Virus record (IMG/VR): IMGVR_UViG_3300005527_000040
Coordinates: 62,001 to 126,000 of that record
Length of the DNA stretch: 64,000 nt
Direction: 5' to 3' (one strand)
Source of the DNA: a virus
The position numbers were made by a program, and so were the translations under genes. Numbering within the stretch: the stretch's first letter is position 1; the number at the start of each line of letters is the position of its first letter. Positions 1 through 64,000 of this stretch are shown one piece after another. The notes under the pieces are model-generated. The model saw nothing but the letters and a program-made list of their open reading frames with translations. It was not told the origin of the DNA and made no database searches.

Positions 1-363
1 GATACCCGTGTATGAGGTAGTCAGCTCGACAATCTTTTGTGTCTTGCCGCTGTCCTCGTACCAGATCTCCGACGTAGGAAGGATGCCTGAGTACACCGTC
101 TCTTTGTAGGCTCCGCTGACAAATCCATCGGCGGGACCGTCATCAATAAAATGGATCAGGTCTCGAAGCGCCTTGTGCTGCGCCTCTGTAATGCCGCCCC
201 CAGCACTCCTCGGATTGAAGTTTCCGATAGAGTCGCGCATGACGAAGCTGGTGCCGTCGTAGTTGAGGGCACCATCCTGCGTCGGGCCGATGGCGTTGGT
301 GATGAGGCGGATCTCCTCATCCTCAATTAGCGCACCGGGGCGTCTATCGGGGGTCCTAGGCAC
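1..363 (-). CDS. Virion structural protein, fibre/neck-like (partial, runs off left edge)
   Basis: The frame stays open from a GTG at 361-363 to the window edge, so only the first 121 codons are present. The GTG overlaps the stop codon of the upstream gene (356-358), the coupling used throughout this genome. The visible protein is acidic and then carries LRDLIHFIDDGPADGF and an ILPTSEIWYE segment followed by KTQKIVEL, a pattern I associate with phage tail-fibre or neck proteins. That link is from memory of the family; the reading frame is seen directly. Confidence 0.72.
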   Translation of the reverse strand, partial: MPRTPDRRPGALIEDEEIRLITNAIGPTQDGALNYDGTSFVMRDSIGNFNPRSAGGGITEAQHKALRDLIHFIDDGPADGFVSGAYKETVYSGILPTSEIWYEDSGKTQKIVELTTSYTGI

Positions 364-916
364 GCTTGCTCTTCTTCTTTCGCGGCTCTTCCGGCAAAGG
401 CTCCGGCGGCGCTTGCGCGGCAAGCTCTTCTGCTAAACGACGCTCTTTGATGGAAGCTCCGGGGCGGAGTCCCACGGGGCGCGGACCTTCGTCAGCAACC
501 GGTGCCTCGGCTTCTGCGGCGCGCGCCGCAAGGGCTACCCGAAGGGCCTCGGCTTTCCGTTCCTCGTCGTCCCTAAACTTCTTGACGAGCTGCACCGCCG
601 CTTCCGCGCCGGATACCTTCCCCGTCTGAGCCATGCGATTGTTGTCCGCCTGCATGGTGAGGTTGGTCATCATTTGATGGGCACGCTCAACGTACTTCTT
701 GATGAGCTTTGCCGTCTCAAGATCAAACTTGCCCTCGTCCATCTCGCGGTCGACGTGCTTGGCAAGACCCTCCACGGACTGCGCCGCTTGGCGGAAGGCT
801 TGTGCAGCCCCCTCCAAGCGGTACAGATCCTTGGTTGCGGCTTCTAGGGCGTCGTCAAGACGGCACCCGATCTCGTGTGCCGTCCCGACCTTTACTTGTG
901 CTTTTTCAATGCTCAT
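356..916 (-). CDS. Hypothetical helical protein in the virion gene cluster
   Basis: 186 aa, almost entirely helix-forming, rich in Ala, Glu, Arg and Lys, with a Pro/Ala-rich and then strongly basic C-terminus ending KKKSKRA. No catalytic motif and no membrane segment. It lies 6 nt after the 517-aa fibre-like gene and its stop overlaps the start of the next gene, so it is read with the structural genes. A virion or assembly role is inferred only from position; I do not recognise the family. Confidence 0.72.
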   Translation of the reverse strand: MSIEKAQVKVGTAHEIGCRLDDALEAATKDLYRLEGAAQAFRQAAQSVEGLAKHVDREMDEGKFDLETAKLIKKYVERAHQMMTNLTMQADNNRMAQTGKVSGAEAAVQLVKKFRDDEERKAEALRVALAARAAEAEAPVADEGPRPVGLRPGASIKERRLAEELAAQAPPEPLPEEPRKKKSKRA

Positions 917-922
917 TGGTTA

Positions 923-2476
923 TCAGGGCTGGCGATACGGGATCACGCAGAGCACGTCGCCCAGTTTGACGGAGAACTCAAACTTGAGTTGCGCCGCCGT
1001 CGCAAGGCTGGTGCCGGGGTAGTAGTCGTTGTTTGCTGAAGCATCAGCGCCTGGACGAAGAAGCTCACCGTTGAGGTAAACATCGTAGTCGAGCGTAAAG
1101 CTACCGGTGCTCATGTCCGGCAACGCCGTGTCGAGGTTGCCGTCAGCGAGGCTTACGTCGGCGTCGGCAACGGTAGTGACCGTAACGTTAGAGTACACCT
1201 TTGCGGCGCGATCCTTCGCGTAGGATGCGTTGATCGCAGCGAGGAGGGACACCTCACCAAAGTTCGCCTCAAATGCGTTCCACTCCGCCGTGGTGTCAGA
1301 CAGCTTGATGCCGCTGGTCTGCGCCCACGTCGAGCCGGTCTGGTTACCGTCATCGAGGTACAGCTCACCCGCGCCAAGGATGCGAAGGTCGTTCGTGGTG
1401 GTGCTCTCGATGAGACCCGCCGTCTCACCTACGTTGATGCGCTGACCGCCGGTGTCTACCCGGATGCCCTGGTCGAAGTCGTTGATGACCGCCGACGAGT
1501 CGAAGGTATCGACATCGCCCGACACAAGAAGTGTGGTCGTGCCGCCAGCGCTGCCCTCAGTGATCCGGAAGAGGGTCGCCTCAAGGTCGTCGCGGATCTC
1601 CCAGTAAAGGCCAGCACCCTCGATGTCGAGGATGGCATTGGTGGTGAGGTTGACCGGAGTCGCGCCTTGGTTGTCGTACGCGACCTGGCGCGTCTCAGAC
1701 GACGCCGACGGCACATCAACCTCAGCGCCCTTCAGGAAGTCCTGCTCGGTAAGGTCCTCAAGCGCCTTACGCGTGACGGAGGTGTAGTTGATGACCTTGT
1801 TCTCAACGTCCGCAAACGGAACCGCCTCAAGGTCGTCACCGGTCGCGTTGATGCGCACGAACGAGAGCTGCGCCCGGTTCGGCGTCGTTCCCGTCATTGT
1901 TGAGCCGTCGGTACTCGACTCGGTCTGGAACAACGCGTACACGACGCGGTTGCTCGACAGGACAGGATCACGCGTCGAGGCATCATAGACGCCACAAAGG
2001 TTCTTCGGGCTGATGGCAGTCGACCCGGCTACCTCCGCCAGATCGTGAGCGCCAAACGAAGCGTTGAACGCGGCAACAGTGCCCGTTGTCGTGACCGCAC
2101 CGATGGCCGCCGTCGTATTTGATGGCAGCTCTCCGAGAGCCAGCACGACGAAGTTGTTACCGGCACCCACCGTAACGTCGGTCAGGCTGGCTGTGGTAAC
2201 AAGGACACGCTTACGCTCAAGCGCATGCAGGTCCGTATTCAGGTCGTTGACACCACGCTCTGAGCCGAGGTCAAGCGCCGACGGCGTATTGAGGTCGTCG
2301 TACCATTTACCCGCAAAGTTATTGAGGAGGTTGTGGACCTGCGACCGCAGTGAGTTGAGGTCGTCCTCGATGTTGACCGTGTTGGTCTCGTAGTTCGCCA
2401 GAGACGGGGTGATGTTGTCCGTGTAGGCATCGGACTTACGGATCTGCGTGTCTTGACGAATAAATGTACGGGCCAT
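923..2476 (-). CDS. Fibre-like virion structural protein
   Basis: 517 aa, rich in Thr, Ala, Asp, Asn and Gly with few Lys and little Cys, the composition of beta-rich phage fibre or spike proteins. The N-terminus (MARTFIRQDTQIRKSD, then LNSLRSQVHNLLNNFAGKWYDD around residues 41-62) looks like an attachment or trimerisation region. Near the C-terminus, VYLNGELLRPGADAS is a fibre-module signature, and a related VYYNGMQLEPGALNDY stands in the next gene upstream. The ATG follows a GGAGGAGCC ribosome-binding site. The exact role (tail fibre, whisker or decoration) cannot be settled from sequence alone. Confidence 0.75.
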   Translation of the reverse strand: MARTFIRQDTQIRKSDAYTDNITPSLANYETNTVNIEDDLNSLRSQVHNLLNNFAGKWYDDLNTPSALDLGSERGVNDLNTDLHALERKRVLVTTASLTDVTVGAGNNFVVLALGELPSNTTAAIGAVTTTGTVAAFNASFGAHDLAEVAGSTAISPKNLCGVYDASTRDPVLSSNRVVYALFQTESSTDGSTMTGTTPNRAQLSFVRINATGDDLEAVPFADVENKVINYTSVTRKALEDLTEQDFLKGAEVDVPSASSETRQVAYDNQGATPVNLTTNAILDIEGAGLYWEIRDDLEATLFRITEGSAGGTTTLLVSGDVDTFDSSAVINDFDQGIRVDTGGQRINVGETAGLIESTTTNDLRILGAGELYLDDGNQTGSTWAQTSGIKLSDTTAEWNAFEANFGEVSLLAAINASYAKDRAAKVYSNVTVTTVADADVSLADGNLDTALPDMSTGSFTLDYDVYLNGELLRPGADASANNDYYPGTSLATAAQLKFEFSVKLGDVLCVIPYRQP

Positions 2477-2503
2477 GGCTCCTCCGGAAGAAATGCTAAC
2501 ACA

Positions 2504-3199
2504 TCAGGATGCGGGTTCGAAGTCGATCCAAACCTTGTCTCCGACCTTCGGAGCAAAGGCAAACGTTACGGTGTCGTAGCCCGTGGTGGGACCGCCAGAC
2601 TCTGATGTAGTGTAGTCGTTTAGAGCCCCGGGCTCCAACTGCATCCCGTTGTAGTACACGGACTCTTGGGATGGGCCCGAAGTAACAAACTTTAGCGCCG
2701 AGGCAAAAACAGTGTTTGCTCCGTCAATCGCCCCCGTTAGCTGCTGGCGATGGAGGCGTACGCCGCTGGGGCTAGGCGCAGCCTCAAAAGACGCGAGCGG
2801 CTGAATAAACAGTTCATCGTCGGATGTAGCTACGCCGATCTGCTGAAATGCGTCAGCTCCACCAGTCGGAGGGTAGTTGGCGTCCCCCGGAGCAGCGGGT
2901 TTGCCGTCAGTGCCAACGACGTAAACCCTGCCGGGCTGAAGCCCGCTGTAAACGGTGAACGGCGCGGTGCCATGAAACTGGGCAAAACAAACTGTCGGAG
3001 ACAGTTTCTTGATGATCACCCCAACGGCGGGAATACCGGCGGTGATTGTAGCGGAAGTAACCCCCGCCACACGCCAAAGATTCCCGCTTCGAGGAAGGGT
3101 AATCCGAACAGCCTGACCGACAGAATCACTAGGCGCGCATGTCGCGCGCCTAACGATTCGTTCAGATCTGGGTACGGATGCCGGGTTTGCCTTGTACAT
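2504..3199 (-). CDS. Virion structural protein with fibre-type C-terminal module
   Basis: 231 aa, mostly beta-strand-forming. The last ~60 residues carry VYYNGMQLEPGALNDYTTSE followed by FAFAPKVGDKVWIDF, a compact module also recognisable at the end of the neighbouring 517-aa protein. The middle (LQPGRVYVVGTDGKPAAPGD) resembles surface-exposed virion loops. It lies 27 nt upstream of the 517-aa gene and 3 nt after the 148-aa gene. Probably a virion decoration or fibre protein, by composition and context. Confidence 0.7.
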   Translation of the reverse strand: MYKANPASVPRSERIVRRATCAPSDSVGQAVRITLPRSGNLWRVAGVTSATITAGIPAVGVIIKKLSPTVCFAQFHGTAPFTVYSGLQPGRVYVVGTDGKPAAPGDANYPPTGGADAFQQIGVATSDDELFIQPLASFEAAPSPSGVRLHRQQLTGAIDGANTVFASALKFVTSGPSQESVYYNGMQLEPGALNDYTTSESGGPTTGYDTVTFAFAPKVGDKVWIDFEPAS

Positions 3200-3202
3200 G
3201 GG

Positions 3203-3649
3203 TCAGCACTGCGTCAGGGCAAAGACCCCGTTAGGGTCGAACTCGATGACGTAGTTTACCCCGGTCGGCGGGGTTGTTGGAAAGTCAATGAAGCAGATGA
3301 GGGGGTCGTCGCCCGGCGTAACGTCGCTTCCGCCTATCTGCTTATAGATGATCAGCCCGCTTGGGGCTGCGGACACGCCAGACAACAGCGGGAACACCAC
3401 GCTGTCTGCTCGGCACAGCGCTCGATTACCCGGAAGATCTAGCTGGGCACTCCGGTTAACAATGTTAACTCGCTGGTACGTTCCCCCAGAGACCTCAAAC
3501 CCGAGGATGTCCGCCACGGTAGTCTGGACATGGTTGAACGCGTATACCGATCCAACCAAAAGCCCTCTAAATACGACAGACGGGCTCACCCATCCGAGTG
3601 AGTCCGTCGCCATCAAGAGCTTAGCGTTGGCGTATACAGCGGAGGACAC
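3203..3649 (-). CDS. Small virion structural protein
   Basis: 148 aa, no signal peptide or membrane segment, predicted all-beta by eye. The order (a short N-terminal VYANAKLLMATDSLGW, a central hydrophobic strand region, and a C-terminal YVIEFDPNGVFAL) matches a class of small phage structural proteins coded beside fibre genes. It lies tightly between the 231-aa fibre-type gene and a 78-aa helical gene in one leftward operon. Specific function unknown. Confidence 0.65.
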   Translation of the reverse strand: MSSAVYANAKLLMATDSLGWVSPSVVFRGLLVGSVYAFNHVQTTVADILGFEVSGGTYQRVNIVNRSAQLDLPGNRALCRADSVVFPLLSGVSAAPSGLIIYKQIGGSDVTPGDDPLICFIDFPTTPPTGVNYVIEFDPNGVFALTQC

Positions 3650-3653
3650 GGGA

Positions 3654-3890
3654 TTACGCGGGTGTCCCGGCTAGAAAGCTGTTGATGTCATCGATGACCA
3701 GCACGCGCGCCTCAGTTGTATTGCTACGAGCTAGGCGTTCTGATCCCGTTCGTCCACGAAGAACCGACTTCGCGAACGTTACCTCGTCGTCGATCCGTTT
3801 AATTTCTCGCTCGTGCCAGTCGTCTAGCGCAGACTTTAGCTCATCGAGGAGAGCATTTCTTGCCTCTACAGACGCTTGAGAGTCCGGCAT
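3654..3890 (-). CDS. Hypothetical small helical protein
   Basis: 78 aa, charged and helical, with no Cys and no known motif. It starts 2 nt after the stop of the sigma-like gene and ends 4 nt before the next structural gene, so it belongs to the same transcript. I do not recognise it; it could be an assembly chaperone or a partner of the sigma-like protein, but only the neighbourhood suggests this. Confidence 0.6.
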   Translation of the reverse strand: MPDSQASVEARNALLDELKSALDDWHEREIKRIDDEVTFAKSVLRGRTGSERLARSNTTEARVLVIDDINSFLAGTPA

Positions 3891-3892
3891 TG

Positions 3893-4711
3893 CTATTCCT
3901 TCTTAAGCACAGGGCCAATGATTCGCTCTACGCGCGTTTTTAGGTCATAGGCTCGGTGCGGCGGGATGCCCATCTTCTTTGCGATCTGCTGCGGAGTAAG
4001 CTGAGAGTCGCCCGCGGCGGGAAGATGAAACTCCGCGTACTGCCGTTCTTCCGGAGACATTTTGCTCTTCATAAGGAGAAATGCGTCCCGAGGAGACGCT
4101 ACGTCTAGCTCCTCAGTAAGGTCTGTCCCCATGTGCGTATGCACTTCCGGAGAAAATCCCGTCTTTAGTTCCTTGATCCTCTTGATAGACATTCCTGGCA
4201 GCTTTTGCTGAAGCTCCAGAGCCGTGGGCTCTCGCCCGTAAAGATCAACAAACTCGTTTCGAGCGTTAGAAAACTCGCTGTATCGTCCGATGTTTTCTTT
4301 GCTCATGTAAAGTGCGTTTCTGTTCTGGGCTACAAAGTCAGAAACGCGCTGAAAGTTGTTGTTGATGTGTGTGCTCAGCTGTGTCTTCTTTGCCGGATCG
4401 TAAGTCTGAATGGCTCTTACGGTTGCGTTGCGAAGCTCGTTCTTCATCGAGTCATAGGGGATCGCTCCGCCTAAGCTCTTCATGCGCTTGTTCGCCTCCC
4501 TAGAGATCATTGGATCAAGAGAAGTGAGAAGCGGCTCTAGGTGCTCAGGGGTCCTCCCACCTTCGTGCCACGTACGCCACTGGTCTAGTTCCTGCCCTCG
4601 CCTAGACCGCAGCTCCGCATAGCGCTCCTTGGCTTGACGCTGCCGAGCCTCGGTCATGGCGCCCACGGCGGACGCTGACTCCTTGATGAACTCGTCAATC
4701 GGCTGATTCAC
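3893..4711 (-). CDS. Sigma-70-family-like transcription factor
   Basis: 272 aa. Residues ~60-130 read like sigma region 2: a helix with many charged residues, then ATVRAIQTYDPAKKTQLSTH followed by an aromatic and Asn-rich helix, recalling the 'A..FDP.+G.+FSTYA' core of sigma factors. Residues 154-185 (DLYGREPTALELQQKL) match the region 3 'PT..ELA..L' pattern. The last ~55 residues (MSPEER, then LTPQQIAKKMGIPPHRAYD) form a region-4-type helix-turn-helix. The start is GTG with GGAGG five bases upstream, and CCTATCAG lies directly before it. Families of this type direct RNA polymerase to phage promoters; here that is inferred. It could instead be a structural protein with a chance match, since it sits among virion genes. 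Confidence 0.6.
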   Translation of the reverse strand: MNQPIDEFIKESASAVGAMTEARQRQAKERYAELRSRRGQELDQWRTWHEGGRTPEHLEPLLTSLDPMISREANKRMKSLGGAIPYDSMKNELRNATVRAIQTYDPAKKTQLSTHINNNFQRVSDFVAQNRNALYMSKENIGRYSEFSNARNEFVDLYGREPTALELQQKLPGMSIKRIKELKTGFSPEVHTHMGTDLTEELDVASPRDAFLLMKSKMSPEERQYAEFHLPAAGDSQLTPQQIAKKMGIPPHRAYDLKTRVERIIGPVLKKE

Positions 4712-4726
4712 AGGGTCCTCCGCAAG

Positions 4727-4734
4727 CTGATAGG
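4727..4734 (-). promoter_or_regulatory. CCTATCAG element before the sigma-like gene
   Basis: On the minus strand the octamer ends 15 nt before the GTG of the sigma-like gene and is followed by CTTGC-GGAGG. It belongs to the set of about 17 near-identical elements placed just upstream of genes and may make the sigma gene self-activating. Confidence 0.6.
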
Positions 4735-5124
4735 CTAGAGCCCGGTGTTCATTGGACCAACGCCAGACAGCCCTTGGGGTTGGGTAGCCGGTGTGTTCTT
4801 GCGTAAGGCGTTCTTTGGAGAAATATCGGGGTTGATTACCCCATCTACAGGCTTTACCGACTTTACGCCCGGAGCCTGAAGCGTCGGCTTGCCCACGCGA
4901 GGAGCAGGCATGGTGCCGGGAACGCCTTTTTGAGACACAAACTTGCCCACGCTTTGAGAGGGGCTTGCTGGCATCTTAAGAGACATCGCGATCTTCGCAA
5001 AGAAGGGGGCTAGGATGTCCTCCGCAATCTTGTGCTTCCTTTTCTTGTGACGCGCGTTGACCCGCTTTCCGCTCTCGTAAAGGTACTTGACAGTCGTTGG
5101 CGTCATGATCCTTTCAACGCCCAT
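4735..5124 (-). CDS. Hypothetical basic protein
   Basis: 129 aa, basic N-terminal half (NARHKKRKHK around residues 23-32) and a Pro/Gly/Lys-rich, probably disordered C-terminus. The first ATG at 5122-5124 has AGGAG upstream; an internal Met at codon 7 (5106) also has an acceptable site. It overlaps the end of the 163-aa gene by 11 nt. Possibly a nucleic-acid-binding virion component, an inference from charge only. Confidence 0.6.
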   Translation of the reverse strand: MGVERIMTPTTVKYLYESGKRVNARHKKRKHKIAEDILAPFFAKIAMSLKMPASPSQSVGKFVSQKGVPGTMPAPRVGKPTLQAPGVKSVKPVDGVINPDISPKNALRKNTPATQPQGLSGVGPMNTGL

Positions 5125-5605
5125 TTGAGTGCTCCTGAACGTAGCGTTTTACTGTTTTTTGATCTTCGCCGCGATCAATCATTTCGCGAATTGCCTGGAT
5201 AGCAGATCCGCTAAGTGCTCCACGGGTAACGTTCTTCCCTAGGTCTCCGCCGGTAAGCTGCTTTGTGACTCCCTGCATCGCGCCAGCACGACCGCCTTGG
5301 ATTAAGCCCTTAACCCCCTCGCCTGCGGCAGCCACAAGAGGGTAGGCAACCGTCATTACCCCGGTGGTTTTTGCGTAACGACCAAGCGTTTTCTTCTTGG
5401 ATAGCCGCTTAGCTGCGTCCAGAGCTTCATCGTCGCTGATCTCCTCAGCAGCAAGCTTTAGCTCTTCAAAAAACGCAGACCAAGCCGGTCCTAAGCTGGC
5501 TTTCTTTGCGTGACTCATGTGTCGCCTTCCCGCGCCGTGCATACGGTCGATAAGCGTCTGGGCAGAAATGCTTGGGCTTCCGGACCGCGGTACAAACGTC
5601 GGCAT
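5114..5605 (-). CDS. Hypothetical protein with a central hydrophobic segment
   Basis: 163 aa. The N-terminal half is charged and contains AWSAFFEELKLAAEE; the middle has a Gly/Ala-rich hydrophobic stretch (VMTVAYPLVAAAGEGVKGL, residues ~83-101) that could insert in a membrane or form a helical hairpin. Similar hydrophobic patches occur in the tape-measure-like and 1,477-aa proteins of this phage. It lies between the hub-like gene and the 129-aa gene on the same strand. Function not recognised. Confidence 0.62.
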   Translation of the reverse strand: MPTFVPRSGSPSISAQTLIDRMHGAGRRHMSHAKKASLGPAWSAFFEELKLAAEEISDDEALDAAKRLSKKKTLGRYAKTTGVMTVAYPLVAAAGEGVKGLIQGGRAGAMQGVTKQLTGGDLGKNVTRGALSGSAIQAIREMIDRGEDQKTVKRYVQEHSNGR

Positions 5606-5627
5606 GGTTTCCGATTGTACGACAGAC

Positions 5628-8600
5628 TCAGCCTAGAACGCCACAGGTAGCAAACATGGTGTAAAGGTACCGAAGCACCGCCACCCGTTTTTCCTTTCTG
5701 GTGTCTAGGCGAGCTGAAATAGCCTGGTCCCGCCTAGCCCGTGTTGCCTCAGCCCCCGTAGTCTCATCTGGATCCCGAATAGTTAGCCCAAGGATCGTTT
5801 GCGGGCGAGTGCCGTCGCCCGGCCCGATGATTCTTCGCAGATCATCAAAGTCTCCAAACGCTCGCGAGTGGAACCCCTCCACTCCTTGAGTCACAGAACC
5901 ATCATCTGCAATCTGAAGGTTGGCCGTGCCAAACAGATCCACCATTGAGGCGATTGGGCGCCAAGTATACGCCTTGATAAACTGGTGAACGTCAAACTGG
6001 TTTAGCTTGACGAGGCTGTAGATTCGCACCAGCTCTTCAGTAGCTTCGCTGATGACACTCCGCTCTTGAGATCCCAAAATAGCGGATCTTACGACGCGGT
6101 CCTCTGTGGTTGGCGGAGTTCCGGCTGGCCCAAGGATCTCTCCCTCTGCCACAGCAGGTTCTGACGTACCTGGTTGGGGACCAGACGCTGCCGGGTCGTT
6201 AAACTCTCCACGCGCCAACGAGCTGATTAGCGTAGAGAACTCCTCGTTCATGGTTACACGAAGGGTTCTATCTACTCCATCGGCTGGCGTTGCCGCTCCT
6301 GGGTCTGCCCGAGAAGAGTCAGCGCTTCCGGCTACTACGCGAAGTGGGTCTGTGATAGCGCCTACGCTAAAGAAGTAAGCGTACAGGCCGCCTACCTGCT
6401 CAGACCGCCACTGATCCCCGTACCACGGCGGGAAGGTAAGAACCTCGGGGGGCAGGTTAACCGACTCACGCCGGTACGCCCCTAGGTTTTCTACAATCCG
6501 GTACGCGCGGAAAGTAACGAGGGTTTCTGTAGTTACAGATCCACCGCTTCCCGCTGACGCTGACGCATCCCACGGTGCACGGTTTACCGTAGAAGAATTG
6601 TAGAGCCCCCCGGCGCCTACGTAGGCTACGACCTCCGGGCCGTAGTTAGCCGCAGGCTGCTCTATTCCAACACGAACGCGCGTGCCACGGCGAGCCCGTC
6701 CTCGGAATGCAACGTCGTCAATGTAGAGCGGAACAGTGCGGTCAGAAGCTCTGCGGCTTGCTGGAGGCAGCGCCGTGCTGCCAGCCAAAACAGTTGTTCC
6801 GGTAGCACCGGTGGTCCCTGCGGCACCGGTGCCGGGGGTACTGCTAGGCCCACTAGTCTCCGTTCGGCGCGCGGTTCTTGCCCGAGCTACCCTCCGCAGG
6901 AACTCAGAGGTGATATCTCTAACCTCTACAATCGTTCCACCCCGAAACCCGACCCCCCCAACCTGCGGCGGGCGTAAGGCCCCAACTTCTGTGACTACCC
7001 GAACGTTGCGGTTTCTTCGGCCTGTTGTTCCTACGTTATCGCCAAGAAACTCCGTGCGCTCACTTGTTGTCCGGGCGTACGACATCTGAATCTGCGTCGT
7101 GCCCCCAGACTGAGTGTCCAGACTATGGGAGATAAGCTCTGGCGTTCCTAGGTAATGCGTATTGGGCCGAGCTTCCAATACGTCAGAAAGCACCTCGTAG
7201 ATTCGGGCGCTTTCCGCGGCCAGCCTTGCGTCTAGCTCAGCTTGCGGAACGCCTGACCGAATGATGCCCTCACCGTCTGCAATCGCTTCTGCAAGACGCG
7301 CGGCTACCGCTGAAGAGTAGGTACTCTCGCGAAGAGAGTCGGTGGGCAAGTACCGGTCAATAACCAGCATGGGAAAGCCCAGCACGCAGTACGGGTTGAA
7401 CTTTCCCGCAAGCTGTAGCTGTCGGCTTTGGAACCGCTGCTGGAAAAAGATGAAGTTGCAGGCTAGCTGGGCATAGCCAAGCCGAACGTTCTCGACATCG
7501 TAGTAACCCCCTCGCAGTGCGTGAAGGTTTAGGTCGCTCATGCGCTCAAACGCTGGAATGATCCCTGTGTAAAGTTCGTGATCCATGAGATCACGGCGAA
7601 TATGCAGGGGATAGTCGGCGTTTGTAAGCTCCGGGTCCCGCGCAGTAACCGGCGGACGCGTACCAGACCGCGCCCCCGACAACCTTGACGGAGCCATGTA
7701 AAAGCCGTCAAACAGAATATCGCTGCCAAAGAACGCAGAGTGCGTCCGAAGCAAGAGGCGAGAAGTCTCCTGCATGTAGTTACGGCTGTAGCTAAAGTTG
7801 CTGTACAGCTCGGGGAAGATGACGTTGCACCGGGGAGGTGCAACCATCCAAGCATTGGGGCGGTAGATCTGAGTAAGTAGCCTAGGCGGAGGATCAGGCT
7901 GCTGGGTAGTGCGCTGGATCCTGCGGCGAACGCTTGCGCGCAAGACGTCTTCCATAAGCCCAATGATCTCGTCAAGGATACGAGATACGTCGCTGGAGGT
8001 TGGGCTTGTGTTGACGGGGAGAACCCGGCGGTCTCCCGGGACGCGAAGCATTGAGCCAATGCCCCCGGTGCGCCCTCCCCACCGCTCTGACGCAGTCTCA
8101 AAGTTCGCAGCGACTGTCGGTATCCCCCAGAAGTCTGTCAGAGGACTTCCCGCCCGCCCTCGGCCGACCGCGCGAGCTAGGCGCGACGCACGAACACACA
8201 CCCTGTTCTGGTTTAGCAACTCTGCGCGGAGTCCACCTCGGAGGTTGCTCTCACGCAAAGCATCATCCGCGGTGTTACAGCGAGCTAGGCGCTCTTTTAG
8301 GTCTAGCGCCCTGCTCTTTACCCGATCCGCGATCCTAGCAAGCGGGGCGGTTTCCTCGTCTTGGTCAATGGTGTGCGTTTCGTAGCGAGGAATGTTGGGA
8401 TCGTAAAGCGGCGGAATATACCGGGGCGAGGTGATCGGAATAATCTCGTGAAAGATGTAGCGCTGAAGCGCTAGCAGGATTTGCCTGATGGATACAAGGC
8501 GGCCAAGCCCGGCTAGATTCCGACGAAATAGCGAGCCAAAGCCGTTGGCCCGCATGAGGCGCTGCTCATCCCGGTTTGTGTAAGGGCTTGCTCCCACCAT

Positions 8601-9344
8601 TTGGGTCAGGTGGAGTCGGATTTCAGCAAGACTAAAGAAATCGTTTACGCCACGGATCGCTCGCCTACCGTAATACACGCCACCGATCGCCTCAATGACG
8701 TGCATTAGTCCGGCCATGAGCGTTCCGCTCATGTTCGGGTACGAACGTGGAGGGGTGTTCATGATGCGGCTGACGATGTCCGCGCTTCCCTCAAGGAAGT
8801 CGTTAAACACCGTAGTAGACGCGCCCGTAAACGCTCCCCGAATACCAGCCCCGCCAAGGCTAAAACCAGAGACCTGGTACTGGTAGGCAATGTCCCAGTA
8901 GCTAGACCAATCTAGGCACTGAAGAGTGATGCTTCGGGACATGGGTGACTTACTAAACCCAAACCCAACAACCTCTCCACCAAAGATCAGCTTGTAGTTC
9001 TCGTTTAGTAGATCTGTCTCGTCTTGATCTGGCGTGCTTTCAAACCGCTCAGGGGGAAAAAGGCCAGCCAACTCTGGATCAACCCCGTCCTCCCGTGCAG
9101 ACACGAATGTCCCAGGAGCCCCAATGCTAACGACATCTGCCGGCGGGACGCCGTTGTAGATGTCGTACATAAACAAGTGTACGAGGGTCCTAGGCCTTAA
9201 GTCTAAGGCATAGTCATTTGCTGGAATCTGGATAGACGCTACGGCGGGTGAGTTCTTTTGGGACTGAATCTGTGCCGATACAACAGGCACCTCAACGCCC
9301 TCAAGAAACAGCCGCAGTCGAAGTAGGTGTCCGTAGACGGCCAT
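5628..9344 (-). CDS. Large baseplate hub-like tail protein
   Basis: 1,238 aa. The first ~190 residues follow the pattern of contractile-tail hub proteins (the late control D or gp27 type): strand pairs ending VVSAQIQSQKNSPAVASIQI, then LRPRTLVHLFMYD, a GGEVVGFGFSKS strand and LQCLDWSSYWD. The rest is long and beta-rich with a Thr/Gly/Ala linker near residues 835-865. The preceding gene on the transcript is a likely baseplate partner whose protein also starts with MAVY. The combination points to the centre of a baseplate. The protein is much longer than classical hubs, so extra domains are likely. The call rests on pattern and neighbourhood. Confidence 0.65.
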   Translation of the reverse strand: MAVYGHLLRLRLFLEGVEVPVVSAQIQSQKNSPAVASIQIPANDYALDLRPRTLVHLFMYDIYNGVPPADVVSIGAPGTFVSAREDGVDPELAGLFPPERFESTPDQDETDLLNENYKLIFGGEVVGFGFSKSPMSRSITLQCLDWSSYWDIAYQYQVSGFSLGGAGIRGAFTGASTTVFNDFLEGSADIVSRIMNTPPRSYPNMSGTLMAGLMHVIEAIGGVYYGRRAIRGVNDFFSLAEIRLHLTQMVGASPYTNRDEQRLMRANGFGSLFRRNLAGLGRLVSIRQILLALQRYIFHEIIPITSPRYIPPLYDPNIPRYETHTIDQDEETAPLARIADRVKSRALDLKERLARCNTADDALRESNLRGGLRAELLNQNRVCVRASRLARAVGRGRAGSPLTDFWGIPTVAANFETASERWGGRTGGIGSMLRVPGDRRVLPVNTSPTSSDVSRILDEIIGLMEDVLRASVRRRIQRTTQQPDPPPRLLTQIYRPNAWMVAPPRCNVIFPELYSNFSYSRNYMQETSRLLLRTHSAFFGSDILFDGFYMAPSRLSGARSGTRPPVTARDPELTNADYPLHIRRDLMDHELYTGIIPAFERMSDLNLHALRGGYYDVENVRLGYAQLACNFIFFQQRFQSRQLQLAGKFNPYCVLGFPMLVIDRYLPTDSLRESTYSSAVAARLAEAIADGEGIIRSGVPQAELDARLAAESARIYEVLSDVLEARPNTHYLGTPELISHSLDTQSGGTTQIQMSYARTTSERTEFLGDNVGTTGRRNRNVRVVTEVGALRPPQVGGVGFRGGTIVEVRDITSEFLRRVARARTARRTETSGPSSTPGTGAAGTTGATGTTVLAGSTALPPASRRASDRTVPLYIDDVAFRGRARRGTRVRVGIEQPAANYGPEVVAYVGAGGLYNSSTVNRAPWDASASAGSGGSVTTETLVTFRAYRIVENLGAYRRESVNLPPEVLTFPPWYGDQWRSEQVGGLYAYFFSVGAITDPLRVVAGSADSSRADPGAATPADGVDRTLRVTMNEEFSTLISSLARGEFNDPAASGPQPGTSEPAVAEGEILGPAGTPPTTEDRVVRSAILGSQERSVISEATEELVRIYSLVKLNQFDVHQFIKAYTWRPIASMVDLFGTANLQIADDGSVTQGVEGFHSRAFGDFDDLRRIIGPGDGTRPQTILGLTIRDPDETTGAEATRARRDQAISARLDTRKEKRVAVLRYLYTMFATCGVLG

Positions 9345-9348
9345 TAGA

Positions 9349-10578
9349 TCAGAGCCCCAGGTTGGCTACGTTTTGTGCTTGAGCAACAGCCTCTGGGCTT
9401 AAAGACCCACCAGCCTGCCGGTACCCAAACGCCCCAAAGGTTCGTCGTGCTGCAAAAGCTCCTGCGCCTAGCAGCATCGCCGAGACGCTACGACCAGTAG
9501 CATCTACGCCAAACTTCTTTAGTACCTGCTGAGCCTTTTCCTCAAGCGCCTCTGGAGAGTTCAACCTAAGCTGCTCCTGAACTCTGGCCGTTTCGGCGTC
9601 ATCAACCAGCAGCGGCGAAGGCTCTCGAACCACATACTCGTCAAAGTTCTCGTAATACGGCACGCCTACCGGAGGAGCCGAAAACTGCGCTTGGTTTGCA
9701 AGTGTGTTGGCCCTGGACCAAATGCCCCGCGGGTTAGTAAGCGGATCGGGCGGATTAAAGAACGTGTCCCGGTACTGCTGAACTGTCCGTTGAATAGTCA
9801 CGGAGGCATCCAACGCAAACCGCCGCATCTGCGCTAGGTTTGCGTTTAGGCCCGCGCTTCCCGGAGAGTTTCTACTTGCTGCCGCAGCAGTTGCTGCTGC
9901 TCCTTCTGGCGTATCCGGGGCAATCCCGCCTTCAGGAATAGGGGAAGCCCCAACTTCTTCTTCCGTAAACGTCATGTCCGCGTTACGCCAGTTAGTGATT
10001 CCAGGGCGGCTCAGGTCCGCGTACTGGCACACGTACATCTGGAACTGAAACTGGACGTGATACGGAGAGTCTGAAGCGTAGTTGACGCTTGATTGCAGAA
10101 TGTAGCCCTCTACGACGAGATCATCAAAGTACAAGTAAAGACGAGCGTTTTGCTCCACAAGACGTGTACCTCGAAGGTGCCTCTCGTAGTTCTCCAAAAA
10201 CTCGTTTTTCCAGTTGAAGTCTTTGGTGTTGAGCAGCACCCCGGCAAACGTCATGATCCGGGGACGCTCTCCAAAGAAGAAGATGTAGTCCTCGCCAAAG
10301 GTTTCTACGATCTGCTGCTTCTCTACCCGCTGCTCAGAAACTTGCTGAAGAATGAAGTTTGAGTACCTGGTGCTGTACCCGACCCCGTCTTCGCTGTCAG
10401 CGCTGGAGCTGTCAAAGATAGGGATCTCCTCGCCAGTAGCCTTGATGACCCGGATGACCGCGTACGTGTCTTCCTTGATCTCAATTCCGCGAAGAGGTCG
10501 GCGGACGTTCTCGTAGGTCTGTGTCTCTCGGCCTACGTCGGAGAACGCGTCGGTAGCCACCGTAATGTAGACAGCCAT
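9349..10578 (-). CDS. Baseplate/tail protein, partner of the hub-like protein
   Basis: 409 aa, coded 4 nt upstream of the hub-like gene. The N-terminal ~200 residues are compact and beta-rich with GEDYIFFFGERPRIMTFAGV and LNTKDFNWKNEFLENY, followed by YLYFDDLVVEGYI; I associate this block with baseplate or tail-tube-initiator proteins of myophages and long-tailed phages. The C-terminal half is Ala/Pro-rich and ends in a Gly/Ala helix region. ATG start; the divergent regulator gene begins 25 nt away, so promoters for both are squeezed into this gap. Confidence 0.6.
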   Translation of the reverse strand: MAVYITVATDAFSDVGRETQTYENVRRPLRGIEIKEDTYAVIRVIKATGEEIPIFDSSSADSEDGVGYSTRYSNFILQQVSEQRVEKQQIVETFGEDYIFFFGERPRIMTFAGVLLNTKDFNWKNEFLENYERHLRGTRLVEQNARLYLYFDDLVVEGYILQSSVNYASDSPYHVQFQFQMYVCQYADLSRPGITNWRNADMTFTEEEVGASPIPEGGIAPDTPEGAAATAAAASRNSPGSAGLNANLAQMRRFALDASVTIQRTVQQYRDTFFNPPDPLTNPRGIWSRANTLANQAQFSAPPVGVPYYENFDEYVVREPSPLLVDDAETARVQEQLRLNSPEALEEKAQQVLKKFGVDATGRSVSAMLLGAGAFAARRTFGAFGYRQAGGSLSPEAVAQAQNVANLGL

Positions 10579-10586
10579 GCGTGTAG

Positions 10587-10594
10587 CCTATCAG
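10587..10594 (+). promoter_or_regulatory. CCTATCAG element before the SANT-like regulator
   Basis: Plus-strand octamer ending 9 nt before the ATG at 10604, with GGCGGA between. This spacing chooses 10604 over the earlier ATG at 10577, which would lie upstream of the element. Confidence 0.55.
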
Positions 10595-10603
10595 CAGGCG
10601 GAC

Positions 10604-11182
10604 ATGACTACCATGACTAACTCAGAAAAGCCCGCAAGGCATAACTGCCCCTGGACCGAGGAAGAAGACCACCTACTTCACTTTTACTGGGGAGCTAGAG
10701 CCGTACCGTGGATCGCAAACAAGCTCAAACGGTCGGCCTGGTCTGTCACGCGTCGCGCCTTAGAGTTAGATCTTGGGCCGTTTGAGCGCGGAACTCTTAG
10801 CATGAAGCAGTTTTGCGAAAGAAGCGGGTTCCTACAGCATCAAGTGCTGCGCGTAGCTAGAAGCCTGAACATGATCATTCGCAGAGCGCAGCCCGGAAGC
10901 CCCCTAGCGCCAAGGCCAAAGCGGAGATACGCGATCGACGATGATCAGCAAGAGGCGCTTCTTGAGGGGCTTCTCAAAGTTACAGAAAAATCATCCCACG
11001 TATACAGGGACAAACCCGGCGACGCACGATCCACAAAAGGAAAGTGGGGCGTAGGCAAGAAGCCACCAGCGTGTCTCCGATGCGCCACGAACGAGCGTCC
11101 CCACTGTAGCTTAGGCTTGTGCTCCAGCTGCTATAACCGGCGGTACAAGAGTCCTAAACCGTCAAGTTCGTCCGGATCATAA
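10604..11182 (+). CDS. DNA-binding regulator: Myb/SANT-like N-terminus and C-terminal zinc ribbon
   Basis: 192 aa from the ATG at 10604. Residues ~13-55 (CPWTEEEDHLLHFYWG, then WIANKLKRSAWSVTRRALEL) form a three-helix domain of the Myb/SANT or GcrA type, with W-TEEED at the start and S-W-SV in the recognition helix. A second helix-turn-helix-like region follows, with a basic linker. The C-terminus has a zinc-ribbon spacing: CLRCATNERPHCSLGLCSSCY. It is one of the few rightward genes, converges on a small minus gene (29-nt overlap), and has its own CCTATCAG element. Likely a transcription regulator; the target is unknown. Confidence 0.75.
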   Translation: MTTMTNSEKPARHNCPWTEEEDHLLHFYWGARAVPWIANKLKRSAWSVTRRALELDLGPFERGTLSMKQFCERSGFLQHQVLRVARSLNMIIRRAQPGSPLAPRPKRRYAIDDDQQEALLEGLLKVTEKSSHVYRDKPGDARSTKGKWGVGKKPPACLRCATNERPHCSLGLCSSCYNRRYKSPKPSSSSGS

Positions 11183-11360
11183 AGTCTTTTACTTCTCGGG
11201 GCACGGGAGTCCAAAGGTCTTCCCGCGTCACCCTGCGATGCAAAGAAGCCGCGATGGCTACGTTGAGCGTGTCTTCCGGGCCAATGGCATCCATGGCCTG
11301 GACTGTCACGCTTCTTTTGCCTACAGCAAACTTTAACTGAAGAAACGTTCTTTGCGTCAT
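11154..11360 (-). CDS. Small protein coupled to the tape-measure-like gene
   Basis: 68 aa. Its ATG overlaps the stop of the 1,284-aa gene (ATGA, 11357-11360), a strong sign of real translation. Sequence is a simple alternating-strand pattern (LQLKFAVGKRSVTVQAMD) followed by helices; no Cys and no membrane segment. Small proteins directly after tape-measure genes are often baseplate or tail-assembly factors, so that role is possible. The 3' end overlaps the convergent regulator gene by 29 nt. Confidence 0.72.
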   Translation of the reverse strand: MTQRTFLQLKFAVGKRSVTVQAMDAIGPEDTLNVAIAASLHRRVTREDLWTPVPREVKDFMIRTNLTV

Positions 11361-14300
11361 GGCGCTGTCCCCGGCGGTACAGGCGGATCGCGAGGAGGAT
11401 CATCCTCTCCGCCAAACCACGAAGTTGCTCTAGCAACCTCGCGACCAACTGTGCGGGCCAACTCGGCGTTCTCCCTCGCGCGCGTAGAAGAGTCTGCCAT
11501 TCTGGATTCGATGCCAGCTTGAATCTGCCTAAGCAAGTCATTTCGCTCTGCGTCAAGCGGAGACGAGGCCCTTGCCGCTTGCAGAGAGTCTTCTGCGGCG
11601 CCCTCCCTAACCTTGCTCATGCCTTCGACGTCACCGACACCGCCAACAACCTCGCCCGCAGCGTTACGGCCACCAATCAGGTTGACAATCTCCTCTTGCG
11701 ACAAGCCGCGTCCGCCGTCGCGAAGCGATCCAAGAGCAGACTCCAGCCGACCCCGAATGTCGTTCACCGAATCGGCCGACATCGTGCCGTCGCTCCGGTT
11801 TGTCAGCGAGGTCATCATCTGCTCGATGATCTGATTTGCGTTGCCACCGCCCCTCATAAGCATATCCATGGCGCGGGTGCCGCTGACAGACGTCTCTTCG
11901 CCGTTACGTCCACGGACTGTAAAGTCCATTGAACCGAAGGTGTTGCCGGTGGCTTCTGCAAGAACGGTCTCAATTGCCTGCCGGCGGCCACGACGACCGC
12001 GACCCGAAAGCGCCCGTTCCCGCTCTCTTCGGTTCTCTGCGGCCATCGATATGCCGCTGATAATTCCGCTACCGGCCTCGTCGTCTCCAACCGACGCGCG
12101 CATGCTACGCATAACATCGCGGTAGGCGGATTCACCTTCCGACGTAGTTCGATCGGCGTGGGCCAGCTCAAGTATAAGATTGTTTACGGACGCGTTACCA
12201 GACCGATCGCTTTCTTCCGTCCCTAGGCCAGCTGCGGCTAGCCCGAAAGCTTCGCCTGCGCGACCAGCAAGGCCCCCTATCCGTGCCGACAGAGAGCCCT
12301 CTGCTCCGCGCATGTTGCGCATCGCACTTTCAATCGCGCGGTAAGTACCTCCTGTTTGAGACTGTTGCCGCCGAATAGCAGCTTCCCGGGCTCTGCCCTC
12401 TGGACCGCGCGCGATATAAATTGCCTCTGAGCCAATCCCTCCCCTAACATTAATGTTTTCTTCCATTTGTGCATACATAGCAAGGGCCGCTTGTTGCTGC
12501 GCAGGATCCTCTAGCCGCATAGCGGCTTCCCTTGCGGCCACAAGTTGCTCACCAAGAGCCTCCCTGTTACCGGTAAGGTTACTCATAGTTGCAACGCGCG
12601 ACCTAAAGTCTTCAGAACTAGCAAAGGATTCTAAAGCTTCGCGATTTACACCCCTGAGCCTATGAAGAAGCTCTGTGTCTCCCCGCTCTCCAGTGGTCAT
12701 GCGACGCGTTGCAGCTTCGCGAGATCTGCGAAGCGTGCTTGCAAAAACTACGTGATCGCCACGCACGGTATCGCCAAACTCGTGCGCACCGGTCACCATG
12801 TCTCTAGCGCGCTCAACTCTTGATTGAAACTCGCTGCCTAGCCTTCTTCCAAGGTGTCCACCGCTAGCCACAAAGTTCAGCGCGTTTGTGTAATTAGCCT
12901 CTCCCCCAGCAAGACCCTCCATAAACGAGTCCACCATGCCGGGACCGCTAGACCCAGTAACTTCGCTGGTACCAGTGGGCATCGTGTACCGAGAACCACT
13001 CATGAAAGCCAAGGCGGCCCTTCGATCCATTCCAGCAGGGAGGTAGTCAAGCATTCTATTGCTATCCGTACCCCCCGCTAAGCGGGCGCGCGCAATTGCG
13101 TTAACCGTACCTGCACGATCGCTCATCATTCCTTCTAGAGCTGTGCGGGCTTCGTCGTAGACGACGCCTTGACGCGCAAGGCTGCTTAAACGTAGTTCCT
13201 CGCGAACGCGGGTGTCGTCCATGCCGGCCGTGTACCCGGCGATTCTGCCTCCTCGGCCTCTGACAGTTCTTGGCCCAATGTTTATTCCCTCGTGAGCCAA
13301 CACTTCGGCCCCGGTCTCCCGCGTATGGAACCCCATGCCGTGAAGTAAGTTTTCCCCGAGAGACCTACGAGATAGGGATTCTTGAAGAGAGTACCCGCCC
13401 CCAGAAGCAGTGGCGCCAGCAGACCCTGTGCCGCTGGTCATAAACGCGATGTTTCTGATGTCTTCAGCGGTAGCCCGACCAACAGACATCCGTGCCAACG
13501 CCCCGCGATCTGAAGCAGTTAAGCTGTCTGAGGTAATCCCCAAAAACGCGTTACCAGCACGCTCGAACGCGCTAGATAGACGCGTGGCAAACCTGCGCCC
13601 CATCTCTCGTGCGGCAGTTAATCCCGTAGCGTCCGACAGGCCGTGCTCAATGTTACGCGTGAACGCCTCAAAGCTGCGGTTCTGCTCAATGTCGGTCCTC
13701 ATCGCTACTTCTCGCGCTGATGAGATCCGACCAATGTTTTCCTGCTCAGCGATGACCCCTTGATTCCGCATCAAGCCCATCATCACTCCGGCCTCAGACC
13801 GGCTCATCCGAAAACGCCGCTGCATTACTAGCTGAGCTAGGTCATCCCCAGAGTCTAGGACACGGTCTCCTACTGTAAGCCGCATCATTCCGATTTGAGC
13901 GGCGAGTCCTCCCTCTTCCATGACCGCGCCACGAAGTAACCCTTCGCGGTTTAGCGCACGAGCGCGGCCCATCCGCCCTACGTTTCTGTGGGCGGCGCGG
14001 GAGACTTCGCTAACAGACAGATCTCCCGACCGGAATCGGTCCATCATATCTTCGTCAAGGCCGGTACCGTTTGCGTTAGACAGCGCAAATAGGCTGTAAC
14101 GCCCCATGGCCCGACGACTAAACGCGCCGGATCTGCTGAGAATGTTGGACGTAAAGGCGGACATTGCGTCGGTGCCCGTGAGTCCTCCAGTAGCTTCTGA
14201 GAGCATTTCTTGGTTGATCGCTCCGCTTTGAACGGCAGCACCAAGAGTCTGAGCAACCCGGACAGCGCCCATCGCGCCTTGCCTACCAACTCCTCCGTAG

Positions 14301-15211
14301 GCTCGGGAGATCTGAGACCCCTGCGCAGCTAGCGCAACCAGCTGGTTACGATCCATGCCAGAAACGGCTTCGGCAGTTCGGATCTCAGCAGCAAAGTTGA
14401 CTCGGTCTGCGTTCTGAAAGATGCCTGCCTGCTGAGACGATCGCACAAACTGCAACGCGTCGGTCAACGTGCCGCCCAGCTCGCGCTGCACGTTTTTCAG
14501 CGTATCAAGCATCCTTCGGAAGTTTTGAGTAAACTGCTGAACGTCACGGACGCCGGTAAACATGCCAGCGTCCGCACCCATAGACACCAGGTTATTCAGC
14601 TCACCCATGTTTGTGACGCCGCGAGATCGCGCAACTTCACTTGACAGCATTCCGCCAATCTGACCCATTTGGGCTTGACCAAAACCTCGGCCAAACGCCC
14701 CGCCTCCTCCGTAAAAGTTGAAGTTGTTACGAAGGACTGAGTTGGTGACGGCTTGGTCGTTGATACCGCCAGTAAAAGCGTTGTAGTACGCACCAGCTGC
14801 TTTGGTTGCTCCGTAGATGCCTAACCCAATGGCGCCGCCCAACGCTGCTCCGCCTAATGCCCCGCCCGCACCAGCGGAAAGGCCGCCCATCAAAGCTCCG
14901 CTAAGCGGGTCCATAGGAATGCCCGCAAGCATCCCAACGGTGCTGAGGCCAACGCCTCCTACGGCACCGGCCGTCCGACCATAGTTGGCTAGGCGCATTG
15001 CCGTCTGTTCGCCGTACATGCCGTGCTGCCCCGGCCCGGTCGCCATGAAAGACGTTGGCGGCGGAGGAGCCCTATACGGAGACGGCCCCATTCCATAGCC
15101 GCCGGTCATGGCGCCTGGGCCAAAGCCCGACGCATACCCACCGTATCCCTGGAACATGCCGAGCTGCTGCCCGACCATTCCGGAGATCATGCTAGACGTA
15201 TAGACGGTCAC
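11357..15211 (-). CDS. Tape-measure-like large tail protein
   Basis: 1,284 aa, GTG start at 15209-15211 (no good ribosome-binding site; an ATG seven codons in is an alternative). The N-terminal ~70 residues are Gly/Tyr/Met/Pro-rich; residues ~80-150 form a long Gly/Ala hydrophobic region able to make membrane-spanning helices; the rest is a very long Arg/Ala/Gly/Met-rich helical region. Length, a hydrophobic block and a helical body fit tape-measure proteins, which set tail length and can enter the membrane during injection. Usual tape-measure family motifs are not evident, so an internal virion protein is the main alternative. It is translated just before the 68-aa coupled protein and the baseplate genes. 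Confidence 0.6.
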   Translation of the reverse strand: MTVYTSSMISGMVGQQLGMFQGYGGYASGFGPGAMTGGYGMGPSPYRAPPPPTSFMATGPGQHGMYGEQTAMRLANYGRTAGAVGGVGLSTVGMLAGIPMDPLSGALMGGLSAGAGGALGGAALGGAIGLGIYGATKAAGAYYNAFTGGINDQAVTNSVLRNNFNFYGGGGAFGRGFGQAQMGQIGGMLSSEVARSRGVTNMGELNNLVSMGADAGMFTGVRDVQQFTQNFRRMLDTLKNVQRELGGTLTDALQFVRSSQQAGIFQNADRVNFAAEIRTAEAVSGMDRNQLVALAAQGSQISRAYGGVGRQGAMGAVRVAQTLGAAVQSGAINQEMLSEATGGLTGTDAMSAFTSNILSRSGAFSRRAMGRYSLFALSNANGTGLDEDMMDRFRSGDLSVSEVSRAAHRNVGRMGRARALNREGLLRGAVMEEGGLAAQIGMMRLTVGDRVLDSGDDLAQLVMQRRFRMSRSEAGVMMGLMRNQGVIAEQENIGRISSAREVAMRTDIEQNRSFEAFTRNIEHGLSDATGLTAAREMGRRFATRLSSAFERAGNAFLGITSDSLTASDRGALARMSVGRATAEDIRNIAFMTSGTGSAGATASGGGYSLQESLSRRSLGENLLHGMGFHTRETGAEVLAHEGINIGPRTVRGRGGRIAGYTAGMDDTRVREELRLSSLARQGVVYDEARTALEGMMSDRAGTVNAIARARLAGGTDSNRMLDYLPAGMDRRAALAFMSGSRYTMPTGTSEVTGSSGPGMVDSFMEGLAGGEANYTNALNFVASGGHLGRRLGSEFQSRVERARDMVTGAHEFGDTVRGDHVVFASTLRRSREAATRRMTTGERGDTELLHRLRGVNREALESFASSEDFRSRVATMSNLTGNREALGEQLVAAREAAMRLEDPAQQQAALAMYAQMEENINVRGGIGSEAIYIARGPEGRAREAAIRRQQSQTGGTYRAIESAMRNMRGAEGSLSARIGGLAGRAGEAFGLAAAGLGTEESDRSGNASVNNLILELAHADRTTSEGESAYRDVMRSMRASVGDDEAGSGIISGISMAAENRRERERALSGRGRRGRRQAIETVLAEATGNTFGSMDFTVRGRNGEETSVSGTRAMDMLMRGGGNANQIIEQMMTSLTNRSDGTMSADSVNDIRGRLESALGSLRDGGRGLSQEEIVNLIGGRNAAGEVVGGVGDVEGMSKVREGAAEDSLQAARASSPLDAERNDLLRQIQAGIESRMADSSTRARENAELARTVGREVARATSWFGGEDDPPRDPPVPPGTAP

Positions 15212-15243
15212 GGCAGTAAGTGTAGACGAACTGGAGCGGTTCG

Positions 15244-15251
15244 CCTATTAG
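15244..15251 (+). promoter_or_regulatory. CCTATTAG variant element before the 95-aa gene
   Basis: Plus-strand variant of the recurrent octamer, ending 16 nt before the ATG at 15268 and followed by GAAGGAG. Same geometry as the CCTATCAG sites. Confidence 0.5.
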
Positions 15252-15267
15252 ACATTGAAGGAGTTTT

Positions 15268-15555
15268 ATGTCCGACACCCAGAACGCCGAAGAGAAGCCC
15301 ACCCAGCAGCACCCCACGTTTGTGCCCGTTGCCCTGTTTGACTCGGGAGAGACCCGGTTACTTATGGGAACGTACGACTCAGAGGGAGGCACTCAGGCAT
15401 GCTTCCAGATCATGACACTTCGCCGACCAGACGTTCCTGAAAGTTCTTACACCGTGGCTGAGCTTGCCGCGTTACGAGAGCTAATCAACATCGCGCTCCG
15501 AGAGGCGGTAGCAATGACCTCCCAGGTGTTTCGCCAAGAGACCAAGGAAGGTTGA
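15268..15555 (+). CDS. Hypothetical small protein, single-gene rightward unit
   Basis: 95 aa, rightward and isolated among leftward genes, with its own octamer element upstream and a perfect hairpin terminator downstream, so it is probably transcribed alone. The middle (FDSGETRLLMGTYDSEGG) looks like beta strands and the C-terminal half is helical (ELAALRELINIALREAV). GAAGGAG precedes the ATG. No family recognised. Confidence 0.75.
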   Translation: MSDTQNAEEKPTQQHPTFVPVALFDSGETRLLMGTYDSEGGTQACFQIMTLRRPDVPESSYTVAELAALRELINIALREAVAMTSQVFRQETKEG

Positions 15556-15563
15556 GTAAAACG

Positions 15564-15596
15564 GAAAAGGGCCCCCGTGGGGGGCCCTTTTCTTTT
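15564..15596. terminator. Bidirectional hairpin terminator
   Basis: GAAAAGGGCCCCC and GGGGGCCCTTTTC flank a 2-3 nt loop. On the plus strand the stem runs into TTTTC-TTTTG; on the minus strand the complementary A/T ends give the reverse signal. It separates the rightward 95-aa gene from the leftward gene ending at 15601. Confidence 0.85.
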
Positions 15597-15600
15597 GCCT

Positions 15601-15879
15601 TCAATCTTGTTCGACCTGGATTTCGGTCTGCTCTCTGAGCGCCGACTGGTGCTTGGGTCGCTTGCCTACGTTTTCTACGTAACGCACAACGATAGATCGG
15701 CAGACTTCGCAGAGGTCTTCAAACTCAACAAGAGTCTCCCCGTCGAGGCGAATCTCAAGCGCGGAAGCCGGTTTCTTTCCCGACTTTGCCTGCGCAACCG
15801 CCTCATCAAGGGTAATCGGCTTCTGCTCTACGCGGGGACATCGGGCGCACTGCTTGTTTAAGCTTAGAGAGAAGCCCAT
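15601..15879 (-). CDS. Small zinc-binding-type protein
   Basis: 92 aa with Cys at CARC (residues 11-14) and CEVC (57-60), four ligands spaced like a zinc-ribbon knuckle pair. Between them lies an acidic strand-rich region (ALEIRLDGETLVEFEDL). ATG start, 1 nt from the next upstream gene. Probably a small metal-binding adaptor; no partner can be named. Confidence 0.68.
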   Translation of the reverse strand: MGFSLSLNKQCARCPRVEQKPITLDEAVAQAKSGKKPASALEIRLDGETLVEFEDLCEVCRSIVVRYVENVGKRPKHQSALREQTEIQVEQD

Positions 15880-15880
15880 A

Positions 15881-16096
15881 TCACTCTCCCCGCGCCGTCG
15901 CGCAGTAAAGGATGTACGCCTTTACGACGCCCCTCTCTGCTCCAATAAGAGGCCCGGCTTCCAGCCCTTTAGCCCGCTGCCGGTCGATAAACCAACGCTC
16001 AAACTGGACAAGCTCGCCATCGAGCATCTCATCTAGCTTGCGTACGTCTAACTCCGACGGGGGCGGGCTGATCTTGATTTCTACCGATAGCTGCAT
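15881..16096 (-). CDS. Hypothetical small protein
   Basis: 71 aa. AAGGA five bases before the ATG supports the start, although this places the first 68 nt inside the end of the upstream 126-aa gene. The sequence (LDEMLDGELVQFERWFIDRQ) is helical and acidic. Not recognised. Confidence 0.6.
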   Translation of the reverse strand: MQLSVEIKISPPPSELDVRKLDEMLDGELVQFERWFIDRQRAKGLEAGPLIGAERGVVKAYILYCATARGE

Positions 16097-16409
16097 CTTC
16101 GTCCTTCCTGTTGGTTTTCTTGCGGATCTTCCCGCCCTCTAGCGCTTCTTCAGCCTCAAGAGACAGGTTCTCCCAGTTTTCTAGCTCGTCTCGGGCTTCG
16201 CTAATCTTGACTTCGATTTCGTTGATCGTGCTCTCTACGTGCACCTCTGGAACCGTTGCGTAGTCAGACCGCGTAAACCGCATCTCAGCGTCGCCTGAAT
16301 CAGACGACAAGTAGTTTGTCCGAAGATACAGGATAAGACCTTCTAGCACGGAGATCCTTGAGCGGATCTCCGAGATCTTATCGATTACGGTTCCAGCCTT
16401 TACGCCCAT
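16029..16409 (-). CDS. Hypothetical coiled-coil protein
   Basis: 126 aa, largely heptad-like helix (IDKISEIRSRISVLEGLILY, then EVKISEARDELENWENL), with a basic, low-complexity tail after residue ~95 that overlaps the next gene by 68 nt. The start lies 2 nt from the upstream 231-aa gene. Function unknown; a structural or scaffold role would fit. Confidence 0.62.
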   Translation of the reverse strand: MGVKAGTVIDKISEIRSRISVLEGLILYLRTNYLSSDSGDAEMRFTRSDYATVPEVHVESTINEIEVKISEARDELENWENLSLEAEEALEGGKIRKKTNRKDEDAAIGRNQDQPAPVGVRRTQAR

Positions 16410-16411
16410 GG

Positions 16412-17107
16412 CTACGCCAGAAGGAATGCCCGGAGACGCCCTTCAAGCGTTGCACCGGAAGAGGTGTCTTTGAGGATGTTTGCGAGGGGGTAGGCGATCC
16501 GCATACGGCGGTTCCTGACCTTGTCGTATACCTCACCGCCCCGATCACGCTCCATCTCTTTTTCGTTAGCGCGCCGAATATCACCCTCAACGTGCTCTAG
16601 GACAATGTCCGCGTTGCAGTCTAGGCGGGTAAACATCTTGTAGACGAGCGTCACCCAGTGCTGAAGCGGGAGCCTTGCCATGACCTGCCCAACGAGGTCG
16701 GTTGGGTTGTGTACCGACTTGCACTTCGGGCACACGGCAACCCGCTTAGAGACAAACTGAATGTGAAGCGGCTCACCACACGTAACGGTTGACCCGTCCT
16801 TGCCGTCTTCCTTGCTGGGGCAAAGGTAAACAACCTCGTCGCCCCCGCCGTGCAAGAACCCTCCGTTAGTCCACACGCTGACCATTCCGAAGAATGGTCG
16901 GTGAAGAGAGCGATCTTGCGAGAAGCAAACTTCCAGCTTGAACCGGGCCTGCGCCTCGTCCAGATCTGTCAAAAACATCTTTGACAGCTTCTCTTCAACC
17001 TCCTCGTCAAGAACGGCATCGCGGGCAAGCTCCGCCATGTCGTAAAGGCCCCCGGACAGCGCACTGCTGCCGTCGGCGCTTACCATGCCCTGAGCGCCAC
17101 GAGTCAC
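16412..17107 (-). CDS. Hypothetical protein with a CxxC pair
   Basis: 231 aa. The middle holds Cys residues at VYLCPSKED, VTCGEPL and VCPKCKS (residues ~94-140), suggesting a zinc-stabilised insertion. The C-terminal half is helical with aromatic and charged residues (HWVTLVYKMFTRLDCNADIV). It starts 4 nt inside the preceding gene's end. The order (this, 143-aa, 181-aa) suggests a small operon of virion-associated proteins, but I do not recognise the family. Confidence 0.65.
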   Translation of the reverse strand: MTRGAQGMVSADGSSALSGGLYDMAELARDAVLDEEVEEKLSKMFLTDLDEAQARFKLEVCFSQDRSLHRPFFGMVSVWTNGGFLHGGGDEVVYLCPSKEDGKDGSTVTCGEPLHIQFVSKRVAVCPKCKSVHNPTDLVGQVMARLPLQHWVTLVYKMFTRLDCNADIVLEHVEGDIRRANEKEMERDRGGEVYDKVRNRRMRIAYPLANILKDTSSGATLEGRLRAFLLA

Positions 17108-17535
17108 GTGCCCACCTTAAAGTGCTGTGCAACCAAGCCGGAGGCCGCGCCGATTGAGTGTGCGCCCTTGGTGCTTCCGGGCGCTGTATCTACCCTGCCA
17201 ACGAGCGGTTGGCTGGTGACCTCAACGCCTTGACTAAGCACCCGGATTACCGTTTGGCCAAGTACTTCTGCTGCGTCCTTAGGCGCGCCCTTCATAACGA
17301 CTCGCCAGAGGTACCGGACGCTCTTGGATGTCGTGTCTAGGAAGTAAACGCGGCTAATGTCTACAGACCACTTCTTGTCTGCAAGCGAGTCCTGCGTAAT
17401 CAAATATTCCCGAACGACCTCGGCCCAAACCGCCGGGTCCTTTACTCGGAGCATGAGGGTTGCTGATCCCGCAGAGTCTTGCTTCTGGGTGACGATCTCA
17501 GTGCTGCAACGGCCAAGCGCTTGATCTAAACGCAT
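17104..17535 (-). CDS. Hypothetical protein
   Basis: 143 aa. Alpha/beta composition with a hydrophobic strand (RYLWRVVMKG) and a Gly/Ala/Ser C-terminus. It overlaps the 231-aa gene by 4 nt (ATGA-type) and follows the 181-aa gene by 1 nt. No motif seen; a tail-completion or connector role is possible from context only. Confidence 0.62.
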   Translation of the reverse strand: MRLDQALGRCSTEIVTQKQDSAGSATLMLRVKDPAVWAEVVREYLITQDSLADKKWSVDISRVYFLDTTSKSVRYLWRVVMKGAPKDAAEVLGQTVIRVLSQGVEVTSQPLVGRVDTAPGSTKGAHSIGAASGLVAQHFKVGT

Positions 17536-17536
17536 C

Positions 17537-18082
17537 TCAAGCTCCCATGTCGATGATGATTGCGTGTGTCACGTCGGCTAAGAGGTTGGTTGGCCCGCCC
17601 ATAACGACGAGTTTGTCCTCAAACGCCGGGGTATCGGAGTAAATAGCGGGCATCCCAAAAACGCTTTGGGGCCTTGGATCCTCAAGCGCCAAGAACGCGC
17701 TAAGATCCTCGGCTTTTTGCGCTGCCAGAAACGTGGGCTTTACGCGGTACGCCGAGAGTGTTCGAGTTGCTAGCTCTAACGATAGGTACGGGTGCCGTTC
17801 AGGGTCAAAAGGCAGCGATGACAGGTTCCCAGACGCCTCTACCCGCTCCAGCACAAAGGCTGCGTCTACGTGTTGAGCAACCTCAACGCTTGGAATGACC
17901 TGTTCGCCGTCGGCTACGAGCCTTTGGACGTTAAACTCAGTCGGAGTGATGCGGATCTCAAGGGTGTCCGGCAGCTCCACCACGCGCTTAAACAGCGCCA
18001 CGATCTCCTCGACCGTGCGAGGAAGGGGCTGGCTGTGCGTACGCAGCCTACGGCCTTCATCCTGGGTTGCTGCTGATTCCAT
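17537..18082 (-). CDS. Hypothetical protein
   Basis: 181 aa, mixed alpha/beta, acidic, with hydrophobic strands near the C-terminus (DKLVVMGGPTNLLADV, then AIIIDMGA). The start overlaps the end of the ribbon-helix-helix gene by 26 nt. No known motif. Confidence 0.62.
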   Translation of the reverse strand: MESAATQDEGRRLRTHSQPLPRTVEEIVALFKRVVELPDTLEIRITPTEFNVQRLVADGEQVIPSVEVAQHVDAAFVLERVEASGNLSSLPFDPERHPYLSLELATRTLSAYRVKPTFLAAQKAEDLSAFLALEDPRPQSVFGMPAIYSDTPAFEDKLVVMGGPTNLLADVTHAIIIDMGA

Positions 18083-18263
18083 CGAGGATCCTTTCGCTCT
18101 TCGCTTCGAGCTTTTCTCGATACAGGCGCACGGCGTCGTTCACCACTCCGGCTATTCCAGCCTCGTGGTGTTGAGCTGCTGCGCGCAGAAACTCCAACGT
18201 GTCCTGGCTAAACCGGACCGTCGTAGGAGCTGCTTTTTTTGAACCGTCTCTCCGACGAGACAT
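18057..18263 (-). CDS. Ribbon-helix-helix DNA-binding regulator
   Basis: 68 aa from the ATG at 18261-18263. A basic N-terminal arm (MSRRRDGSKK) is followed by PTTVRFSQDTLEFLRAAAQH, the beta-strand and first helix of a MetJ/Arc-type fold, then GIAGVVNDAVRLYREKLE as the second helix. These proteins dimerise and insert the strand pair into the major groove. Its own promoter carries AGTAAGTATT, found also in front of two other operons, so it is the natural candidate to bind that sequence and repress itself. The start is chosen because the promoter's minus-10 box ends 6 nt before it. Confidence 0.8.
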   Translation of the reverse strand: MSRRRDGSKKAAPTTVRFSQDTLEFLRAAAQHHEAGIAGVVNDAVRLYREKLEAKSERILDGISSNPG

Positions 18264-18310
18264 CGCTTGAGAATACTTAGCGAATACCAATCGTCAAGAG
18301 AATACTTACT
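18264..18310 (-). promoter_or_regulatory. Sigma70-like promoter with AGTAAGTATT operator copy
   Basis: Read leftward: AGTAAGTATT (18301-18310), TTGACG (18292-18297), a 16-nt spacer, TATTCT (18270-18275), six bases, then ATG. With a start site about 7 nt after the minus-10 box, the mRNA would begin at or next to the ATG, so the ribbon-helix-helix gene appears leaderless. Confidence 0.7.
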
Positions 18311-18317
18311 CGACGGC

Positions 18318-18590
18318 TCAGAAAGTGTTGCTTGTCTCCGTAATCGACGAGAGAGCCAAGAGCGCTTGCTCAAGACCAACCAATCCGGGGAACCGAACTT
18401 GGATGCGGCGGCAGGCCACCCGGCTCAATGCGCTAAGATCTTCAGCGCTGGTGGTCAGCCCGTTAATAAGGGCTACGTCGCGCAGCTCAACCTCTAGCTC
18501 AGCGCGAAGCCTTTGGTTGGCCCCTAACCAATACGGGAGCCAACTCCAGCGAAGCTCAACAGCCCCCTCAATAAGCTCGACTAGCTTCAT
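18318..18590 (-). CDS. Hypothetical small protein
   Basis: 90 aa, helical, rich in Leu/Glu/Arg, with an aromatic WSWLPYWLG patch around residues 15-23. The ATG overlaps the stop of the 560-aa fibre-like gene (ATGA), so it is coupled to it. It ends 7 nt before the regulatory DNA of the ribbon-helix-helix gene. Could be a fibre-assembly partner; not recognised. Confidence 0.62.
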   Translation of the reverse strand: MKLVELIEGAVELRWSWLPYWLGANQRLRAELEVELRDVALINGLTTSAEDLSALSRVACRRIQVRFPGLVGLEQALLALSSITETSNTF

Positions 18591-20269
18591 GAGGAGCGGA
18601 CGGTGGCCTGTAAGAAGTGAACGGTTGCGTCAAGCTGGTCATCCGGGTGAGACCAATCCCGCTCCAGCGAGATCCACACCGGAGCATTGGTAGCCAAGCC
18701 GGGTAGTACCAGCGGAAGCTCGTACACTGTGTTGGCCGAAACCATGTTGACTGTGCCGCTAACACTTAGCGGCAGCGGGCCGCCCGGAGATCCGGTAGCC
18801 AAACCGTAGTTCACCTTAAACCGAGCCGTCTTGCCTACCGACCCGTTTGAGTCTGAAGTCAGGTAAAGCCGTAGCTTTGGCGCAGAAACGGGTGCCGCCG
18901 TGTGGAACCTAGCGCGGATGAACCGCCCATCGGCAGCAATAAACGACCGAAGGTACGCCGTAAACGACAGAGAACCGCTAACGTGCCCGAACCGGACACG
19001 AAGCTCGTTGGCTGCTGACAACCCAGCTGACCCAAAAACTCCAGGATCGAAGGTTACAAAGTCTAAAATCGACAGGCTTTGATAAACAACCTCTTTACCG
19101 CCAGTTTCCACGGCGCCGCCAACTGAGGCCCATACAGACGGCACAGGGAACGGAATAAACGAACTCTCAGCTAGTCCTGAAAGCTCTGTGTAGTAAACCG
19201 TGTTGTCCCTGAAGTTCAGCCTTACGCCTTGGTATGGGGAAGCTACCGCCGCGTAAACGGCTTGAGCTTCAAATCCAGAACCCACCGCACCCGAGGGAAT
19301 GTCCTCAGACAGCACCGTGGTGTACGCGTAAACTTTTGTTGGGGCAGCCGCTGTCGTAACGGCCTTTTCGTAGAAGTTGATGTCCGGCGCAGTAGCTTGC
19401 AGAGCTAGCGCGCCGCCCGGCGTTAATGACCAAGCAGCAGGTGACCCGGCGCCAAACCTGGTCCAGCCCTGCGCATCTGGAAACACCCCGTCTCGAGCGT
19501 CGTAGTCAATCACTACGTTGCACTTGTCAAACGGGATCGATACCTGTCCCGGGCCTGCCGGCTGTCCGGAGTAGGTAGAGAGGCGGCTGCCCGTAAGCCA
19601 CTGGCGTGGGGCCCCTCCGATGTCTGCGTCGTTGGGAGAAAGGATCATGGCCGGAGCCTCCAGCGTGATTACAGCAACGGCGCTCTCACAACCGCAGCAG
19701 CGATCTACGACAGTTACCGTGTAAGAGCCAGTGTCGGGTACTTCGGGCAAGGGCGCCCGCAGCATTGTGTCTACCGTTGGCGCTCCCGATGGAGGAGCTA
19801 CGGCTACAACAGGCGGCGGAGCAGCAAATACAGAAAGAGGAGTCCCAGGAACGTAAGATAGCGGTATCTCATAAGTTCCTCCGGGCCCGTCCACTTTAAG
19901 TGAGTAGCAGGTGATCGGGATCAGCGCGTCTGACGCTACTACGTAAAAGTAGCCGTCAGAAACAAATCCACCAAACACTGCGATGCCGCCGAGACGCTTT
20001 TGCGTTCTTACGCGCGAGCAGCTCTCACAAGCCACTTCTAGCTGTGAAGCCCGAAACGTACCGGAGAACAATCCCCACTGGGTCCCGGGGGCTCCGCCAC
20101 CGAAGTACGTACCAAACGGCGTGGCACCAAATCCGCCCGGAGGGTAGATTGGATCAAACTGCATCCAACGTTCTACCGTGGACGTAACCGCCAGGCGCTT
20201 TTCACGAAAGCGGTTGAACCCGCACGTACAGCGCTGGTTTGGTACTAAAGCCACGTACGTCTCACGCAA
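18587..20269 (-). CDS. Fibre-like virion protein with N-terminal Cys pairs
   Basis: 560 aa, start TTG at 20267-20269 (overlapping the stop of the 57-aa gene; a GTG five codons on is an alternative). The N-terminal ~85 residues contain CTCG and CESC pairs, suggesting a zinc-bound attachment domain. Then come a Pro/Val-rich linker, a CCGC motif, and a long beta-rich half (residues ~260-560) of the kind seen in lectin- or jelly-roll-type tail proteins. Neighbouring genes are further fibre-like proteins and a membrane protein. Probably a tail or receptor-binding component; fold not proven. Confidence 0.65.
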   Translation of the reverse strand: MRETYVALVPNQRCTCGFNRFREKRLAVTSTVERWMQFDPIYPPGGFGATPFGTYFGGGAPGTQWGLFSGTFRASQLEVACESCSRVRTQKRLGGIAVFGGFVSDGYFYVVASDALIPITCYSLKVDGPGGTYEIPLSYVPGTPLSVFAAPPPVVAVAPPSGAPTVDTMLRAPLPEVPDTGSYTVTVVDRCCGCESAVAVITLEAPAMILSPNDADIGGAPRQWLTGSRLSTYSGQPAGPGQVSIPFDKCNVVIDYDARDGVFPDAQGWTRFGAGSPAAWSLTPGGALALQATAPDINFYEKAVTTAAAPTKVYAYTTVLSEDIPSGAVGSGFEAQAVYAAVASPYQGVRLNFRDNTVYYTELSGLAESSFIPFPVPSVWASVGGAVETGGKEVVYQSLSILDFVTFDPGVFGSAGLSAANELRVRFGHVSGSLSFTAYLRSFIAADGRFIRARFHTAAPVSAPKLRLYLTSDSNGSVGKTARFKVNYGLATGSPGGPLPLSVSGTVNMVSANTVYELPLVLPGLATNAPVWISLERDWSHPDDQLDATVHFLQATVRSS

Positions 20270-20435
20270 TCTTGGGCGGCACTAACAGGCGCTCTAACAC
20301 GTAGTCTGTCGTTGGCGGAGGAGCAAACGATTCCCTAAGCCTCGCCTGCGTCACTGAGACGGTCTTTACCACCTTCTCAAACTGCTTCAGAGACTCTCGC
20401 ATCTGATGCACTTCTTCAGGGTCGTGCTTTTTCAT
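20262..20435 (-). CDS. Small charged helical protein
   Basis: 57 aa, read directly from the sequence: MKKHDPEEVHQMRESLKQ, then KVVKTVSVTQARLRE, ending LERLLVPPKIA. The ATG overlaps the stop of the holin-like gene (20432-20435), and its own stop overlaps the next start by 8 nt, so it fills the operon without a gap. No motif; possibly an accessory of the membrane protein upstream. Confidence 0.65.
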   Translation of the reverse strand: MKKHDPEEVHQMRESLKQFEKVVKTVSVTQARLRESFAPPPTTDYVLERLLVPPKIA

Positions 20436-20767
20436 CGCCGCACTCCTTTGGGGTGGGTGTCGCGTACGGCGTCCTCCAGAATCTCAATGCGCTTTTCAAC
20501 TCGATCGAGGGTCTGAAGAGTGCGCTCGTAGACGTTCTTTACCTCGGTAGACGTACGCACCTGCTCGCGCAACGCACCGTTAAACTCGGTGGTTACTGCA
20601 AGCAGAGTGTCGCGCACCTCGCGAGCGTCTTGCACGCGAGCCGACTGAACTTCGCCAAGCCTTTGCGAAAGAGACTTGGCGTAAAGAGCCAGCGGGATTG
20701 TTACCAGGACAAAGAAGGCTCCGAAGATGCCGCCTTGGGTAATTAGCGTACTCGTTGCAGCATCCAC
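20432..20767 (-). CDS. Holin-like membrane protein with coiled coil
   Basis: 111 aa. One hydrophobic segment at residues ~13-30 (GIFGAFFVLVTIPLALYA) is followed by a long charged coiled coil (residues ~33-103) and a short basic tail. One transmembrane helix plus a soluble helix is typical of some phage holins and spanin-like proteins coded near tail-fibre genes. No endolysin is recognisable next to it, so the lysis assignment is tentative. Confidence 0.55.
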   Translation of the reverse strand: MDAATSTLITQGGIFGAFFVLVTIPLALYAKSLSQRLGEVQSARVQDAREVRDTLLAVTTEFNGALREQVRTSTEVKNVYERTLQTLDRVEKRIEILEDAVRDTHPKGVRR

Positions 20768-20805
20768 GGGGTTTCCTTACTAGTAGTCTAACTACCGCTG
20801 CTAGT

Positions 20806-21795
20806 TCAGAACGTGCCGGTAACTGTCCAGCCAAAAAGACGGGCAACGAGCTGAATGCCCGTGTTGGCCGGTACGGTTACAGCAGGAACAACGCCGCCGA
20901 CGGGGCTGATGATAGAGCTTACCGTTGGCCCAATCGGACTAGCGAGCGAAATTGAGTTTGCCCCGTCTACGTTGATCAACGTAAGCTGCGTGCCGCGCGG
21001 GTAGTCAGCGGAGCTGGGAAGCGTTACGATAACGCCCGCACCACCGGGGACTAGCTCAATAAACGTCGGGTAAGACGTGTCGAGCGTAAGGTCTACCGCG
21101 GCGCCACCGGCGTTGACCAAGGATGCAGAGCACCGAGCTACTGCCCCGATGTTTACGGAGCCCGACGTGACGCGAACCTGCGGGTTATAGTGGCTGCCCG
21201 CGCCAGGGTCACCGATGATCTCTACACGTGAGGTGCCGCCATCCGCTAGAACCACGCGGGGCGTCTGGACATACTCGCCGTTTACTAAGCTGGTCCCAGA
21301 AGCCCCGTTAACCACAATACCAGCGTTGCCACCGTTATGGTCAACGGTGACACCGTCTCCCGCTCCAGCCGCAGAGATATAAGCCCCGTCTCCTGATCCT
21401 GACGCGCTGATAGAAACGCCTGGACCAGACGACGAAGCAAGCAGGCCAACAGCAATGCCCGGGCCGTTCGCGGACCCAAGCATCGCAATCTCAATGCCGG
21501 GCGCCCCGAGAGTAGATACGTTTGAAATCTCTAAGGGGGTAACCTTGTTGCCCGCAACTGTGTTTTGCAGAGTAATAGCTCCGCTAACCGGAACTACGTC
21601 AACAATCCGACCTGAGTCGTAAACGTCTTGGAGCGTGGGAACACTGCCACCGCCGCCAACAGGCCCAACGGTGTTTCCCGCAGCATCAATGACGTAAAGC
21701 TGGTCGTCGCTCTGATCAAAGTAGAGCGCGCCCTCCCCAGCGGGAACGGTAGGAGCGGTGCCGGCACCAAGACGAATGTTTGCAGCAGTAGTCAT
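20806..21795 (-). CDS. Tail fibre-like protein
   Basis: 329 aa, extremely rich in Gly, Ala, Val, Ser and Thr, with many short repeated strand-turn units (GNAGIVVNGASG, DGAYISAAGAGDGV) as in triple-stranded fibres. The N-terminus (IRLGAGTAPTVPAGEGALYF, then LYVIDAAGNTVGPVGGGG) is a widespread phage fibre-head motif, and the next two upstream proteins share it in weaker form. GAGGAG precedes the ATG. A receptor-binding or shaft role is likely. Confidence 0.75.
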   Translation of the reverse strand: MTTAANIRLGAGTAPTVPAGEGALYFDQSDDQLYVIDAAGNTVGPVGGGGSVPTLQDVYDSGRIVDVVPVSGAITLQNTVAGNKVTPLEISNVSTLGAPGIEIAMLGSANGPGIAVGLLASSSGPGVSISASGSGDGAYISAAGAGDGVTVDHNGGNAGIVVNGASGTSLVNGEYVQTPRVVLADGGTSRVEIIGDPGAGSHYNPQVRVTSGSVNIGAVARCSASLVNAGGAAVDLTLDTSYPTFIELVPGGAGVIVTLPSSADYPRGTQLTLINVDGANSISLASPIGPTVSSIISPVGGVVPAVTVPANTGIQLVARLFGWTVTGTF

Positions 21796-21798
21796 CTC

Positions 21799-21876
21799 TC
21801 ACTCCTCACTGTGGAACTTGGGTGGGTCACCACTTGTAAATATAATTGCGCCTGACGGGTTTGAAGGGCCAGCCAT
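21799..21876 (-). CDS. Tiny ORF between fibre genes
   Basis: 25 codons read directly (MAGPSNPSGAIIFTSGDPPK and five more residues). GAGGAG lies 6 nt before its ATG, and its stop lies within the ribosome-binding region of the next fibre gene, so it could be translated or act as a leader coupling translation. Too short to judge by sequence. Confidence 0.4.
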   Translation of the reverse strand: MAGPSNPSGAIIFTSGDPPKFHSEE

Positions 21877-21886
21877 GTTGATCTCC

Positions 21887-22183
21887 TCAGGGAATGACCA
21901 TGAGCTGCGCGCCCGGAGATAGCGTAAACGACGCACCAGGATCTACAATTAGGCCCGGCGCTTTAACAATGTACTGGTAATCCGCAGGAATGACGTACGC
22001 GTCACCAGTGCGAAGATTAAACTTCGTACCCAGCTGCGTTGCTCCGCCAACCCCCAGCGGACCCGTCTCGGTACCGGCGTCGTCCTTGGTGTAAAGGAAG
22101 CCGTCTGTTTTTGCGTAAACAGCGACTTGGCCCGGATCAGGGGTCGAGGCCGCAGGTCCCGTCGTTAGCTTAAGCTGCGCCAT
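21887..22183 (-). CDS. Short fibre-head-like protein
   Basis: 98 aa. The first half (TTGPAASTPDPGQVAVYAKT, then LYTKDDAGTETGPLG) is the same fibre-head motif as in the 329-aa protein; the second half (YVIPADYQYIVKAPGLIV) is closely paralleled at the end of the 219-aa neighbour (VPSRYQYLVQGTILIDGG). Likely a small fibre or cap protein from the same duplicated family. Confidence 0.7.
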   Translation of the reverse strand: MAQLKLTTGPAASTPDPGQVAVYAKTDGFLYTKDDAGTETGPLGVGGATQLGTKFNLRTGDAYVIPADYQYIVKAPGLIVDPGASFTLSPGAQLMVIP

Positions 22184-22192
22184 GTGGTCCTC

Positions 22193-22852
22193 TCAGATGA
22201 TGACGATCTGCCCGCCCACGTCTGCGGTAATAGCCCCGCCGCCGTCGATCAGGATAGTTCCCTGAACCAGATACTGGTAGCGGGAGGGGACGATAATATC
22301 GTCGGTGCTTTCCAGCCACCACTTTGTTCCCGTACTCGGGGAGCCTCCGCCGCTTAGCGACTCGACGGCGTTAGTCAGCTCCCACGCCCATTCAGCCCAT
22401 CCACGCCAGTTTTGTCCAGATACGCCAAGCCCCGCCCTGTTGGCGTAAGCGGCGTTGTCTGTGCTGGTGTCGGGATTATTCGACGAGATCTTGTTCGACG
22501 TTGGGGCGGTTTCAGGAAACAGGGGAACCCGCAGGTTCGTGCTTAGCGTACGAACCGACGCAATTCTAGTGGTCTCTGTAACTACGCCGCTGGCGTTTGC
22601 TGTGAGCCTAACGAGGAACGCACAGGGACTAACAACCCCGAGCGCAGGGCCAATCGTCACGGAAGAGCCAGAAGTGCTGCTTAATGAAGCTGCGGACCCT
22701 ACCTGGTCGAGAATCTCCCAGGTATACGTGACGCCTACCCCAATCGGACTAACAACAGCAAGCGTAATGACCTCACCGGGCACTAGGTCGTGACGAGAAC
22801 GACCGTCGATGCCCGACCCAGGAGTCGCTTGGTCAATCCGAAACTCGGCCAT
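22193..22852 (-). CDS. Fibre-associated protein with Ig-like domain
   Basis: 219 aa. Residues ~25-105 have an Ig/PKD-type pattern (VTYTWEILDQVGSAASL, then CAFLVRLTANASGVV). A conserved-looking block follows (NWRGWAEWAWELTNAVESL), and the C-terminal ~45 residues match the end of the 98-aa neighbour (YQYLVQGTILIDGG). Ig-like domains decorate many phage tails and help weak surface binding. ATG start; no gene lies upstream for 37 nt. Confidence 0.7.
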   Translation of the reverse strand: MAEFRIDQATPGSGIDGRSRHDLVPGEVITLAVVSPIGVGVTYTWEILDQVGSAASLSSTSGSSVTIGPALGVVSPCAFLVRLTANASGVVTETTRIASVRTLSTNLRVPLFPETAPTSNKISSNNPDTSTDNAAYANRAGLGVSGQNWRGWAEWAWELTNAVESLSGGGSPSTGTKWWLESTDDIIVPSRYQYLVQGTILIDGGGAITADVGGQIVII

Positions 22853-22889
22853 GACGCAAGGATAGCATTACCCCGCGCGGCAGAGAATC

Positions 22890-23246
22890 TCAAACCCCCG
22901 GTTTGTCGGGAAGCTCAAAGAGCACAAGACCTGGGAGAATCCAGCGGACCATTGCTTTGGAGCCCGGAAAGAAGTTAGCGGCTACCTGCTCAGCTTCGTC
23001 GCTAGCTATTGGGATGCCGCTAACCTCTGACAGCGTGGCCCAACAGGCCATGCGAAGCGGAGATCCTTGCAGGTAAAGCCTGTACCGGTCGTTAGTGAAA
23101 AGGCGCCCGTACACAGCACAACTTCTGCCGGTAAAGCTGGCAGGTTCAGCAGCGTCTTTAGCGGAAAACCAGCCAGGTGGAAGGGGCTGCGGAGTCCAGG
23201 AGTTGATAAGCTCCACGATCCGCAGCTCCCCCTGTATGCCAGGCAT
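22890..23246 (-). CDS. Hypothetical protein
   Basis: 118 aa with a Pro/Trp-rich start (SWTPQPLPPGWF) and an alpha/beta remainder. It starts 1 nt after the GroES-like gene and precedes the fibre block. Not recognised. Confidence 0.62.
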   Translation of the reverse strand: MPGIQGELRIVELINSWTPQPLPPGWFSAKDAAEPASFTGRSCAVYGRLFTNDRYRLYLQGSPLRMACWATLSEVSGIPIASDEAEQVAANFFPGSKAMVRWILPGLVLFELPDKPGV

Positions 23247-23247
23247 C

Positions 23248-23625
23248 TTACCGCAGGATCTTATCGTGCTCCGAGGGATCGTACATCAGCTGCACGTCGC
23301 TTGGAGCAAGCTGAATCAGGTCTTTACCCAGCGTGTGACGAATGTTCTTGTTTGTGTGCTGTTCAGCAAGGAAGCGCACGAACACGATCTTCTGCCCAAC
23401 TTCTAGGCCGGGGATGGGAATGCGCTCCGCCCCCTTCCAGATCGTGCCAAACGCTAGGATCGTGCCTGTGTTGTTGGCGTGTTCCATAGCGCCCGACGGG
23501 TACAGGATCAGCCCGTTGGCAGAAACAGAAGGTGGCTCGTCAATCTGTACGAGCAACCGGTTGCCAAGGATGCGGATCTTTGTCCCGTCGGGCGTTACGT
23601 AGGTGTCTTGCGGGTGGCTGCTCAC
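23248..23625 (-). CDS. GroES-like co-chaperonin
   Basis: 125 aa. The order of elements matches the Cpn10 fold: an RILGNRLLVQIDEPP strand pair, a mobile-loop region containing NGLILYPSG (a hydrophobic tripeptide LIL where GroES has IVL), then GTILAFGT, VGQKIVFVRF and a C-terminal IQLAPSDVQLMYD strand. Such proteins cap the host GroEL and allow it to fold large phage capsid proteins, as T4 gp31 does. The N-terminus is ~15 residues longer than GroES. It is coupled to a small KOW-like gene by ATGA. Confidence 0.82.
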   Translation of the reverse strand: MSSHPQDTYVTPDGTKIRILGNRLLVQIDEPPSVSANGLILYPSGAMEHANNTGTILAFGTIWKGAERIPIPGLEVGQKIVFVRFLAEQHTNKNIRHTLGKDLIQLAPSDVQLMYDPSEHDKILR

Positions 23626-23819
23626 TCCACCTTCTCCAGATTTTCAACCTCCACGATCTCGCGGCGCCCATCCGGGAACTGGACGTAAATGCTCCCGCCG
23701 GTCGGATGCACCGCGCGGGCAATACCCTCTTCGTTAGAGGCGGTCTTGCCGGGGGCACCCCCAGTCACTCGGACACGGTCACCGGGGAAAAACGTATTGC
23801 TGTGCTTAGTATGGCTCAT
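23622..23819 (-). CDS. Small SH3/KOW-like protein
   Basis: 65 aa. FFPGDRVRVTGGAPGKTASN followed by EEGIARAVHPTGGSIYVQF and a short acidic tail is the pattern of a KOW or SH3-type barrel (a 'GDRV+V..G...G..G.V' opening). The ATG overlap puts it directly ahead of the co-chaperonin. Role unknown; KOW barrels often bind RNA or ribosomal factors. Confidence 0.65.
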   Translation of the reverse strand: MSHTKHSNTFFPGDRVRVTGGAPGKTASNEEGIARAVHPTGGSIYVQFPDGRREIVEVENLEKVE

Positions 23820-23834
23820 AGAGTCTCCTTGCGT

Positions 23835-24200
23835 TCAGCCTACAGGAGTCTTGCTGATATCGCCAACCGACCCGTCGTCAACCGACAAGATCGAGGCGGG
23901 GATGTTATCTGCCGTTACAGGCTGCTGGGCGGCCATGAACCGGCGGACGGCATCTCGAACAAGAGGTCCGGCAATCTTGAGCTGCTCAGTCATCTGAACC
24001 TGCTCTGCAAGAATGCAGACAAGCTCACCGCCGTCTTCCTTGTCCTTGCCGAACGAGATGGCAAGGCACGCGCTGATGCGGCTGTCACCGTCGGTGAACT
24101 TCACCGCAAACTGCTGCACGGGGACAACGCCAATGACCTGGTTTGGTCGGCCCGGAGCGTATTCCGGAGCCTGAGTACCCTGCTGAATTCGACCCGCCAT
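23835..24200 (-). CDS. Hypothetical protein
   Basis: 121 aa, with a strand-rich core (VVPVQQFAVKFTDG, ISACLAISFGKD) and a helical C-terminal half. No Cys cluster, signal or membrane segment. Lies within the leftward operon read from the 28.7-kb promoter. Not recognised. Confidence 0.62.
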   Translation of the reverse strand: MAGRIQQGTQAPEYAPGRPNQVIGVVPVQQFAVKFTDGDSRISACLAISFGKDKEDGGELVCILAEQVQMTEQLKIAGPLVRDAVRRFMAAQQPVTADNIPASILSVDDGSVGDISKTPVG

Positions 24201-24209
24201 GTTTCTCTC

Positions 24210-24491
24210 CTACTCGGCCAGTAGATCGGCCGTAGTTAGCTTTCCGTCTGCGATCATGCGAACTGTTGATGATGAAAGTTTGTGAAGGTTGCCGCCGATA
24301 ACTACAAACACGCGCGTAGGGCGGGAGTTAACGACGGTCTGACAGATGAGATCTACGGCCTTAACGCGACCCGTGGTTGAGTGTGCCTCGTTGAACTCTT
24401 CTCCATCACGCACGTACGAGAAGGAGATTGAGTCGTCAGACCTCTCAATCAGAAGGTCCCCCGGCTCAACCTTGGCGGAATGGGTCGTCAT
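24210..24491 (-). CDS. Hypothetical small protein
   Basis: 93 aa from the ATG at 24489-24491, chosen over a longer frame because GGAG lies 7 nt upstream; the start then overlaps the preceding gene by 26 nt. Strand-rich with a helical end (HKLSSSTVRMIADGKL). Not recognised. Confidence 0.62.
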   Translation of the reverse strand: MTTHSAKVEPGDLLIERSDDSISFSYVRDGEEFNEAHSTTGRVKAVDLICQTVVNSRPTRVFVVIGGNLHKLSSSTVRMIADGKLTTADLLAE

Positions 24492-25059
24492 CCTGAATCT
24501 CCGGTCGCTCCAGCATTCGAACCGTCGGTGCAGGGCCGTTAACCTGGTGGTTTGCCGGAACGACGGGGTTTCCCACGTCATCTACTTCCAGAGTCCGCAT
24601 GGGGGCCCTGCGGGCAATCTCGCGGCGTCGAGCTTCCTTCTCCTCCGCGATCTTTGCCTTAGTGCGAGGACGAGCGTCTAGGCCCTTCGCAATGAGTTCC
24701 TTGCGGAGAGACTCGGACGATTGCTGCTGGTTTGGTCGAGAGGCCACCACATCTTCCGTGGGGTTCTCAAACATTACGGGAGGGTTCACGGCCACATCTT
24801 CGGGGCCAGAGAACATCTCGTGCTCTAGGTCATCCTCTTCATCGTCTGAGGGCGCACCAGAGACGTTAACGGCCCGAGTCGTTGGTCCCGGTGTGACGCC
24901 AAGGGCCTGCGCCTCTCGGATGGCGTTGATGATGTCCGCCTCTTCGCACAGAACCCTGTGTTCTTGGCCTCCAAAACCAAATACTAGGTAGTTCTGCTGA
25001 GATCCCGTATCCGGCATCCAGTGCTGCTCGGCTCGGATAAACTCCACAAGAATCTTCAT
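24466..25059 (-). CDS. Hypothetical acidic/basic two-part protein
   Basis: 197 aa. An N-terminal domain of about 60 residues (KILVEFIRAEQHWMP, then YLVFGFGGQEHRVLCEEADI) is followed by a long charged, probably disordered stretch with an acidic patch (DDEEDDLEHE) and a basic helix (KAKIAEEKEARRREIARR). Overlaps the 60-aa gene by 1 nt. Function unknown. Confidence 0.65.
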   Translation of the reverse strand: MKILVEFIRAEQHWMPDTGSQQNYLVFGFGGQEHRVLCEEADIINAIREAQALGVTPGPTTRAVNVSGAPSDDEEDDLEHEMFSGPEDVAVNPPVMFENPTEDVVASRPNQQQSSESLRKELIAKGLDARPRTKAKIAEEKEARRREIARRAPMRTLEVDDVGNPVVPANHQVNGPAPTVRMLERPEIQDDDPFRQG

Positions 25060-25241
25060 TACTTGTACTCCAGGTGGATCTGCCCAACGGGCGTCTCCGG
25101 CTTGTAGGAGATCTTGACCTCTCCGTGCTTGTAAACGAGGGAGACCTCGTGAGAGAGGTTGACCCGGCCCTTCTTCACGTCTTCTGACAGAAGGTTCAGC
25201 GCAGAAAGCAGAGCATCCCGGTCTTCACTAGAGATGCTCAC
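25059..25241 (-). CDS. Small hypothetical protein
   Basis: 60 aa with a helical start (RDALLSALNLLSEDV) and two C-terminal strands (KHGEVKISYKPETP). It overlaps genes on both sides by 1-4 nt. Not recognised. Confidence 0.6.
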   Translation of the reverse strand: MSISSEDRDALLSALNLLSEDVKKGRVNLSHEVSLVYKHGEVKISYKPETPVGQIHLEYK

Positions 25242-25567
25242 CGGTTACCTCCAATACCCGGAGGGGGCGGAGCCGCTGGAGTTCGAGACGCTGCCTGAGC
25301 GCGGGTCATTAGCTGCACAAGATTCGTGCTGTTGGTGCCCAGTTGGCCCAACAACACGACAAAAATGCACTTCTCCGGGCCTTGCACGGGTGATCCGTAC
25401 TCATCCAGCTGGTCCGTGTTGAAGGCGATGCAGTCTGCGCCGCACACGCGTTGCGCGTTGTGCCAGCAAATCTCGCCGTCTAAGAGCTTTCGCTCGTCTG
25501 GAGTCTCAATCTTACGACGAGATCGGTTCTCCAGCTCTCGCAGGTCTGCCTCATTGTCGTCAATCAT
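25238..25567 (-). CDS. Hypothetical protein
   Basis: 109 aa, helical start, two Cys close together (RVCGADCIAF), a hydrophobic strand (KCIFVVLLGQLG), and an Ala/Pro/Gly-rich tail. Starts 8 nt inside the upstream zinc-ribbon gene. Not recognised. Confidence 0.6.
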   Translation of the reverse strand: MIDDNEADLRELENRSRRKIETPDERKLLDGEICWHNAQRVCGADCIAFNTDQLDEYGSPVQGPEKCIFVVLLGQLGTNSTNLVQLMTRAQAASRTPAAPPPPGIGGNR

Positions 25568-26105
25568 GCAGTTTACCCCGCTTTCGATCGATGGGAGTCA
25601 CGTTCCCACCAAACGACTTGGGTTCTTCGGCCAGTGCAGGGTGCACCTCGGTGCCCAACTTTGCTGCGTAGGCACGGTGGGCACGCTCCGCTGCCTCAAA
25701 CCCACCGGTAATCGCTCCGCTCAGCATCGCCCGAACCACTTCTGAGCGCATTTCGTCCACAATCTCGTTGTGGGCAACCCTGGCGGCCTCGTCCTTATCG
25801 TCTCCAGGCTCCCTACGACGAGGAAGAAGGCCCGTAAACTCCATAACCTGGATAAACGGACCCGCCGCGTGCTTTGAAACTACGCGCAGGAGCACTTCGC
25901 CCACACGCTCGATGTCCCAAAACTGCTCGCTAGAGACAGCCCCGACGGTTTTAGAGAGAGGGCCCTCCCAACCGCAGTTTGGGCACCGGGCAGAAGCCCC
26001 AGTGTCCTCAGCTTCCGCAAGCAGAATGTACTGCCGCTGAACCTGAAGGTCGATCCCGCCACATTCTGGGCAAAAGTGACGTGCATCAGGCGTCGTATTC
26101 GACAT
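25560..26105 (-). CDS. Zinc-ribbon protein
   Basis: 181 aa from the ATG at 26103-26105. Residues ~10-45 hold a zinc ribbon: CPECGGIDLQ and, after a spacer, CPNCGWEG. The rest is helical and charged. The start is preferred over a longer frame because GGAGGAGCAGG precedes it, and it then overlaps the acidic 66-aa gene by 20 nt. Such ribbons often bind nucleic acid or polymerase; no target is indicated. Confidence 0.68.
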   Translation of the reverse strand: MSNTTPDARHFCPECGGIDLQVQRQYILLAEAEDTGASARCPNCGWEGPLSKTVGAVSSEQFWDIERVGEVLLRVVSKHAAGPFIQVMEFTGLLPRRREPGDDKDEAARVAHNEIVDEMRSEVVRAMLSGAITGGFEAAERAHRAYAAKLGTEVHPALAEEPKSFGGNVTPIDRKRGKLHD

Positions 26106-26286
26106 CCTGCTCCTCCTCCTGAGCACCTTCGTCAGAATCGCTCAGATCGTCGTCTGAATCGCCGTCAAAGCCTTCGTCGCCAACGCCTTCATCGTCCCCG
26201 GGACCGTCCTCGGGATCCGGGGAAAAGGCGTACTTCATGAGGTTGCTGTCAGACAGGAGAAGAACTGCATCGGTAGTCGTGGTCAT
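26086..26286 (-). CDS. Small highly acidic protein
   Basis: 66 aa from the ATG at 26284-26286. After a short hydrophobic start (TDAVLLLSDSNLMKYAF) the remaining ~40 residues are almost all Asp, Glu, Gly and Ser. A longer frame upstream exists but has atypical, Ser/Arg-rich sequence and lies in the preceding gene. Acidic small phage proteins can mimic DNA and sequester host proteins; this is only a possibility here. Confidence 0.58.
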   Translation of the reverse strand: MTTTTDAVLLLSDSNLMKYAFSPDPEDGPGDDEGVGDEGFDGDSDDDLSDSDEGAQEEEQDVEYDA

Positions 26287-26299
26287 GGCGTTAATCCTC

Positions 26300-26572
26300 T
26301 CAGGAATCAGAGTTTCTCTGCATTTCAAGCGCACGAACTGCCACGTCAAGATGGGTCCGTGCCTCGATAACCTTCGCGAAGATGGTTCCAAGGGACTCGG
26401 TGCAGATCTGGCCCTTGATCCGATCGTCGAACGTGGACTTGGGGCTGGACTCAACCGCTGCGCCCAGAAGGAACCGAGAGCGGGTAGCGTCCTGCTGCAA
26501 CTGGTTGAGTTGCTTGTCCATCTTCTTCAGCAGATCGGCCGTAGCGGACATTACTTCTTGAAGCTCAGACAT
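26300..26572 (-). CDS. Hypothetical coiled-coil protein
   Basis: 90 aa, N-terminal heptads (LLKKMDKQLNQLQQDA), a short turn, then a second helix (IFAKVIEARTHLDVAVRALE). The ATG shares one base with the stop of the upstream gene. Not recognised. Confidence 0.65.
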   Translation of the reverse strand: MSELQEVMSATADLLKKMDKQLNQLQQDATRSRFLLGAAVESSPKSTFDDRIKGQICTESLGTIFAKVIEARTHLDVAVRALEMQRNSDS

Positions 26573-27108
26573 CAGTGACCTCTTGCTTTCACAATCCGGG
26601 CTAAACCAGCGAGCGCCGAGATTGGGTTATCCGCCCTAACAAACAGCTCTCCGATAGTTGCGGTGTACGAGGTAACCTTCCCGCGCTCTACGACTAGGAC
26701 TGGGTTGCGGCCAACAAGCATCGTTGGAATCACCCGATGAGCCCGTAAATGAGGCAGGCCCGGATCAGGCTCCACAGACCAGAAGTCGTGGGTCATCCAC
26801 TCTGGCAGCGGGAAGCCCGCAAGGTTCTGACGCAGCAGTTTCGTCAGAACCTCGTAGTACCCATCCGCGTTCTTGTCTGTCTCCTTCAGCGCCTTAAGCA
26901 TTGACTGGTGAATGGCCTGGGCGACGTCAACAGCTGGAGCGCCGTTAAGCAGCCTGACCCACTCATCTTCCAGCTCTAGCTCTGGGACTGTGACCGGGGG
27001 TAGCTTGCCGGATCGAAGTGTGACGACTCCGCTGACGGACTCGGTGACTTCCCACGGGGTTCTGCTTCGGTCCGACTTCTGCGCCCACCAGTCTCCGCGC
27101 TGAACCAT
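26572..27108 (-). CDS. Hypothetical protein, N-terminus overlaps the upstream gene
   Basis: 178 aa. The start has GGAGG 8 nt upstream and the N-terminus looks genuine (RGDWWAQKSDRSRTPWEV, a W-rich strand pattern common at the start of small phage proteins), so the 133-nt overlap with the upstream gene seems real. The remainder is alpha/beta. Not recognised. Confidence 0.68.
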   Translation of the reverse strand: MVQRGDWWAQKSDRSRTPWEVTESVSGVVTLRSGKLPPVTVPELELEDEWVRLLNGAPAVDVAQAIHQSMLKALKETDKNADGYYEVLTKLLRQNLAGFPLPEWMTHDFWSVEPDPGLPHLRAHRVIPTMLVGRNPVLVVERGKVTSYTATIGELFVRADNPISALAGLARIVKARGH

Positions 27109-27341
27109 GCGCCACGCCTCCTCTGGTACGCCGTCTCCTCTTCAGCTAGCTCAGACAAGCGTTCCGATAGCTCTGCGGTTACTTGATCTTTGGGCAGAGC
27201 CGAAGCAGCCATCAAGATGAGCTGCCGGATGCCCGAGGTTGTCTTGCCGAGAACGTCCAGGGCAGTGACGGCCTTCCTTGAAGGATCCTGCGCCCCGGGG
27301 CGGACTCCTCGCGCCTTACCCTTGTGCTTCGTAGGTTTCAT
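26976..27341 (-). CDS. Hypothetical basic helical protein with long 3' overlap
   Basis: 121 aa, basic N-terminus (MKPTKHKGKARGVRPG), helices to about residue 75, then a Ser/Arg/Pro-rich tail that coincides with the overlap into the next gene. ATG overlaps the stop of the 134-aa gene (ATGA). The tail composition suggests it is dictated by the other frame. The alternative is a frameshift joining the two. Confidence 0.58.
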   Translation of the reverse strand: MKPTKHKGKARGVRPGAQDPSRKAVTALDVLGKTTSGIRQLILMAASALPKDQVTAELSERLSELAEEETAYQRRRGAWFSAETGGRRSRTEAEPRGKSPSPSAESSHFDPASYPRSQSQS

Positions 27342-27742
27342 GTTCCTGGATACCTCGGCTTGACACGAAGGTGCTTGTGGGTAGCGAGCTTCTTCTGCTG
27401 GTCGGCTTGCGCCTTGAGGATGGGAGCAAGGGCAATCGAGGCCCGCGTCTTGACGAACTCGGCAAGGCGCTTGTGCTGATCTTCCTTGTCTGTATCTCCA
27501 GCGCGCTCGATGTACGGGAACATCCTGTCGCAGTACTTCTGGAACGCCTCAATGGCGGGCTTGGCTGCCCCGCCCTCAGGCAACGTGCTTTGTACGATAG
27601 CCCGTGTCGCCAGAAGATGCGCTTCCTGGCGGGACAGGAAGACCAGGATAAAGATCGACTCAAGAAGACTCCCGCGCGGTGGCATGCCTTGAAAGCGGTC
27701 GTACCACATGCCGCTCATGGCCCAGCCAACCGGAGTCTTCAT
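27338..27742 (-). CDS. Hypothetical helical protein
   Basis: 134 aa. An N-terminal GWAMSGMWYDRFQGMPPRGS is followed by helices including a hydrophobic one (LLESIFILVFLSRQEAHLL, residues 26-44) that could be buried or membrane-associated. The ATG overlaps the 319-aa gene's stop. The pair occupies the place where a tail-assembly chaperone pair would be expected; a role there is speculative. Confidence 0.64.
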   Translation of the reverse strand: MKTPVGWAMSGMWYDRFQGMPPRGSLLESIFILVFLSRQEAHLLATRAIVQSTLPEGGAAKPAIEAFQKYCDRMFPYIERAGDTDKEDQHKRLAEFVKTRASIALAPILKAQADQQKKLATHKHLRVKPRYPGT

Positions 27743-28698
27743 CCAGTTTTTAGCGCCTCGTGGCTGAACGCCTCCCGCGTGCGCTGCTCAAACCAGTAAC
27801 CGTGCGTCCCGAGAGCGTGAAGGAGCACGGTAGGGTAGCGGATGAACAACTCGAACTTGCGCTGGAACGCATCCTCATCGAAGGTCTTGCTGTAGCCCGT
27901 GCCCAGCATGTGCGGCGGAAGCTCTTGGCCGTTGATGCGGTAGACGGTGCAGACCGTCTGCATCAAGCCGTAGATCTCCGGCGCGATGTTCTCCTTGCGC
28001 TTGTCCTTCTCAATCTCGCGGGCAAGGATGAGCCGCAACGCCTGGTTCTCAATCGCTGAGATGCTCCGGTAGTAAACAGTGAGCTGCCCGGGAATGATGG
28101 GCACCTCCTGGCGGAACTCTCCCTCTGCAAGCACGGACACCAGGTCAAACGCGGAGACACGGTCCCGCACAGCCTTGCGCGCCGCTTCGTTGTTGATGGC
28201 GTCGAACTGGATGTTCCGGAGAACCCGATCGAACTCCAGGTCGTCCAGCTCGTCCATTCGGTTACGGAGCTGCTTCTTGGTCTCCTCGTCCGTAGGAATG
28301 GACGCCTGCTTGGGTTTCTCTTTGACTTCCTCTGGCTCAGGCATCTTTGGGCTTTCTGGGGCAGACGGTTGCTGCTGCTGCTTTACAGCTTCCTGTAGAG
28401 CCTTCAGACCGGCGATAGTCTCTGGACGCAGACCGGGCGCTGCACGGGTTGGGTCGTTCACGGCTTCCTCCACACGCCTATTTGCCTCCCCAATTGTGCC
28501 AATCGTCATCGGCGGATCCTTGCCGGGTTTGTAGGCAGAGTTAGCCGCAACCAAGTCAGGCATCCGGGGCAACGCCGCACGCTGCTGCGCTGCACGTTCC
28601 GCCACGCCCTTCTTGTAGTTAGACAACACCGGGTCAACGCGCATCGCATCCGGTGTGGCTTTGACGACCTGCGGTGGCTTGTTGGGTGGCTTATTCAT
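27739..28698 (-). CDS. First gene of the 28.7-kb operon; possible tail-assembly chaperone
   Basis: 319 aa. The first ~110 residues are Pro/Gln/Lys-rich and probably disordered; residues ~125-310 form a compact domain (AFDLVSVLAEGEFRQEVPII, then TVYYRSISAIENQALRLILA) that resembles tail or head assembly chaperones and tube-associated proteins. The ATG lies right behind a TTGACA-TATTCT promoter without a ribosome-binding site, so translation may be leaderless. It heads a tightly overlapped set of small genes down to the co-chaperonin. Confidence 0.66.
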   Translation of the reverse strand: MNKPPNKPPQVVKATPDAMRVDPVLSNYKKGVAERAAQQRAALPRMPDLVAANSAYKPGKDPPMTIGTIGEANRRVEEAVNDPTRAAPGLRPETIAGLKALQEAVKQQQQPSAPESPKMPEPEEVKEKPKQASIPTDEETKKQLRNRMDELDDLEFDRVLRNIQFDAINNEAARKAVRDRVSAFDLVSVLAEGEFRQEVPIIPGQLTVYYRSISAIENQALRLILAREIEKDKRKENIAPEIYGLMQTVCTVYRINGQELPPHMLGTGYSKTFDEDAFQRKFELFIRYPTVLLHALGTHGYWFEQRTREAFSHEALKTG

Positions 28699-28737
28699 GA
28701 GAATACGATAAGAATACTTACTCAGTTGAGGGTGTCA
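28699..28737 (-). promoter_or_regulatory. Sigma70-like promoter with AGTAAGTATT operator copy
   Basis: Leftward TTGACA (28732-28737), 16-nt spacer containing the start of AGTAAGTATT (28712-28721), and TATTCT (28710-28715). A start about 7 nt on leaves only ~5 nt before the ATG at 28698. Same architecture as the promoter at 18264-18310. Confidence 0.72.
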
Positions 28738-28791
28738 AGGAGAAAGAGTCAACAAGCAGAAAGAAGATGAGCAAAACGTCTTGCTGATCCT

Positions 28792-28799
28792 CCTATCAG
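28792..28799 (+). promoter_or_regulatory. CCTATCAG element before the methyltransferase
   Basis: Plus-strand octamer followed by TAAATGA-GGAGG and the ATG at 28816 (16 nt after the octamer). Same spacing as the other SD-containing units. Confidence 0.62.
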
Positions 28800-28815
28800 T
28801 AAATGAGGAGGAAAC

Positions 28816-29379
28816 ATGAACGAACTGTACAAAATCTGGCGATCATACACGATGGACAAAACCTGGTACGTACCGGGGTCGTGGGAGGCTCGCGCTCACG
28901 CAGTGCGTGTGTACTCGTGGGCCGTGCCCACAAACACCGCTATTCACGTTCTCACCCGGCAGCCAATCGTAGAGATTGGTGCAGGGACGGGATACTGGGC
29001 AAGACTTGTCCATGAGGCAGGCGGCGACGTCGTCGCCTACGACCCTGAGCCGTACCAGAACCGGTACGTCAGCGGAAAACACTTCCCCGTCCGCAAGGGC
29101 GGGACCAGGTCGGTAGCGCAACACGCCGATCGGGCACTCTTCATTTGCTGGCCGCCTTACAATGACGGAGTGGCCGCGCTTGCTCTCCGGACATACCGGA
29201 GGGCAGGTGGAAAGAAGCTGTTCTACGTAGGTGAAGATAGGTACGGGTGCACCGCCAACAACCAGTTCTTCGACGAGTTGGAGAAGCACTGGTATTGCGG
29301 CGAATCGCTTTCCATCCCGAGATGGGATGGGATATACGATGGGTTCAACGTATACGACTTGGCTTCTACGGGCCGGTAG
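28816..29379 (+). CDS. Putative SAM-dependent DNA/RNA methyltransferase
   Basis: 187 aa. Motif I is clear: IVEIGAGTGYWARLV (residues 51-65, SAM-binding loop), followed by VVAYDPEPY where an acidic residue should bind the ribose. WPPY at residues ~113-116 stands where amino-methyltransferases have the (D/N/S)PP(Y/F) catalytic loop. It is rightward, has its own octamer element, and is followed by tRNA-Ile; the stop codon TAG lies inside the 5' strand of the tRNA acceptor stem. Could modify DNA, RNA or a nucleotide; the substrate is not shown by sequence. Confidence 0.78.
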   Translation: MNELYKIWRSYTMDKTWYVPGSWEARAHAVRVYSWAVPTNTAIHVLTRQPIVEIGAGTGYWARLVHEAGGDVVAYDPEPYQNRYVSGKHFPVRKGGTRSVAQHADRALFICWPPYNDGVAALALRTYRRAGGKKLFYVGEDRYGCTANNQFFDELEKHWYCGESLSIPRWDGIYDGFNVYDLASTGR

Positions 29380-29442
29380 CTCAACGGTGAGAGCCCCCGC
29401 CTTATAAGCGGGAGGTCACGGGTTCAACTCCCGTCCGGCCTA
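29370..29442 (+). tRNA. tRNA-Ile (anticodon UAU)
   Basis: A complete cloverleaf is visible: acceptor GGGCCGG/CCGGCCT (G-U first pair), D stem GCTC/GAGC, anticodon stem CCCGC/GCGGG with loop CTTATAA, T arm ACGGG-TTCAACT-CCCGT, discriminator A. The anticodon TAT reads AUA, a codon that GC-rich hosts use rarely. No CCA is encoded. The first 10 nt overlap the end of the methyltransferase gene. Confidence 0.93.
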
Positions 29443-29443
29443 C

Positions 29444-29480
29444 TATGGGGATCTTGCGAAAGTAGGATCCCCATACTTTT
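29444..29480 (+). terminator. Terminator after tRNA-Ile
   Basis: TATGGGGATC pairs with GATCCCCATA (10 bp) and is followed by CTTTTG. It closes the methyltransferase-tRNA unit and leaves room for tRNA 3' processing. Confidence 0.75.
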
Positions 29481-29514
29481 GCCCAGCTTTGGCTGACAGA
29501 CCGGTTTTGTAAGC

Positions 29515-29546
29515 AAAAAAGAGGGCGGGGTGTTCCCCGCCCTCTT
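29515..29546 (-). terminator. Terminator of the leftward 29.5-31 kb genes
   Basis: AAGAGGGCGGGG pairs with CCCCGCCCTCTT over a TGTT loop; on the minus strand it is followed by six Ts. It ends the leftward transcript and stops it entering the tRNA-methyltransferase unit in antisense. Confidence 0.88.
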
Positions 29547-29550
29547 ACCC

Positions 29551-29766
29551 TCAGCGGAGTAGCCTTCGGCTGACCCGGCTGTCGAGCCGCCGAAGCCGCT
29601 CCTCGTAGGAGAGAAGATCCATCATCAGTCCAATGACGGCCCCGGGCGAGCCGATTTCAAGCAGCTCGCGCGCCCGCTCAACAAAGGCTGCGGCGGTGTA
29701 CGGGGACTTCTCAAACGCGAGGGGTGCCACCCTCCGCATCTCTTCTACCAATCCATCTGCATTCAT
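29551..29766 (-). CDS. Hypothetical helical protein
   Basis: 71 aa, helical and charged (AFVERARELLEIGSPGAVIG). Last gene of its transcript: its stop lies a few bases before a strong terminator. The ATG overlaps the stop of the 126-aa gene (ATGA). Not recognised. Confidence 0.66.
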   Translation of the reverse strand: MNADGLVEEMRRVAPLAFEKSPYTAAAFVERARELLEIGSPGAVIGLMMDLLSYEERLRRLDSRVSRRLLR

Positions 29767-30143
29767 GACAGGTCCTTGTTGTTTTTGACGGCGATCTCGT
29801 CGATGGTCGATGCTACTGCGGAAAGCTGCTGAACAGCCCGAATGAACTGAACTGAGAGGGCTTGTTGCCAGCTGGCTTGCGGTAAGAGGTCTTGTAGAAC
29901 AGCGATGACCCCTGAGACGGCCCTGAACGCGACTACGGGGTCAAGCTCCTCCCCGCTGCTCTGCTTTGCGACAGGGACGATGCTCATACTCCCGTCGCTC
30001 CCGTGCATCAGGGACAGAAGGAGCAAGTCGTGCGAGGCGCCTACGTCGGCCCCCAGCTCCTCGACCTGCTTTTCGGTAAGCCCCTTTGGATGAACGTTGT
30101 AGCTGTACGTGACGTAGTACCTATTGAGGTCCTTCGGAGTCAT
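29763..30143 (-). CDS. Hypothetical protein
   Basis: 126 aa. YYVTYSYNVHPKGLTEKQ gives two strands, then a helical body (VVAFRAVSGVIAVLQDLLPQ). Coupled by ATGA to genes on both sides, so translated in order with the 157-aa and 71-aa proteins. Not recognised. Confidence 0.66.
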   Translation of the reverse strand: MTPKDLNRYYVTYSYNVHPKGLTEKQVEELGADVGASHDLLLLSLMHGSDGSMSIVPVAKQSSGEELDPVVAFRAVSGVIAVLQDLLPQASWQQALSVQFIRAVQQLSAVASTIDEIAVKNNKDLS

Positions 30144-30613
30144 ACAGTGTCCTCCGAAATCTCAAACCATCCGGTTACGATGGTCGCGCCGTTTTCGTCG
30201 ATGTAAGGCTCGCTTCCGAATGAGATCTCATCCCATCTTACGAGTGTCGCCGTACCCGTGCGGTCGAAGCGGACCGTGACTGTCTCCTTTTCAACGTGCA
30301 CGATCTTGCCCGTGTCACCGCGCATGGCATGGATGTACTGGGGGTGAGGGAACTGCGCGCTTGTATCGCCAAACTCTCCACCCTCAGTGATCGTGCGTTC
30401 GGCAACTACGCGGTCACCCTCATCAACTCCGTCTTCTTCGACCTCGATAAAGCCGGGACCGCCGCGAGGAGAAGAGAGAGACCAGGCGATGACGTAGGTG
30501 TTGTCCTTTCGCATGATGACAAGCCCGTAAGCCGGGGGAGATCCCCCGTCATCCACGATGCCGACGATGACTCCGTTCTGGAGAGATCCCAAGTGCTTCT
30601 TCATGTAATCCAT
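30140..30613 (-). CDS. Hypothetical strand-rich protein
   Basis: 157 aa from the ATG at 30611-30613. A longer frame begins at 30634, but that ATG is part of the promoter-proximal sequence and AAGGAGG stands between the two, positioned for the inner start. Residues ~10-100 are beta-rich, with a second strand-rich part near the end (GKIVHVEKETVTVRFD, a small barrel pattern). Not recognised. Confidence 0.68.
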   Translation of the reverse strand: MDYMKKHLGSLQNGVIVGIVDDGGSPPAYGLVIMRKDNTYVIAWSLSSPRGGPGFIEVEEDGVDEGDRVVAERTITEGGEFGDTSAQFPHPQYIHAMRGDTGKIVHVEKETVTVRFDRTGTATLVRWDEISFGSEPYIDENGATIVTGWFEISEDTV

Positions 30614-30637
30614 TGGACGTTTGTCCTCCTTCATTCA

Positions 30638-30645
30638 CTGATAGG
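30638..30645 (-). promoter_or_regulatory. CCTATCAG element of the 29.5-30.6 kb unit
   Basis: Leftward octamer followed by TGAATGAA-GGAGG; 24 nt lie between it and the ATG at 30613. It probably starts the three-gene unit ended by the terminator at 29515-29546. Confidence 0.6.
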
Positions 30646-30661
30646 AGAGGGGTGAGCCCTT

Positions 30662-31072
30662 TTAAGGCTTTCCTTTTTTGATGCCCAATTTTTGCTGCCA
30701 GGACCAGATGAGGCTTGGGCTGCGGTTAATCGCTCGGCCGATTTCCCGCATGGACGAACCAGCCCGGGTCATCTCAGCGATGACGTTTTGGTCCCGCTTC
30801 TTTATCCGGCGCCTGGATGCTTTTGGGGCGGCAGGCTCCCGAACCAGCTCCTTTTCCTTGCTCTCTTCCGGTGGGGCGGGAAAGGACTGGTTGTAGTACT
30901 TAACTACACGGTCTTGGATCTCCATGGTGTGAAGCTCCACCGTGAGAAGCATGGCGGCCCCGACGACCTCTCGAAGATGCTCTCGGGCTTCTTCAAAGCT
31001 TCCCTTACTGATCATTAACTCGACGCGACGACCACCGCTGCGAATGGTCCTTAAGTTTTGTTTGTATCCCAT
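30662..31072 (-). CDS. Helix-turn-helix protein
   Basis: 136 aa from the ATG at 31070-31072. The C-terminal ~45 residues form a recombinase/resolvase-type helix-turn-helix: DQNVIAEMTRAGSSMREIGR followed by AINRSPSLIWSWQQKLG, preceded by a basic patch (SRRRIKKR). The N-terminal part is helical with an acidic linker. Probably a DNA-binding regulator. A frame upstream of the chosen start exists but overlaps the neighbouring gene and looks Arg-rich and unstructured. Confidence 0.65.
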   Translation of the reverse strand: MGYKQNLRTIRSGGRRVELMISKGSFEEAREHLREVVGAAMLLTVELHTMEIQDRVVKYYNQSFPAPPEESKEKELVREPAAPKASRRRIKKRDQNVIAEMTRAGSSMREIGRAINRSPSLIWSWQQKLGIKKGKP

Positions 31073-31332
31073 GCGCGCGTTTTCCTTTCTGTTGATCGCG
31101 TTAAAAGGCGCTCTAGCGTAGTCCCGTACGATGCCCGCAACTCTTGGAGTCCGGGAGTAGTTCCTGAGCATGGGCCGCGAGATCCTTCCCAAGCGGGACG
31201 GGTTCCGCATCGAACACACTCTTTGTTTCCTGTGTTCAAGTTCTTTGCCCAAAGGTGGATCACGAAAGCCTCCGCCGGTGTCAGCACCGAAAAAGAAAGC
31301 CCCGATATTACGCTCGGGGCCACACGTGTCAC
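31051..31332 (-). CDS. Hypothetical protein with a CxxC
   Basis: 93 aa with a GTG start that overlaps the stop of the preceding gene (GTGA at 31329-31332). Helical N-terminus (LTPAEAFVIHLWAKNLN), then ECVRCGTRP and a further Cys, and a basic C-terminal helix. Its 3' end overlaps the helix-turn-helix gene by 22 nt. Real by coupling; function unknown. Confidence 0.52.
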   Translation of the reverse strand: MTRVAPSVISGLSFSVLTPAEAFVIHLWAKNLNTGNKECVRCGTRPAWEGSRGPCSGTTPGLQELRASYGTTLERLLTRSTERKTRAWDTNKT

Positions 31333-31499
31333 TCGTTTTCGGATCGAGGCTTAGTGCGGTGCCCGCACACGGGACACTCAGTTTCTCGTCCCTTTTCGAT
31401 ACGATCTAGCGATTCCACCAGCTTTTCAACTGCACGAACGAGGCGCGGCACTGTTCCTTCGTAGAACTTGTGCCCCATGATGGTTTTGTAGAAGTCCAT
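31329..31499 (-). CDS. Small conserved-type phage protein (MDFYKTIMGHKFYEG)
   Basis: 56 aa from the ATG at 31497-31499. The opening MDFYKTIMGHKFYEG-TVPRLVRAVEKL is a pattern I recall from many phage and prophage small proteins of unknown function. The C-terminus adds CPVCGHRTKP, a half zinc-ribbon. GGAG from the end of the upstream gene serves as ribosome-binding site. Confidence 0.75.
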   Translation of the reverse strand: MDFYKTIMGHKFYEGTVPRLVRAVEKLVESLDRIEKGRETECPVCGHRTKPRSENE

Positions 31500-31503
31500 G
31501 ATG

Positions 31504-31761
31504 TTACTCCGGATCAACAGCACCGAAGAAGCAGACGCAGGTCAGCCCTTCTGCTGAGCCGTGGGCTTGCATCTCTACCAGTTCCCCGTCTGCTTCGCGG
31601 CAGAAGGATTCGCAGTATTGTCTTGCCGCCCTGGGATCGGAGAACCGCGCGCTAACGTTACCAGACGAGTAAGCTCCCACCATCCCGGCGGCTACTAGGA
31701 ACACAACAAAGACAACTGCGGCGGTAACTGCCCTGTCTCCCATTTTGTAGACGAAACTCAC
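31504..31761 (-). CDS. Membrane-anchored or secreted small protein
   Basis: 85 aa, GTG start at 31759-31761 overlapping a tiny ORF's stop. Residues ~11-31 are a hydrophobic segment (AVTAAVVFVVFLVAAGMVGA); the remainder carries four Cys (YCESFCREAD and LTCVCFFG) that could form disulphides, suggesting that part sits outside the cytoplasm. It might be a lysis or superinfection-exclusion protein; there is no direct evidence. Confidence 0.68.
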   Translation of the reverse strand: MSFVYKMGDRAVTAAVVFVVFLVAAGMVGAYSSGNVSARFSDPRAARQYCESFCREADGELVEMQAHGSAEGLTCVCFFGAVDPE

Positions 31762-31823
31762 TCGCCACCCAGTTTCTTGAAGCGGGGCTTTGTAAACGCT
31801 GTGCGCAGGAAGTACTCAGCCAT
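31758..31823 (-). CDS. Tiny ORF in the operon
   Basis: 21 codons (MAEYFLRTAFTKPRFKKLGG plus E). Its ATG lies inside the end of the 59-aa gene and its stop overlaps the GTG of the membrane protein gene, so ribosomes would pass through without a gap. Short and basic; it may only relay translation. Confidence 0.36.
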   Translation of the reverse strand: MAEYFLRTAFTKPRFKKLGGE

Positions 31824-31995
31824 GTTTCTTTTTCTTGCTCCTGATAATGATCGCCTTACGACGCAGACTGGGCACGACGGCGTTAAGGATGTGCCTTCGC
31901 TCCTCATCGGTTAGCTGAGGGTGCGGCCGTCCAAACGTCTGTTCGAGAAGCTCGGCCGCGGTATCCCACGACCGAGCTTTTGACTCTGTGTTCAC
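31816..31995 (-). CDS. Small basic protein
   Basis: 59 aa, GTG start overlapping the stop of the AcrVA2-like gene (GTGA at 31992-31995). Helical start (AAELLEQTFGRPHPQL), then ERRHILNAVVPSLRRKAIII and a run of basic residues at the end. Coupled to the AcrVA2-like gene, so made with it. Not recognised. Confidence 0.6.
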   Translation of the reverse strand: MNTESKARSWDTAAELLEQTFGRPHPQLTDEERRHILNAVVPSLRRKAIIIRSKKKKHG

Positions 31996-33227
31996 GCTCC
32001 GACCTTGTACGAGTGACCTACGACTTCCGTAGGAAGGTCCGCGCCGCGTACGTGGGGCTCGATCCACTTACGCGTGCGAAGGGTGTAACCCGGCCCGTGG
32101 GCTTGGTTGCGCCAGTGTCCTCGCACAAGAGTGCGGTACGTCAGCTTGTAGCCGCCGGTGCCTTCGGTGCGAATGATCTCCCGCATCTCGGCGTCTACCG
32201 AGACGTTGGTGCCCACCGCAAACACACGATCGTCCCGAAGCTGTTGAATCTTCTCTTGAACCCGCTTACGCAGGTTCTTGAACTTTTTGTTTCCGTGCAG
32301 CCGGTCAATCTCATCAGCATGCACATGCTTTACGGCCGCCTTCTCCGAGCCCATGTAGATGCACAGGTTCAAGACGAACCTGAGCAGCAGGTTTCGGATT
32401 TCCAAGCCGTCAAGGGTGCGCTCTCCTAGACGGCCGCTGTTTAGCGTCCGTTCGTATTCTGCGATATTGACGGTCCTGTCGCGCAGGCCCACAAGGCCGC
32501 GGGTAGACCGCTCAATAGCAGATTCGACGTCCTCCTCTTTGTTATCGATCAGATACGTCTTGAACAGCCACGTATCGTCGAACGGATTTGAGGAGTTTTC
32601 GTTAGGCTCTCCGTAGGCTTCGATGAGGAGCCTCTCTCCAAGCTCGGGAGTCTTTGCGGTCGTATCGCCTTGCCGCGCGGCGATCTCAAGCGTGCGAGGG
32701 GTAATGCACCCCTGAGCGACTACGAGAGACCGGACACAGTGCCACCCCGTCTTCGCGTCCTCTAAGTAGAAGAGGTTGTCGGGCAGCTCAACGTAAAATG
32801 CCTTCATCGGGAGCTTTAGGTCCCCGACGACTGCACCCTTCAGCTCCGTGGCGAGGAGCTTGTAGGTAAGCCCCTCGCTCGGGGCGAACCAGTTAGACGT
32901 CGCGCTGATGGTGCGCAACTTTGCAGTTACCCATGCGACAAGGCCCGAATGCATATCGGAGCCGCGCCCGTGAAGGGCGAGCATCGCGCGGAACTGCGGA
33001 TCCTCCGCCAGTTCGGAGAACCAGTCTAGGTCCCGTCCCAAAGACCAGTTCTGCGACGCCTTCTCACGAAAGTCTGCGGACAAACGGAAAACGGGCCGCT
33101 TTGCTTTGAACGCGCGCATGATCCTCTGCGCGTCAGCAATGAGGGTGCCCCTTCGGAACTTCTCCTTGGACTTGGCGTACTCCTCAAGAGCTGCCACGAC
33201 CTCTTTCACTTCTTCTTCGTCATGCAT
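31992..33227 (-). CDS. AcrVA2-like family protein
   Basis: 411 aa from the ATG at 33225-33227 (GGAGG seven bases upstream; CCTATCAG before that). Three blocks follow the layout of AcrVA2 of Moraxella: LKLPMKAFYVELPDNLFYLE near residue 140, an LLRFVLNLCIYMGSE helix in the middle, and C-terminal VRGHWRNQAHGPG followed by RTRKWIEP, matching the 'RGHW...G.G....+W.P' end of that protein. AcrVA2 blocks Cas12a production by targeting its mRNA. Most relatives in phages have no tested anti-CRISPR activity, so only family membership is proposed here. It heads a coupled operon of small genes. Confidence 0.62.
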   Translation of the reverse strand: MHDEEEVKEVVAALEEYAKSKEKFRRGTLIADAQRIMRAFKAKRPVFRLSADFREKASQNWSLGRDLDWFSELAEDPQFRAMLALHGRGSDMHSGLVAWVTAKLRTISATSNWFAPSEGLTYKLLATELKGAVVGDLKLPMKAFYVELPDNLFYLEDAKTGWHCVRSLVVAQGCITPRTLEIAARQGDTTAKTPELGERLLIEAYGEPNENSSNPFDDTWLFKTYLIDNKEEDVESAIERSTRGLVGLRDRTVNIAEYERTLNSGRLGERTLDGLEIRNLLLRFVLNLCIYMGSEKAAVKHVHADEIDRLHGNKKFKNLRKRVQEKIQQLRDDRVFAVGTNVSVDAEMREIIRTEGTGGYKLTYRTLVRGHWRNQAHGPGYTLRTRKWIEPHVRGADLPTEVVGHSYKVGA

Positions 33228-33244
33228 GTGTGCGCCTCCAAAGG

Positions 33245-33252
33245 CTGATAGG
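33245..33252 (-). promoter_or_regulatory. CCTATCAG element before the AcrVA2-like gene
   Basis: Leftward octamer followed by CCTTT-GGAGG and the ATG 17 nt on. It lies directly after a terminator, as expected for the start of a new unit, and rules out the longer frame beginning at 33263. Confidence 0.65.
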
Positions 33253-33263
33253 GCACAATGCAA

Positions 33264-33294
33264 AGAAAAACGGGGAGGCCGTAGCCTCCCCGTT
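33264..33294 (-). terminator. Terminator after the AT-hook protein gene
   Basis: AAACGGGGAGGC pairs with GCCTCCCCGTTT around a CGTA loop; on the minus strand the stem is followed by a T-rich run. It separates the AT-hook gene from the AcrVA2-like unit. Confidence 0.88.
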
Positions 33295-33308
33295 TCCCTG
33301 ACAACCGC

Positions 33309-33707
33309 TCAACCCTCGGTCATCTGGGCGCTAGCGCCCTCATCCAACTCTACAGCGTGCGTAGACGCCCCGTTAGTCACCGAAACCGCAGGAGGCGGAA
33401 CGAAGATTGCGGCGGGACGCGGCTGCGAGATTGTGGCTCGCGCCTTTCGACCAGGCTTTGACGCAGCCTGAGCGGACTTAGGAGGACGACCTCGGCGGAC
33501 CTGCTTCTTAACAGGCTTGGCCGACGACTTGGACTTCGCCTTTGCCTTAGGCTTTGTAGCGCCCGAGTACTTGCTAAGCGCCTTGTCGCGCGAGATCCCC
33601 TTGTCCATGAGGTTCTGCGCGGCTTCCTTCTCCTCGATTCCGCGGGCCTTCGCCATCTTGGCGATGTAGGCGATTTGCTCGTCTGTAAAACTGTATCCCT
33701 TTGCCAT
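33309..33707 (-). CDS. Basic DNA-binding protein with AT-hook
   Basis: 132 aa from the ATG at 33705-33707 (GAGGT upstream). Residues 1-50 are a helical domain (GYSFTDEQIAYIAKMAKARG, then LMDKGISRDKALSKY); residues ~52-95 are Lys/Ala/Pro-rich and contain RRGRPPKS, an AT-hook-type minor-groove motif; the C-terminus is Pro/Val-rich. Likely a nucleoid-type or regulatory DNA-binding protein. TTGACA at 33813-33818 might belong to its promoter, but no good minus-10 box is seen. Confidence 0.72.
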   Translation of the reverse strand: MAKGYSFTDEQIAYIAKMAKARGIEEKEAAQNLMDKGISRDKALSKYSGATKPKAKAKSKSSAKPVKKQVRRGRPPKSAQAASKPGRKARATISQPRPAAIFVPPPAVSVTNGASTHAVELDEGASAQMTEG

Positions 33708-33828
33708 CTCTACCTCGTTCTTATTCAGCGCAGAGCCTTGTTCTCCACCGCGGAGGCTGGCTGAGCACGCTGCTGATCCCAACGGTTTAGTGATGCGCCC
33801 TCATCAGATCTTTGTCAAGACCGATCTC

Positions 33829-34494
33829 TCAGAAAAGTTCTGGAAAAGGGCGCTCCGGGTCGTCCTCTATGTCAACGGGGGCAACAATCACCTTCCAGTT
33901 ATCTCCTACGAACTGGACTACTTCTGCATCCCCGTCCCCGCTTACATGCGGCCCCCGGTAGATGAACACGTCACAGGTACCGCTGGAGACCCCGAGCATC
34001 TTTAGAACGATGTGGATCCGGCGCCGGTCAACTCTTACACCAGATATGCGCCCAGTGTGGGCGCCAATCGCCTTCGGATCGTTGTCTCCTTGAGACGTAT
34101 ATCTTGGAAACATACACAGCTTGTGTCCCTTGCACAGGGGGCAGTCAGCAGTGTCAACGCGGCACCACTGCTCAATGTGGTCTATTGAAACATCCTCTTT
34201 GAACTCGATGTAATCAGTCCCAAACAACTCTACGATCCGGCCCACACCGGTCTGCACGTCTTCCTGCCAGTCTATTTCTTCTGGGTCAGGGAGCCCGTTC
34301 TCCAGCAGTAGGAGAACGAGCACAGAGCCGTCGGTAATACACAGATACGGATCGTCGCCGATGTAGAAGATGTGTGGGCACCGGGCGTACGGGGAAGCCC
34401 CGTCGTGCCCTACACACAGCCTCAACAGGCTACGGACTGACTTGGGATCTATGCCAGGAATGCTGGGCACTTCGATTAGAGCCATGTTCACCAC
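33829..34494 (-). CDS. Hypothetical protein downstream of the ligase
   Basis: 221 aa. GTG at 34492-34494 overlaps the ligase stop; an ATG three codons later (34485) is equally possible. Contains CPLCKGHKLC (a Cys cluster in the middle) and several strand pairs (GDDPYLCITDGSVLVLLLLE). The acidic C-terminus ends DDPERPFPELF. Not recognised. Confidence 0.65.
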   Translation of the reverse strand: MVNMALIEVPSIPGIDPKSVRSLLRLCVGHDGASPYARCPHIFYIGDDPYLCITDGSVLVLLLLENGLPDPEEIDWQEDVQTGVGRIVELFGTDYIEFKEDVSIDHIEQWCRVDTADCPLCKGHKLCMFPRYTSQGDNDPKAIGAHTGRISGVRVDRRRIHIVLKMLGVSSGTCDVFIYRGPHVSGDGDAEVVQFVGDNWKVIVAPVDIEDDPERPFPELF

Positions 34495-35600
34495 CGCTTG
34501 TTCTTGTGAAACACCTTGACCCTCGGAAACCGAGGGATTCCATCTGGCGTAAGGTGGAAGTATTCCACAGTCGCCTCTTTGCCCAGGTAGCTCGGGACAT
34601 CAGCCAATAGATCGCGCAGGTACTCCCAGCTTCCCGTAATGTTTGCCCGAAAGGTTCTTCCGTCAGGCAGAGACAGTACGGCGTACCCGGCCATTCCAGA
34701 CCGATTTCCTTCACCTTCATAGATCCCAATCACCGGGAACTCGGAGTCCATGCACTCTTTTCTCTTGAGCAGGAGCTTGCTCCTCTTCTGCTCATACGGA
34801 CCTTCGAGTCGGATCATGGTGCCCTCAAAGCCATCGGAGATCCAACACTCATGGATCTCATCCAGCTCTTGCAGATCTTTCGGCGCTAACGTGGGAACCA
34901 TTACAACGCCGGAAACGCCCACCGCTGCGGCGCGGCGACCCATAACGCGGGCTTTGGTATCTCCTTCGCCGGGGGCGTCGTACACCCAGTACTCGATGAT
35001 GCGGGAGTCCTCTAGGTCTTGGGCAGTCGGCTTCTGCTTCTTTACCTTGGATACCAGCGCTGGAAAGTTTGCGCTGAAGTCATGGTTGTAAAGCTCACCG
35101 TCTAATACGAGTGACGGGTCCTGCTCGAACAACGGCAGAAGAGCCTTGTGAATATGCGGAACCGATACGATCGGGTTGCCAAGCCGAGACCACAGCCCTC
35201 GGATGTTGGCTATGCAACGGACACCGTCCAGCTTTGGCTGGACGTATACTTGTCGTGTCCCTGAAGCCAGTGCGTTGGCTACGTCCTTGGCGTAGTCCTC
35301 GTACACCTTGGCAAGCATCGGGCTGAAACGATCAGACTCTCTAGCTCCGCTCAAAGTCTCTTGGTAGCCAGACTTTAGCTTGAGCGTGTAGTTTGAGGCG
35401 ATCTCTAGTTCTGCCTGCTGCTCAGGCGTGGTCTCATTGGACCGGCCTACGTTTTTGGGTCGAGCAACCGTCCAGTTTGACGATACGATCTGACCACCGT
35501 CTTGTCCGCTATGGGTGCGGTACGACGATCCTTCTCGTTCTTGCCACCAAACTTGAATAGCGTTTGTAGCTGTCTGTTTGTAGAGCTTCTTGTGGTGCAT
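34488..35600 (-). CDS. ATP-dependent DNA ligase with WGR-like N-terminus
   Basis: 370 aa from the ATG at 35598-35600. Ligase motifs in order: KLDGVR (residues 123-128, Lys123 carries AMP), LDGELY (166-171), EGTMIRL (motif IV) and KLLLKRK (motif V). Residues ~12-80 (WWQEREGSSYRTHSGQDGG, then RPKNVGRSNETT and KSGYQ) form a WGR-like DNA-binding region common in phage ligases. It seals nicks in phage DNA. CCTATCAG ends 6 nt before the ATG and there is no ribosome-binding site, so the mRNA may be leaderless. Confidence 0.92.
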   Translation of the reverse strand: MHHKKLYKQTATNAIQVWWQEREGSSYRTHSGQDGGQIVSSNWTVARPKNVGRSNETTPEQQAELEIASNYTLKLKSGYQETLSGARESDRFSPMLAKVYEDYAKDVANALASGTRQVYVQPKLDGVRCIANIRGLWSRLGNPIVSVPHIHKALLPLFEQDPSLVLDGELYNHDFSANFPALVSKVKKQKPTAQDLEDSRIIEYWVYDAPGEGDTKARVMGRRAAAVGVSGVVMVPTLAPKDLQELDEIHECWISDGFEGTMIRLEGPYEQKRSKLLLKRKECMDSEFPVIGIYEGEGNRSGMAGYAVLSLPDGRTFRANITGSWEYLRDLLADVPSYLGKEATVEYFHLTPDGIPRFPRVKVFHKNKRW

Positions 35601-35606
35601 CAATAA

Positions 35607-35614
35607 CTGATAGG
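35607..35614 (-). promoter_or_regulatory. CCTATCAG element before the ligase gene
   Basis: Leftward; the TATCAG part ends exactly 6 nt before the ATG, the same distance as in the units at 39217 and 63438. Confidence 0.62.
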
Positions 35615-35616
35615 CG

Positions 35617-35976
35617 CTAGCGGTCTTGCTCTAAAGAACGAGCAAGCCGCAATCCACGAGACAAAAGATCAGAGATGCGCACCTCCGCCGTACCCGGTAG
35701 CGTCGCTACCCAGTACTGGATGTCGGGGTTACCTGTCTTAGGGAGAAGAAAGTCCCCTGCTATCGTAGAAACCTGACACTCGTCTTGCCCAATAAGGACG
35801 CGAACGCCGGCGAACGTAGACAGCAGGGACTCTCCGTGCTCCATCATCCCCACGGCAGACGGTTGTGACAGCCGTATGCGCGGGGAAACGATCAACGTGT
35901 GGTCTTTGACCTTCTCTAAAGCCCAAACCGTTGCGTACCCAATGTACCCACGGTCTGAGAATAGACTCAGCTTCAT
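35617..35976 (-). CDS. Hypothetical protein
   Basis: 119 aa from the ATG at 35974-35976 (ATGA with the upstream stop). Strand-rich first half (LSLFSDRGYIGYATVWALEK) and a helical end. It lies just upstream of the ligase's promoter element. Not recognised. Confidence 0.65.
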   Translation of the reverse strand: MKLSLFSDRGYIGYATVWALEKVKDHTLIVSPRIRLSQPSAVGMMEHGESLLSTFAGVRVLIGQDECQVSTIAGDFLLPKTGNPDIQYWVATLPGTAEVRISDLLSRGLRLARSLEQDR

Positions 35977-36221
35977 CCTGGCTTCTTTACCCACCCAGAC
36001 GGTGGAGGTGGAGGAGCGGGAGGCGGAGGCTCGTTTAACACCTCAAGCCTTGCCGCTCCGCACTTGATGCAGCAAGCGTCCTGCCCAAAACCATCAACGG
36101 GCAGAAGACTTCCGATGGGCAGAGGGAATGCCGGGACGAGTAGCCTCTTCCGGATTCCGCACCCTTGGCACTTCAGCTGTAGGTAGTGACACCCCAGAGG
36201 CAGCGGCGGCTCGTATACCAT
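35973..36221 (-). CDS. Zinc-ribbon protein with proline-rich tail
   Basis: 82 aa from the ATG at 36219-36221 (GGGGG 8 nt upstream; two earlier Mets are possible). CQGCG and CIKCG form a zinc ribbon; the end is Pro-rich (PPPPAPPPPPSGW) and basic. The first ~128 nt lie inside the preceding gene in another frame. Both look real, so this is either a true overlap or a frameshift product. Confidence 0.6.
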   Translation of the reverse strand: MVYEPPLPLGCHYLQLKCQGCGIRKRLLVPAFPLPIGSLLPVDGFGQDACCIKCGAARLEVLNEPPPPAPPPPPSGWVKKPG

Positions 36222-36426
36222 GACCATTACCCCCGAGAAGTAGACCACCCTGTACGATGTGCGTTTCTAGCCAGTTATGGGCAAGAGAACGGGCGCGGGA
36301 GATTGTAGACTCAACCTCCCGCTCCGCGTTCTCAGCCATAGCGTGGCACGGCGCGCACAGAAACAGGTGGTTAAACCGCTTGAGGTTTGTACCACTGTGC
36401 TCTGTGTTGCAGCTCATGCACCGCAT
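36094..36426 (-). CDS. Small Cys-rich (zinc) protein
   Basis: 110 aa. CMSCNTEHSG and LCAPCHAMAENAE form a zinc knuckle pair in the first 35 residues, followed by a helix ending LETHIVQGGLLLGG, a pattern I recall from phage HNH-adjacent small proteins. The last ~45 residues look unstructured and coincide with the overlap into the next gene. No HNH catalytic motif is present. Confidence 0.64.
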   Translation of the reverse strand: MRCMSCNTEHSGTNLKRFNHLFLCAPCHAMAENAEREVESTISRARSLAHNWLETHIVQGGLLLGGNGHGIRAAAASGVSLPTAEVPRVRNPEEATRPGIPSAHRKSSAR

Positions 36427-36434
36427 ACGGCCTT

Positions 36435-36818
36435 TTAGATCTTGACCCGGCTCAGGTCAAGGTTTTGTGTAAGCCCCGGGGGCTCACCAACGGTCGAGCG
36501 GGGCGTGGAACGCGCCTCGTCCACCGCCTCTCGGGCCATCCGCCTCGTCTGGTCGAACGACTCCTCGTCGTCATGCGGACGACGAAGAATCGGAATGAAC
36601 TGGATGTCCTCAAGGGACATCCTTTCGACCGGAATCGCCGGGCAGATTGCCCAGCCATCCGTGTAAGAGTACCGGAGCACCCCCCGGATACTCTCACAGA
36701 TCGCCGTCGCGCAGCGAACTTCAAGGTCCCCTTCCTTGTTCCTGTAGGACCTGAGGTTCCCCGTCACGACGGAGATCATCTTGAAGTTGTTGTCCTTCTT
36801 GTTGCCGTTATTGTGCAC
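36435..36818 (-). CDS. Hypothetical protein behind a 5' stem-loop
   Basis: 127 aa from the GTG at 36816-36818, chosen because GGAGG directly follows the leader hairpin and precedes this codon. Strand-rich middle (MISVVTGNLRSYRNKEG, then LRYSYTDGWAICPAIP); helical and Pro-rich end. Expression is probably from the CCTATAAG element at 36856. Not recognised. Confidence 0.65.
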   Translation of the reverse strand: MHNNGNKKDNNFKMISVVTGNLRSYRNKEGDLEVRCATAICESIRGVLRYSYTDGWAICPAIPVERMSLEDIQFIPILRRPHDDEESFDQTRRMAREAVDEARSTPRSTVGEPPGLTQNLDLSRVKI

Positions 36819-36826
36819 TGTTCCTC

Positions 36827-36852
36827 CTGCAAGGGACAAGGATCCCTTGCAG
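36827..36852 (-). other. 5' leader stem-loop
   Basis: CTGCAAGGG pairs perfectly with CCCTTGCAG (9 bp, 8-nt loop). It begins 3 nt after CCTATAAG and ends where the ribosome-binding site starts, leaving the SD exposed. Probably protects the 5' end or tunes initiation. Confidence 0.7.
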
Positions 36853-36855
36853 AAG

Positions 36856-36863
36856 CTTATAGG
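36856..36863 (-). promoter_or_regulatory. CCTATAAG element before the 127-aa gene
   Basis: Leftward octamer of the recurrent set, A form (TATAAG). Like the other TATAAG copies with longer leaders, it is followed by a stem-loop. Confidence 0.62.
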
Positions 36864-36872
36864 CTGTAAAGA

Positions 36873-37514
36873 TCAGTCTTCCGGGCCCTCGGACGCGTCT
36901 CGGCAACCGATGTCCACCCCGGGTCGGCAGTAAAAGTCGTTTGCCGTCTCCCCACACTCAATCTCTACCAGACCGATGCGCGCTGCTCGGTCGCGATCCA
37001 TAGACCCACCCCAGTCATGCACCGGGGACTCGCAACGGCTCCAGTCTTCCACGTTGTCAAGGGACAGCGATACTACCTCTCGGGCTCGCTCCATCACGGA
37101 TCGACACGAGTCTACGTAATGCGACCACGGCGGGTGCTCAACAACTCGGACAGAACCACCAACCCTACGAGTAGAGACCCGGGGCCACGAGGGTGGTTCT
37201 GTGCAATCGGGGGTTAGCTCCCCAACCCAATGCATGCGGCTAACGCGGTGCGGTCGTGCGCCAAATAGGCGGCCCGCGTATGCCCGGGCAAACCCCGCGT
37301 ATGACATCCGGTTTCGGTGAGCGCCACGCAGTAACACCTCGTGGATTGCAAGCCCGTCTCCAGACTCAAAGCAGTCCCACCCTGCCTCGTTAATGCAGAG
37401 CAGAGCCAACGCGAGAGCTGAGGACATAGGCCGTGCTCGACTACCGGTATCCTGGCCCGCAGCCAACGTAGTGGCGAGCAAACACAGCACGACGGTAACA
37501 ACAAACCGATTCAT
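36873..37514 (-). CDS. Secreted protein of unknown function
   Basis: 213 aa from the ATG at 37512-37514 (ATGA with the RNase HII stop). A signal peptide is clear: MNRFVVTVVLCLLATTLAAG with a likely cut after the Ala-Gly. The mature part has LALLCINEAGWDCFESGDGL, a pattern that loosely recalls cell-wall hydrolases of the SleB/transglycosylase type (an EA-x-x-E-like helix before a conserved Glu), several Trp and six or more Cys. A lysis or cell-wall role is plausible but unproven. Confidence 0.66.
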   Translation of the reverse strand: MNRFVVTVVLCLLATTLAAGQDTGSRARPMSSALALALLCINEAGWDCFESGDGLAIHEVLLRGAHRNRMSYAGFARAYAGRLFGARPHRVSRMHWVGELTPDCTEPPSWPRVSTRRVGGSVRVVEHPPWSHYVDSCRSVMERAREVVSLSLDNVEDWSRCESPVHDWGGSMDRDRAARIGLVEIECGETANDFYCRPGVDIGCRDASEGPED

Positions 37515-38143
37515 AAATCTTCCTTCCAACCTAATGCCGCAACCTTGACGTTGCGGTGCTGTGGTGATCTACCGTACCTCTCGATCGCCGCAGCGTGTTG
37601 CTTGGTTCCATAGCCCTTGTTTTCTACCCATCGGTAGACTGGGTACTCTTGATGCAGCAAAGCCATGAGGTTGTTTCGTGTTGTTTTAGCAACCACGCTG
37701 GCTGCGCCCACCGCAGGTACCTGATCTTCGGCGCTGGTAAGAAACCTTACGCTCGATATTCCAAGCTCCTTGTTGATCTTTCTTTCTGTCTTTACATCCA
37801 ACAACCCGTCAATAACTATCTCTACAGAGGACTTCTCTATACCATGATCGAGTAAGCACTCAAGCACATATGCAACCGAGCGTAGGATCGCGGATCTCCA
37901 TGCTGCGTGCTTACTCTGATCAATCTCCTCCACGCTGACGACGGTTGTTTTCGCGAACAGCGCAATCTCAGAAATTGCAGCCATTGATCCGCGCCTACGG
38001 ATGTCGGTCATGCTCTTAGAGTCACGACCACCCGCGCTGCGCAGTAAGCTTGCGTCCTTTTCATAGCAAGCAAGCGCGGTCACCGTGTACGGGCCCGCCC
38101 AAGCCCCGGTTCCACTCTCGTCAACCCCAACGATCACCTTCAT
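37511..38143 (-). CDS. rnhB: Ribonuclease HII
   Basis: 210 aa. The catalytic core is intact: GVDESGTGAWAGP (Asp8 and Glu9), GRDSKSMTD, a VIDGL strand with the third acidic residue, and SAEDQVPAVGAASVVAKTTR followed by NKGYGTKQHAAAIERYG and SPQHR. RNase HII cuts RNA in RNA-DNA hybrids and single ribonucleotides in DNA, consistent with primer removal during phage replication. Coupled by ATGA to neighbours on both sides. Confidence 0.93.
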   Translation of the reverse strand: MKVIVGVDESGTGAWAGPYTVTALACYEKDASLLRSAGGRDSKSMTDIRRRGSMAAISEIALFAKTTVVSVEEIDQSKHAAWRSAILRSVAYVLECLLDHGIEKSSVEIVIDGLLDVKTERKINKELGISSVRFLTSAEDQVPAVGAASVVAKTTRNNLMALLHQEYPVYRWVENKGYGTKQHAAAIERYGRSPQHRNVKVAALGWKEDL

Positions 38144-38322
38144 GACAGGCGCTTTGGGTCACCCATCAACGCCCTTTCCAAGAGCGTTTGCCACCCAGGG
38201 TCTAGGTCATAGACGGGCACAACGGTCACTTCGTCATCTTCGTTAGCAAACCGAAAGCAGATAATTCCGGCGGGACCGACGTCAACAGAAAGCCCCGGAC
38301 CCAAAACCATAGTTTCAATCAC
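38140..38322 (-). CDS. Small hypothetical protein
   Basis: 60 aa, GTG start at 38320-38322 overlapping the upstream stop; mostly short strands (GPAGIICFRFANEDDEVTVV). Coupled to RNase HII. Not recognised. Confidence 0.62.
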   Translation of the reverse strand: MIETMVLGPGLSVDVGPAGIICFRFANEDDEVTVVPVYDLDPGWQTLLERALMGDPKRLS

Positions 38323-38708
38323 GAGAGTGCCTCCAGAATTTGCCGCAGTAGATCTTCGCGCTCGTCGTCATCATCTAAGCACTTGGACGAGTTGCGTAGG
38401 AGGATCTCGGCAATCTTGTCCCGGCTAGGGCGTAACCCGGGGTCCAGCAGGGATACGTCTTGATCGGTAACAAGCATACTTGCGTCCGCAGGGGTGTCGT
38501 AGTTGCCGTCTTCCTCATCCAGAACAATGATTTGTCCGCTTTCGCTAAGCAGCCCGGCGGAGTCCTCTAGTTTCCACCCGTTCAACCCACAAGCCTGCGC
38601 GTAAATAGCGGCCTGTTTGGATTCCAAAAGGCTTCGACTTTCAGCGGTAACGCTGATCGTTAGGTGTTCGCGTAGGTGATGGATTACTTCTACTCGGTAC
38701 GTCGGCAT
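38319..38708 (-). CDS. Hypothetical protein
   Basis: 129 aa. Strand-helix start (YRVEVIHHLREHLTISVTAE) and an acidic helical C-terminus (CLDDDDEREDLLRQILEAL). First gene of the RNase HII unit, with GGAGG three bases before the ATG and CCTATCAG before that. Not recognised. Confidence 0.66.
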   Translation of the reverse strand: MPTYRVEVIHHLREHLTISVTAESRSLLESKQAAIYAQACGLNGWKLEDSAGLLSESGQIIVLDEEDGNYDTPADASMLVTDQDVSLLDPGLRPSRDKIAEILLRNSSKCLDDDDEREDLLRQILEALS

Positions 38709-38721
38709 ATACCTCCAAATC

Positions 38722-38729
38722 CTGATAGG
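38722..38729 (-). promoter_or_regulatory. CCTATCAG element of the RNase HII unit
   Basis: Leftward octamer followed by GATTT-GGAGG and the ATG 13 nt on. It lies between a strong terminator and the first gene of the unit. Confidence 0.68.
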
Positions 38730-38744
38730 CGATCAAGAGTAAAG

Positions 38745-38776
38745 GTATGAGGGCGGGCCCCGGCCCGCCCTCATAC
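38745..38776 (-). terminator. GC-rich terminator
   Basis: GTATGAGGGCGGGCC is followed by its exact reverse complement; the stem includes the last codons and stop of the 148-aa gene. On the minus strand it is followed by a short T-rich tract. A new unit begins directly after it. Confidence 0.8.
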
Positions 38777-39217
38777 CCACCTAATCGTCCCATCCCTGTG
38801 TACGGTTATGATCGGTATACCCTGGCAGACCGCTTGACGGATCACTCCGAGATCCGCTGACTCGGGCGGGTACCGCCGCTTGCCGTCAGCATCTTCTACG
38901 GGGAAGGCCACGACGAGAGAAACCCCAACGGCTAGGTATGGGTCTCTTTCGTACGTGGCGGTCAGTCGTTTGTCCTTGTCGGGTCCTACTAAAGTTGCTG
39001 GCGCGCCGAGTTGCTCGGCTACCTCTTCAACTACTTGGTCGAAGGGGAACTTACCAGCGTGTACCACTTGGTAAGGCCGAACCAAGAACAGGTCAGCCAT
39101 CACGTCCCGAACTAGATCTCTGTCTACGTACCACGTCCGGCACGCAGGACCTACTACGAGCAGTACGGGGTCTTCAGCCTGTAGAAGCGCGTAAACAGCG
39201 CGTCGATAGTCGTCCAT
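38771..39217 (-). CDS. SLOG-like (possible nucleotide-binding) protein
   Basis: 148 aa. The pattern of a Rossmann-like SLOG domain is visible: LLVVGPACRTWYVD at the start, a middle GKFPFDQVVEEVAEQLG, and GVSLVVAFP followed by IRQAVCQGIPIITVHRDG as the C-terminal strands. The glycine-rich loop is less typical than in the second SLOG gene (40189-40554). SLOG proteins sense or make nucleotide-derived ligands. TATCAG ends 6 nt before the ATG, so the mRNA may be leaderless. Confidence 0.6.
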   Translation of the reverse strand: MDDYRRAVYALLQAEDPVLLVVGPACRTWYVDRDLVRDVMADLFLVRPYQVVHAGKFPFDQVVEEVAEQLGAPATLVGPDKDKRLTATYERDPYLAVGVSLVVAFPVEDADGKRRYPPESADLGVIRQAVCQGIPIITVHRDGTIRWV

Positions 39218-39223
39218 CTGTGT

Positions 39224-39231
39224 CTGATAGG
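39224..39231 (-). promoter_or_regulatory. CCTATCAG element before the 148-aa SLOG-like gene
   Basis: Leftward; TATCAG ends exactly 6 nt before the ATG at 39217, with no ribosome-binding site between. Confidence 0.62.
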
Positions 39232-39235
39232 CGAC

Positions 39236-39811
39236 TCACTCAGACAACTCCAAGAATCTCCGGCGCACCATGCTCCAGGGAAGCCTCCCGCCGGTAGATT
39301 CAATCTCCATGAACGTTGCCCGGTTTGATACAGAAAAGACCGGGCGAATCCAGAAATCTTTGTCCCTTGTGGGAATGATCTTTAGAGAGACTTGAACTTC
39401 TCCCCCGTCTTCTCCAATGAGGTCTGGATCAGTCCCGAGCAGTTCTTCTAGCTGCGACCCTTTTACAAACAGTAGGTCTTGATCCTGCTGCACTGCCCTC
39501 TGGAGGGGCATGCCGGAATAATGGTCGCTTCCAGGGTATGGCGCCCCGTCCCAGTCATCAGAGAACTCTTCAAGAGCCAGGTGCAACGCCATATCGTCAA
39601 GCGCTGCACCTAGCCCAGAAGATAGGGCAACCTGGTACTGGGTAACTAGAAGACAGCTTGTCTTCTCTGGAACGTTCTCAAGCTCAGAAACGAGCTGATC
39701 TAGTTCTTTGCTTACCCGAAGGTCTATGACTATGTGTGTTTGTAAATCTGATCCTGTGTCCGCAGCGCGAAATAACGCGTAGTAGGTGTTTGGATCGATA
39801 CTAAAGTACAT
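39236..39811 (-). CDS. Hypothetical protein
   Basis: 191 aa, acidic. A hydrophobic first half with DLRVSKELDQLVSELENV, a Trp/Tyr-rich loop (DDWDGAPYPGSDHYSG) and strands near the end. Overlaps the 140-aa gene by 11 nt. Not recognised. Confidence 0.64.
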   Translation of the reverse strand: MYFSIDPNTYYALFRAADTGSDLQTHIVIDLRVSKELDQLVSELENVPEKTSCLLVTQYQVALSSGLGAALDDMALHLALEEFSDDWDGAPYPGSDHYSGMPLQRAVQQDQDLLFVKGSQLEELLGTDPDLIGEDGGEVQVSLKIIPTRDKDFWIRPVFSVSNRATFMEIESTGGRLPWSMVRRRFLELSE

Positions 39812-40223
39812 GTTGAAGATGCTGCTCCACTACGTTGTAGACGTGCCCAAGGTCTTGGTGGTCCACGTCTTGATCCAACAAATCTCTAAGTAGCGCCCGT
39901 ACCGCAAGAAGAACATCCCTAGGGCTGTTTGGGTCCTTCACAGACACGTTGGCCGCATCTAGCTCTCTACGGCGCTGTAGGATCCAAGCCTTTAGGTCTC
40001 CGTACTCTACCCGCTTAAAGACCAAACTCGCGTGGGTTCTTGACCGCCAGCTACGGTACTCACCCCTAGGCATGGGAGACCCATCCGAACTTCGTCGGTC
40101 TCCCGGGGCAAGTTGCTTCTCGATGTTCATGATGTCGATCAGAAGCTCACGCATACGGGCCTGCGCAGCGCTGATAGACTTAGGGGGATCAAACTCGTAT
40201 TTGTGTGCATGTGGGCTTGCCAT
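39801..40223 (-). CDS. Hypothetical protein
   Basis: 140 aa, largely helical: AAQARMRELLIDIMNIEKQL, then LKAWILQRRRELDAANVSV. ATG with GGAGCAGG upstream; its first 35 nt overlap the end of the SLOG gene. Not recognised. Confidence 0.64.
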   Translation of the reverse strand: MASPHAHKYEFDPPKSISAAQARMRELLIDIMNIEKQLAPGDRRSSDGSPMPRGEYRSWRSRTHASLVFKRVEYGDLKAWILQRRRELDAANVSVKDPNSPRDVLLAVRALLRDLLDQDVDHQDLGHVYNVVEQHLQHVL

Positions 40224-40554
40224 AGTCCTGCTCCATTTTATGCACGCTAACTAGAAGCCGGTGGCTTCTGGCCGCGTTCACGAGAATCTTAGTGCTAACA
40301 CAGGTTCCATCGCAAATCGCGATGAGCCCGTCCGCGTGACGAATCATGCCTTGGTATTTAGCGCCGACCTCATCGTCGGAGAACCGGTGTAGCCGCAGTT
40401 TGCGGCTACGTGCATACCGCTCTACCGCCCCGTCAACGCCATGTACACCTCCGGTGATCACTTCGGTGACATCGTACTGAGAGGCAGCTACCGCGTTTTC
40501 TACAACCGTCAGTGTGGGCTCAAACGAAAGGCTGCCAGCAATGATCACGCGCAC
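40189..40554 (-). CDS. SLOG-family (YspA/DprA-like) protein
   Basis: 121 aa, GTG start at 40552-40554. MRVIIAGSLSF is the first strand and loop; EVITGGVHGVDGAVERYARS is the diagnostic TGG-x-x-GVD-x-x-x-x-x-A nucleotide-binding motif; LIAICDGTCVSTKILVNAA matches the later acidic strand and helix. The family binds nucleotide-derived ligands, and phage copies may interfere with host signalling. The C-terminus overlaps the next gene by 35 nt. Confidence 0.76.
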   Translation of the reverse strand: MRVIIAGSLSFEPTLTVVENAVAASQYDVTEVITGGVHGVDGAVERYARSRKLRLHRFSDDEVGAKYQGMIRHADGLIAICDGTCVSTKILVNAARSHRLLVSVHKMEQDYGKPTCTQIRV

Positions 40555-40913
40555 GTCTTTCGCTCCGACAGAAGCTGTTGCACATACTGAGGCGTGTAGC
40601 TCAGTCCTACTGCTTCATCTGGGAAGAGCAGAAACGGGTGGGATTGGGATCCACCGGAAAACAACATCCACACGTTCCCAGTCTTTGAATCCACCAAGAC
40701 GTGGATCTCTGAAAAGTCTAGCGGCTTACAGGAAAAGTCTTTGAGCACGTGCCAAAAGCTGATCCTTTCGTTCTCTCGGTGAAATCCGAGCCAGCCCATC
40801 CCGCCGTCAGGGCTGTACACCTCTGCACCCCTCAACCAACTGTGCGGCGCAGGAAGGTTCTCGTATCCTCCCAGTGGGATCGCCTTCTCTTGTAACTTGT
40901 GCATGTAGGGCAT
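40545..40913 (-). CDS. Hypothetical protein behind a long 5' hairpin
   Basis: 122 aa, strand-rich: NLPAPHSWLRGAEVYSPDGG, then ERISFWHVLKDFSCKPLDFS and GNVWMLFSGGSQSHPFLLF. GGAG four bases before the ATG. The 61-nt structured leader between this gene and the octamer at 40994 is unique in the window, so expression may be controlled at RNA level. Not recognised. Confidence 0.66.
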   Translation of the reverse strand: MPYMHKLQEKAIPLGGYENLPAPHSWLRGAEVYSPDGGMGWLGFHRENERISFWHVLKDFSCKPLDFSEIHVLVDSKTGNVWMLFSGGSQSHPFLLFPDEAVGLSYTPQYVQQLLSERKTCA

Positions 40914-40927
40914 TTATCTCCGCAAAA

Positions 40928-40988
40928 GAACAAGCGTCGTGTGCCTACTGGTTTGGTAGTAGGAGGACTTGGCACACGACGCTCGTTC
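40928..40988 (-). other. Long leader hairpin (18-bp stem)
   Basis: GAACGAGCGTCGTGTGCC (40971-40988 read leftward) pairs with GGCACACGACGCTTGTTC (40928-40945) with one G-U pair and a 25-nt apical region that can form a small inner stem (TACT/AGTA). The single imperfect pair is G-U in the leftward RNA but A-C on the other strand, which supports a role in the leftward transcript. The stem starts 5 nt after TATCAG. Confidence 0.8.
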
Positions 40989-40993
40989 AAACT

Positions 40994-41001
40994 CTGATAG
41001 G
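40994..41001 (-). promoter_or_regulatory. CCTATCAG element before the leader hairpin
   Basis: Leftward octamer 5 nt before the 18-bp hairpin, in the gap after the thymidylate synthase gene. The distance to the ATG is about 80 nt, the longest of the set. Confidence 0.6.
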
Positions 41002-41016
41002 CGAAAACTAAGATTT

Positions 41017-41898
41017 TCAGCCGATTCTGTAGATGCTTTCTCCCGGCATCATCTTTCGGTACTGGAACCACGGCACCGCAAAGTTGCCGATGCACACAGG
41101 CAGATGCCTACCCCGCTCTTCGTCCCAGAGGTGATAAGCCACCCTGTTGATCTCCTCTTGTGTAGCTACGCGCGCCTGGTGCTCAAAGGGGCTCCAATGC
41201 CCACTAGCCTTCAGCGCATCATGTCGCGCAACGTACTCCGTTAACGACTTCTCTACGCGCTGCCGCTCGTAGCTAACGGCCGCGCATCGCGCGACGCTAA
41301 TAGCTACGATGCGAATGTCGGGGTCATCGTGGTGGCCGTAGCCCATTTCGGAGTGCTCAACGTACGGGGCGTGCCACTCCCCTACGTTTAGCTCTTTAGG
41401 TACGCTTGCATCCATGGCGTCCTTCATTGCTTGTGCTGTCCTCTGGATCTCAGGGGCAGCATCCGGATGAAGACGCAGCGCGAAGAAGTTGTCCCACTCG
41501 GTCGCGGTAACGACTACCGTGTGCCAAACGTACGGCTCTAGGACTCGGTTAGCTTGCTGCTTGTGAACTTCAACACTCGCAAGGCTTTCGGCAAACTCAG
41601 CCGCCATATTTGACGCGCCGATCCAGTATGCGCTGGCGTTGCGTGCGTCGCTCTCTGCAAGAAGAACGTCCGCCTGCATTCCAGATTTGTTCTTGGTGAA
41701 CTCTGGAATAAACGGGTTATCTTGTACCTGCTGGACCCGGGTCTTTACCGGGATCGCACGGCTGCTTGCTGAGTTCCTGCTAAACACTCTGTGGGTGTTG
41801 AACTCAGCGAGAATGTAACGAGGGAAGGTGACTTCCAAAGTAGTAAGGCGGACTCCCTGTGCGAGGGAATCCGCCACAACAACCGCGCTATAGCTCAC
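41017..41898 (-). CDS. thyX: FAD-dependent thymidylate synthase
   Basis: 293 aa, GTG start overlapping the upstream stop (GTGA, 41895-41898). The ThyX motif appears as THRVFSRNSASSRAIP (residues 35-50), the phage form of RHR-x7-S with the first Arg replaced by Thr; His36, Arg37, Ser40 and Arg47 are present. GHWSPFEHQARV and RYE/SYERQR-type segments follow. It makes dTMP from dUMP with reduced flavin, raising the thymidylate supply. It forms a set with the dCTP deaminase upstream (dCTP to dUTP, the precursor of dUMP) and a helical protein between them. Confidence 0.93.
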   Translation of the reverse strand: MSYSAVVVADSLAQGVRLTTLEVTFPRYILAEFNTHRVFSRNSASSRAIPVKTRVQQVQDNPFIPEFTKNKSGMQADVLLAESDARNASAYWIGASNMAAEFAESLASVEVHKQQANRVLEPYVWHTVVVTATEWDNFFALRLHPDAAPEIQRTAQAMKDAMDASVPKELNVGEWHAPYVEHSEMGYGHHDDPDIRIVAISVARCAAVSYERQRVEKSLTEYVARHDALKASGHWSPFEHQARVATQEEINRVAYHLWDEERGRHLPVCIGNFAVPWFQYRKMMPGESIYRIG

Positions 41899-42194
41899 TT
41901 CTTTGCCTGACGCTTCTTTGCGGGAGTTGGACGAGTAAGAGTTTTTGCGGGTCGCAGGTAGAACTCCAACTCGCTGCGGATCAGGTGCCGGAAGCTGTCG
42001 AGGTACTGAGCGTCGAGCAACTCCTGCTGCTCGACTACTGCTTGGGCGCGCCGAAGCTTGGTTTCCAGCTCACTAACTTTCTGGTTGAGTTTAGCCCGCT
42101 CCAAGATCAACTGCTTGTTTTCGTGATCAAGCTCCTGTACGCGCTTGAACACCGCATTCATCGCTGCCCGCTGTTCTTCAGTCATTTCTTCCAT
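41895..42194 (-). CDS. Coiled-coil protein between dcd and thyX
   Basis: 99 aa. Heptad-like ELDHENKQLILERAKLNQKV with SELETKLRRAQAVVEQQ makes a coiled coil, and the end is basic (TPAKKRQAKK). It overlaps dcd by 13 nt and thyX by 4 nt, so it is co-translated with nucleotide enzymes. Partner unknown. Confidence 0.68.
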   Translation of the reverse strand: MEEMTEEQRAAMNAVFKRVQELDHENKQLILERAKLNQKVSELETKLRRAQAVVEQQELLDAQYLDSFRHLIRSELEFYLRPAKTLTRPTPAKKRQAKK

Positions 42195-42799
42195 TGCTTA
42201 TTCTCCGCGTCTGGGCGTGCCTCTGTTACGCCCTGCTGTCCCTGGTACTTTGAGCGAAGCGCTGGATGTCCATACGGGCGCTCAACACGGCCGTCTACCC
42301 TAGAGAAGCTGAGCTGGCAGATCCGCATGCCCACCGTCAGGTCAATCGGCCTGGGGCTCAGGTTCATCATCTCTAACGTAATCGTTCCGTGAAATCCAGG
42401 GTCAATGAACCCCGCTGTCACATGAACCAGGAGCCCAAGGCGAGCTAGGCTGCTCTTTCCCTCTACGCGGGCGACTAGGTTGTTTGGGATTTTTACCCGC
42501 TCAAGGGTCGTTGCAAGCGTAAATACCCCTGGGTCTAGTATGAAGGCCGCGCTGGCCTCACCAAGCTCTGTGGGAATCTTTGTGGTGGATACCCAAGAGT
42601 CAGGGTACGAAGACAGTGGGTCTAACGGCTCAGCATTCCGCGCGTTGAGCGGAACGGAGAACTGTTTGAACTCACCGCCTAGCCGGAGATCAACAGAAGC
42701 TGGCTGGAACTGGGTATCGTGTGGGAACGGGTCAATCACCAGCCGAAAGGACTGCTCCTCTTCGGACAACGCGTGACGGATCATCGTGTCTGCTAACAT
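42182..42799 (-). CDS. dcd: dCTP deaminase
   Basis: 205 aa from the ATG at 42797-42799, preceded by GGAGGTGC. The trimeric dUTPase-fold motif is clear: ARVEGKSSLARLGLLVHVTA (residues 110-129) and GFIDPGFHGTITLE (130-143), with Glu143 in the position of the catalytic Glu and Ser116/Arg120 in the phosphate-binding loop. It deaminates dCTP to dUTP; whether it also hydrolyses dUTP is not clear. Upstream of the thymidylate synthase, it completes a dTMP route. A longer frame upstream overlaps the preceding gene and has non-conserved sequence. Confidence 0.92.
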   Translation of the reverse strand: MLADTMIRHALSEEEQSFRLVIDPFPHDTQFQPASVDLRLGGEFKQFSVPLNARNAEPLDPLSSYPDSWVSTTKIPTELGEASAAFILDPGVFTLATTLERVKIPNNLVARVEGKSSLARLGLLVHVTAGFIDPGFHGTITLEMMNLSPRPIDLTVGMRICQLSFSRVDGRVERPYGHPALRSKYQGQQGVTEARPDAENKQWKK

Positions 42800-43269
42800 T
42801 TTGCTGCACCTCCAAGGCCGTACCTGAGCGTGTGGAAGAACGGTGGCAGCTTGGACCAGCTGCCCTTGCTGACTAAGTCCCAATCACCAACTGGAATGTA
42901 GTTAGGCACGTCAAGTACCCACGTTTTTGTCCCGTCGGTAACGTGCTCCATGTGCAATACCGCTACGCTTGCGGATCCCTCTGGCGGGATATTTAGTAGT
43001 TCACAGGCAACCTTTCGCGGAACAAGCGCAACCATTCCCGAGGCGAAGCAGTCCCTAGACCGCAAAGACACTTCTTCTGCGAGGGAGTGAACGTCCTCAA
43101 CGCTGTGGATGGGGTACCCAAGACTAGTGCGGGTAATTTCGAAGCTTTCGTCGCACATCCCCCTGCGGATGGAAATGCCGATCGGCATCGGGCGCTCGCC
43201 TAGTGCAAGAGCACCCTCAAAGCCACCTTGGTAAGCCTCAGTAAGGCACTCAATCTCGTCCCAGTCCAT
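42793..43269 (-). CDS. Hypothetical protein upstream of dcd
   Basis: 158 aa from the ATG at 43267-43269 (AAGGA before it; the longer TTG start is weaker). Alpha/beta with RRGMCDESFEITRTSLGYPI near the start and a Trp/Leu-rich C-terminal part (VGDWDLVSKGSWSKLPPFF). Overlaps dcd by 7 nt. Not recognised. Confidence 0.66.
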   Translation of the reverse strand: MDWDEIECLTEAYQGGFEGALALGERPMPIGISIRRGMCDESFEITRTSLGYPIHSVEDVHSLAEEVSLRSRDCFASGMVALVPRKVACELLNIPPEGSASVAVLHMEHVTDGTKTWVLDVPNYIPVGDWDLVSKGSWSKLPPFFHTLRYGLGGAAKC

Positions 43270-43329
43270 ACCGTTCCTTGGCAAAAGTTGCGGGAAAAGG
43301 GGCTTTGTAAACCACTCTCCCGCAACTGG

Positions 43330-43905
43330 TCACTTTGACTCTACAAGGATCTCGTAGAGCACTTCCGCGTCTAGTTCTCCTAGCTCTGAGCGGGGCACCT
43401 CACGTCCCTCATGTGTAAGCACGCCCGTCGAGGTTTGCTTCGCCAAGAACTCATACTTGTCCGCAGACGACAGGTTGGGTTGTGGCTTCTGGTACCCCGC
43501 GGTCTCTACGGCCACCATGAAGTCTGACTCCGACTTCGACAGTCGGTGAACCACATCTGCAACCTTCATCACAGGTCGAATGTCAGACCTTGTCTGAGCA
43601 CGGAAACGCGTAGGGGTGGGGGCCACTTCTTCTTGCTTCCAAGAGGTCACTAGATCTGTCAGGGCATAGTAAGCGTTCAGTGGGCTGATGCTTTGAACGC
43701 TCACGTCTCCAACGTGGCCGTCGCGCTCCTGCACAAGCGAAACCCGCGTCTGGCCGGAGTTCTTTCCGGTACCCCGAAGAACCACGAGAAACACCTCGCC
43801 GGGAAAGACCCCAACGTCGAACCTTCGCTCGGGACGCCAACCCTCCGGTTGGGCGGGGGGTGCTGCTGTACGAGGCTTAACTACCGGAATGTTTTTGATG
43901 TCCAT
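43330..43905 (-). CDS. Hypothetical protein with a 5' hairpin leader
   Basis: 191 aa with a Pro-rich start, then FDVGVFPGEVFLVVLRGTG and helices. AAGGAGA lies seven bases before the ATG, with a small stem-loop upstream and a CCTATCAG element before that. Not recognised. Confidence 0.66.
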   Translation of the reverse strand: MDIKNIPVVKPRTAAPPAQPEGWRPERRFDVGVFPGEVFLVVLRGTGKNSGQTRVSLVQERDGHVGDVSVQSISPLNAYYALTDLVTSWKQEEVAPTPTRFRAQTRSDIRPVMKVADVVHRLSKSESDFMVAVETAGYQKPQPNLSSADKYEFLAKQTSTGVLTHEGREVPRSELGELDAEVLYEILVESK

Positions 43906-43918
43906 GTACGTCTCCTTA

Positions 43919-43935
43919 CGGAAGTACGACTCCCG
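43919..43935 (-). other. 5' leader stem-loop
   Basis: CGGGAGT pairs with ACTTCCG (7 bp, CGT loop) in the leftward RNA. The one non-Watson-Crick pair is G-U in this RNA and A-C on the other strand. It lies between the octamer at 43942 and the AAGGAGA of the 191-aa gene. Confidence 0.6.
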
Positions 43936-43941
43936 CAGAAG

Positions 43942-43949
43942 CTGATAGG
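43942..43949 (-). promoter_or_regulatory. CCTATCAG element before the 191-aa gene
   Basis: Leftward octamer in a short gap after the 146-aa gene, followed by a stem-loop and AAGGAGA. Confidence 0.6.
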
Positions 43950-43954
43950 AGGTA

Positions 43955-44395
43955 TCACTGCGCCTTTACAAGGTGCCCAGGAACCGCCCACAACTGCTCA
44001 ATCGCCGTAAGCACCGAGTAAACGGTGTCTGATCGTATGATCGCGGACGACGCCTTGCCGCGCTTATCATACCGCCCCTCAATGTGGTTCTTCCACCTAG
44101 AGAACGGGGGAGGGCAGCAGCGGCTAACAAAAGCGGGAGAGGCAGCGCAAGTGCAGGACATACGTCCGCCTTCCGGAGGCGCATGCACCGCTAAGTACAC
44201 AGCAACCATGCTCTCCGCAAAGTCGTGCCGCCGCTGAATAGGGAGATCACGAGAGAAGCGACTAAAGCCGCCACACTTTTCCCGAGTTTCCGGGTTAAGC
44301 ACGATGGACGACAACACGGACAAGGTGTCAGCAGGGGTAGCTTCCTCCCCCTGAAGCTTAAATAACGAAGATCCAAAGTCCTCGTTGCTGATCAT
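43955..44395 (-). CDS. Hypothetical protein with a Cys cluster
   Basis: 146 aa. Helical ends around a Cys-rich centre (MSCTCAASPAFVSRCCPPPF). It overlaps the 107-aa gene by ATGA. Not recognised. Confidence 0.63.
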   Translation of the reverse strand: MISNEDFGSSLFKLQGEEATPADTLSVLSSIVLNPETREKCGGFSRFSRDLPIQRRHDFAESMVAVYLAVHAPPEGGRMSCTCAASPAFVSRCCPPPFSRWKNHIEGRYDKRGKASSAIIRSDTVYSVLTAIEQLWAVPGHLVKAQ

Positions 44396-44715
44396 GAAGT
44401 TACTTTAAGCTCCAGTTTTGGGGTGGTGTGCACGGCCTCACTCTCCGCCTCCAGAACAAGCTTGAGCTGGTTGGGAGATACCTCTGAGATGCGAATCTCA
44501 AAGTCAAAGTATTTCTGGCGGCTTGCATACTCCACCCAGGCAATCCTGCCTGCGGGTTCGCCAGAGCGAAAGATTACGGTTGTATAGATCAACTCGTCGT
44601 TACCGAACGTTTTTAGCAGATCTTTAAGCCCCCCGACACCATTTGTAGGACTCAGCGTCCACTGGTGCAGGGCGGTAATCTTCTCCATCGTTTGGGCCGA
44701 GACTGGATTACTCAC
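44392..44715 (-). CDS. Hypothetical protein
   Basis: 107 aa, helical start, then several strands (YTTVIFRSGEPAGRIAWVEY, FDFEIRISEVSPNQLKLVLE). Coupled to the 146-aa gene. Not recognised. Confidence 0.63.
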   Translation of the reverse strand: MSNPVSAQTMEKITALHQWTLSPTNGVGGLKDLLKTFGNDELIYTTVIFRSGEPAGRIAWVEYASRQKYFDFEIRISEVSPNQLKLVLEAESEAVHTTPKLELKVTS

Positions 44716-45084
44716 TCATCCTCCGTTTGCGAAATCGTAGTCGTCAACGAGGCTCCAACCCACGGTAGCAAGCGGGTCCGGGGTGACCATCACAGAGACG
44801 GGATTGCGAGCACTAGTGCGCAAAACGTCATTCACGTCTGCCCTAGTGATCTTCCTCTCTAACTCAAGAAAATAGGTCTGGTTCTCGGGCCACCCCTTGC
44901 CTAGCTCAATCCGCGGGGGTGGTCTTCCACCAATGTCCTGCCAACGGATCCACAAGGAGTACCTAGTGATACCGTTGGCTTGGTCAATGATCGTACGAAG
45001 CCGCTTGACTTCAGCGGAGTTACCCGCAAGCGCGGCGCTGATTAGGGCATCGTATTGAGGGCGGCTTAGGGTCACGCTGGGCAT
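44716..45084 (-). CDS. Hypothetical protein
   Basis: 122 aa. A helix with the small-protein opening RPQYDALISAALAGNSAEV, then strands and a helix. AAGGAG precedes the ATG. Adjacent to the 107-aa gene with no gap. Not recognised. Confidence 0.64.
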   Translation of the reverse strand: MPSVTLSRPQYDALISAALAGNSAEVKRLRTIIDQANGITRYSLWIRWQDIGGRPPPRIELGKGWPENQTYFLELERKITRADVNDVLRTSARNPVSVMVTPDPLATVGWSLVDDYDFANGG

Positions 45085-45132
45085 AAGGCTCCTTAGAAGC
45101 CCAAGTTTAGCACCCTAAGCCGCCACCATCGT

Positions 45133-45456
45133 TTACTTCGGCTCGTCGTTAGCCTTTAACGCAATTTTTAGCAGGACTAAGTAGCCCATCAGATCAAGTA
45201 TGACGTCCTCTCCCGCGTCGCTACCCCGTGATAGGCGTGACAGCTTGTCGTCAAGGCGAACTAGTAGCTGCTCGACAGTGGACGCCTTGGAGAAAATACG
45301 TACGGGCTCTAGGGCAGAGTTGCCGTAGGCCGCGTTCTTCTGAATAAGCACCTCAGCAATGGCTAGGCATTCCTCTAGGATCTTCGTTCCAAGAGGAGCG
45401 CTCTGCGCTGCTTGGATAACATCGGTGATCTGGTTTCGCACGGGGTTCAGCGACAC
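45133..45456 (-). CDS. Nmad1-type protein (DUF1599)
   Basis: 107 aa from the GTG at 45454-45456 (GAGGAGG upstream). ECLAIAEVLIQKNAAYGNSA followed by LEPVRIFSKAS, then RLDDKLSRLSRG and EDVILDLMGYLVLLKIALK is the pattern of Nucleotide-modification-associated domain 1, widespread in phages and linked by genome context to modified bases. It overlaps the winged-helix gene by 10 nt. The reaction is not known. Confidence 0.8.
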   Translation of the reverse strand: MSLNPVRNQITDVIQAAQSAPLGTKILEECLAIAEVLIQKNAAYGNSALEPVRIFSKASTVEQLLVRLDDKLSRLSRGSDAGEDVILDLMGYLVLLKIALKANDEPK

Positions 45457-46070
45457 GCCGCCTCCTCTAGTAACCAATCTTTGAAAGCGATCCAACCTCT
45501 TGTATCAAAATCTGATCCGAGCTTTCCGTTATTCCAGGCATATTCAGTTGTGATCTCGTTAGCCAGCTGCCTAAGATCGTCCACGCTTAAGACGTGCTTA
45601 TGCGATTTAACTAAGTCTTGGATCAACCCGGGCATATAGGTTTGTCGCCCAACGGAGTATCGGATAGAGCAGAAGAAGAGCGTGCGGAGATCCGCGTTCC
45701 AGACTTCTGTTGCTCCCGGGCTCAGCCTAGGCAGCTTGGCTCGTTTTGGGGCGGGCGCGCTAACTGTCTCGCCGGTGAGAACCCAAACTGCTGCCCTGTT
45801 ACCCGAGGGTGTGGTGCGGTAACCGCCGCTGTCCTTCACAAGGCCCGCAAGCACGAGGCCGCGCCGACGCGCCGATGCAGTGGATTGGCGCAGGTTGAGG
45901 GCCGATTCGATCTCCCTATCGGTCAAGCCTGACGAACCCGCGGATTGAAACAGCTCTAAGATCCTCTTGTTGTCAGATACCGCCTTTGTAGCCTCGTTCT
46001 TCGCGGCATCTTCGCTGGTACCAGAGCCAACTACGTAGGGCAGAGTTACTTGTTCCACCTTATTTACCAC
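45447..46070 (-). CDS. Winged helix-turn-helix protein
   Basis: 207 aa, GTG start. Residues ~35-95 form a winged helix (NKRILELFQSAGSSGLTDRE, then LRQSTASARRRGLVLAGLVK and a GGYRTTPSGN wing). The C-terminal ~90 residues hold a conserved-looking block (LFFCSIRYSVGRQTYMPGLI) found in phage and actinobacterial proteins of unknown role. It may regulate the neighbouring metabolic genes or serve in replication; only DNA binding is suggested by sequence. Confidence 0.7.
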   Translation of the reverse strand: MVNKVEQVTLPYVVGSGTSEDAAKNEATKAVSDNKRILELFQSAGSSGLTDREIESALNLRQSTASARRRGLVLAGLVKDSGGYRTTPSGNRAAVWVLTGETVSAPAPKRAKLPRLSPGATEVWNADLRTLFFCSIRYSVGRQTYMPGLIQDLVKSHKHVLSVDDLRQLANEITTEYAWNNGKLGSDFDTRGWIAFKDWLLEEAACR

Positions 46071-46257
46071 CTGTCTGAAAGGCGCAGAACACCAGCCCTT
46101 TGCCGTCAGGGGACAGCATCATAGCTACCTCCTGATTTTCAGGCAGCTTCCACGCCTTCTTGAGAGTCGCCATGTAGCGGACGACCTCGTCATGTCCGTG
46201 CTCGCCAAGGAGAGCCTTGGGGCTCAGGTGGTAGACCTCTTCCTCTTTCATGTTCAT
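46060..46257 (-). CDS. Small hypothetical protein
   Basis: 65 aa, helical, no Cys beyond one near the end; ATG overlaps the exonuclease stop and its own stop overlaps the next start by 11 nt. Not recognised. Confidence 0.6.
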   Translation of the reverse strand: MNMKEEEVYHLSPKALLGEHGHDEVVRYMATLKKAWKLPENQEVAMMLSPDGKGLVFCAFQTGGK

Positions 46258-46829
46258 TTCTCTCCTCTGATTGCCTTTAACGCGGCGTAGTACACAAGAC
46301 GCGCATCCTCAGCGTCTTTGAGCGCGCTGTGACTGCCCTCCGTAGGCATCGCGAGGTGCTTACGGAGTTTGTCGAGGGACAGACCGGGTCCCGTCCCAGT
46401 CGCGTTCCACGCGGCGTAAGCCATCGTTACCGTATCCAGCCTGTGATACGGGATACGGACTTTTCGCCCGATGCGGGTGAACGCCGCCTCGATGAACCCA
46501 ACGTCGAACCCAACGTTGTGCCCACAGATAATGCTGCCGGAGGCCAGCAGCTTCGCCAGCTCGTCAGCGATTTCGTTGAATGGCCGAGCGTCCTTCCACT
46601 TCTCCGGCGTGTAGCCGTTGACCTCAAGGGCCCTGGCATCAGCCGCCTCGATGCGCTCAGGGGCAATCTTAGCAGACCACCCGCCTACGATACTGCCGCT
46701 GCCGTCTGCATGCACTGTCTCGGTTACGACGGCGACTTCAATGACTTCGTGCTCAGACGGGTTGAGGCCAGTCGTCTCCGTGTCAACCCATAGCCTGCGC
46801 GGATTTACAATCTTGTGCGGTTCATTCAT
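46254..46829 (-). CDS. DnaQ-type 3'-5' exonuclease (DEDDh)
   Basis: 191 aa. Motif I LWVDTETTGLNPSEHEVIEV (Asp and Glu bind metal), motif II ICGHNVGFDVGFIE, and motif III HSALKDAEDARL with the DEDDh His five residues before the last Asp. This is the fold of the DNA polymerase III epsilon subunit and related nucleases. Here it is likely a proofreading, repair or RNA-processing enzyme. It is the first of two such genes in the window and is coupled to small genes on both sides. Confidence 0.9.
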   Translation of the reverse strand: MNEPHKIVNPRRLWVDTETTGLNPSEHEVIEVAVVTETVHADGSGSIVGGWSAKIAPERIEAADARALEVNGYTPEKWKDARPFNEIADELAKLLASGSIICGHNVGFDVGFIEAAFTRIGRKVRIPYHRLDTVTMAYAAWNATGTGPGLSLDKLRKHLAMPTEGSHSALKDAEDARLVYYAALKAIRGEK

Positions 46830-47098
46830 GGCTTTGCCTGTAGTTTGCTGAGACGCTCGATCGCTTCTTCTGCCTGCTGCACCTTATTGCTGCGGATGTC
46901 CTCGCGGGTCTGCGCGGGCTCCGGCCATACAACGAGGTCGTGCGGGTACGGGCTGTCGGTGCCGTGTGTTTTCCGCTGATTGAGCCGTGCATCCTCAGTC
47001 AGGCGCATCGCTAGGTACGCCTCCATTTGAGACCTGTACGGCCCGGACCGCGCGAGCCCCGCGCCTGAGGCGTACCAATGAACATCTGCGGGCCTCAT
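46826..47098 (-). CDS. Hypothetical protein
   Basis: 90 aa from the ATG at 47096-47098, which overlaps the stop of the small membrane protein (ATGA). Helical; HDLVVWPEPAQTREDI and a final helix (QQAEEAIERLSKLQ). A longer frame to 47176 is in the coding region of the membrane protein and is not needed. Not recognised. Confidence 0.62.
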   Translation of the reverse strand: MRPADVHWYASGAGLARSGPYRSQMEAYLAMRLTEDARLNQRKTHGTDSPYPHDLVVWPEPAQTREDIRSNKVQQAEEAIERLSKLQAKP

Positions 47099-47241
47099 TT
47101 CGGATCGTTCCCTTTCCCGAGCAATATGTCCCAGATCGCTCCAAACATCGCCGCCACGAACACGAAGGGCATCCACAGCACCTCGGGCGCAGTGACCAAG
47201 AGCGCAAGGATGACCAAACCCAGCGTGGAAAAGGTGATCAC
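47095..47241 (-). CDS. Small two-segment membrane protein
   Basis: 48 aa read directly, GTG start overlapping the upstream stop (GTGA at 47238-47241). Two hydrophobic segments: TFSTLGLVILALLVTAP (residues ~3-19) and WMPFVFVAAMFGAIWDILL (residues 23-41), and a short charged end (GKGNDPK). This is the size and topology of a hairpin membrane protein; it could be a holin or pinholin, or an accessory of the small proteins around it. Both ends are coupled by ATGA/GTGA. Confidence 0.7.
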   Translation of the reverse strand: MITFSTLGLVILALLVTAPEVLWMPFVFVAAMFGAIWDILLGKGNDPK

Positions 47242-47513
47242 TTCACCACCTCTTTTAATGTGTCGTTAACCAAGTCTCGGATTGCGTCTACTTTGTCCCT
47301 CTTGGCAGGATCAGTCGGACTCACGCCCACCCACGGGCGACACTCTACGAGGCGCCGACGAAGCTGACGGCGTTCACTGCGCAGTACAGCAGACTCGTTG
47401 CGAGACTCATTGAGTGCTACTTCCAGGCGTGCTACATGCATTTGGAGGCTAGTCACCTCTTCGGAGTAAAGCGCTACCCGATCTTTTAGCTGCCTGATCT
47501 CAACTTTGCTCAT
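47238..47513 (-). CDS. Coiled-coil protein, paralog of 47630-48193
   Basis: 91 aa. Heptads from about residue 5 (LKDRVALYSEEVTSLQMHVA) and a conserved-looking end: RRQLRRRLVECRPWVGVSP followed by a helix ending DTLKEV. The same ending (RRMFRRRIAECLPWVGCTP ... DTLDEV) closes the 187-aa protein two genes upstream, indicating duplication. ATG with GGAGAG upstream. Confidence 0.68.
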   Translation of the reverse strand: MSKVEIRQLKDRVALYSEEVTSLQMHVARLEVALNESRNESAVLRSERRQLRRRLVECRPWVGVSPTDPAKRDKVDAIRDLVNDTLKEVVK

Positions 47514-47531
47514 CGCTCGTGCTCTCCGCCT

Positions 47532-47633
47532 TCAAACGTAGTGATGCGCGTCCTGCCGCACCTCCACGCAGCCTGCGCGGCTGCACGTCGGCCCGCACGA
47601 GTGAATGTCATCGGCGTGTTGTTCAGTCGTCAT
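47532..47633 (-). CDS. Tiny Cys-containing protein
   Basis: 33 aa read directly, with SCGPTCSRAGC. Its ATG overlaps the stop of the upstream gene (ATGA at 47630-47633). The three Cys suggest metal binding or a disulphide; too short for more. Confidence 0.48.
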   Translation of the reverse strand: MTTEQHADDIHSCGPTCSRAGCVEVRQDAHHYV

Positions 47634-48193
47634 TCCGGCACCTCGTCAAGCGTGTCTTTCGCAAGGTCGCGGCACGCGATCATCTCGTTGAACCCCGGCG
47701 TATTGGGGTAGGGCGTGCAACCCACCCATGGGAGACACTCCGCGATGCGACGCCGGAACATCCGGCGTTCGTAGCGCAGCTTGTCCACTTCGCTGCGAAG
47801 CGCGTTGCGCTGGTCTTCGACCTCTTTGACCTTCGCGCGCCATGCGTCCGCGACGGTGCGGTCATACCCGGCACGGATGCGCGCGTGCATCTGGTACTCT
47901 GACTCTTCCTGCGCGGCGCGAAGGCTGCGGATCACGCCAGCCGCTCGTTCAGCGGCGGCATCCACGTCAGTGGGCCCATCTGCGCCAACTTCTGCGATCA
48001 GAGTCTGAGCCGCTTGCCTAGCCTTCTCCTTTGTCTCTCTGAAGGAAGCCCTCGCCTCGTCGAACGCCGCCAGAAGGTCCTCGGCCATCGCCAGCGAGAG
48101 GCGCGTCGCGGGCTGCGTCACATTGAACTCCGCAAGCCGCGCCCGCATCAGCCTGATTGTTTCGCGGATCTCTGCTTCACGTTCAGCGTTCAT
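47630..48193 (-). CDS. Coiled-coil protein with a repeated GADGP module
   Basis: 187 aa from the ATG at 48191-48193 (GAGGAG just before, ATGA overlap). Helical throughout. Two shared blocks: TLIAEVGADGPTDVDAAAER, matched in the 250-aa protein (VLVAEIGADGPADVDSVAER), and the RRIAECLPWVG ending, matched in the 91-aa protein. It therefore links two otherwise different paralogs. A longer frame upstream runs through the zinc protein gene and is rejected. Confidence 0.7.
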   Translation of the reverse strand: MNAEREAEIRETIRLMRARLAEFNVTQPATRLSLAMAEDLLAAFDEARASFRETKEKARQAAQTLIAEVGADGPTDVDAAAERAAGVIRSLRAAQEESEYQMHARIRAGYDRTVADAWRAKVKEVEDQRNALRSEVDKLRYERRMFRRRIAECLPWVGCTPYPNTPGFNEMIACRDLAKDTLDEVPE

Positions 48194-48408
48194 TGCTCCT
48201 CCTCTGTGTCGTGCAGCGACGCGATCCCGTCGTCCACGCGCACCTCCAGCGGAGCGCCGCACGCACAGGTGCCCGTGTCGCCTTCCTGCCACCACGGATG
48301 GTGACCGGGATGCTGCGGCGGGTACGGCGGCATCTCGTGGCACCAGTCCCCGCATCGAGGGCACGGCAGCCACAGCCACCAGCCGTCGTCAGTCTGCGGT
48401 GCCGTCAT
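48190..48408 (-). CDS. Small zinc-ribbon protein
   Basis: 72 aa from the ATG at 48406-48408, overlapping the upstream stop by TGATG. CPRCGDWCHE and TCACGAPLE give four ligand Cys; the middle is Pro/His/Trp-rich (PPYPPQHPGHHPWW). Not recognised; the 219-nt gene sits in the coiled-coil array. Confidence 0.64.
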   Translation of the reverse strand: MTAPQTDDGWWLWLPCPRCGDWCHEMPPYPPQHPGHHPWWQEGDTGTCACGAPLEVRVDDGIASLHDTEEEQ

Positions 48409-48617
48409 CACGCCTTCTTCGGGGCGACCTCGAACACGTCGAAGTCGTCTCCTCCAAGGTTCCACTCATCAATGACGCGCAGGATGCCGCCGCTGTCCTC
48501 GATCAGCTCCCGCACCTGCTCTGCGTTCGGCTCCTTGGGCATATCGCCGTCAGGCCACAGCGCTCTCGCATTGAGCGTCACGTCAACCTTATAGACGATC
48601 TGAAATTTCTTGTTCAT
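48408..48617 (-). CDS. Small hypothetical protein
   Basis: 69 aa. Strand start (MNKKFQIVYKVDVTLNA), helix (NAEQVRELIEDSGG) and a short strand end. Overlaps its neighbours by 1-4 nt. Not recognised. Confidence 0.62.
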   Translation of the reverse strand: MNKKFQIVYKVDVTLNARALWPDGDMPKEPNAEQVRELIEDSGGILRVIDEWNLGGDDFDVFEVAPKKA

Positions 48618-49090
48618 TCATCACCTTCCCTCAAAATCGACGGTTTCCACCCCGCTTCGCGACAGAACCGCAGCAAGTGCTCGGCGCTCTCTGGATCGAT
48701 CTTGCGAAGACGCCCCGCGATCATCGCGATGTTGCGGATTGATTTCATCGCGCGGTCATGTTCTTGCTCGGCTTCGCCTGCTACCCGATCCTCATCACCC
48801 TGATCAATACGGCCGAGAAGCCGCAGGGCCTCAGGCATTGTGCTCATGATCGAAAGCAAGCCCAAACTCACGCGGTATCCGCGCTTCTCTTCAACACCTC
48901 GGCGCACATCCTCGACTGCGGACGACAGCAAAGAACCCAACGCTCCGAGCCGCTTCCACGTGACCTCATTCTGGCATGCCTTGCGCGTCTCAGGTGACTT
49001 CTTTCCCGCGCATAGCTGGGGGCGCACCCCGTCGTCGGCCATGCCGCACTTCACGCAGACGCCCTCTACGTATTTATGCAGAACGATCAT
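48614..49090 (-). CDS. Helical protein with N-terminal Cys
   Basis: 158 aa. A short Cys-containing start (GVCVKCGMADDGVRPQLCAG, plus Cys at ~39), then long helices (WKRLGALGSLLSSAVEDVRR). The start overlaps the 180-aa gene by 17 nt. Not recognised. Confidence 0.64.
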   Translation of the reverse strand: MIVLHKYVEGVCVKCGMADDGVRPQLCAGKKSPETRKACQNEVTWKRLGALGSLLSSAVEDVRRGVEEKRGYRVSLGLLSIMSTMPEALRLLGRIDQGDEDRVAGEAEQEHDRAMKSIRNIAMIAGRLRKIDPESAEHLLRFCREAGWKPSILREGDE

Positions 49091-49616
49091 TTGCTTCTCC
49101 CGGGCGCGGGAGGGCTTCCAGCGCAGAAGCGATCTCCTGGTACGCGTGTTCAGTCATGCCGTCTGCAACGACGTGCAGACGACTGCGCGCCACCTCGCAC
49201 ATCTGCTGCGCTTCGCCAGCCCTTGAAACCCAGTCATCCAGTTCTACCAGTAACGCGTCTACGCGCTGAGCAAGAGAGTCGAAGACCACGGCCCTACCGA
49301 CCATCACCTCGATCACCTCGCGCAGTCTCACGTCTTCTGGTTTTGCCAGTTCCTCCGCTAGGCTCTCGATGCGCTGTGCCATGGCGTCCACCTGTCGCGA
49401 CAGGGAAGCGTTCTCCGAGCTAAGCAAGTCGCTGTTCGACCGGAGGACCGCATTCTCTCGAAAAAGCTCTTTGACCGCCGCGCGCTGCTCTCTCCATGCC
49501 TGCGTAATGACAGTGAAGGCATCCTGATCGCGCGAACACTCTGGACAGAGAATCGGTCCAGCGCCGCTCCATCCCACGAGCCTCACGCCGTGACAGTAAG
49601 TGCACGTGTCGGTCAT
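49074..49616 (-). CDS. Zinc-ribbon plus coiled-coil protein
   Basis: 180 aa. CTYCHGVRLVGWSGAG and LCPECSRDQ form a zinc ribbon in the first 28 residues; from about residue 45 there is a continuous coiled coil (SSENASLSRQVDAMAQRIES). The arrangement (metal knob, helical rod) repeats in the 250-aa protein of the same operon. Coupled by ATGA. Confidence 0.68.
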   Translation of the reverse strand: MTDTCTYCHGVRLVGWSGAGPILCPECSRDQDAFTVITQAWREQRAAVKELFRENAVLRSNSDLLSSENASLSRQVDAMAQRIESLAEELAKPEDVRLREVIEVMVGRAVVFDSLAQRVDALLVELDDWVSRAGEAQQMCEVARSRLHVVADGMTEHAYQEIASALEALPRPGEANDRSA

Positions 49617-49852
49617 TTGCTTCTACCCTCCTTCAGCCAGTCCTCAACTGCCCGCATCGCGGACACGATTCGATGAGACCCGGCCTGACCAGCCACAGCA
49701 TACAAAGCTTGAACGGACAGCGCGTCAGCCGCGTTGACGCCGCTTGCTCGCAAAGCATCGCCCAGCCGAGAGTCGAGTTCTCGACGCCTTTGATGCTCGC
49801 GAAGGGCCCGCTCACCGATTGACTGATCCTCGTGCCATTGAGAGTTGCTCAT
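49613..49852 (-). CDS. Small helical protein
   Basis: 79 aa, charged helices (GERALREHQRRRELDSRLGD), ending EDWLKEGRSK. Coupled by ATGA on both sides. Not recognised. Confidence 0.62.
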   Translation of the reverse strand: MSNSQWHEDQSIGERALREHQRRRELDSRLGDALRASGVNAADALSVQALYAVAGQAGSHRIVSAMRAVEDWLKEGRSK

Positions 49853-50106
49853 CGCTCAATCACCTTCACCGAACGGTTGGAGTAGAAGTTGATCGAGTAA
49901 TCGACACCGACGACCACATCGAAGAGCGCGCCGTCGGCGTCTCGGACTCGCACGTCGATGCTGTCGGGCATCGGATCGCCAGCCCAGCGGCCCTTCTCTT
50001 CCCATCGCTCGCACGCATCCTGCGCCGCGTCCTCCGCGTCCATCGCCTCGATCTCGATGGCGTTGTCCTCGTCCTCGTAGTCAGGAACCCAGCATAGGTG
50101 CTTCAT
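49849..50106 (-). CDS. Small acidic protein
   Basis: 85 aa from the ATG at 50104-50106, in a TGATG overlap with the upstream stop; a GTG one codon earlier is possible. Strand, acidic helix (DAEDAAQDACERWEEKGRW), then two strands, a small alpha/beta domain. Not recognised. Confidence 0.63.
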   Translation of the reverse strand: MKHLCWVPDYEDEDNAIEIEAMDAEDAAQDACERWEEKGRWAGDPMPDSIDVRVRDADGALFDVVVGVDYSINFYSNRSVKVIER

Positions 50107-50555
50107 CACTCGTGCTCCCCTCGGTGGATTGCGTCGCAGATCGAAACCAGTTCATCGAGCGTCTGCATGGATGCGTTTGTCTTGTGGACCACGCGATTTC
50201 GCATCCACGCCACGATCTTCATACGCTCGTTGAACGCCTCGTTGTGTACCGCCTGCTCCGCGTCGGCCTCGGCGTGCGCGAGGCGCGTCTTGAGTTCGTC
50301 GCGCTCTGTGCGAAGGTCCTCCAGTTCCCATATATGTCGCTCTGAGGAGCAATCTAGAGACGTGGATAGATTTGCTACGGTTCCACGCAGTTCGATTCGC
50401 TCTGCCTCAAGGGCCATCTTCTCCGACAGAATCCGCATCGCCGTCCGGTACACGGCGTTGAGCGCCTCGCGGTACTCGTAGACCGACACGCGGTCTGCGT
50501 CGTCGTTGGCACGGTCGAGGACCGCCTTGATGTCGTCTAGGTTGAGTTGGATCAC
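50106..50555 (-). CDS. Coiled-coil protein
   Basis: 149 aa, helical through its length, with heptads in the second half (DLRTERDELKTRLAHAEADA). Coupled at both ends. Belongs to the array of helical proteins; function unknown. Confidence 0.64.
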   Translation of the reverse strand: MIQLNLDDIKAVLDRANDDADRVSVYEYREALNAVYRTAMRILSEKMALEAERIELRGTVANLSTSLDCSSERHIWELEDLRTERDELKTRLAHAEADAEQAVHNEAFNERMKIVAWMRNRVVHKTNASMQTLDELVSICDAIHRGEHE

Positions 50556-51304
50556 GGCTCATGCTTCCTTGCGAAGTCGCACACTTCCAATCCGGTTAGC
50601 GATCTCACGTTGATGTTTGCGCGGTCCTGGTCAACCGCCCACACGACTTCCTTGTGTGCCGCATCAAGCGCCCACTTCGCGCCGCGTTCCTCGGCGCACC
50701 GGAGGCACACGCCGCAGGGGCCGCTCTCGGGCTCGCCAGCCTTTGCTTCGCGGCATCCGACGCCTCGGAGCATCTCGACCTCGGCGTGGAGGCGCGCAAT
50801 GCTGCAAGCGGTCGCCACGACCTCATCGACGCGTGCCACCTGACCGATGCGCCCGGTGTCGTCTGTGCTGACGAGGCCGAGAGCATCGGCCACGCGCACG
50901 AAGTCTCGCCGTGACTCTCGGATCTCGGCGGCGGCTCGCTCGGCAACCGAGTCCACGTCGGCGGGGCCGTCCGCGCCGATTTCCGCGACGAGCACCTGGC
51001 AAGCTCGACGGGCGCGATGCCGTGCCTCGTCGCGCTCCTTCACAAGCTGCTCGTAGTGTGACCGCAGCATCACTACATTGGTGTCTGTGATGAACGTGTA
51101 GGTATGCCTGATCTCGTCCGCCATCTTCGTATCCTCAGTTTTTAGAGGGCACCAGTAAGGAGCGCTGACGACGCTATCTGCGCCGACCCTAAGTTCTAGT
51201 AGTGACTCTTCTGGCGCGTTGTTGTGGTCACACCGCGCCGACATCTCTCTGTGCTGCAATGACCAAGTAGAGTCGCGGTAGTAGCAAGCTCCGCAGTTTT
51301 TCAT
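50552..51304 (-). CDS. Cys-rich plus coiled-coil protein with GADGP module
   Basis: 250 aa. The first ~55 residues have CGACYYRDSTW and two further Cys in a pattern that could bind zinc; then a helical rod containing VLVAEIGADGPADVDSVAER, shared with 47630-48193, and a second Cys group (CGVCLRCAEERGAKWALDA). The RGAKWAL element recurs in the 354-aa protein next to it. Coupled by ATGA. Confidence 0.68.
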   Translation of the reverse strand: MKNCGACYYRDSTWSLQHREMSARCDHNNAPEESLLELRVGADSVVSAPYWCPLKTEDTKMADEIRHTYTFITDTNVVMLRSHYEQLVKERDEARHRARRACQVLVAEIGADGPADVDSVAERAAAEIRESRRDFVRVADALGLVSTDDTGRIGQVARVDEVVATACSIARLHAEVEMLRGVGCREAKAGEPESGPCGVCLRCAEERGAKWALDAAHKEVVWAVDQDRANINVRSLTGLEVCDFARKHEP

Positions 51305-52365
51305 CGCTTCTCCCTTGCGTATCGACAGATTTCTTGGGCGTACTGATCTAGTGTCTTGCTATCGAACGGGTTGTCGTGACGCTCCAAGGCCCACTTCGCG
51401 CCCCGCACCTCAGCAGCCTCAATGCTTGGGCGCGCCTTGTTTGCGAGGTTCTCTTGTAGCTGCGCCAGCAGCGTCTCGCGCTCAACTCCTGGCTGGACGT
51501 AGAGGCGCGGGTAGCTCCATTCCTGGATGATGTCGCGCAGCCGCTCAACCTCGGCCCGCGCCTCGTCGCGCTCCTCAAGGGTGCGCAGCACATCGGCCAG
51601 CCCGCAGACGTGCTCCTGACCGCGGGCGTGGCGCTGCTTCATGACCGCTACCCAGCGGGCTTCGTCCTCTCGGTGGGGATCCCAGTTTATGGCTGCGCCC
51701 GCGCGAGTCAGTCGCGCCAACTCAGCCCATGCCTCGTTGCGTTGGCGGATCAGCGCATCCACCGGAGTCTCGTCTTGCCGCCACCGGAAGTCGAAGTCGG
51801 TACCTTCAACGCGCGTGACCACCGCCGTGCGGGCTTTATTAGTCTCCGTGCGCGATGTGTCGCGCTCAGCTACCAGAGCTGCCCAGACAGCGTGCGCGTC
51901 AGAGACGCTCTGTGAAACGCCGACGGCTTCGGTGTGATGTCCGCCGTCGCCGTGAATGACTGCCAGTAGCTCACCTAGCCAGTGCCGTGCCTCGTCGCGT
52001 TCGCCCCGCGCGGTTTCCATGCGTGTTAGGTCGGCAGTCGCAAACTCGGTCATCATCTGCAATCCGTTAAGCGCGCGGTCCTGCGCTTGTCCTTGCTCAG
52101 TCGCAAGAATCAGCTTGGTGTGCAGGTCGGTATTCTCTTTGGACAGCTTTTTGCTCCATTCCAGCATCTCTACGATGCTCATGTAGCGGACTGGAAAGCC
52201 GTAGTACGACTTCTCGTATTCCGTACCCGTCTTTAGGCACTTATGCCGGACGGTATCTTCTTCCTGGGAGATGTATGTGATCTCCCCGACGTACGAGCTG
52301 CCGTCTGCGGGGACGACCAGGTCTCCCACCTTGTACTTCATCTCCAGCCCCCGCTTTTCAGTCAT
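51301..52365 (-). CDS. Large coiled-coil protein
   Basis: 354 aa from the ATG at 52363-52365, where GGAGG lies 5 nt upstream; an ATG at 52389 is a weaker choice. After a short strand domain (MKYKVGDLVVPADGSSYVG, a KOW/SH3-like opening) it is helical to the end, with DEARAEVERLRDIIQEW and the RGAKWALERHD element near the C-terminus shared with the 250-aa neighbour. First large gene of the array after the tRNA-Gln gene. Confidence 0.66.
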   Translation of the reverse strand: MTEKRGLEMKYKVGDLVVPADGSSYVGEITYISQEEDTVRHKCLKTGTEYEKSYYGFPVRYMSIVEMLEWSKKLSKENTDLHTKLILATEQGQAQDRALNGLQMMTEFATADLTRMETARGERDEARHWLGELLAVIHGDGGHHTEAVGVSQSVSDAHAVWAALVAERDTSRTETNKARTAVVTRVEGTDFDFRWRQDETPVDALIRQRNEAWAELARLTRAGAAINWDPHREDEARWVAVMKQRHARGQEHVCGLADVLRTLEERDEARAEVERLRDIIQEWSYPRLYVQPGVERETLLAQLQENLANKARPSIEAAEVRGAKWALERHDNPFDSKTLDQYAQEICRYAREKR

Positions 52366-52519
52366 CTTCCCCTCCGTCTTGTTGCTCATGCTCCCACTCC
52401 TTCTTTGCGCATTTGGCGCAAAAAACAGCAGGCGGGAGCCAGTCATAGACTCGCACCCGCCTGCCGCAAACTGCACATTTGTACGTGCCGATAAACTGCT
52501 TGGCTGTTTGTTTGCCCAG
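52358..52519 (-). CDS. Zinc-ribbon ORF without a standard start codon
   Basis: 53 codons read directly. The protein is convincing (KCAVCGRRVRVYDWLPPAV, then CAKCAKKEWE), but the frame has no ATG, GTG or TTG before it; the best start is CTG at 52517-52519 with AGGGGG upstream. It lies between tRNA-Gln and the large coiled-coil gene and its stop overlaps the next start. Could be a CTG-initiated gene, or the remains of a gene that lost its start codon, or an error in the sequence. Confidence 0.46.
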   Translation of the reverse strand: MGKQTAKQFIGTYKCAVCGRRVRVYDWLPPAVFCAKCAKKEWEHEQQDGGEDD

Positions 52520-52544
52520 CGATCCCCCTAGTGATCTAGCAAAG

Positions 52545-52615
52545 CTCGGGGCCGTGGATTCGAACCACGATTCACGGATTCAAAGTCCGCTGTCCTGCCC
52601 TTAGACGAGCCCCGA
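52545..52615 (-). tRNA. tRNA-Gln (anticodon UUG)
   Basis: A complete cloverleaf on the minus strand: acceptor TCGGGGC/GCCCCGA, D stem GTC/GAC, anticodon stem GCGGA/TCCGT with loop CTTTGAA (anticodon TTG, reading CAA), T arm CGTGG-TTCGAAT-CCACG, discriminator G. No CCA encoded. It lies 4 nt after the kinase gene and is probably cut from that transcript. Confidence 0.93.
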
Positions 52616-52619
52616 TTAA

Positions 52620-53051
52620 TCACTTAGCTCCGTCTACGCGGAGTTCACTCCACCATGGCAGGGACTTCTCAAACCTCCTGGCCATCGCTTCGATCTTCTC
52701 CCGCGTAACTCCGTGGGTGTTTCTTGCTGCCGCCACCTCAACAGAAACGTCCACGCGGACAAATGACACTCGATAGCCGCGAGCTTCGGCAACCGCGACG
52801 TAGGGCGATGCCTCCCACAGAGACACGTTCGTGTTGTCCACAACCACGGTCGGCGTACGGTTCATTGTGGCGACCAAGAACTGCCTCATGCAGTGCTGGT
52901 GCGCTTCGTTAATCCGTGAGGCGTCGTACTTGTAAACCCCGTTGTTCACGAACAGGTTGTCCGCCGAACATACGGTGGCGTCGGGGTAGTTCTTCTTAGC
53001 GTAAGTGGACTTTCCGCTGCCCGGAAGCCCTCTCATGATTACGCAGATCAA
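52620..53051 (-). CDS. P-loop kinase (polynucleotide-kinase-like)
   Basis: 143 aa. Walker A is GLPGSGKSTYAKK (residues 8-20) right at the start, followed by CSADNLF, a VVVDNTNVSLWEA strand, and an Arg-containing lid region near the C-terminus. This is the AAA_33/polynucleotide-kinase family (as in T4 Pnk's kinase half), without a phosphatase domain. It might repair cut RNA or DNA ends; no RNA ligase is seen nearby, so the substrate is open. Confidence 0.82.
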   Translation of the reverse strand: MICVIMRGLPGSGKSTYAKKNYPDATVCSADNLFVNNGVYKYDASRINEAHQHCMRQFLVATMNRTPTVVVDNTNVSLWEASPYVAVAEARGYRVSFVRVDVSVEVAAARNTHGVTREKIEAMARRFEKSLPWWSELRVDGAK

Positions 53052-53053
53052 GG

Positions 53054-53413
53054 TTACTCTCCCTTCACAACAGCGTATCCGCGCTCACACGCCTTAAAGT
53101 ATGACCCCAGCCGAAGCGGCTTAGCCGACTTGGTAACGTAGTAGTGCTCGGACATGCAGTCCAAACAGTAGATCGGACCACGCAAAAGCTTTGTCCCATC
53201 GTCGTCCTTGTCAGACACCGGAACTGGCGAATCTGTGATGGTGCGGGAGATCCACTCCCAGCCCTCGTTTGAGTTATTCCAGCTTTCGGTAGCGTCCACC
53301 TGCCCGACCTTCAAGCCTCCGATCTTGATTGACCCGCCTCGGTCAGCAAGAGGGATGAGCTTCACGATTGGGGTTACTCCGTACAGGGTTCCGCCACAGT
53401 TCAGACACTTCAT
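53054..53413 (-). CDS. Zinc-binding protein with two CxxC pairs
   Basis: 119 aa from the ATG at 53411-53413. MKCLNCGG and YCLDCMSEHYY bracket a strand-rich middle, the layout of a zinc-stabilised beta domain. GGAGG precedes the start, with CGTATAAG upstream; the longer frame to 53485 passes through the divergent promoter region and is rejected. It is 2 nt from the kinase gene. Not recognised. Confidence 0.68.
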   Translation of the reverse strand: MKCLNCGGTLYGVTPIVKLIPLADRGGSIKIGGLKVGQVDATESWNNSNEGWEWISRTITDSPVPVSDKDDDGTKLLRGPIYCLDCMSEHYYVTKSAKPLRLGSYFKACERGYAVVKGE

Positions 53414-53428
53414 AAATACCTCCAAATC

Positions 53429-53436
53429 CTTATACG
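53429..53436 (-). promoter_or_regulatory. CGTATAAG variant element (leftward)
   Basis: Followed by GATTT-GGAGG, the same leader as the unit at 38722, and the ATG at 53413, 15 nt away. It faces away from the CCTATCAG element 13 nt to its right, forming a divergent pair. Confidence 0.56.
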
Positions 53437-53449
53437 ACGATCTTTGGCG

Positions 53450-53457
53450 CCTATCAG
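53450..53457 (+). promoter_or_regulatory. CCTATCAG element (rightward)
   Basis: Followed by TGTGT-GGAGG and the ATG at 53472, 14 nt on. Right half of the divergent pair. Confidence 0.66.
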
Positions 53458-53471
53458 TGTGTGGAGGCAAT

Positions 53472-54233
53472 ATGCTGATCCACACACCAGATTCTAATTA
53501 CGTAACCAACTACTCGTCCCAGATCATCAAGGGTGCAGACGACCCTCAGTACGGCATGCCGCTCGTGGTCATGGACTCTCGGTTTCTGACGCCCCATGAC
53601 GAAGAGCTGATGCTGGCGCTCTCACAGTACAGCCCGCGAACTCGGTTCAAGCCGGGCGATCTAGCCATGCTAGACGGGGCGGTTCCAAAGAAGCTCGTGG
53701 TAACGCAAGAGAAGATCCCCAGAGTATGGGAGGTTCGCTTTGTGGTATCGCGGTGGGCAATGGAGGCCATGCTCACTATTCACTCAAAGCTAGACGTGCA
53801 TGGCATCGACCACCTGTTCGAGATCATCAGGTCTCACGGTGGCCTCCCACAGCACACGTACAACAGCCCGGTCATTTACGCCCATGGATACCCTCACGGT
53901 ATCTATCCCAACACAGCAGCTTGGCTGTCGGACTGGAACCTGAAGAAGCTGGCAATCCGCGATCCTATCGTGGGGTGGCACGAGATTGTGGAAGAGGCCG
54001 GAGCGCCGTTTCTCGGCTACGACACCTCAGGGCTTGTAGCGCCCTTTCAGTTCGAGGTTGCTCCCGACAAGTACAGCGTTGGCAACAACCTAAAGCACCC
54101 GTTTATGCACGAAGAACCTGGGGTTCATACCCTGTGCACAATGGGATTTGAAGAGCAGCTGTTCGACCCGATCGTTGTCGGGTCAAATCGACGACTGAAG
54201 CCAATCGCCAAAGACCACGACATCTTCCGGTGA
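53472..54233 (+). CDS. Hypothetical rightward protein
   Basis: 253 aa from the ATG at 53472. Mixed alpha/beta; features include VVMDSRFLTPHDEELMLALS, a PGDLAMLDGAVPKKLVV strand pair, and an HGYPHGIYPNTAAW loop. It has its own octamer element and a terminator, so it is a single-gene unit. The upstream frame extension to 53208 is excluded by the promoter elements in it. No family recognised. Confidence 0.72.
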   Translation: MLIHTPDSNYVTNYSSQIIKGADDPQYGMPLVVMDSRFLTPHDEELMLALSQYSPRTRFKPGDLAMLDGAVPKKLVVTQEKIPRVWEVRFVVSRWAMEAMLTIHSKLDVHGIDHLFEIIRSHGGLPQHTYNSPVIYAHGYPHGIYPNTAAWLSDWNLKKLAIRDPIVGWHEIVEEAGAPFLGYDTSGLVAPFQFEVAPDKYSVGNNLKHPFMHEEPGVHTLCTMGFEEQLFDPIVVGSNRRLKPIAKDHDIFR

Positions 54234-54237
54234 TCTG

Positions 54238-54265
54238 AATGGGGGCAAACGCCCCCATTCTTTTT
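54238..54265 (+). terminator. Terminator after the 253-aa gene
   Basis: AATGGGGGC pairs with GCCCCCATT over AAAC, followed by C and five Ts. It lies in the 33-nt gap between convergent genes and may also serve the leftward exonuclease unit. Confidence 0.88.
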
Positions 54266-54266
54266 G

Positions 54267-54851
54267 CTATTTTACCCAGTCTTCGCTCATCTTCGTGAAG
54301 CTCTTTCCAACCTCTTTGCCGCGCATGAGGTGGCGAGTCACCTGAGCAAGTAACTGAGCGTCCGTCTTTGCGTCGTGAAGGTCCTTAACGCTGTAGTCTA
54401 GCCTAAAGAAGTTTGCCAGATCAGCCAGCTTGTGTCCCCTGTGGTACTTCATCTCAACGTGATGCTTTTTGGCGTATGTCATAGAGCACAGCGTAGGGAT
54501 TCCACGCGGCCATCGTTCTGTCGGGATCTCTCGAAGGAGCATCTTTGCGTCAAACTGTAGGTTGTGAGCCACCCATGGTGCGCGAGTTAGCTCCTCCAAG
54601 ACCTCATCCATTACGTCTTGAAACGACGGGGCCTTCGCCACCATGTCATCGGTAATGCCGTGAATCCGGGTAGCCTCTGCGGGGATGGATTTCCCCGGGT
54701 AAACCAGCCAAGACTGCGTCTTGAGCCGACCGTCTCCAAAGAAGGAGGCTACGGCAACCTGGCAAATGCGATCATCGCGCCCAAGCCCCGTGGTTTCCGT
54801 GTCAATCGCTACAAACGGGATCTGATCCCAAAAAAGTTCATCCCAGTTCAT
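54267..54851 (-). CDS. DnaQ-type 3'-5' exonuclease (DEDDh), second copy
   Basis: 194 aa. Motif I FVAIDTETTGLGRDDRICQV, an IHGITDDMV segment, motif II VAHNLQFDAKMLL, and motif III LHDAKTDAQLL with the DEDDh His. It resembles PolC/epsilon-type exonucleases more than the 46.3-kb copy does (the IHGIT segment is missing there), so the two are distinct proteins, not a recent duplication. Coupled by ATGA to the 213-aa gene. Confidence 0.9.
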   Translation of the reverse strand: MNWDELFWDQIPFVAIDTETTGLGRDDRICQVAVASFFGDGRLKTQSWLVYPGKSIPAEATRIHGITDDMVAKAPSFQDVMDEVLEELTRAPWVAHNLQFDAKMLLREIPTERWPRGIPTLCSMTYAKKHHVEMKYHRGHKLADLANFFRLDYSVKDLHDAKTDAQLLAQVTRHLMRGKEVGKSFTKMSEDWVK

Positions 54852-55489
54852 GGCTTCTTCCCGTGGATAATCTCGTGGTTGGCGTCGTTTGGATGCTTAA
54901 ACGCCAGAAATAGGGCAATAGACAAAGATCGACACACGTCTTCGAGGGCAAAGTCGTTCAGAGACCAAATTGTTGTTGGGTTTCCGTCAGGAGCCACGCC
55001 CGGTTGAGCGTCCGCCTTCTTGCGGATCAGGTCACGGGCAGCCAGGGCAACGACAGCAAGCCGGTCAGACACTTCTGGATCGTCAATCTGCCCCGGGACC
55101 GACAGTGTCTCAGAAATGGGTGCAGCGAAGCCGGCAAGCCATTGCTTACACATCTCAGAGACTAGGTACTCAGGGGCAACAAAACGGGAAGTTAGGGGGT
55201 TGCCCCCTTCGTGGTACTCACGGACGACGTCAACAATTTCTGCCTCGACGGCCATTGCAAAGTCTTGGCTAGGCTTGCCAGCGTTTGCTGCAACGCGTCC
55301 AGCTTGGATTGCTTCAGACAGAAGCACCTCTGCAACGCTCTCCAGAACAGCTTGCTCGTGCCCCGCAGCTAAAAGCTTCCTGAGCACCTTTACGCTTGCG
55401 GCACTTCTAAGTCCAGCACCCTTTAGGGCTCCCGTCAAAGACGAACTAGGGCCAGCCTTTTGCGCTGGCGTCTGTTTCTTACTATTCAT
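54848..55489 (-). CDS. Hypothetical protein, first gene left of the divergent control region
   Basis: 213 aa. A polar, Ser/Lys-rich start, then helices (LRKLLAAGHEQAVLESVAEV), further helices and an acidic loop. The ATG lies within the AGTAAG-rich region, 8 nt after the minus-10 box, without a ribosome-binding site, so it may be leaderless. Its position makes it a candidate early or regulatory protein; no motif recognised. Confidence 0.66.
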   Translation of the reverse strand: MNSKKQTPAQKAGPSSSLTGALKGAGLRSAASVKVLRKLLAAGHEQAVLESVAEVLLSEAIQAGRVAANAGKPSQDFAMAVEAEIVDVVREYHEGGNPLTSRFVAPEYLVSEMCKQWLAGFAAPISETLSVPGQIDDPEVSDRLAVVALAARDLIRKKADAQPGVAPDGNPTTIWSLNDFALEDVCRSLSIALFLAFKHPNDANHEIIHGKKP

Positions 55490-55574
55490 ACTTACTATTT
55501 ATCTTACGCTTTTTGTTCCTTGTCAAGTAAGTATTTTCGGTATAGTAAGATAAGTAGTAAGTACAAGTAGTAAG
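55478..55574. promoter_or_regulatory. Divergent promoter with an AGTAAG operator cluster
   Basis: Overlapping minus-35 boxes face opposite ways: TTGACA leftward (55521-55526) with GATAAA (55498-55503, 17-nt spacer), and TTGTCA rightward (55520-55525) with TATAGT (55541-55546, 15-nt spacer). AGTAAG occurs six times within 97 nt (leftward at 55478-55483 and 55491-55496; rightward at 55526, 55544, 55556 and 55569), plus one near-copy at 55503. AGTAAGTATT, shared with the promoters at 18.3 and 28.7 kb, spans 55526-55535. Confidence 0.72.
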
Positions 55575-55592
55575 AAACGGAGCTAAGAGAAA

Positions 55593-56237
55593 ATGGGAGG
55601 AACGCTACGGGAGGAGTTTGCTGCTCAGCTAGACAGCATTGTGGAAGGGGCAGCAAGCCAGCCCAGAACTTACGAGCCTCCGGCTTCTCTAAGCCCAAAA
55701 GGCAAGCGGCGAGCTACACGAGTACCTAGAGAAGAGAGCTTCGGGCGTTTAGACGAGTTCTTGGCAGAAGCACAGGCTGGAGCGCCTGACGACTGGCTTG
55801 CCAAGCAAGCCAACGTCTCGGGAGAGTCCGTCCTTCTGTGGAGAAAGTCTCGGCAGGTCTCTCGTCGGCGCGGCAGGGGAGGCCAGAGAGACCGGGACTT
55901 GTGGGCTGTGGATCTACTGGGCGGGTTTAAGTCACCTATCCACGTAGCGCACTCGCCGTTTGACGGGCTTTGGGAAGCGCCTGAGTACGTTCTCCGAAGG
56001 CCACTAAACTACCGAGAGCTTTGTCGGATGGTCTACGCCCTGAACACCACGCTGGGTGCAGGCCCGGAGCTTGTATGTGAGGCGCTCGGACTCCGCGAGC
56101 GCGATGTAGAGCTAGCCCTGACTGTTTGGACCAACCACCTGTCTAGGCGCGGCGCGCCGTGTAAGGCGTGCGGAGAGCTACTGGACCCTAGGTACGGCGA
56201 GTTCTGCTCAGTTCGCTGCGCAGTGGAGGAAGCATGA
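55593..56237 (+). CDS. DNA-binding protein with HTH and zinc-finger-like ends
   Basis: 214 aa. A disordered basic N-terminal third, then DDWLAKQANVSGESVLLWRK and a very basic patch (RRRGRGGQRDRD) that fit a helix-turn-helix with a DNA-contacting tail; helices follow; the end has CKACGELLDPRYGEFCSVRC, a zinc-binding spacing. First gene of the rightward operon from the divergent promoter; GGAG precedes the ATG. Possibly a regulator or replication initiator; not proven. Confidence 0.68.
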   Translation: MGGTLREEFAAQLDSIVEGAASQPRTYEPPASLSPKGKRRATRVPREESFGRLDEFLAEAQAGAPDDWLAKQANVSGESVLLWRKSRQVSRRRGRGGQRDRDLWAVDLLGGFKSPIHVAHSPFDGLWEAPEYVLRRPLNYRELCRMVYALNTTLGAGPELVCEALGLRERDVELALTVWTNHLSRRGAPCKACGELLDPRYGEFCSVRCAVEEA

Positions 56238-56845
56238 CGTTAGAGTGGTGGGAGTGGCTTACCTTTTCGGTAGCTGAGCTAAAGGCTGCCGAGGTAGACC
56301 CGTGCGAGAGGTACGACCGTACCGGGCACCGCAGGGCTCTGTCCCGGGTCTGGGCGCGCACCGTGGGCCTATGGGGATTACAGGAAGCAAGGGACATCAT
56401 GCGCGTCGCGGGCAAATCCCCGTCAGACCACCGCAATGCCTACGACATCTTTAAGCACCGGCACCAGCTCTGGACGAAGCGGCAGCTTATTCGCCGGCAA
56501 CAAGAGCTTTATCCGGAAAAGACCGGGACTGACTACACACAGTTCTGGCTGGGGCGAGCTTGCTTTGCTGCAATCTACGGAAAGGGAAAAGCCCTAGACG
56601 ATGTTCAGCCCGGCCTCTTTGCCCTGCGTCGTGGGTCCATTATCGAAGAGACCGCACAAGCCTACGGCATCCTTCCAATAGAGGCGTGCCTCTATTACGA
56701 AGCCGTCCTTGACCTGCTTGCTGCCAACGACATCAGTGTCTCTTTGTGGGAGGTCATGGACACAAAAGAGAAACGCCATTACTGGGATACCGCGTGGGGT
56801 GGCAAAGGCGTTCGGGTAGAAGCGCCGCCTTGCATGTTTGGGTAG
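56234..56845 (+). CDS. Hypothetical protein
   Basis: 203 aa, ATGA-coupled to the previous gene. Helical, aromatic-rich (LEWWEWLTFSVAELKAAE), with a basic middle (KRQLIRRQQELYPEKTG). No catalytic motif. Its place in a rightward three-gene operon behind a DNA-binding protein suggests a replication or packaging link, not shown by sequence. Confidence 0.66.
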   Translation: MTLEWWEWLTFSVAELKAAEVDPCERYDRTGHRRALSRVWARTVGLWGLQEARDIMRVAGKSPSDHRNAYDIFKHRHQLWTKRQLIRRQQELYPEKTGTDYTQFWLGRACFAAIYGKGKALDDVQPGLFALRRGSIIEETAQAYGILPIEACLYYEAVLDLLAANDISVSLWEVMDTKEKRHYWDTAWGGKGVRVEAPPCMFG

Positions 56846-56854
56846 AATGGCGGC

Positions 56855-57352
56855 ATGGCTACTCGGAGCTTCACTGATTTACACGCACCCAGGCACCTAG
56901 GGCTTGCGCAGTGGGATGAGTACGTAAAGCCGGTGCAGTACACGCAGTTCGTGGCCACCGCAGACCCCGTGCCGCGGCCACAAACACTGCTGGACTTCTA
57001 CCTGAACGGAGATCTTCGGCAGATTCTAAACGACGCAGATCTTCGTCCGGATCACTACACCGACAGGCAGAGAGAGGTTCTTCGCCACCTCGTTTACGGC
57101 ACCCAGGCGTCTAGCCCGGTTACCACCAAAGACAAGGACGACCTGTTCTATCAATGGACCCGGCAATCGGAACTCAGCTCAAAAAGCAAAGAGCTAGTGT
57201 CGGCAATCTCTGACGCCCGCCATCGGCAAGAGGCAACAGAGAACGAGGGCATCATCATGGACGATGGGCGGTCGTTGGCAGAGCACCAACAGGGCCCTTC
57301 GTCTTCTCCGACTTTTGAGGGTCAAGACTTCGGGGACAAGATCATCATCTGA
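56855..57352 (+). CDS. Hypothetical protein
   Basis: 165 aa, 9 nt after the preceding gene. A Pro/His-rich start, then helices (HYTDRQREVLRHLVYG) and a Ser/Asp-rich tail. The helix-rich part resembles the DNA-binding halves of small terminase or sigma-like proteins only in very general terms. Last gene of the operon; no clear terminator before the next octamer element. Confidence 0.64.
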   Translation: MATRSFTDLHAPRHLGLAQWDEYVKPVQYTQFVATADPVPRPQTLLDFYLNGDLRQILNDADLRPDHYTDRQREVLRHLVYGTQASSPVTTKDKDDLFYQWTRQSELSSKSKELVSAISDARHRQEATENEGIIMDDGRSLAEHQQGPSSSPTFEGQDFGDKIII

Positions 57353-57370
57353 AATACCCTTAAAAAACCT

Positions 57371-57378
57371 CCTATAAG
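57371..57378 (+). promoter_or_regulatory. CCTATAAG element, cassette 1
   Basis: Rightward octamer, A form, 8 nt before a leader stem-loop. Followed on the same strand by TAGTTGAAGC, similar to the second cassette (CGTTTGAAGC). Confidence 0.62.
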
Positions 57379-57386
57379 TAGTTGAA

Positions 57387-57406
57387 GCCGGAACTAATGT
57401 TCTGGC
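57387..57406 (+). other. 5' leader stem-loop, cassette 1
   Basis: GCCGGAAC pairs with GTTCTGGC (8 bp, TAAT loop), ending 2 nt before AGGAGG. The single imperfect pair is G-U in the rightward RNA. Confidence 0.72.
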
Positions 57407-57416
57407 TAGGAGGGGT

Positions 57417-57785
57417 ATGACAAAAGAAGAAAAGGAAGAGATCAAGTCGCTCCAGCGGCTGGTCTCCTCTCGTGATGAAGAGATCCGCCAACTCCGCAAG
57501 GAGTTGGCGGAGGCGGTACGTCCGCCCAGCCAGCTTGTGCTGTTGCGACGGCTCTCCCGGCTTAGCCCGGGAGAGCAAGCACAAATCACTGTGAACCGCG
57601 ATCAGTATAATGCGCGGTATCAAGTGGTGTTCCAAGAGAACGACGTGCGATATGAGGGAGAGGCCAACGCGCTTACCGAAGCGCTGTCATTGGTAGTGAT
57701 GGTGCTCCGTCAAGAAAAACAAAAGGAGCTGGAGGAGACAGAGAGGCAGCTCCAGCTCCTCCGCGAGGAGCTGGAGCAGTACTGA
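57417..57785 (+). CDS. Small protein, cassette 1: two coiled coils around a core
   Basis: 122 aa. Charged coiled coil (KEEIKSLQRLVSSRDEEIRQ) at both ends and a strand-rich middle (AQITVNRDQYNARYQVVFQE). Made from its own octamer element, leader hairpin, AGGAGG site and terminator. Function unknown; a dimeric regulator or structural spacer would fit. Confidence 0.72.
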   Translation: MTKEEKEEIKSLQRLVSSRDEEIRQLRKELAEAVRPPSQLVLLRRLSRLSPGEQAQITVNRDQYNARYQVVFQENDVRYEGEANALTEALSLVVMVLRQEKQKELEETERQLQLLREELEQY

Positions 57786-57790
57786 TCTCA

Positions 57791-57832
57791 AGCCTGCTCC
57801 CCGCCGCAAGGCGGGTCGAGCGGGCTTTCTCT
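57791..57832 (+). terminator. Terminator, cassette 1
   Basis: An outer stem AGCCTGCTC/GAGCGGGCT (one mismatch) encloses CCCGCC-GCAA-GGCGGG; followed by TTTCTCTTG. Strong hairpin, weak T tract. Confidence 0.7.
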
Positions 57833-57855
57833 TGCCTAACTTTGCCCGTAAAGTC

Positions 57856-57863
57856 CCTATAAG
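57856..57863 (+). promoter_or_regulatory. CCTATAAG element, cassette 2
   Basis: Rightward octamer, followed by CGTTTGAAGC and a small stem-loop before the ribosome-binding site of the 116-aa gene. Confidence 0.62.
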
Positions 57864-57872
57864 CGTTTGAAG

Positions 57873-57893
57873 CGCGGACCTATTGACGCCGCG
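57873..57893 (+). other. 5' leader stem-loop, cassette 2
   Basis: CGCGG pairs with CCGCG (5 bp, 11-nt loop) just before AGGAG; less stable than the hairpins of cassettes 1 and 3. Confidence 0.5.
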
Positions 57894-57907
57894 ATTCAGG
57901 AGATAAC

Positions 57908-58258
57908 GTGGCGGTAAACGCGTGCTATCGGTGTGGGTGCTCACACGAACAGTGTGAGTGCCATCTGCGACGCTCCTCCGGAGAGATCCTCTCTCCGGAG
58001 CAAACCGTGGAGGAAGCGGGGAAAGTCCTCGCTATGCTTCGTCGCTCCCGCCCGCCCTACCGGGTCGGGCAATGGGTCGTGCTCGGAGGTAGTGCCCCCG
58101 AGCACCTTCGCGGGGCGGAAGGCCGAGTCTCGGCCGTTCGCTCTGACGGCTCAATTCTGATCAGGCAGCTCAACGAGACTCCGGTAGAAGTTGAGTCTGC
58201 GTGGATCGCCCGCACGGGCACCACGTGGGACAAACTGGCGAAGGCCAAGGAGTCATGA
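57908..58258 (+). CDS. Small zinc-knuckle and KOW-like protein, cassette 2
   Basis: 116 aa, GTG start with AGGAG six bases before. N-terminal CYRCGCSHEQCECH has the spacing of a zinc knuckle; residues ~50-95 (YRVGQWVVLGGSAPEHLRGA, then EGRVSAVRSDGSILI) form a KOW/SH3-type barrel, as in ribosomal and elongation-factor proteins. It may bind RNA or transcription complexes; this is inference from fold pattern. Confidence 0.7.
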   Translation: MAVNACYRCGCSHEQCECHLRRSSGEILSPEQTVEEAGKVLAMLRRSRPPYRVGQWVVLGGSAPEHLRGAEGRVSAVRSDGSILIRQLNETPVEVESAWIARTGTTWDKLAKAKES

Positions 58259-58261
58259 GTC

Positions 58262-58307
58262 AGTTACCCCACTCCCCTACCAAGGGGTCGAGTGGGGTAA
58301 CTTTTTG
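58262..58307 (+). terminator. Terminator, cassette 2
   Basis: AGTTACCCCACTC pairs perfectly with GAGTGGGGTAACT, followed by five Ts and GCC. Near-ideal intrinsic terminator. Confidence 0.92.
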
Positions 58308-58316
58308 CCAAAAACA

Positions 58317-58324
58317 CCTATAAG
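58317..58324 (+). promoter_or_regulatory. CCTATAAG element, cassette 3
   Basis: Rightward octamer 9 nt after the previous terminator's T run, before a perfect leader stem-loop. Confidence 0.64.
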
Positions 58325-58333
58325 AAGATAGAT

Positions 58334-58351
58334 CGGAAACGGTTGTTTCCG
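58334..58351 (+). other. 5' leader stem-loop, cassette 3
   Basis: CGGAAAC pairs with GTTTCCG (7 bp, GGTT loop), ending 1 nt before AGGAGG. Confidence 0.72.
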
Positions 58352-58363
58352 CAGGAGGACCAC

Positions 58364-58810
58364 ATGATCAAGAACGGTGCTGAAGACTTGAACGAGCAGA
58401 TCAAGAACCTGAGCGAGCAGATCGACAAGCAGAAGCGTACCGAAAAGGCGACCGAGAAGTTCTTCGAAAGGCCGGAGGAGCTTCCGGTCCTCATGCCGGT
58501 GAGGCCGCAGTCGATGACCGTGAACGCGGTCATCGAGTCGATTCTCGCCAAGGGCCCGTTGCCCGAGAGTTCGTTCCGGCAGGTGGTGCTCCTGCTGGCA
58601 GGAGCGAACAAGGCGGCGGATTTGGAGATCTCGATGGCGGTCATGGACCGCATCGAGCGAACGCTTCCGGCGTTCGCCATGCTCATGCAGAAGCGCCTCT
58701 CCCCCGAGGAGGCGGAGATCCATGAACTGGAACTCCGGCTGCGCAAAGCGCAGCTACAGGTGCAGCTTGACGATCTGGAAATCGTCAAGCACGCCAAGAT
58801 CAAGGCGTGA
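58364..58810 (+). CDS. Small helical protein, cassette 3
   Basis: 148 aa from the ATG at 58364 (AGGAGG five bases before; an in-frame Met seven codons earlier would start in the hairpin). Coiled coil at both ends (LNEQIKNLSEQIDKQKRTEK and ELRLRKAQLQVQLDDLEIV) with a helical centre. Layout close to the cassette 1 protein. Function unknown. Confidence 0.74.
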   Translation: MIKNGAEDLNEQIKNLSEQIDKQKRTEKATEKFFERPEELPVLMPVRPQSMTVNAVIESILAKGPLPESSFRQVVLLLAGANKAADLEISMAVMDRIERTLPAFAMLMQKRLSPEEAEIHELELRLRKAQLQVQLDDLEIVKHAKIKA

Positions 58811-58816
58811 CACTAG

Positions 58817-58857
58817 GTTGATCCGCCGCCCGCAAGGGCCTGGCGGATCAACTTTTT
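58817..58857 (+). terminator. Terminator, cassette 3
   Basis: GTTGATCCGCC pairs with GGCGGATCAAC and is followed by five Ts and GCC, the same TTTTTGCC tail as the cassette 2 terminator. Confidence 0.92.
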
Positions 58858-58873
58858 GCCAGTAAAAAGTAAA

Positions 58874-58915
58874 GGAGGGCGCCCAGATCAGCAGCACGTC
58901 CGGGCGCCCCCCTCT
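58874..58915 (-). terminator. Terminator of the polyvalent protein gene
   Basis: GGGCGCCC twice (58877-58884 and 58902-58909), a self-complementary pair, followed on the minus strand by TTTACTTTTTACT. It closes the leftward 1,477-aa gene against the opposing cassettes. Confidence 0.78.
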
Positions 58916-58922
58916 ACCTAGC

Positions 58923-61900
58923 TTAGAATGCCCGACCAGCGCCTTGGTACGCGGGTGCAGCAAGGGGGCGGGAGGTCTGAGACTCTTCCTGCGCCATCTG
59001 CGTCTGGTTTAGCATATGGCCTGCTCCTACCGCCAGCCCGCCAAGGCCCAACGCGGCAGCTCCACCGGCAATCGGGATGGCATTACGGCGCAGGAACCCA
59101 GGCTGTTTGGGTGCTTCCGGAGCGGCTGGCTGGCCCGCGGGTGCTACCGGTGTAGCCGCTCCGGTAGCTGCTACGGGCGTAGCGGCGGGAGATGCAGCGG
59201 CTGGGGCAGGAGGAGGAGGCGGCGCCACTCCCGCTGACTGCTGCGGTGGTGGCGGCGGGGGCGGAGGTGGGGGCGGCGCAGCACGCTGCGGAGGTGGTGG
59301 GGGTGGAGGCACTGGGCGCGCTGCCGCTGCGGGCGGTGGCGGTGGAGCAACAACGCGCCCCGTCTGGTTCTCAAGAGAGAAGCCAGGGGGCAGGGCAGGC
59401 CCGGGGGTTACGGGCAGCTGAGCCCGCGCGGGCGCGGAACTCGCGCCGGAGGCACGAACTAGCTCAGACAACTCTGGAACGCGACCAGCCTCTTGCGTAA
59501 CCGCTTTTGACTCTAGGTTAGCCAGCAGCGACTCAACCTGTGGGGACATTTGTCCCGGATCAGGCTTGGGTAGTGACGACGGCGCTGGTCGAGGTGCTAC
59601 TTGGGTTGCCTCGTTCCCAATAGCCTCTCGACGCATGCGATCTTGGGAGGCTCGTAGAGCTTCTGCCCTTCGAGTTTCCTTTGCCGCCGCGTCAGCTTGA
59701 CCCTTTGCTAGAACCTCTGCTTGCGAAGGTTCAGCGGGGCGCGCAGCAGGCGTGGCGGGGGGCTTAGCTGCGGGCTTAGCGGCAGGCGCAGCAGCGGGCG
59801 TAGCAGCGGGCGTAGTGGCTGGAGCAGTCGCAGGCGAAGTCTTTGGCGCAGGCGGTGCTTTTTCCCAGCCTAGCGCTTGGCGAGCCTTGCGGACCTCAGC
59901 GGCTTCTGCCGCTCCGCGCCCAGAGACTTCCTTCTTAACTTCGTCGACAAGCTTCTTGTCTTCCGCCCTGGCTGCGGCTCGCGCTGCCTCAGCCTTATCC
60001 AGCTTGGCTTTGTACTCCGGGCTGCCCGTTACGGGGTTTTGCTCACGCTGTTTTGACCTTTGGGCGGCCTCAGACTCCCGCTGTGTCTTACGCGCTGCCG
60101 CGGCCTGTTCTTCCCGCTCAATGGCAGCACGCTCACGCGCCTGACGCTCAGCGGCCCTGGTTCCCGGCTTTACGTCTGAGCGCCCAGCAAACTGTTGGTC
60201 TAGCTGGTCCTTACGCTGCTGAATGCGCGCCTGATCCTTTGCTGTCGCAGCCTCAAGCTTGTTGCGGTCTGCTGCGTCGGCCATTTCCCGCTTAAGTGTA
60301 TCCCGCGCGGTGTCCTGAGCCTTTAGGCGAGCTACCTCTTTAGAGGCTGCCTCCGGACCCCGGACCTTTGCTCCCGCAAGCCCTTCTCCGCTCCTAAGCG
60401 CCTGTACCTCGGCGCCTAGTTGCTTAGCTTTTCCTGAAACAAAGTTTCGACCCTGACGGCCAAAGTGAATAGCATCGTCGGCAAACTCCCGCCCTACGTC
60501 TTTCAGGGCTCCCAGCGCCTGCCGGGCAATACCTTTGGCGATCTTTTCCTGCTCCTCATTGGTCATGTACTCCCAGTCGGGGTACATGATCTGAGCAACC
60601 TTGACCGCCTGCCGCATGGCCAAGGCAGCGTTTGCCTTCTTTTCCTTTGACTTGTACTTCATGTAGTCGTGGACGGCGTCAATCGCCTCCGACGCACGGT
60701 CAATCTTGCTCTCAACCCAAGGCTCCGCGTTGTCCCGAACGGATACAGCACCAGAGAGCCGCTTAGACTGATCCGCAAGCCGCTTGAGGTTGCTGACCAT
60801 CATGTAGCCGGGCGGGTCATTGTGCTCGGAAAGCACGGACTTTCTGGAGGCTGTCTTTGGGGCTTCCGCCGGAACATAGTCTTCCGGCTTTTTACCGCCG
60901 GGAAGAAGCCGGTCGATCCCGCGAGATACGGGCTTGATAACGCCCGGAGCAACAAGGGCTAGTCCGCCGATCTCCTGAAGATGGTAATCCTTCATCTTCT
61001 TGCCAGCGCCGTGGATTGCGGCTCCCATGGCCTTAATCCTTGGATCGCTGGCGTGCTCCATCTTTTCGCCAGCAAACTGAGCGATAGACGGGGCCGCTAA
61101 AGCAGCAATACCAACGTCGTCTAGCCGATCAGCAATAAACTCGGCGCGCTCGCTGTCCTTAGCCGCCTTGATGTTATCGCCTTGGATCGAGGCTGCAAAA
61201 TCGGTAACCGGCGGGATGTCGTCCCCGACGCCATTCCGCTCACCGTTACGCTTTGCAGGCTGAACCAGCGAGGCAATCTTCAAAGAACCAAAATCGATGT
61301 CTTGACCGCTGCTGATGCGCGCAAGGTTCAGCTCAATGAAGGCGTCGAGTTGTGTTCCACCGACTTTGGCGGCCTGCCCCGAGCCGTATGCCGAGTTCTG
61401 CTTAGTCATGTACATTCCGGCTCCAACGCCGGCAAGACCAACGGTTGGGGTTACCCACCACGGCAGCTTAAACCCACCGCCCTCAGCTGCCGCAGCGGCT
61501 GGTGCGCCTGCGGGCGCGGCCGCTGCTGGAGCTGCGCCTGCGGCAGCGGCTGGGGGAGGCGGAGGTACCGCTGCGCCCGGAACCGGGGGAGGAGCAGCAG
61601 CCGGCACTCGGCTGCCTCCTTCGTACTTGACGTGGCCTCCGGACATAAGCCGGTCGCCTGCCCGGGTGGCTTTTACGTCTTGAGTGATGTTAGACAGCTG
61701 CTGTGGCGTCAGGCTTGTGCCCTGTAGGCCGGCCTTGAACGACGCTGCGCTGCGGGCAGATCCTGCGGCTAGTGCGTCACCAGCAGCATGGGCTACGTTC
61801 TTAGTGCCCTGAACTGCCCGGCCAGCAAGGTTAGCCGTGCCTTGAACAGCCTGCTGACCTGCGCGCACTACCCGTCCGAACATGTTTGCTGCAACGTTGG

Positions 61901-63356
61901 CAGCCTTTTCCTGCTCTTCAGGCGACATCCGGTCCCAGTCTGGGAACACCGCACGCGCCAGCTTTACGGCGTCACCGGCGTAGCGTGGAGTAACCGGCGT
62001 GTACGCAAGGCTGGCCTTCTTGTCCCGGTTTGCCAGGTACAAGCCCGTTCCGCCTGCTGCGAGTAAGCCTCCTCCTACTACAAGCGGCGCATAACCGCCG
62101 GATCCGGTTGCCGGGGCAGCAGCTGGAGTTGCGGCCGGGGCAGCCGCTGGTACCGCCGCTGCACCTTCGTTTTGAACGGCTTGCCGAACGACGTTTTCCC
62201 GCTGCGTCCTGCTGGCCTCTGCCGCTGCGTTAAGATTCTGCTCAAACGCCTTTTCAGCTGCACGCGCCTGATTCTTAGCCTCTGCATCGATAACTGCGGC
62301 AGCTTGGGGAAAGCGACCGCTAGGGTCTGTTGCTGAGGGTCGAAGCGGGGGTGTGTAGCCCGTAGTAGGCGCAGGTTGAACCGGTGTCGCGGCAGGAGAC
62401 ACGCCCCGGGTTGGCGCGGGGATTGGTGCATGCCCTTGTCCGGCTAGATCTCGCCCACGAGCACGGTAGCCCTGCTGAATCGCGTCGTCTAGGTCCTTGC
62501 CACCACGAAGCCCCCCAACCACGTGCTCTATCGGGGCGCCGCGGCGGGTGCTCTGCGACAGCTCTCCTACAGCTTTGCGAGCGCCGGATACCCCACCCAC
62601 TACGCGGCTGTTTGCGGCTTCGCGTGCCTGCTGGGCAATTGCGTTTGCAATGTCTGGCGTAACTTCGTGGCCAGCGGTGGCTAGGCGCTTGGTTAGCCCA
62701 GCGGCAACCCGCTTCTCAATATCGGCCGCAGAAATGGCCAGCTTGGTTACTTCTGCTTTCTTTGATCGCATTGTAGGCTTGCCCTTCTCGGCCGGAGCAC
62801 GCTCAGGGAGGTTCTTCATGTTGGGAGTCTCGTCTGCCCATTCCTTCGCCTTCTCTTTTGAGAAGCCAGGAATATGGCCGCCGAATGCGGCGCGCTGCTG
62901 ACGCTTGGACGTGAAGGGCATCTTATTCTCCGAAATCTTTTGGCCGTGGTTCTTCTTATCGAGAACCTTACCCTTAAACTCTTCAACGCCCATCTCCCTC
63001 ATCGAGCCGAAGAAGCGGGGGTCATTATAGTGAGCTAGGTAAGCCGCCTTAGCCGCTTTGGCGTCCTTAAATCCGAGCATCACCTTCTGCTCGTCAAACC
63101 GCCTGAAGTCTGGCTTCTTCATCTGATCGACGATGAACACGGAGCTGGAGTCGGTATCCGGGCCGACGTAGACATCGACGTGGTCGCCGTCAGTGCCCTC
63201 TGTGCGGCGGAAGTAGCCGTAGTCGTACTTCATCACCGTGGTGCCAGATTCTCCGCTGTGGGGATCCTTCCAATGGCGCGACGACCCTCGCGGGTTTTCG
63301 ATAGAAATATCGAACCCGTAGAGCTTTACCCTCTTTTTTATCGGATGTGCGGCCAT
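58923..63356 (-). CDS. Large polyvalent protein with pyrophosphatase-like N-terminus
   Basis: 1,477 aa. Residues 1-135 contain DGDHVDVYVGP (56-66): Asp56, Asp58 and Asp61 keep the DGDxxD metal-ligand spacing of family I inorganic pyrophosphatase, followed by VFIVDQMKKPDFRRFDEQKV, the 'InPase' domain of phage polyvalent proteins. Then a MPFTSKRQQRAAFGGHIPGF motif (146-165), long Ala/Pro/Gln-rich linkers, three Gly-rich hydrophobic segments (near residues 435, 640 and 1440), a repeated PDW...EEQEK unit (near 475 and 930), and a Pro-run region near 1350. Large proteins of this design are packed in the virion or injected. A virion or ejection role is likely; enzymatic activity is untested. Confidence 0.76.
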   Translation of the reverse strand: MAAHPIKKRVKLYGFDISIENPRGSSRHWKDPHSGESGTTVMKYDYGYFRRTEGTDGDHVDVYVGPDTDSSSVFIVDQMKKPDFRRFDEQKVMLGFKDAKAAKAAYLAHYNDPRFFGSMREMGVEEFKGKVLDKKNHGQKISENKMPFTSKRQQRAAFGGHIPGFSKEKAKEWADETPNMKNLPERAPAEKGKPTMRSKKAEVTKLAISAADIEKRVAAGLTKRLATAGHEVTPDIANAIAQQAREAANSRVVGGVSGARKAVGELSQSTRRGAPIEHVVGGLRGGKDLDDAIQQGYRARGRDLAGQGHAPIPAPTRGVSPAATPVQPAPTTGYTPPLRPSATDPSGRFPQAAAVIDAEAKNQARAAEKAFEQNLNAAAEASRTQRENVVRQAVQNEGAAAVPAAAPAATPAAAPATGSGGYAPLVVGGGLLAAGGTGLYLANRDKKASLAYTPVTPRYAGDAVKLARAVFPDWDRMSPEEQEKAANVAANMFGRVVRAGQQAVQGTANLAGRAVQGTKNVAHAAGDALAAGSARSAASFKAGLQGTSLTPQQLSNITQDVKATRAGDRLMSGGHVKYEGGSRVPAAAPPPVPGAAVPPPPPAAAAGAAPAAAAPAGAPAAAAAEGGGFKLPWWVTPTVGLAGVGAGMYMTKQNSAYGSGQAAKVGGTQLDAFIELNLARISSGQDIDFGSLKIASLVQPAKRNGERNGVGDDIPPVTDFAASIQGDNIKAAKDSERAEFIADRLDDVGIAALAAPSIAQFAGEKMEHASDPRIKAMGAAIHGAGKKMKDYHLQEIGGLALVAPGVIKPVSRGIDRLLPGGKKPEDYVPAEAPKTASRKSVLSEHNDPPGYMMVSNLKRLADQSKRLSGAVSVRDNAEPWVESKIDRASEAIDAVHDYMKYKSKEKKANAALAMRQAVKVAQIMYPDWEYMTNEEQEKIAKGIARQALGALKDVGREFADDAIHFGRQGRNFVSGKAKQLGAEVQALRSGEGLAGAKVRGPEAASKEVARLKAQDTARDTLKREMADAADRNKLEAATAKDQARIQQRKDQLDQQFAGRSDVKPGTRAAERQARERAAIEREEQAAAARKTQRESEAAQRSKQREQNPVTGSPEYKAKLDKAEAARAAARAEDKKLVDEVKKEVSGRGAAEAAEVRKARQALGWEKAPPAPKTSPATAPATTPAATPAAAPAAKPAAKPPATPAARPAEPSQAEVLAKGQADAAAKETRRAEALRASQDRMRREAIGNEATQVAPRPAPSSLPKPDPGQMSPQVESLLANLESKAVTQEAGRVPELSELVRASGASSAPARAQLPVTPGPALPPGFSLENQTGRVVAPPPPPAAAARPVPPPPPPPQRAAPPPPPPPPPPPQQSAGVAPPPPPAPAAASPAATPVAATGAATPVAPAGQPAAPEAPKQPGFLRRNAIPIAGGAAALGLGGLAVGAGHMLNQTQMAQEESQTSRPLAAPAYQGAGRAF

Positions 63357-63423
63357 GCCAATGCGGTGCCCAGCATAACACAGGCTTACGCCAAGCTAAA
63401 AGCCCAAGAAACCCGCTATTCCC

Positions 63424-63431
63424 CCTATAAG
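63424..63431 (+). promoter_or_regulatory. CCTATAAG element at the right edge
   Basis: TATAAG ends exactly 6 nt before the ATG of the edge gene, the leaderless spacing also seen at 35600 and 39217. Confidence 0.63.
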
Positions 63432-63437
63432 CTATTG

Positions 63438-64000
63438 ATGAGCACCAATGTCTCGCTCAACAGCGGTAACCCCGCCGGCGCGGAGCCGAACTCCGCGATT
63501 GCCTGCATTGCGGGCATTTTCGTGCAGGTCTACGGTATTGCCGCCTCGAAGTTCGAGACGGCGTGTGTCGGAACGCGGGTAGCGTTCCCGATGCAACAAT
63601 TCGTCCAGGAGTTTGTCGCCCAGGCGGTGAACTCCTGGAAGGGCCCCGATCGGGCGCCCGGGCAGCACTTCATCCAGCTGAAGCTGAACGAGTACATGCT
63701 GGGGAAGTTCCTTAGCGGGGTCGGGCGCCGGACGACAGACCCAAAGGAATACTTCCCCGCTCTGTGGAGGGGAGAAGTGGTTCTGCTCGGCCGGCGAAAG
63801 CTGGCCGAACCCACCACTGGAGTGGCAGTGATCGTGTACACCCGCGAGGCGTACCTCAACGATCCACAGATCGACGAGGCGGGAAGGCGGTGGCTGGACC
63901 CGAGGACGACCCACGTCCTTGTGGACGTCCTCGCATTCTCGAACACGATCGGCTCCCCGCAGCTTAGCCCGCACCGCTTCGTGCGGAACATGGCTGGCGG
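63438..64000 (+). CDS. Rightward protein, partial (runs off right edge)
   Basis: 187 codons are open to the edge without a stop. Mixed alpha/beta, no Cys cluster; segments include AFPMQQFVQEFVAQAVNSWK, KLNEYMLGKFLSGVG, VVLLGRRKLAEPTTG and a THVLVDVLAF strand. I do not recognise it. It has the octamer element and no ribosome-binding site, so it is probably leaderless. It may be the first gene of a rightward block. Confidence 0.68.
   Translation, partial: MSTNVSLNSGNPAGAEPNSAIACIAGIFVQVYGIAASKFETACVGTRVAFPMQQFVQEFVAQAVNSWKGPDRAPGQHFIQLKLNEYMLGKFLSGVGRRTTDPKEYFPALWRGEVVLLGRRKLAEPTTGVAVIVYTREAYLNDPQIDEAGRRWLDPRTTHVLVDVLAFSNTIGSPQLSPHRFVRNMAG

Follow-up and report, generated by a model that had tools for sequence, protein, structure and literature searches.

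The virus studied here encodes both a sigma-70 family protein and an RNA polymerase (RNAP) of the cellular type. Our analysis argues, with a probability that we put at roughly 0.75, for a joint role in which the sigma factor would act as specificity subunit of the phage's own fused polymerase, the octamer CCTATMAG would be read as promoter, a promoter of this kind ahead of the sigma gene would provide feedback, and the proteins would be packaged in the virion. The window, that is, the whole stretch of 64,000 nucleotides that was analysed, spans bases 62001-126000 of a 160,725-bp virus record, which may itself be incomplete; its genes were called with a simple script from codon usage and Shine-Dalgarno signals. 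The sigma locus comprises the following features, the limits of the protein regions being inferred from alignment and model.

3893-4711, minus strand: gene for the sigma-70 family protein, 272 aa, GTG start (open reading frame, family profile, predicted fold)
Residues ~55-134 of the protein: sigma region 2
Residues ~136-185: sigma region 3
Residues ~207-271: C-terminal helix-turn-helix (HTH), region-4-like
4716-4721, minus strand: Shine-Dalgarno-like GGAGGA of the sigma gene, read from the sequence
4727-4734, minus strand: CCTATCAG, 15 nt from the GTG, immediately past the stop of the tail gene that lies upstream
4735-5124, minus strand: tail-module reading frame upstream of the sigma gene, its stop codon followed by the octamer, as in the relatives read

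How firmly does this protein belong among the sigma factors? Taken as a single query, it has no significant match in Pfam, PHROGs or the PDB, and its exact peptides have none among viral contigs, so that a family profile was required. Tblastn against 50,697 phage records connects it to gp10 of Salmonella phage Arash (2e-12; 31% identity over 144 aa) and to three Vibrio phages (7e-10). A Synechococcus phage sigma (22% identity, E 0.06) was set aside as a separate, T4-like case without this RNAP. With a three-sequence alignment as query, 32 viral loci were recovered from 146 candidate stretches, representing 21 distinct proteins; a collection of genomes added one further relative, on a short MAG contig, and the family is phage-borne as far as searched. 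Pfam Sigma70_r3 is matched by 23 of the 24 aligned members, the exception being the window protein, and the best PDB match of the family profile is SigA (E 7.2e-13, over positions 33-222), with RpoS, SigF and FliA chains also matched and sigma-factor names on all 60 of the matches listed. The AlphaFold model of the window protein (pLDDT 79.4, pTM 0.46, weak linker at residues 187-204) has 110 PDB matches at E <= 0.001, of which the best 50 are sigma or transcription-initiation entries; its region 2 fits domain 2 of SigA over 92 residues at 2.0 Å, and the model fits sigma-28 over 78 residues at 1.9 Å. These domain-level matches are good, the rmsd of about 20 Å in full-length matches arising because the domain arrangement is not predicted in the model.

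Homology to regions 2, 3 and 4, by way of the family, thus coincides with a sigma2 core and a C-terminal HTH in the predicted fold, two elements whose absence the original prediction had named as speaking against a sigma factor. Profile and model now stand behind what had been only a pattern match, and identify the 272-residue protein as a member of the sigma-70 family, with core binding and initiation as its predicted functions.

The polymerase lies outside the window, on the same record.

Record C1:1089-7292, minus strand: fused beta-beta' RNAP, a single chain of 2067 aa (domain and PDB matches)

Its Pfam domains include Rpb2_6 (2.5e-57) and Rpb1_2 (3e-20), along with Rpb1 domains 3 and 5, and the chain has near full-length similarity both to a bacterial beta subunit (8gzg, 6.9e-71) and to T. 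aquaticus beta' (2gho, 4.2e-85). It carries the catalytic NGDIDGD and an alignable clamp-helix stretch, and so combines, in the manner of the multimeric-RNAP Caudovirales (mReC), a DxDGD signature with beta and beta' parts alignable to cellular homologs. In cells, the clamp helices of beta' are the docking part for sigma region 2. An alpha-like RNA_pol_L domain was not detected at E <= 10 (the control was found in 13 of 14 genomes), and neither Pfam regions 2 and 4 nor a profile of gp196, the second sigma of Arash, revealed a second sigma in the window record.

Among 24 records searched, RNAP is present in 13, namely in all 12 sigma-family records of at least 138 kb and in one of 104 kb, and absent from ten smaller fragments and from cyanophage S-H34; the chains in these 13 relatives number two or three. 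The fused form was found on 16 viral contigs, of which one is an identical fragment and the other 15 share 54-65% identity. Six of the 15 fused-RNAP records, all six at least 149 kb, also contain the sigma gene (33-50% identity), and none was found in the nine records of at most 74 kb. In one relative (G014:C1:39768-44804), an insertion of about 640 aa interrupts beta' immediately behind the catalytic DFDGD and, judged by this position, looks like an intein.

In its proposed tests, the original prediction had assumed host RNA polymerase as the partner of the sigma protein. This assumption is not supported in view of the fused polymerase encoded by the record, of the polymerases of its relatives, and of the virions of Arash, in which mass spectrometry detected beta (gp206, 3516 spectra), beta' (gp216, 1210 spectra) and the sigma factor gp10 (467 spectra, 100% coverage, among 116 virion proteins), according to the available text of that study (PMC10585845). 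As the phage encodes its own polymerase, the likely partner is the phage enzyme rather than that of the host. A sigma factor that binds the host core and redirects it to the octamers, leaving the phage polymerase to another role or another specificity factor, would follow the precedent described for phiEco32 and 7-11 in the accessible part of PMC4331800, and the clamp region common to cellular and phage beta' also speaks for it. We nevertheless consider such an arrangement unlikely: RNAP and sigma co-occur in every near-full family record, both are reported from the Arash virions, and gp196, the only other sigma, is absent from the window's branch.

The gp196-type protein (W01:C1:120656-121693 and relatives), which has a canonical region 2, is present in 13 of 17 records searched, is absent from the window genome, and is accompanied by a TAAAATA motif on the strand of the structural genes. 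No such protein was found at E <= 0.1 in the fused branch (window, G026, G027, G028 and G034), and [CGT]TAAAATA is missing from four fused-branch genomes and occurs four times, twice intergenic, in the window genome; CCTATMAG and a window-type sigma are present in all five. Since this CC branch has neither gp196 nor the TAAAATA class, the window-type sigma is the only detected reader there. The idea that gp196 is a region-2-only sigma fitting a single-box late promoter was dropped, as the alignment shows a region-4-like end. Ahead of the gp196 gene, no consistent early or late motif was found as a sign of a cascade; by eye, host-like boxes (TTGACA/TTGACT - 17 nt - TAAAAT/TACACT) are seen upstream of it in G012 and G002. 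In two genomes (G002:C1:8605-9608 and G001:C1:16851-17860), a break near residue 180 splits this gene into two frames.

The octamer itself had been described as about 17 identical elements. The number holds for the window, and the identity only in part, as 11 copies are CCTATCAG, five are CCTATAAG and one is CCTATTAG. The copy 15 nt ahead of the sigma GTG is present as originally described; the others are located as follows.

10587-10594, plus strand: CCTATCAG
15244-15251, plus strand: CCTATTAG
28792-28799, plus strand: CCTATCAG
30638-30645, minus strand: CCTATCAG
33245-33252, minus strand: CCTATCAG, just past a terminator-like hairpin (by eye)
35607-35614, minus strand: CCTATCAG, ahead of a DNA ligase gene
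36856-36863, minus strand: CCTATAAG
38722-38729, minus strand: CCTATCAG, just past a terminator-like hairpin
39224-39231, minus strand: CCTATCAG
40994-41001, minus strand: CCTATCAG
43942-43949, minus strand: CCTATCAG
53450-53457, plus strand: CCTATCAG
57371-57378, plus strand: CCTATAAG
57856-57863, plus strand: CCTATAAG
58317-58324, plus strand: CCTATAAG
63424-63431, plus strand: CCTATAAG

The 11 copies of CCTATCAG in the window compare with an expectation of 1.40 (100 shuffles: sd 1.31, maximum 5). By the script's gene calls all 17 octamers are intergenic, and 16 face a co-directional gene; across the whole record, of which 9.5% is intergenic, 26 of 27 CCTATHAG sites are intergenic and 24 of the 27 face the next gene. 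Among 1680 letter permutations, CCTATCAG ranks first for intergenic sense sites near starts, with 12 such sites among 16 occurrences overall (permutation mean 4.4 occurrences), and ranks 2 and 3 are shifted copies of it. The distance from octamer to start codon is nearly fixed in many genes, and the flanks in the window record are conserved, with A at -18 in 20 of 26 sites and T/G at +12/+13 from the first C. If TATMAG is taken as a -10 hexamer, transcription would begin at +13 or +14, 6-8 nt after the hexamer, and so just before or within the Shine-Dalgarno sequence, which would give very short leaders; for the sigma gene, the octamer position predicts a start at about 4720-4721. A second motif ahead of the structural genes of the window genome was sought and not found, and these genes mostly lack the octamer.

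Several further observations concern the surroundings of these sites. The octamer-rich region holds genes for an ATP-dependent DNA ligase (34488-35603, minus strand) and a ThyX-type thymidylate synthase (41017-41898, minus strand). A lone plus-strand reading frame (10577-11182) that borders the structural block of the minus strand has an octamer at its start; its product is basic with a Cys-rich end and has no Pfam match. The gene at 58923-63356 (minus strand) codes for a 1477-aa protein with an inorganic pyrophosphatase-like domain (PF18823) at its N-terminus. Outside the window, at record C1:34167-34222 (window -27833 to -27778), two back-to-back CCTATMAG sites about 40 nt apart flank the palindromic TTTTTAGCTAAAAA.

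Is the element a property of the family? When upstream octamers were counted de novo, genome by genome, CCTATMAG, GGTATAAG or GTTATAAG proved enriched upstream of genes in 17 of 19 family genomes, the window included. In the branches with a split RNAP, GGTATAAG (overlapping TGGTATAA) or GTTATAAG (overlapping TGTTATAA) is enriched in 12 of 14 relatives, and in 11 of them the family word is the top upstream octamer or overlaps it; in G015 it ranks under TAAAATAT and CCTTCGGG, and in G014 and G016, both partial records with a diverged sigma, the de novo search found no family element. The top upstream octamer of the fused branch is CCTATCAG or CCTATAAG, both in the window genome and in all four further genomes, and CCTATMAG occurs in 15 of 15 fused-RNAP records, with 17 sites against one for the reversed control in G026. 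The same procedure applied to a T4-like cyanophage as control yielded other motifs, ATACTATA and CTAAATAA, with CCTATMAG intergenic in 3 of 11 occurrences.

The anatomy of the element is promoter-like, clearly so in the branches with a GG or GT element. In these split branches, a TCAAWWA box lies 16-18 bp from TATAAG, corresponding to a -35 box at sigma-70 spacing; across 278 intergenic sites, T[CT]AA was counted at offsets -21 (77 sites), -20 (36) and -22 (18), against a mean of 6.4 per offset, and a T-purine step is found at the expected start position. The window's branch has a weak, A-rich -35 signal, 55 of its 96 sites having A at -18. In 14 relatives, 269 of 279 intergenic G[GT]TATAAG sites point away from the strand that carries sigma and the structural genes, and 134 of 174 TAAAATA sites share that strand, with a gene baseline of 866 on the same and 1641 on the opposite strand; the Fisher value for this split, 6e-65, is overstated because the genomes are related. 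This pattern reads as an early/middle class and a late class of sequence elements, respectively, and TAAAATA presumably resembles the late promoters of T4 and cyanophages. CCTATCAG and CCTATAAG are not clearly split by strand (31 same and 24 opposite for C; 12 and 19 for A).

The octamer might be read by something other than sigma, serving as a repressor or activator site, as an RNA-level signal before the Shine-Dalgarno sequence, or as a target of another promoter factor. An RNA-level signal would likewise show a nearly fixed distance to the start codon; however, the -35 box at 16-18 bp and the constantly spaced T-purine initiator of the sister branches, the octamers placed after terminator hairpins, and the co-variation of the element with sigma region 2.4 described below leave such a reader with little probability. 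That host sigma-70 holoenzyme uses the elements as weak extended -10 promoters is the least credible reading, for although TATAAG is one base from TATAAT, the enriched words have a final G in place of the expected T-7, a base that sigma-70 flips together with one other according to the accessible text of a review, CCTATAAT and CCTATAAA occur once each in the window record against 10 copies of CCTATAAG, TTGACA-N16-18-TATAAT is intergenic in none of nine genomes scanned, and the dinucleotide ahead of TATMAG varies with the class of the phage sigma.

This last correspondence connects the element with the phage sigma. The class of region 2.4 matches the two bases before TATMAG in every case: CC in 5 of 5, GG in 10 of 10 and GT in 2 of 2, counts that are not independent, as the sequences are related and the three sigma classes are three branches. 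The CC class has NNFxR[IV][TS]DFVAxNRN-like sequences (G027 deviates slightly), the GG class RxNYxxQN preceded by a basic residue, and the GT class NHIAQASR.NYTYQN. A change from Arg to Asp where G becomes C would be chemically sensible, as read from three related branches.

The site ahead of the sigma gene is conserved as well. In the window and in 6 of 6 branch relatives with a found sigma, CCTATCAG lies ahead of sigma or of the small operon that contains it, directly in G028 and G034 and with a small gene in between in G026 and G027; in these four it lies 0-4 nt after the stop codon of the upstream gene, as in the window. G029 and G030 have the site at offsets equal to those of G026 and G027 and are probably their close kin, so that the seven sites amount to some five independent cases. 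For the six distinct sequences of the Arash group, GGGTATAAG is found about 305 nt upstream of sigma, before the preceding small gene. Within 700 nt upstream of 24 distinct sigma genes, a family-type site is present in the window and in the six of the Arash group, 14 have none, and three have a loose match that was counted as chance. Autoregulation as a trait of the whole family was therefore rejected, most sigma genes outside the window's branch and the Arash group being without a site. For the window's branch alone, where the octamer ahead of sigma is conserved by sequence, a predicted sigma promoter is well supported, and it may provide feedback. That sigma and octamer belong together, as originally proposed, is strongly supported at the sequence level by the enrichment in 17 of 19 genomes, the co-variation with region 2.4, the -35 box at sigma-70 spacing in the split branches and this conserved site.

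In the mechanism that we favour, the sigma protein would confer promoter specificity on a core consisting of the single 2067-aa beta-beta' chain. The holoenzyme would recognise CCTATMAG as an extended -10 element (CC plus TATMAG), helped by a weak contact to the A-rich -35 region, and would start transcription about 6-8 nt past the G of the octamer. From its own CCTATMAG promoter, sigma would raise its own level in a positive feedback. By analogy with Arash, the virion probably carries the polymerase together with sigma and injects them, after which they would read the first genes. Several observations weigh against this mechanism: the weak -35 signal in the window's branch, the structural genes that mostly lack the octamer although late transcription would have to be served, the diverged sigma without an element in the partial records G014 and G016, the sigma genes of other branches that have no site upstream, the undetected alpha subunit, which bears on how the core would assemble, and the carry-over that the Arash authors allow. 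More tentatively, and at somewhat less than even odds, we suggest the complete picture of a virion-carried, injected holoenzyme of just two polypeptides, the fused beta-beta' and a bona fide sigma, that reads CCTATMAG, including the site of sigma itself, and in which region 2.4 and the promoter bases have co-evolved.

How does this system compare with known ones? Arash has a sigma, gp10, homologous to that of the window and encoded at a corresponding place in the tail module, its own beta and beta' homologs (gp206/gp216) and an element of the same kind (GGTATAAG); it differs in a polymerase split in two chains, a second sigma, a second motif (TAAAATA) and an element that starts with GG instead of CC. 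The sigma factors of phiEco32 and 7-11 are of a different type and act on host RNAP. These phages share with the window phage the combination of a phage sigma and a short conserved promoter motif, which in their case has a TGATGT core, and the accessible part of PMC4331800 does not mention a phage beta-beta'. The mReC phages likewise have beta and beta' readily alignable to cellular ones, but the filter used for them required NADxDGD, whereas the window enzyme has NGDIDGD in one chain; the words sigma and promoter are both absent from the available text (PMC7481178). phiKZ and AR9 also encode a multisubunit RNAP without alpha, which has a virion form for early genes, but with split core chains and no sequence-recognisable sigma as far as the sources available describe them (PMC7598289, PMC13282480), whereas the window phage combines a fused core with a recognisable sigma-70 protein. 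For Arash, the virion proteins listed include replication enzymes, and the authors suggest either early transcription or carry-over; gp196 is absent from the proteome table, and the word promoter from the main text (PMC10585845).

In the accessible parts of reviews, RNAP-encoding jumbo phages are described as lacking sigma and sigma-encoding ones as lacking RNAP (PMC7598289, PMC7824862, PMC13282480). The coexistence of the two is already on record, since the Arash annotation lists both genes; the open-access literature searched yielded no account of the sigma-promoter code and its co-variation, of the conserved promoter ahead of sigma, or of a fused core paired with a sigma. The window lineage has both polymerase and sigma, plus a promoter code that varies by branch in step with sigma. 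If our reading is true, it would provide a minimal, perhaps two-chain, RNA polymerase system of the cellular type that can be made and tested, and the family would form a natural series in which joint changes of sigma region 2.4 and the promoter bases could be studied.

Follow-up and report, generated by a model that had tools for sequence, protein, structure and literature searches.

A recurrent octamer, CCTATHAG, in the genome of an uncultured large phage is best explained as a -10 core that spans positions -13 to -6 in a class of phage-specific promoters, which would be read by the phage's own RNA polymerase and sigma factor; a probability of about 0.8 is assigned to this reading. The proposed reader consists of a divergent sigma70-family factor that would recognise the octamer while sitting on a polymerase in which beta and beta' are fused into one chain. 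Transcription would start at a purine, usually G, that follows a T, with four free bases between octamer and T in this phage and five in sister clades, and the leaders would be minimal: their first element, be it Shine-Dalgarno sequence, hairpin or start codon, would begin no more than a few bases from +1. The motif with its statistics, spacing, phase and conservation, as well as the homology of the polymerase and the sigma factor, was read directly from the sequences; which proteins read the motif, at which base transcription starts and when are predictions built on them. The stretch analysed (the window, 64,000 nucleotides) covers bases 62001-126000 of a viral record of 160,725 bp; positions are those of the window unless the record is named. 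The promoter sites and the sigma gene are as follows.

3893-4711, minus strand: divergent sigma70-family factor of 272 aa, predicted promoter-specificity subunit; gene behind the octamer at 4727
4727-4734, minus strand: octamer CCTATCAG, predicted +1 at 4721, GGAGG at +1; sigma gene
10587-10594, plus strand: octamer CCTATCAG, predicted +1 at 10600; gene with a weak D5-like regulator match
15244-15251, plus strand: octamer CCTATTAG, predicted +1 at 15257
28792-28799, plus strand: octamer CCTATCAG, predicted +1 at 28805; gene 28816-29379, then tRNA-Ile at 29370
30638-30645, minus strand: octamer CCTATCAG, predicted +1 at 30632
33245-33252, minus strand: octamer CCTATCAG, predicted +1 at 33239; preceded by a terminator-like hairpin
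35607-35614, minus strand: octamer CCTATCAG, predicted +1 at 35601, 1 base 5' of the DNA ligase ATG (near-leaderless)
36856-36863, minus strand: octamer CCTATAAG, predicted +1 at 36850; 9-bp hairpin from +1, then GGAGG
38722-38729, minus strand: octamer CCTATCAG, predicted +1 at 38716; preceded by a terminator-like hairpin
39224-39231, minus strand: octamer CCTATCAG, predicted +1 at 39218, 1 base 5' of ATG (near-leaderless)
40994-41001, minus strand: octamer CCTATCAG, predicted +1 at 40988; long hairpin from +1
43942-43949, minus strand: octamer CCTATCAG, predicted +1 at 43936; hairpin from +1
53429-53436, minus strand: weak variant CGTATAAG, predicted +1 at 53423; divergent to the site at 53450
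53450-53457, plus strand: octamer CCTATCAG, predicted +1 at 53463, GGAGG at +1
57371-57378, plus strand: octamer CCTATAAG, predicted +1 at 57384; 9-bp hairpin from +3, then GGAGG
57856-57863, plus strand: octamer CCTATAAG, predicted +1 at 57869; hairpin leader
58317-58324, plus strand: octamer CCTATAAG, predicted +1 (A) at 58330; hairpin from +5, then GGAGG
63424-63431, plus strand: octamer CCTATAAG, predicted +1 at 63437, 1 base 5' of the ATG of a 220-codon frame

Seventeen copies of CCTATHAG were found in the window against 2.7 expected by chance, a number reached in none of 100 shuffles, and one further, variant copy at 53429 also faces a gene. An earlier note on this DNA had listed these 18 sites with their strands and had claimed that each is placed in the reading direction of its gene; all coordinates and strands were reproduced, and the strict orientation was borne out at every site in the window. 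The same note had set beforehand that the octamer would have to be rarer inside genes than in front of them. Across the whole record (27 copies, with gene calls made for this analysis), a single copy at record position 32500 lies deep within a called gene, and there is none within the called genes of the window; thus, the octamer is not as frequent inside genes as before them. Nearly all of the remaining copies, the flanks of which were read by hand, have a start codon, a Shine-Dalgarno sequence, or a hairpin and a Shine-Dalgarno sequence ahead of them. Motif discovery agreed with this picture: in an unbiased enrichment over five related genomes, the top-ranked 7-mers upstream of genes were the octamer pieces CCTATCA, CTATCAG, CTATAAG and CCTATAA, which far outranked ribosome-binding and terminator words. 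The maxima of the permutation control were left out as a null, since they probably contain shifted versions of the motif.

The octamer itself was confirmed as the recurrent unit, but the motif proved to be longer than had been proposed, with a T and then G or A four bases further on. Based on an alignment of 75 sites, drawn from four genomes within one clade, the full element comprises an A-rich stretch at -31 to -29, an AT-rich stretch at -19 to -16, CCTAT(C/A)AG at -13 to -6, four free bases, and T(-1)G(+1). Position -1 is a pyrimidine (T in 54 and C in 13 of the 75 sites) and position +1 is always a purine (71 G, 4 A, no C or T). The earlier impression that no minus-35 box is obvious holds only in part, given the A-rich stretch, which is weak, and the AT-rich one. 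Scanning the record with the full model yielded 29 sites above 13 bits, with about one expected and a gap in the scores below. Additional sites emerged in this way, among them GCTATCAG at record 7333, which points away from the divergent polymerase gene, and a further copy of the weak variant at record 128037, the predicted start of which lies 16 bases before the tRNA cluster (tRNA-Thr, record 128066). The site at record 30257 scored poorly and is doubtful. As for the terminators said to stand often just upstream of the octamer, the association is real but modest in size, with a terminator ahead of 19 among 89 octamer sites and of 39 among the 421 remaining gene starts (p 0.002).

The arrangement downstream of the octamer offers indirect evidence that the predicted +1 is the transcription start. 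The Shine-Dalgarno sequence begins at +1 to +5 in most octamer units, and in three window units (35607, 39224 and 63424) the ATG lies at +2. Longer leaders are usually occupied by a hairpin, and the strongest stems start only a few bases away from +1: among the 31 stems that qualified in a span of 105 bases, 15 start between -6 and +5. In several octamer leaders, strong 5' hairpins fill the space between +1 and the ribosome-binding site, for example at 40926-40988 and 36827-36850, and could perhaps protect the mRNA end.

The protein encoded at 3893-4711, which had been put forward as the factor reading the octamer, is predicted to belong to the sigma70 family on the basis of similarity over regions 2 to 4, which supports that proposal. 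A profile of five sigma orthologs (the window protein and its orthologs from four related genomes) matched RpoD with an E-value of 2.7e-6 among PDB sequences; the 47 best matches were all sigma factors, and profile positions 94-267 are colinear with RpoD 366-543, from region 2 to region 4. Single-sequence scans of this protein gave nothing in Pfam at the usual cut-off and no match in PHROGs, and scanning the whole record for Sigma70_r2 also gave no match; only profile and structure point to this identity. The AlphaFold2 model has a pLDDT of 72.6 and a low pTM of 0.38, and in Foldseek against solved structures the best 50 matches were all sigma or RNA polymerase entries (E 3e-6), but with a TM-score of only about 0.3 for a model of this low pTM. 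In a viral structure library, the best matches of the model were phage sigma factors. A sigma70-family protein of this kind is predicted to bind core polymerase and to direct initiation at a -10 element.

A candidate core for this factor is encoded outside the window, on the minus strand at record 1089-7292, as a 2067-aa protein with a beta part (13-1016) and a beta' part (1113-2033). It matched bacterial beta' with an E-value of 4e-85 in phmmer, beta aligned too, and Pfam recovered Rpb2_6 (E 2.5e-57) and Rpb1_2 (E 3e-20). The three catalytic aspartates (NGDIDGD) and both beta-motif lysines (KISTRHSAKG) are retained. An alpha subunit was looked for and none was found, and a search of the called proteins for a second catalytic beta' motif gave only chance-like matches. 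With beta and beta' homology, catalytic motifs and no alpha, the protein would fit the multisubunit-type phage polymerases of the phiKZ/AR9 kind, except that the core is one chain and is not split over four or more polypeptides.

Polymerase, sigma factor and promoter were found to travel together. The fused polymerase is encoded at sixteen viral loci, one nearly identical and the others 54-65% identical, and each of the seven further large contigs that carry it also has a sigma ortholog. In the relatives examined, the sigma gene or a small gene directly upstream of it has the octamer in front. All large relatives examined that carry the polymerase also have the motif, with an N4 or N5 spacer according to clade: the closer clade has octamer-N4-TG and the remaining ones have octamer-N5-TR, without overlap among the genomes compared. 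The N5-TR form counted 39 sites in the N5 group and none in three N4 genomes, and reversed-pattern controls for the spacer counts gave 0 to 2. In the polymerase tree, the N4 forms make up one clade with a support of 95/100 (one row, L027, labelled N5x, was counted as N4 after its sites had been read), and the N5 forms lie outside this clade and in the outgroup. More distantly, Salmonella phage Arash and Vibrio phage D69 have a polymerase that is about 29-31% identical and split in two genes, and each carries an annotated sigma factor, to which the window sigma aligned in hhalign with an E-value of 4.6e-5. Their sites have the same architecture as the window octamer but different first letters, namely GGTATAAG-N5-TR in Arash (27 sites, control 1) and GKTATAAG-N5-TR, mostly GTTATAAG, in D69 (20 sites, control 3). 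There were no near DNA matches to named phages, and literature searches on the motif or phage Arash returned nothing useful.

The distribution of the octamer over gene classes suggests a cascade. There is no octamer in front of the polymerase gene; instead, TTGACCC-N17/18-TAGACT stands about five or six bases 5' of its GTG start in every relative read. In this record, the host-type leaderless promoter occupies record 7299-7328, beside the divergent octamer promoter, and it was also seen in L016-L030 upstream of base 10001. A similar host-type promoter precedes the gene at record 16348-17859. On the other hand, the octamer at record 17900 heads a replication operon (helicase, DNA polymerase and UvsX-like recombinase), and the class further heads the sigma gene, DNA ligase (35607), tRNAs and many small genes. 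Host polymerase would thus transcribe the polymerase gene from its conserved host-type leaderless promoter, after which the phage holoenzyme would transcribe the octamer class, comprising sigma, the replication operon, ligase, the tRNA cluster and small genes. Since the sigma gene itself lies behind an octamer, the first sigma would have to be brought in with the virion or be made by read-through or from a host-type promoter. The octamer is missing from structural genes (terminase, tail sheath), including a minus-strand structural block at 131-160 kb of the record, so another promoter or reader must serve this block. Scans for host promoters, k-mers and upstream regions of orthologs revealed no second promoter class for structural genes beyond scattered GTATTCT repeats.

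The earlier note had read the octamer as a minus-10-type phage promoter at the start codon, used by a phage-modified or phage-encoded factor. The promoter reading is supported by placement, orientation, the -1/+1 signature, the leaders, the tRNA variant and the clade-specific spacer. Of the two kinds of reader, a phage holoenzyme is the likelier and a modified host polymerase the less likely, given the fused beta-beta' polymerase encoded outside the window. Host-polymerase redirection by phage sigma factors is nonetheless common (PMC7598289, PMC7824862), and a host core redirected by the phage sigma might read the octamer while the phage beta-beta' protein serves another class, such as the structural genes, the octamer-free operons of which need one. 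This arrangement seems unlikely, considering that every large contig, as well as Arash and D69, encodes the sigma factor together with the phage polymerase, and that promoter spacing changes with the polymerase clade, though the sigma factor diverges in parallel with the polymerase clades that differ in spacing.

Readings without a promoter function were rejected on the tRNA variant, the hairpins at +1, the orientation and the phase to the start signature. The position of the octamer 6-25 nt 5' of start codons, often right before GGAGG, could suit a translation enhancer or processing signal acting in RNA, but the variant before the tRNA cluster at record 128037 argues against a translation signal, and the many hairpins beginning at the predicted +1, the divergent octamer pairs, the upstream terminators, the A-rich and AT-rich elements, spaced as in a promoter, and the pyrimidine/purine signature make an RNA-level role very improbable. 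That the octamer is a regulator's operator or a packaging or replication site, with ordinary host promoters nearby, can hardly be credited: some copies are divergent, and the one at 10587 overlaps a host-type -10-like word, TGATAGGCT, of a leftward gene, but the strict gene orientation and fixed phase to the start-site signature do not fit, and no recurrent host-type -35/-10 was found upstream of octamer genes. Reading by the phage polymerase and sigma is preferred. In a broader sense, it seems probable that this lineage of large tailed phages possesses self-contained, bacterial-style initiation, with a one-chain, alpha-less beta-beta' polymerase, a highly diverged true sigma70 factor and dedicated promoters whose spacing shifted by one base in step with the polymerase lineage, which would make it a minimal holoenzyme between bacterial and phiKZ-type enzymes.

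Late promoters of phage T4 carry TATAAATA and are read by gp55 with the host core, the sliding clamp and gp33. The octamer class resembles them in being a -10-type promoter with a divergent phage sigma and a core resembling TATAA, but here the phage encodes its own core whereas T4 uses that of the host. Identity with T4 late promoters was rejected, as the element at -10 is not TATAAATA but CCTAT(C/A)AG-N4-TG.

The nearest analogues are the non-virion enzymes of AR9 and phiKZ (PMC5312081, PMC9209446, PMC7598289). AR9 late promoters, AACA-N6-TA/G, are recognised by the non-virion RNA polymerase together with gp226 (PMC5312081, PMC9209446), and both systems combine a bacterial-type phage polymerase, a sigma-like specificity subunit, and a short -10-like element with T(-1) and a purine at +1 at a fixed distance. 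They differ in that the AR9 core is split over several polypeptides, whereas beta and beta' form one chain here; that gp226 is without detectable sigma sequence similarity, whereas the present factor can be recognised as sigma70 by profile; and that AR9 reads template-strand uracils, with a different motif here. The early promoters of phiKZ-like phages, such as AAATATATATTAT-N6-G (PMC5312081, PMC7598289), were likewise found by motif search and share a conserved element near -10, no clear -35 and a start a few bases downstream, but they are AT-rich and read by the virion polymerase, in contrast to CCTAT(C/A)AG and a polymerase gene with a host-type promoter. For the Bacillus phage 0305phi8-36, another large phage with its own polymerase (orf99), a recurrent phage-specific class of 14 candidate 21-bp promoters has been described (PMC2147016); unlike here, orf99 belongs to the RNAi-polymerase family (Pfam05183) and no sigma was recognised there.

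In the reviews consulted, phages that have a multisubunit polymerase of their own form a group apart from those with a recognisable sigma (PMC7598289, PMC7824862), whereas the present lineage has both. According to one review (PMC7598289), bioinformatics could not predict the non-early promoters of polymerase-encoding jumbo phages; in the present case the promoter, to the exact base, can be named along with a polymerase and a sigma, for uncultured phages as well as for Arash and D69, which makes the proposed holoenzyme directly testable. A one-chain core with a recognisable sigma may offer a simple model for the working and evolution of sigma-dependent initiation.

Several minor observations accompany these results. 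The GTATTCT repeats, some tandem and some after TTGAC, lie just 5' of ATG in all five genomes and are possibly a second promoter or operator class; they were located as follows.

18270-18305 and 28700-28717 of the window, minus strand: GTATTCT repeats
G006 at 119229, G003 at 16387, G005 at 187627 and G001 at 99771: GTATTCT repeats elsewhere

A 1477-aa protein encoded at window 58923-63356 has an N-terminal inorganic-pyrophosphatase-like domain (PF18823, E 6.5e-39) of a kind common to phage head-protein families, and in relatives a leaderless host-type -10 (TATACT-like) lies upstream of its gene. The window carries tRNA-Ile(TAT) at 29370-29443 and tRNA-Gln at 52544-52615, and eight further tRNA genes lie at record 128066-130165, the first of which is headed by the octamer variant. 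Based on the leaderless starts and TAGACT, an actinobacterium may be guessed as the host; a search of genome contigs with the polymerase for a hint of the host returned only one locus, which is 26% identical.
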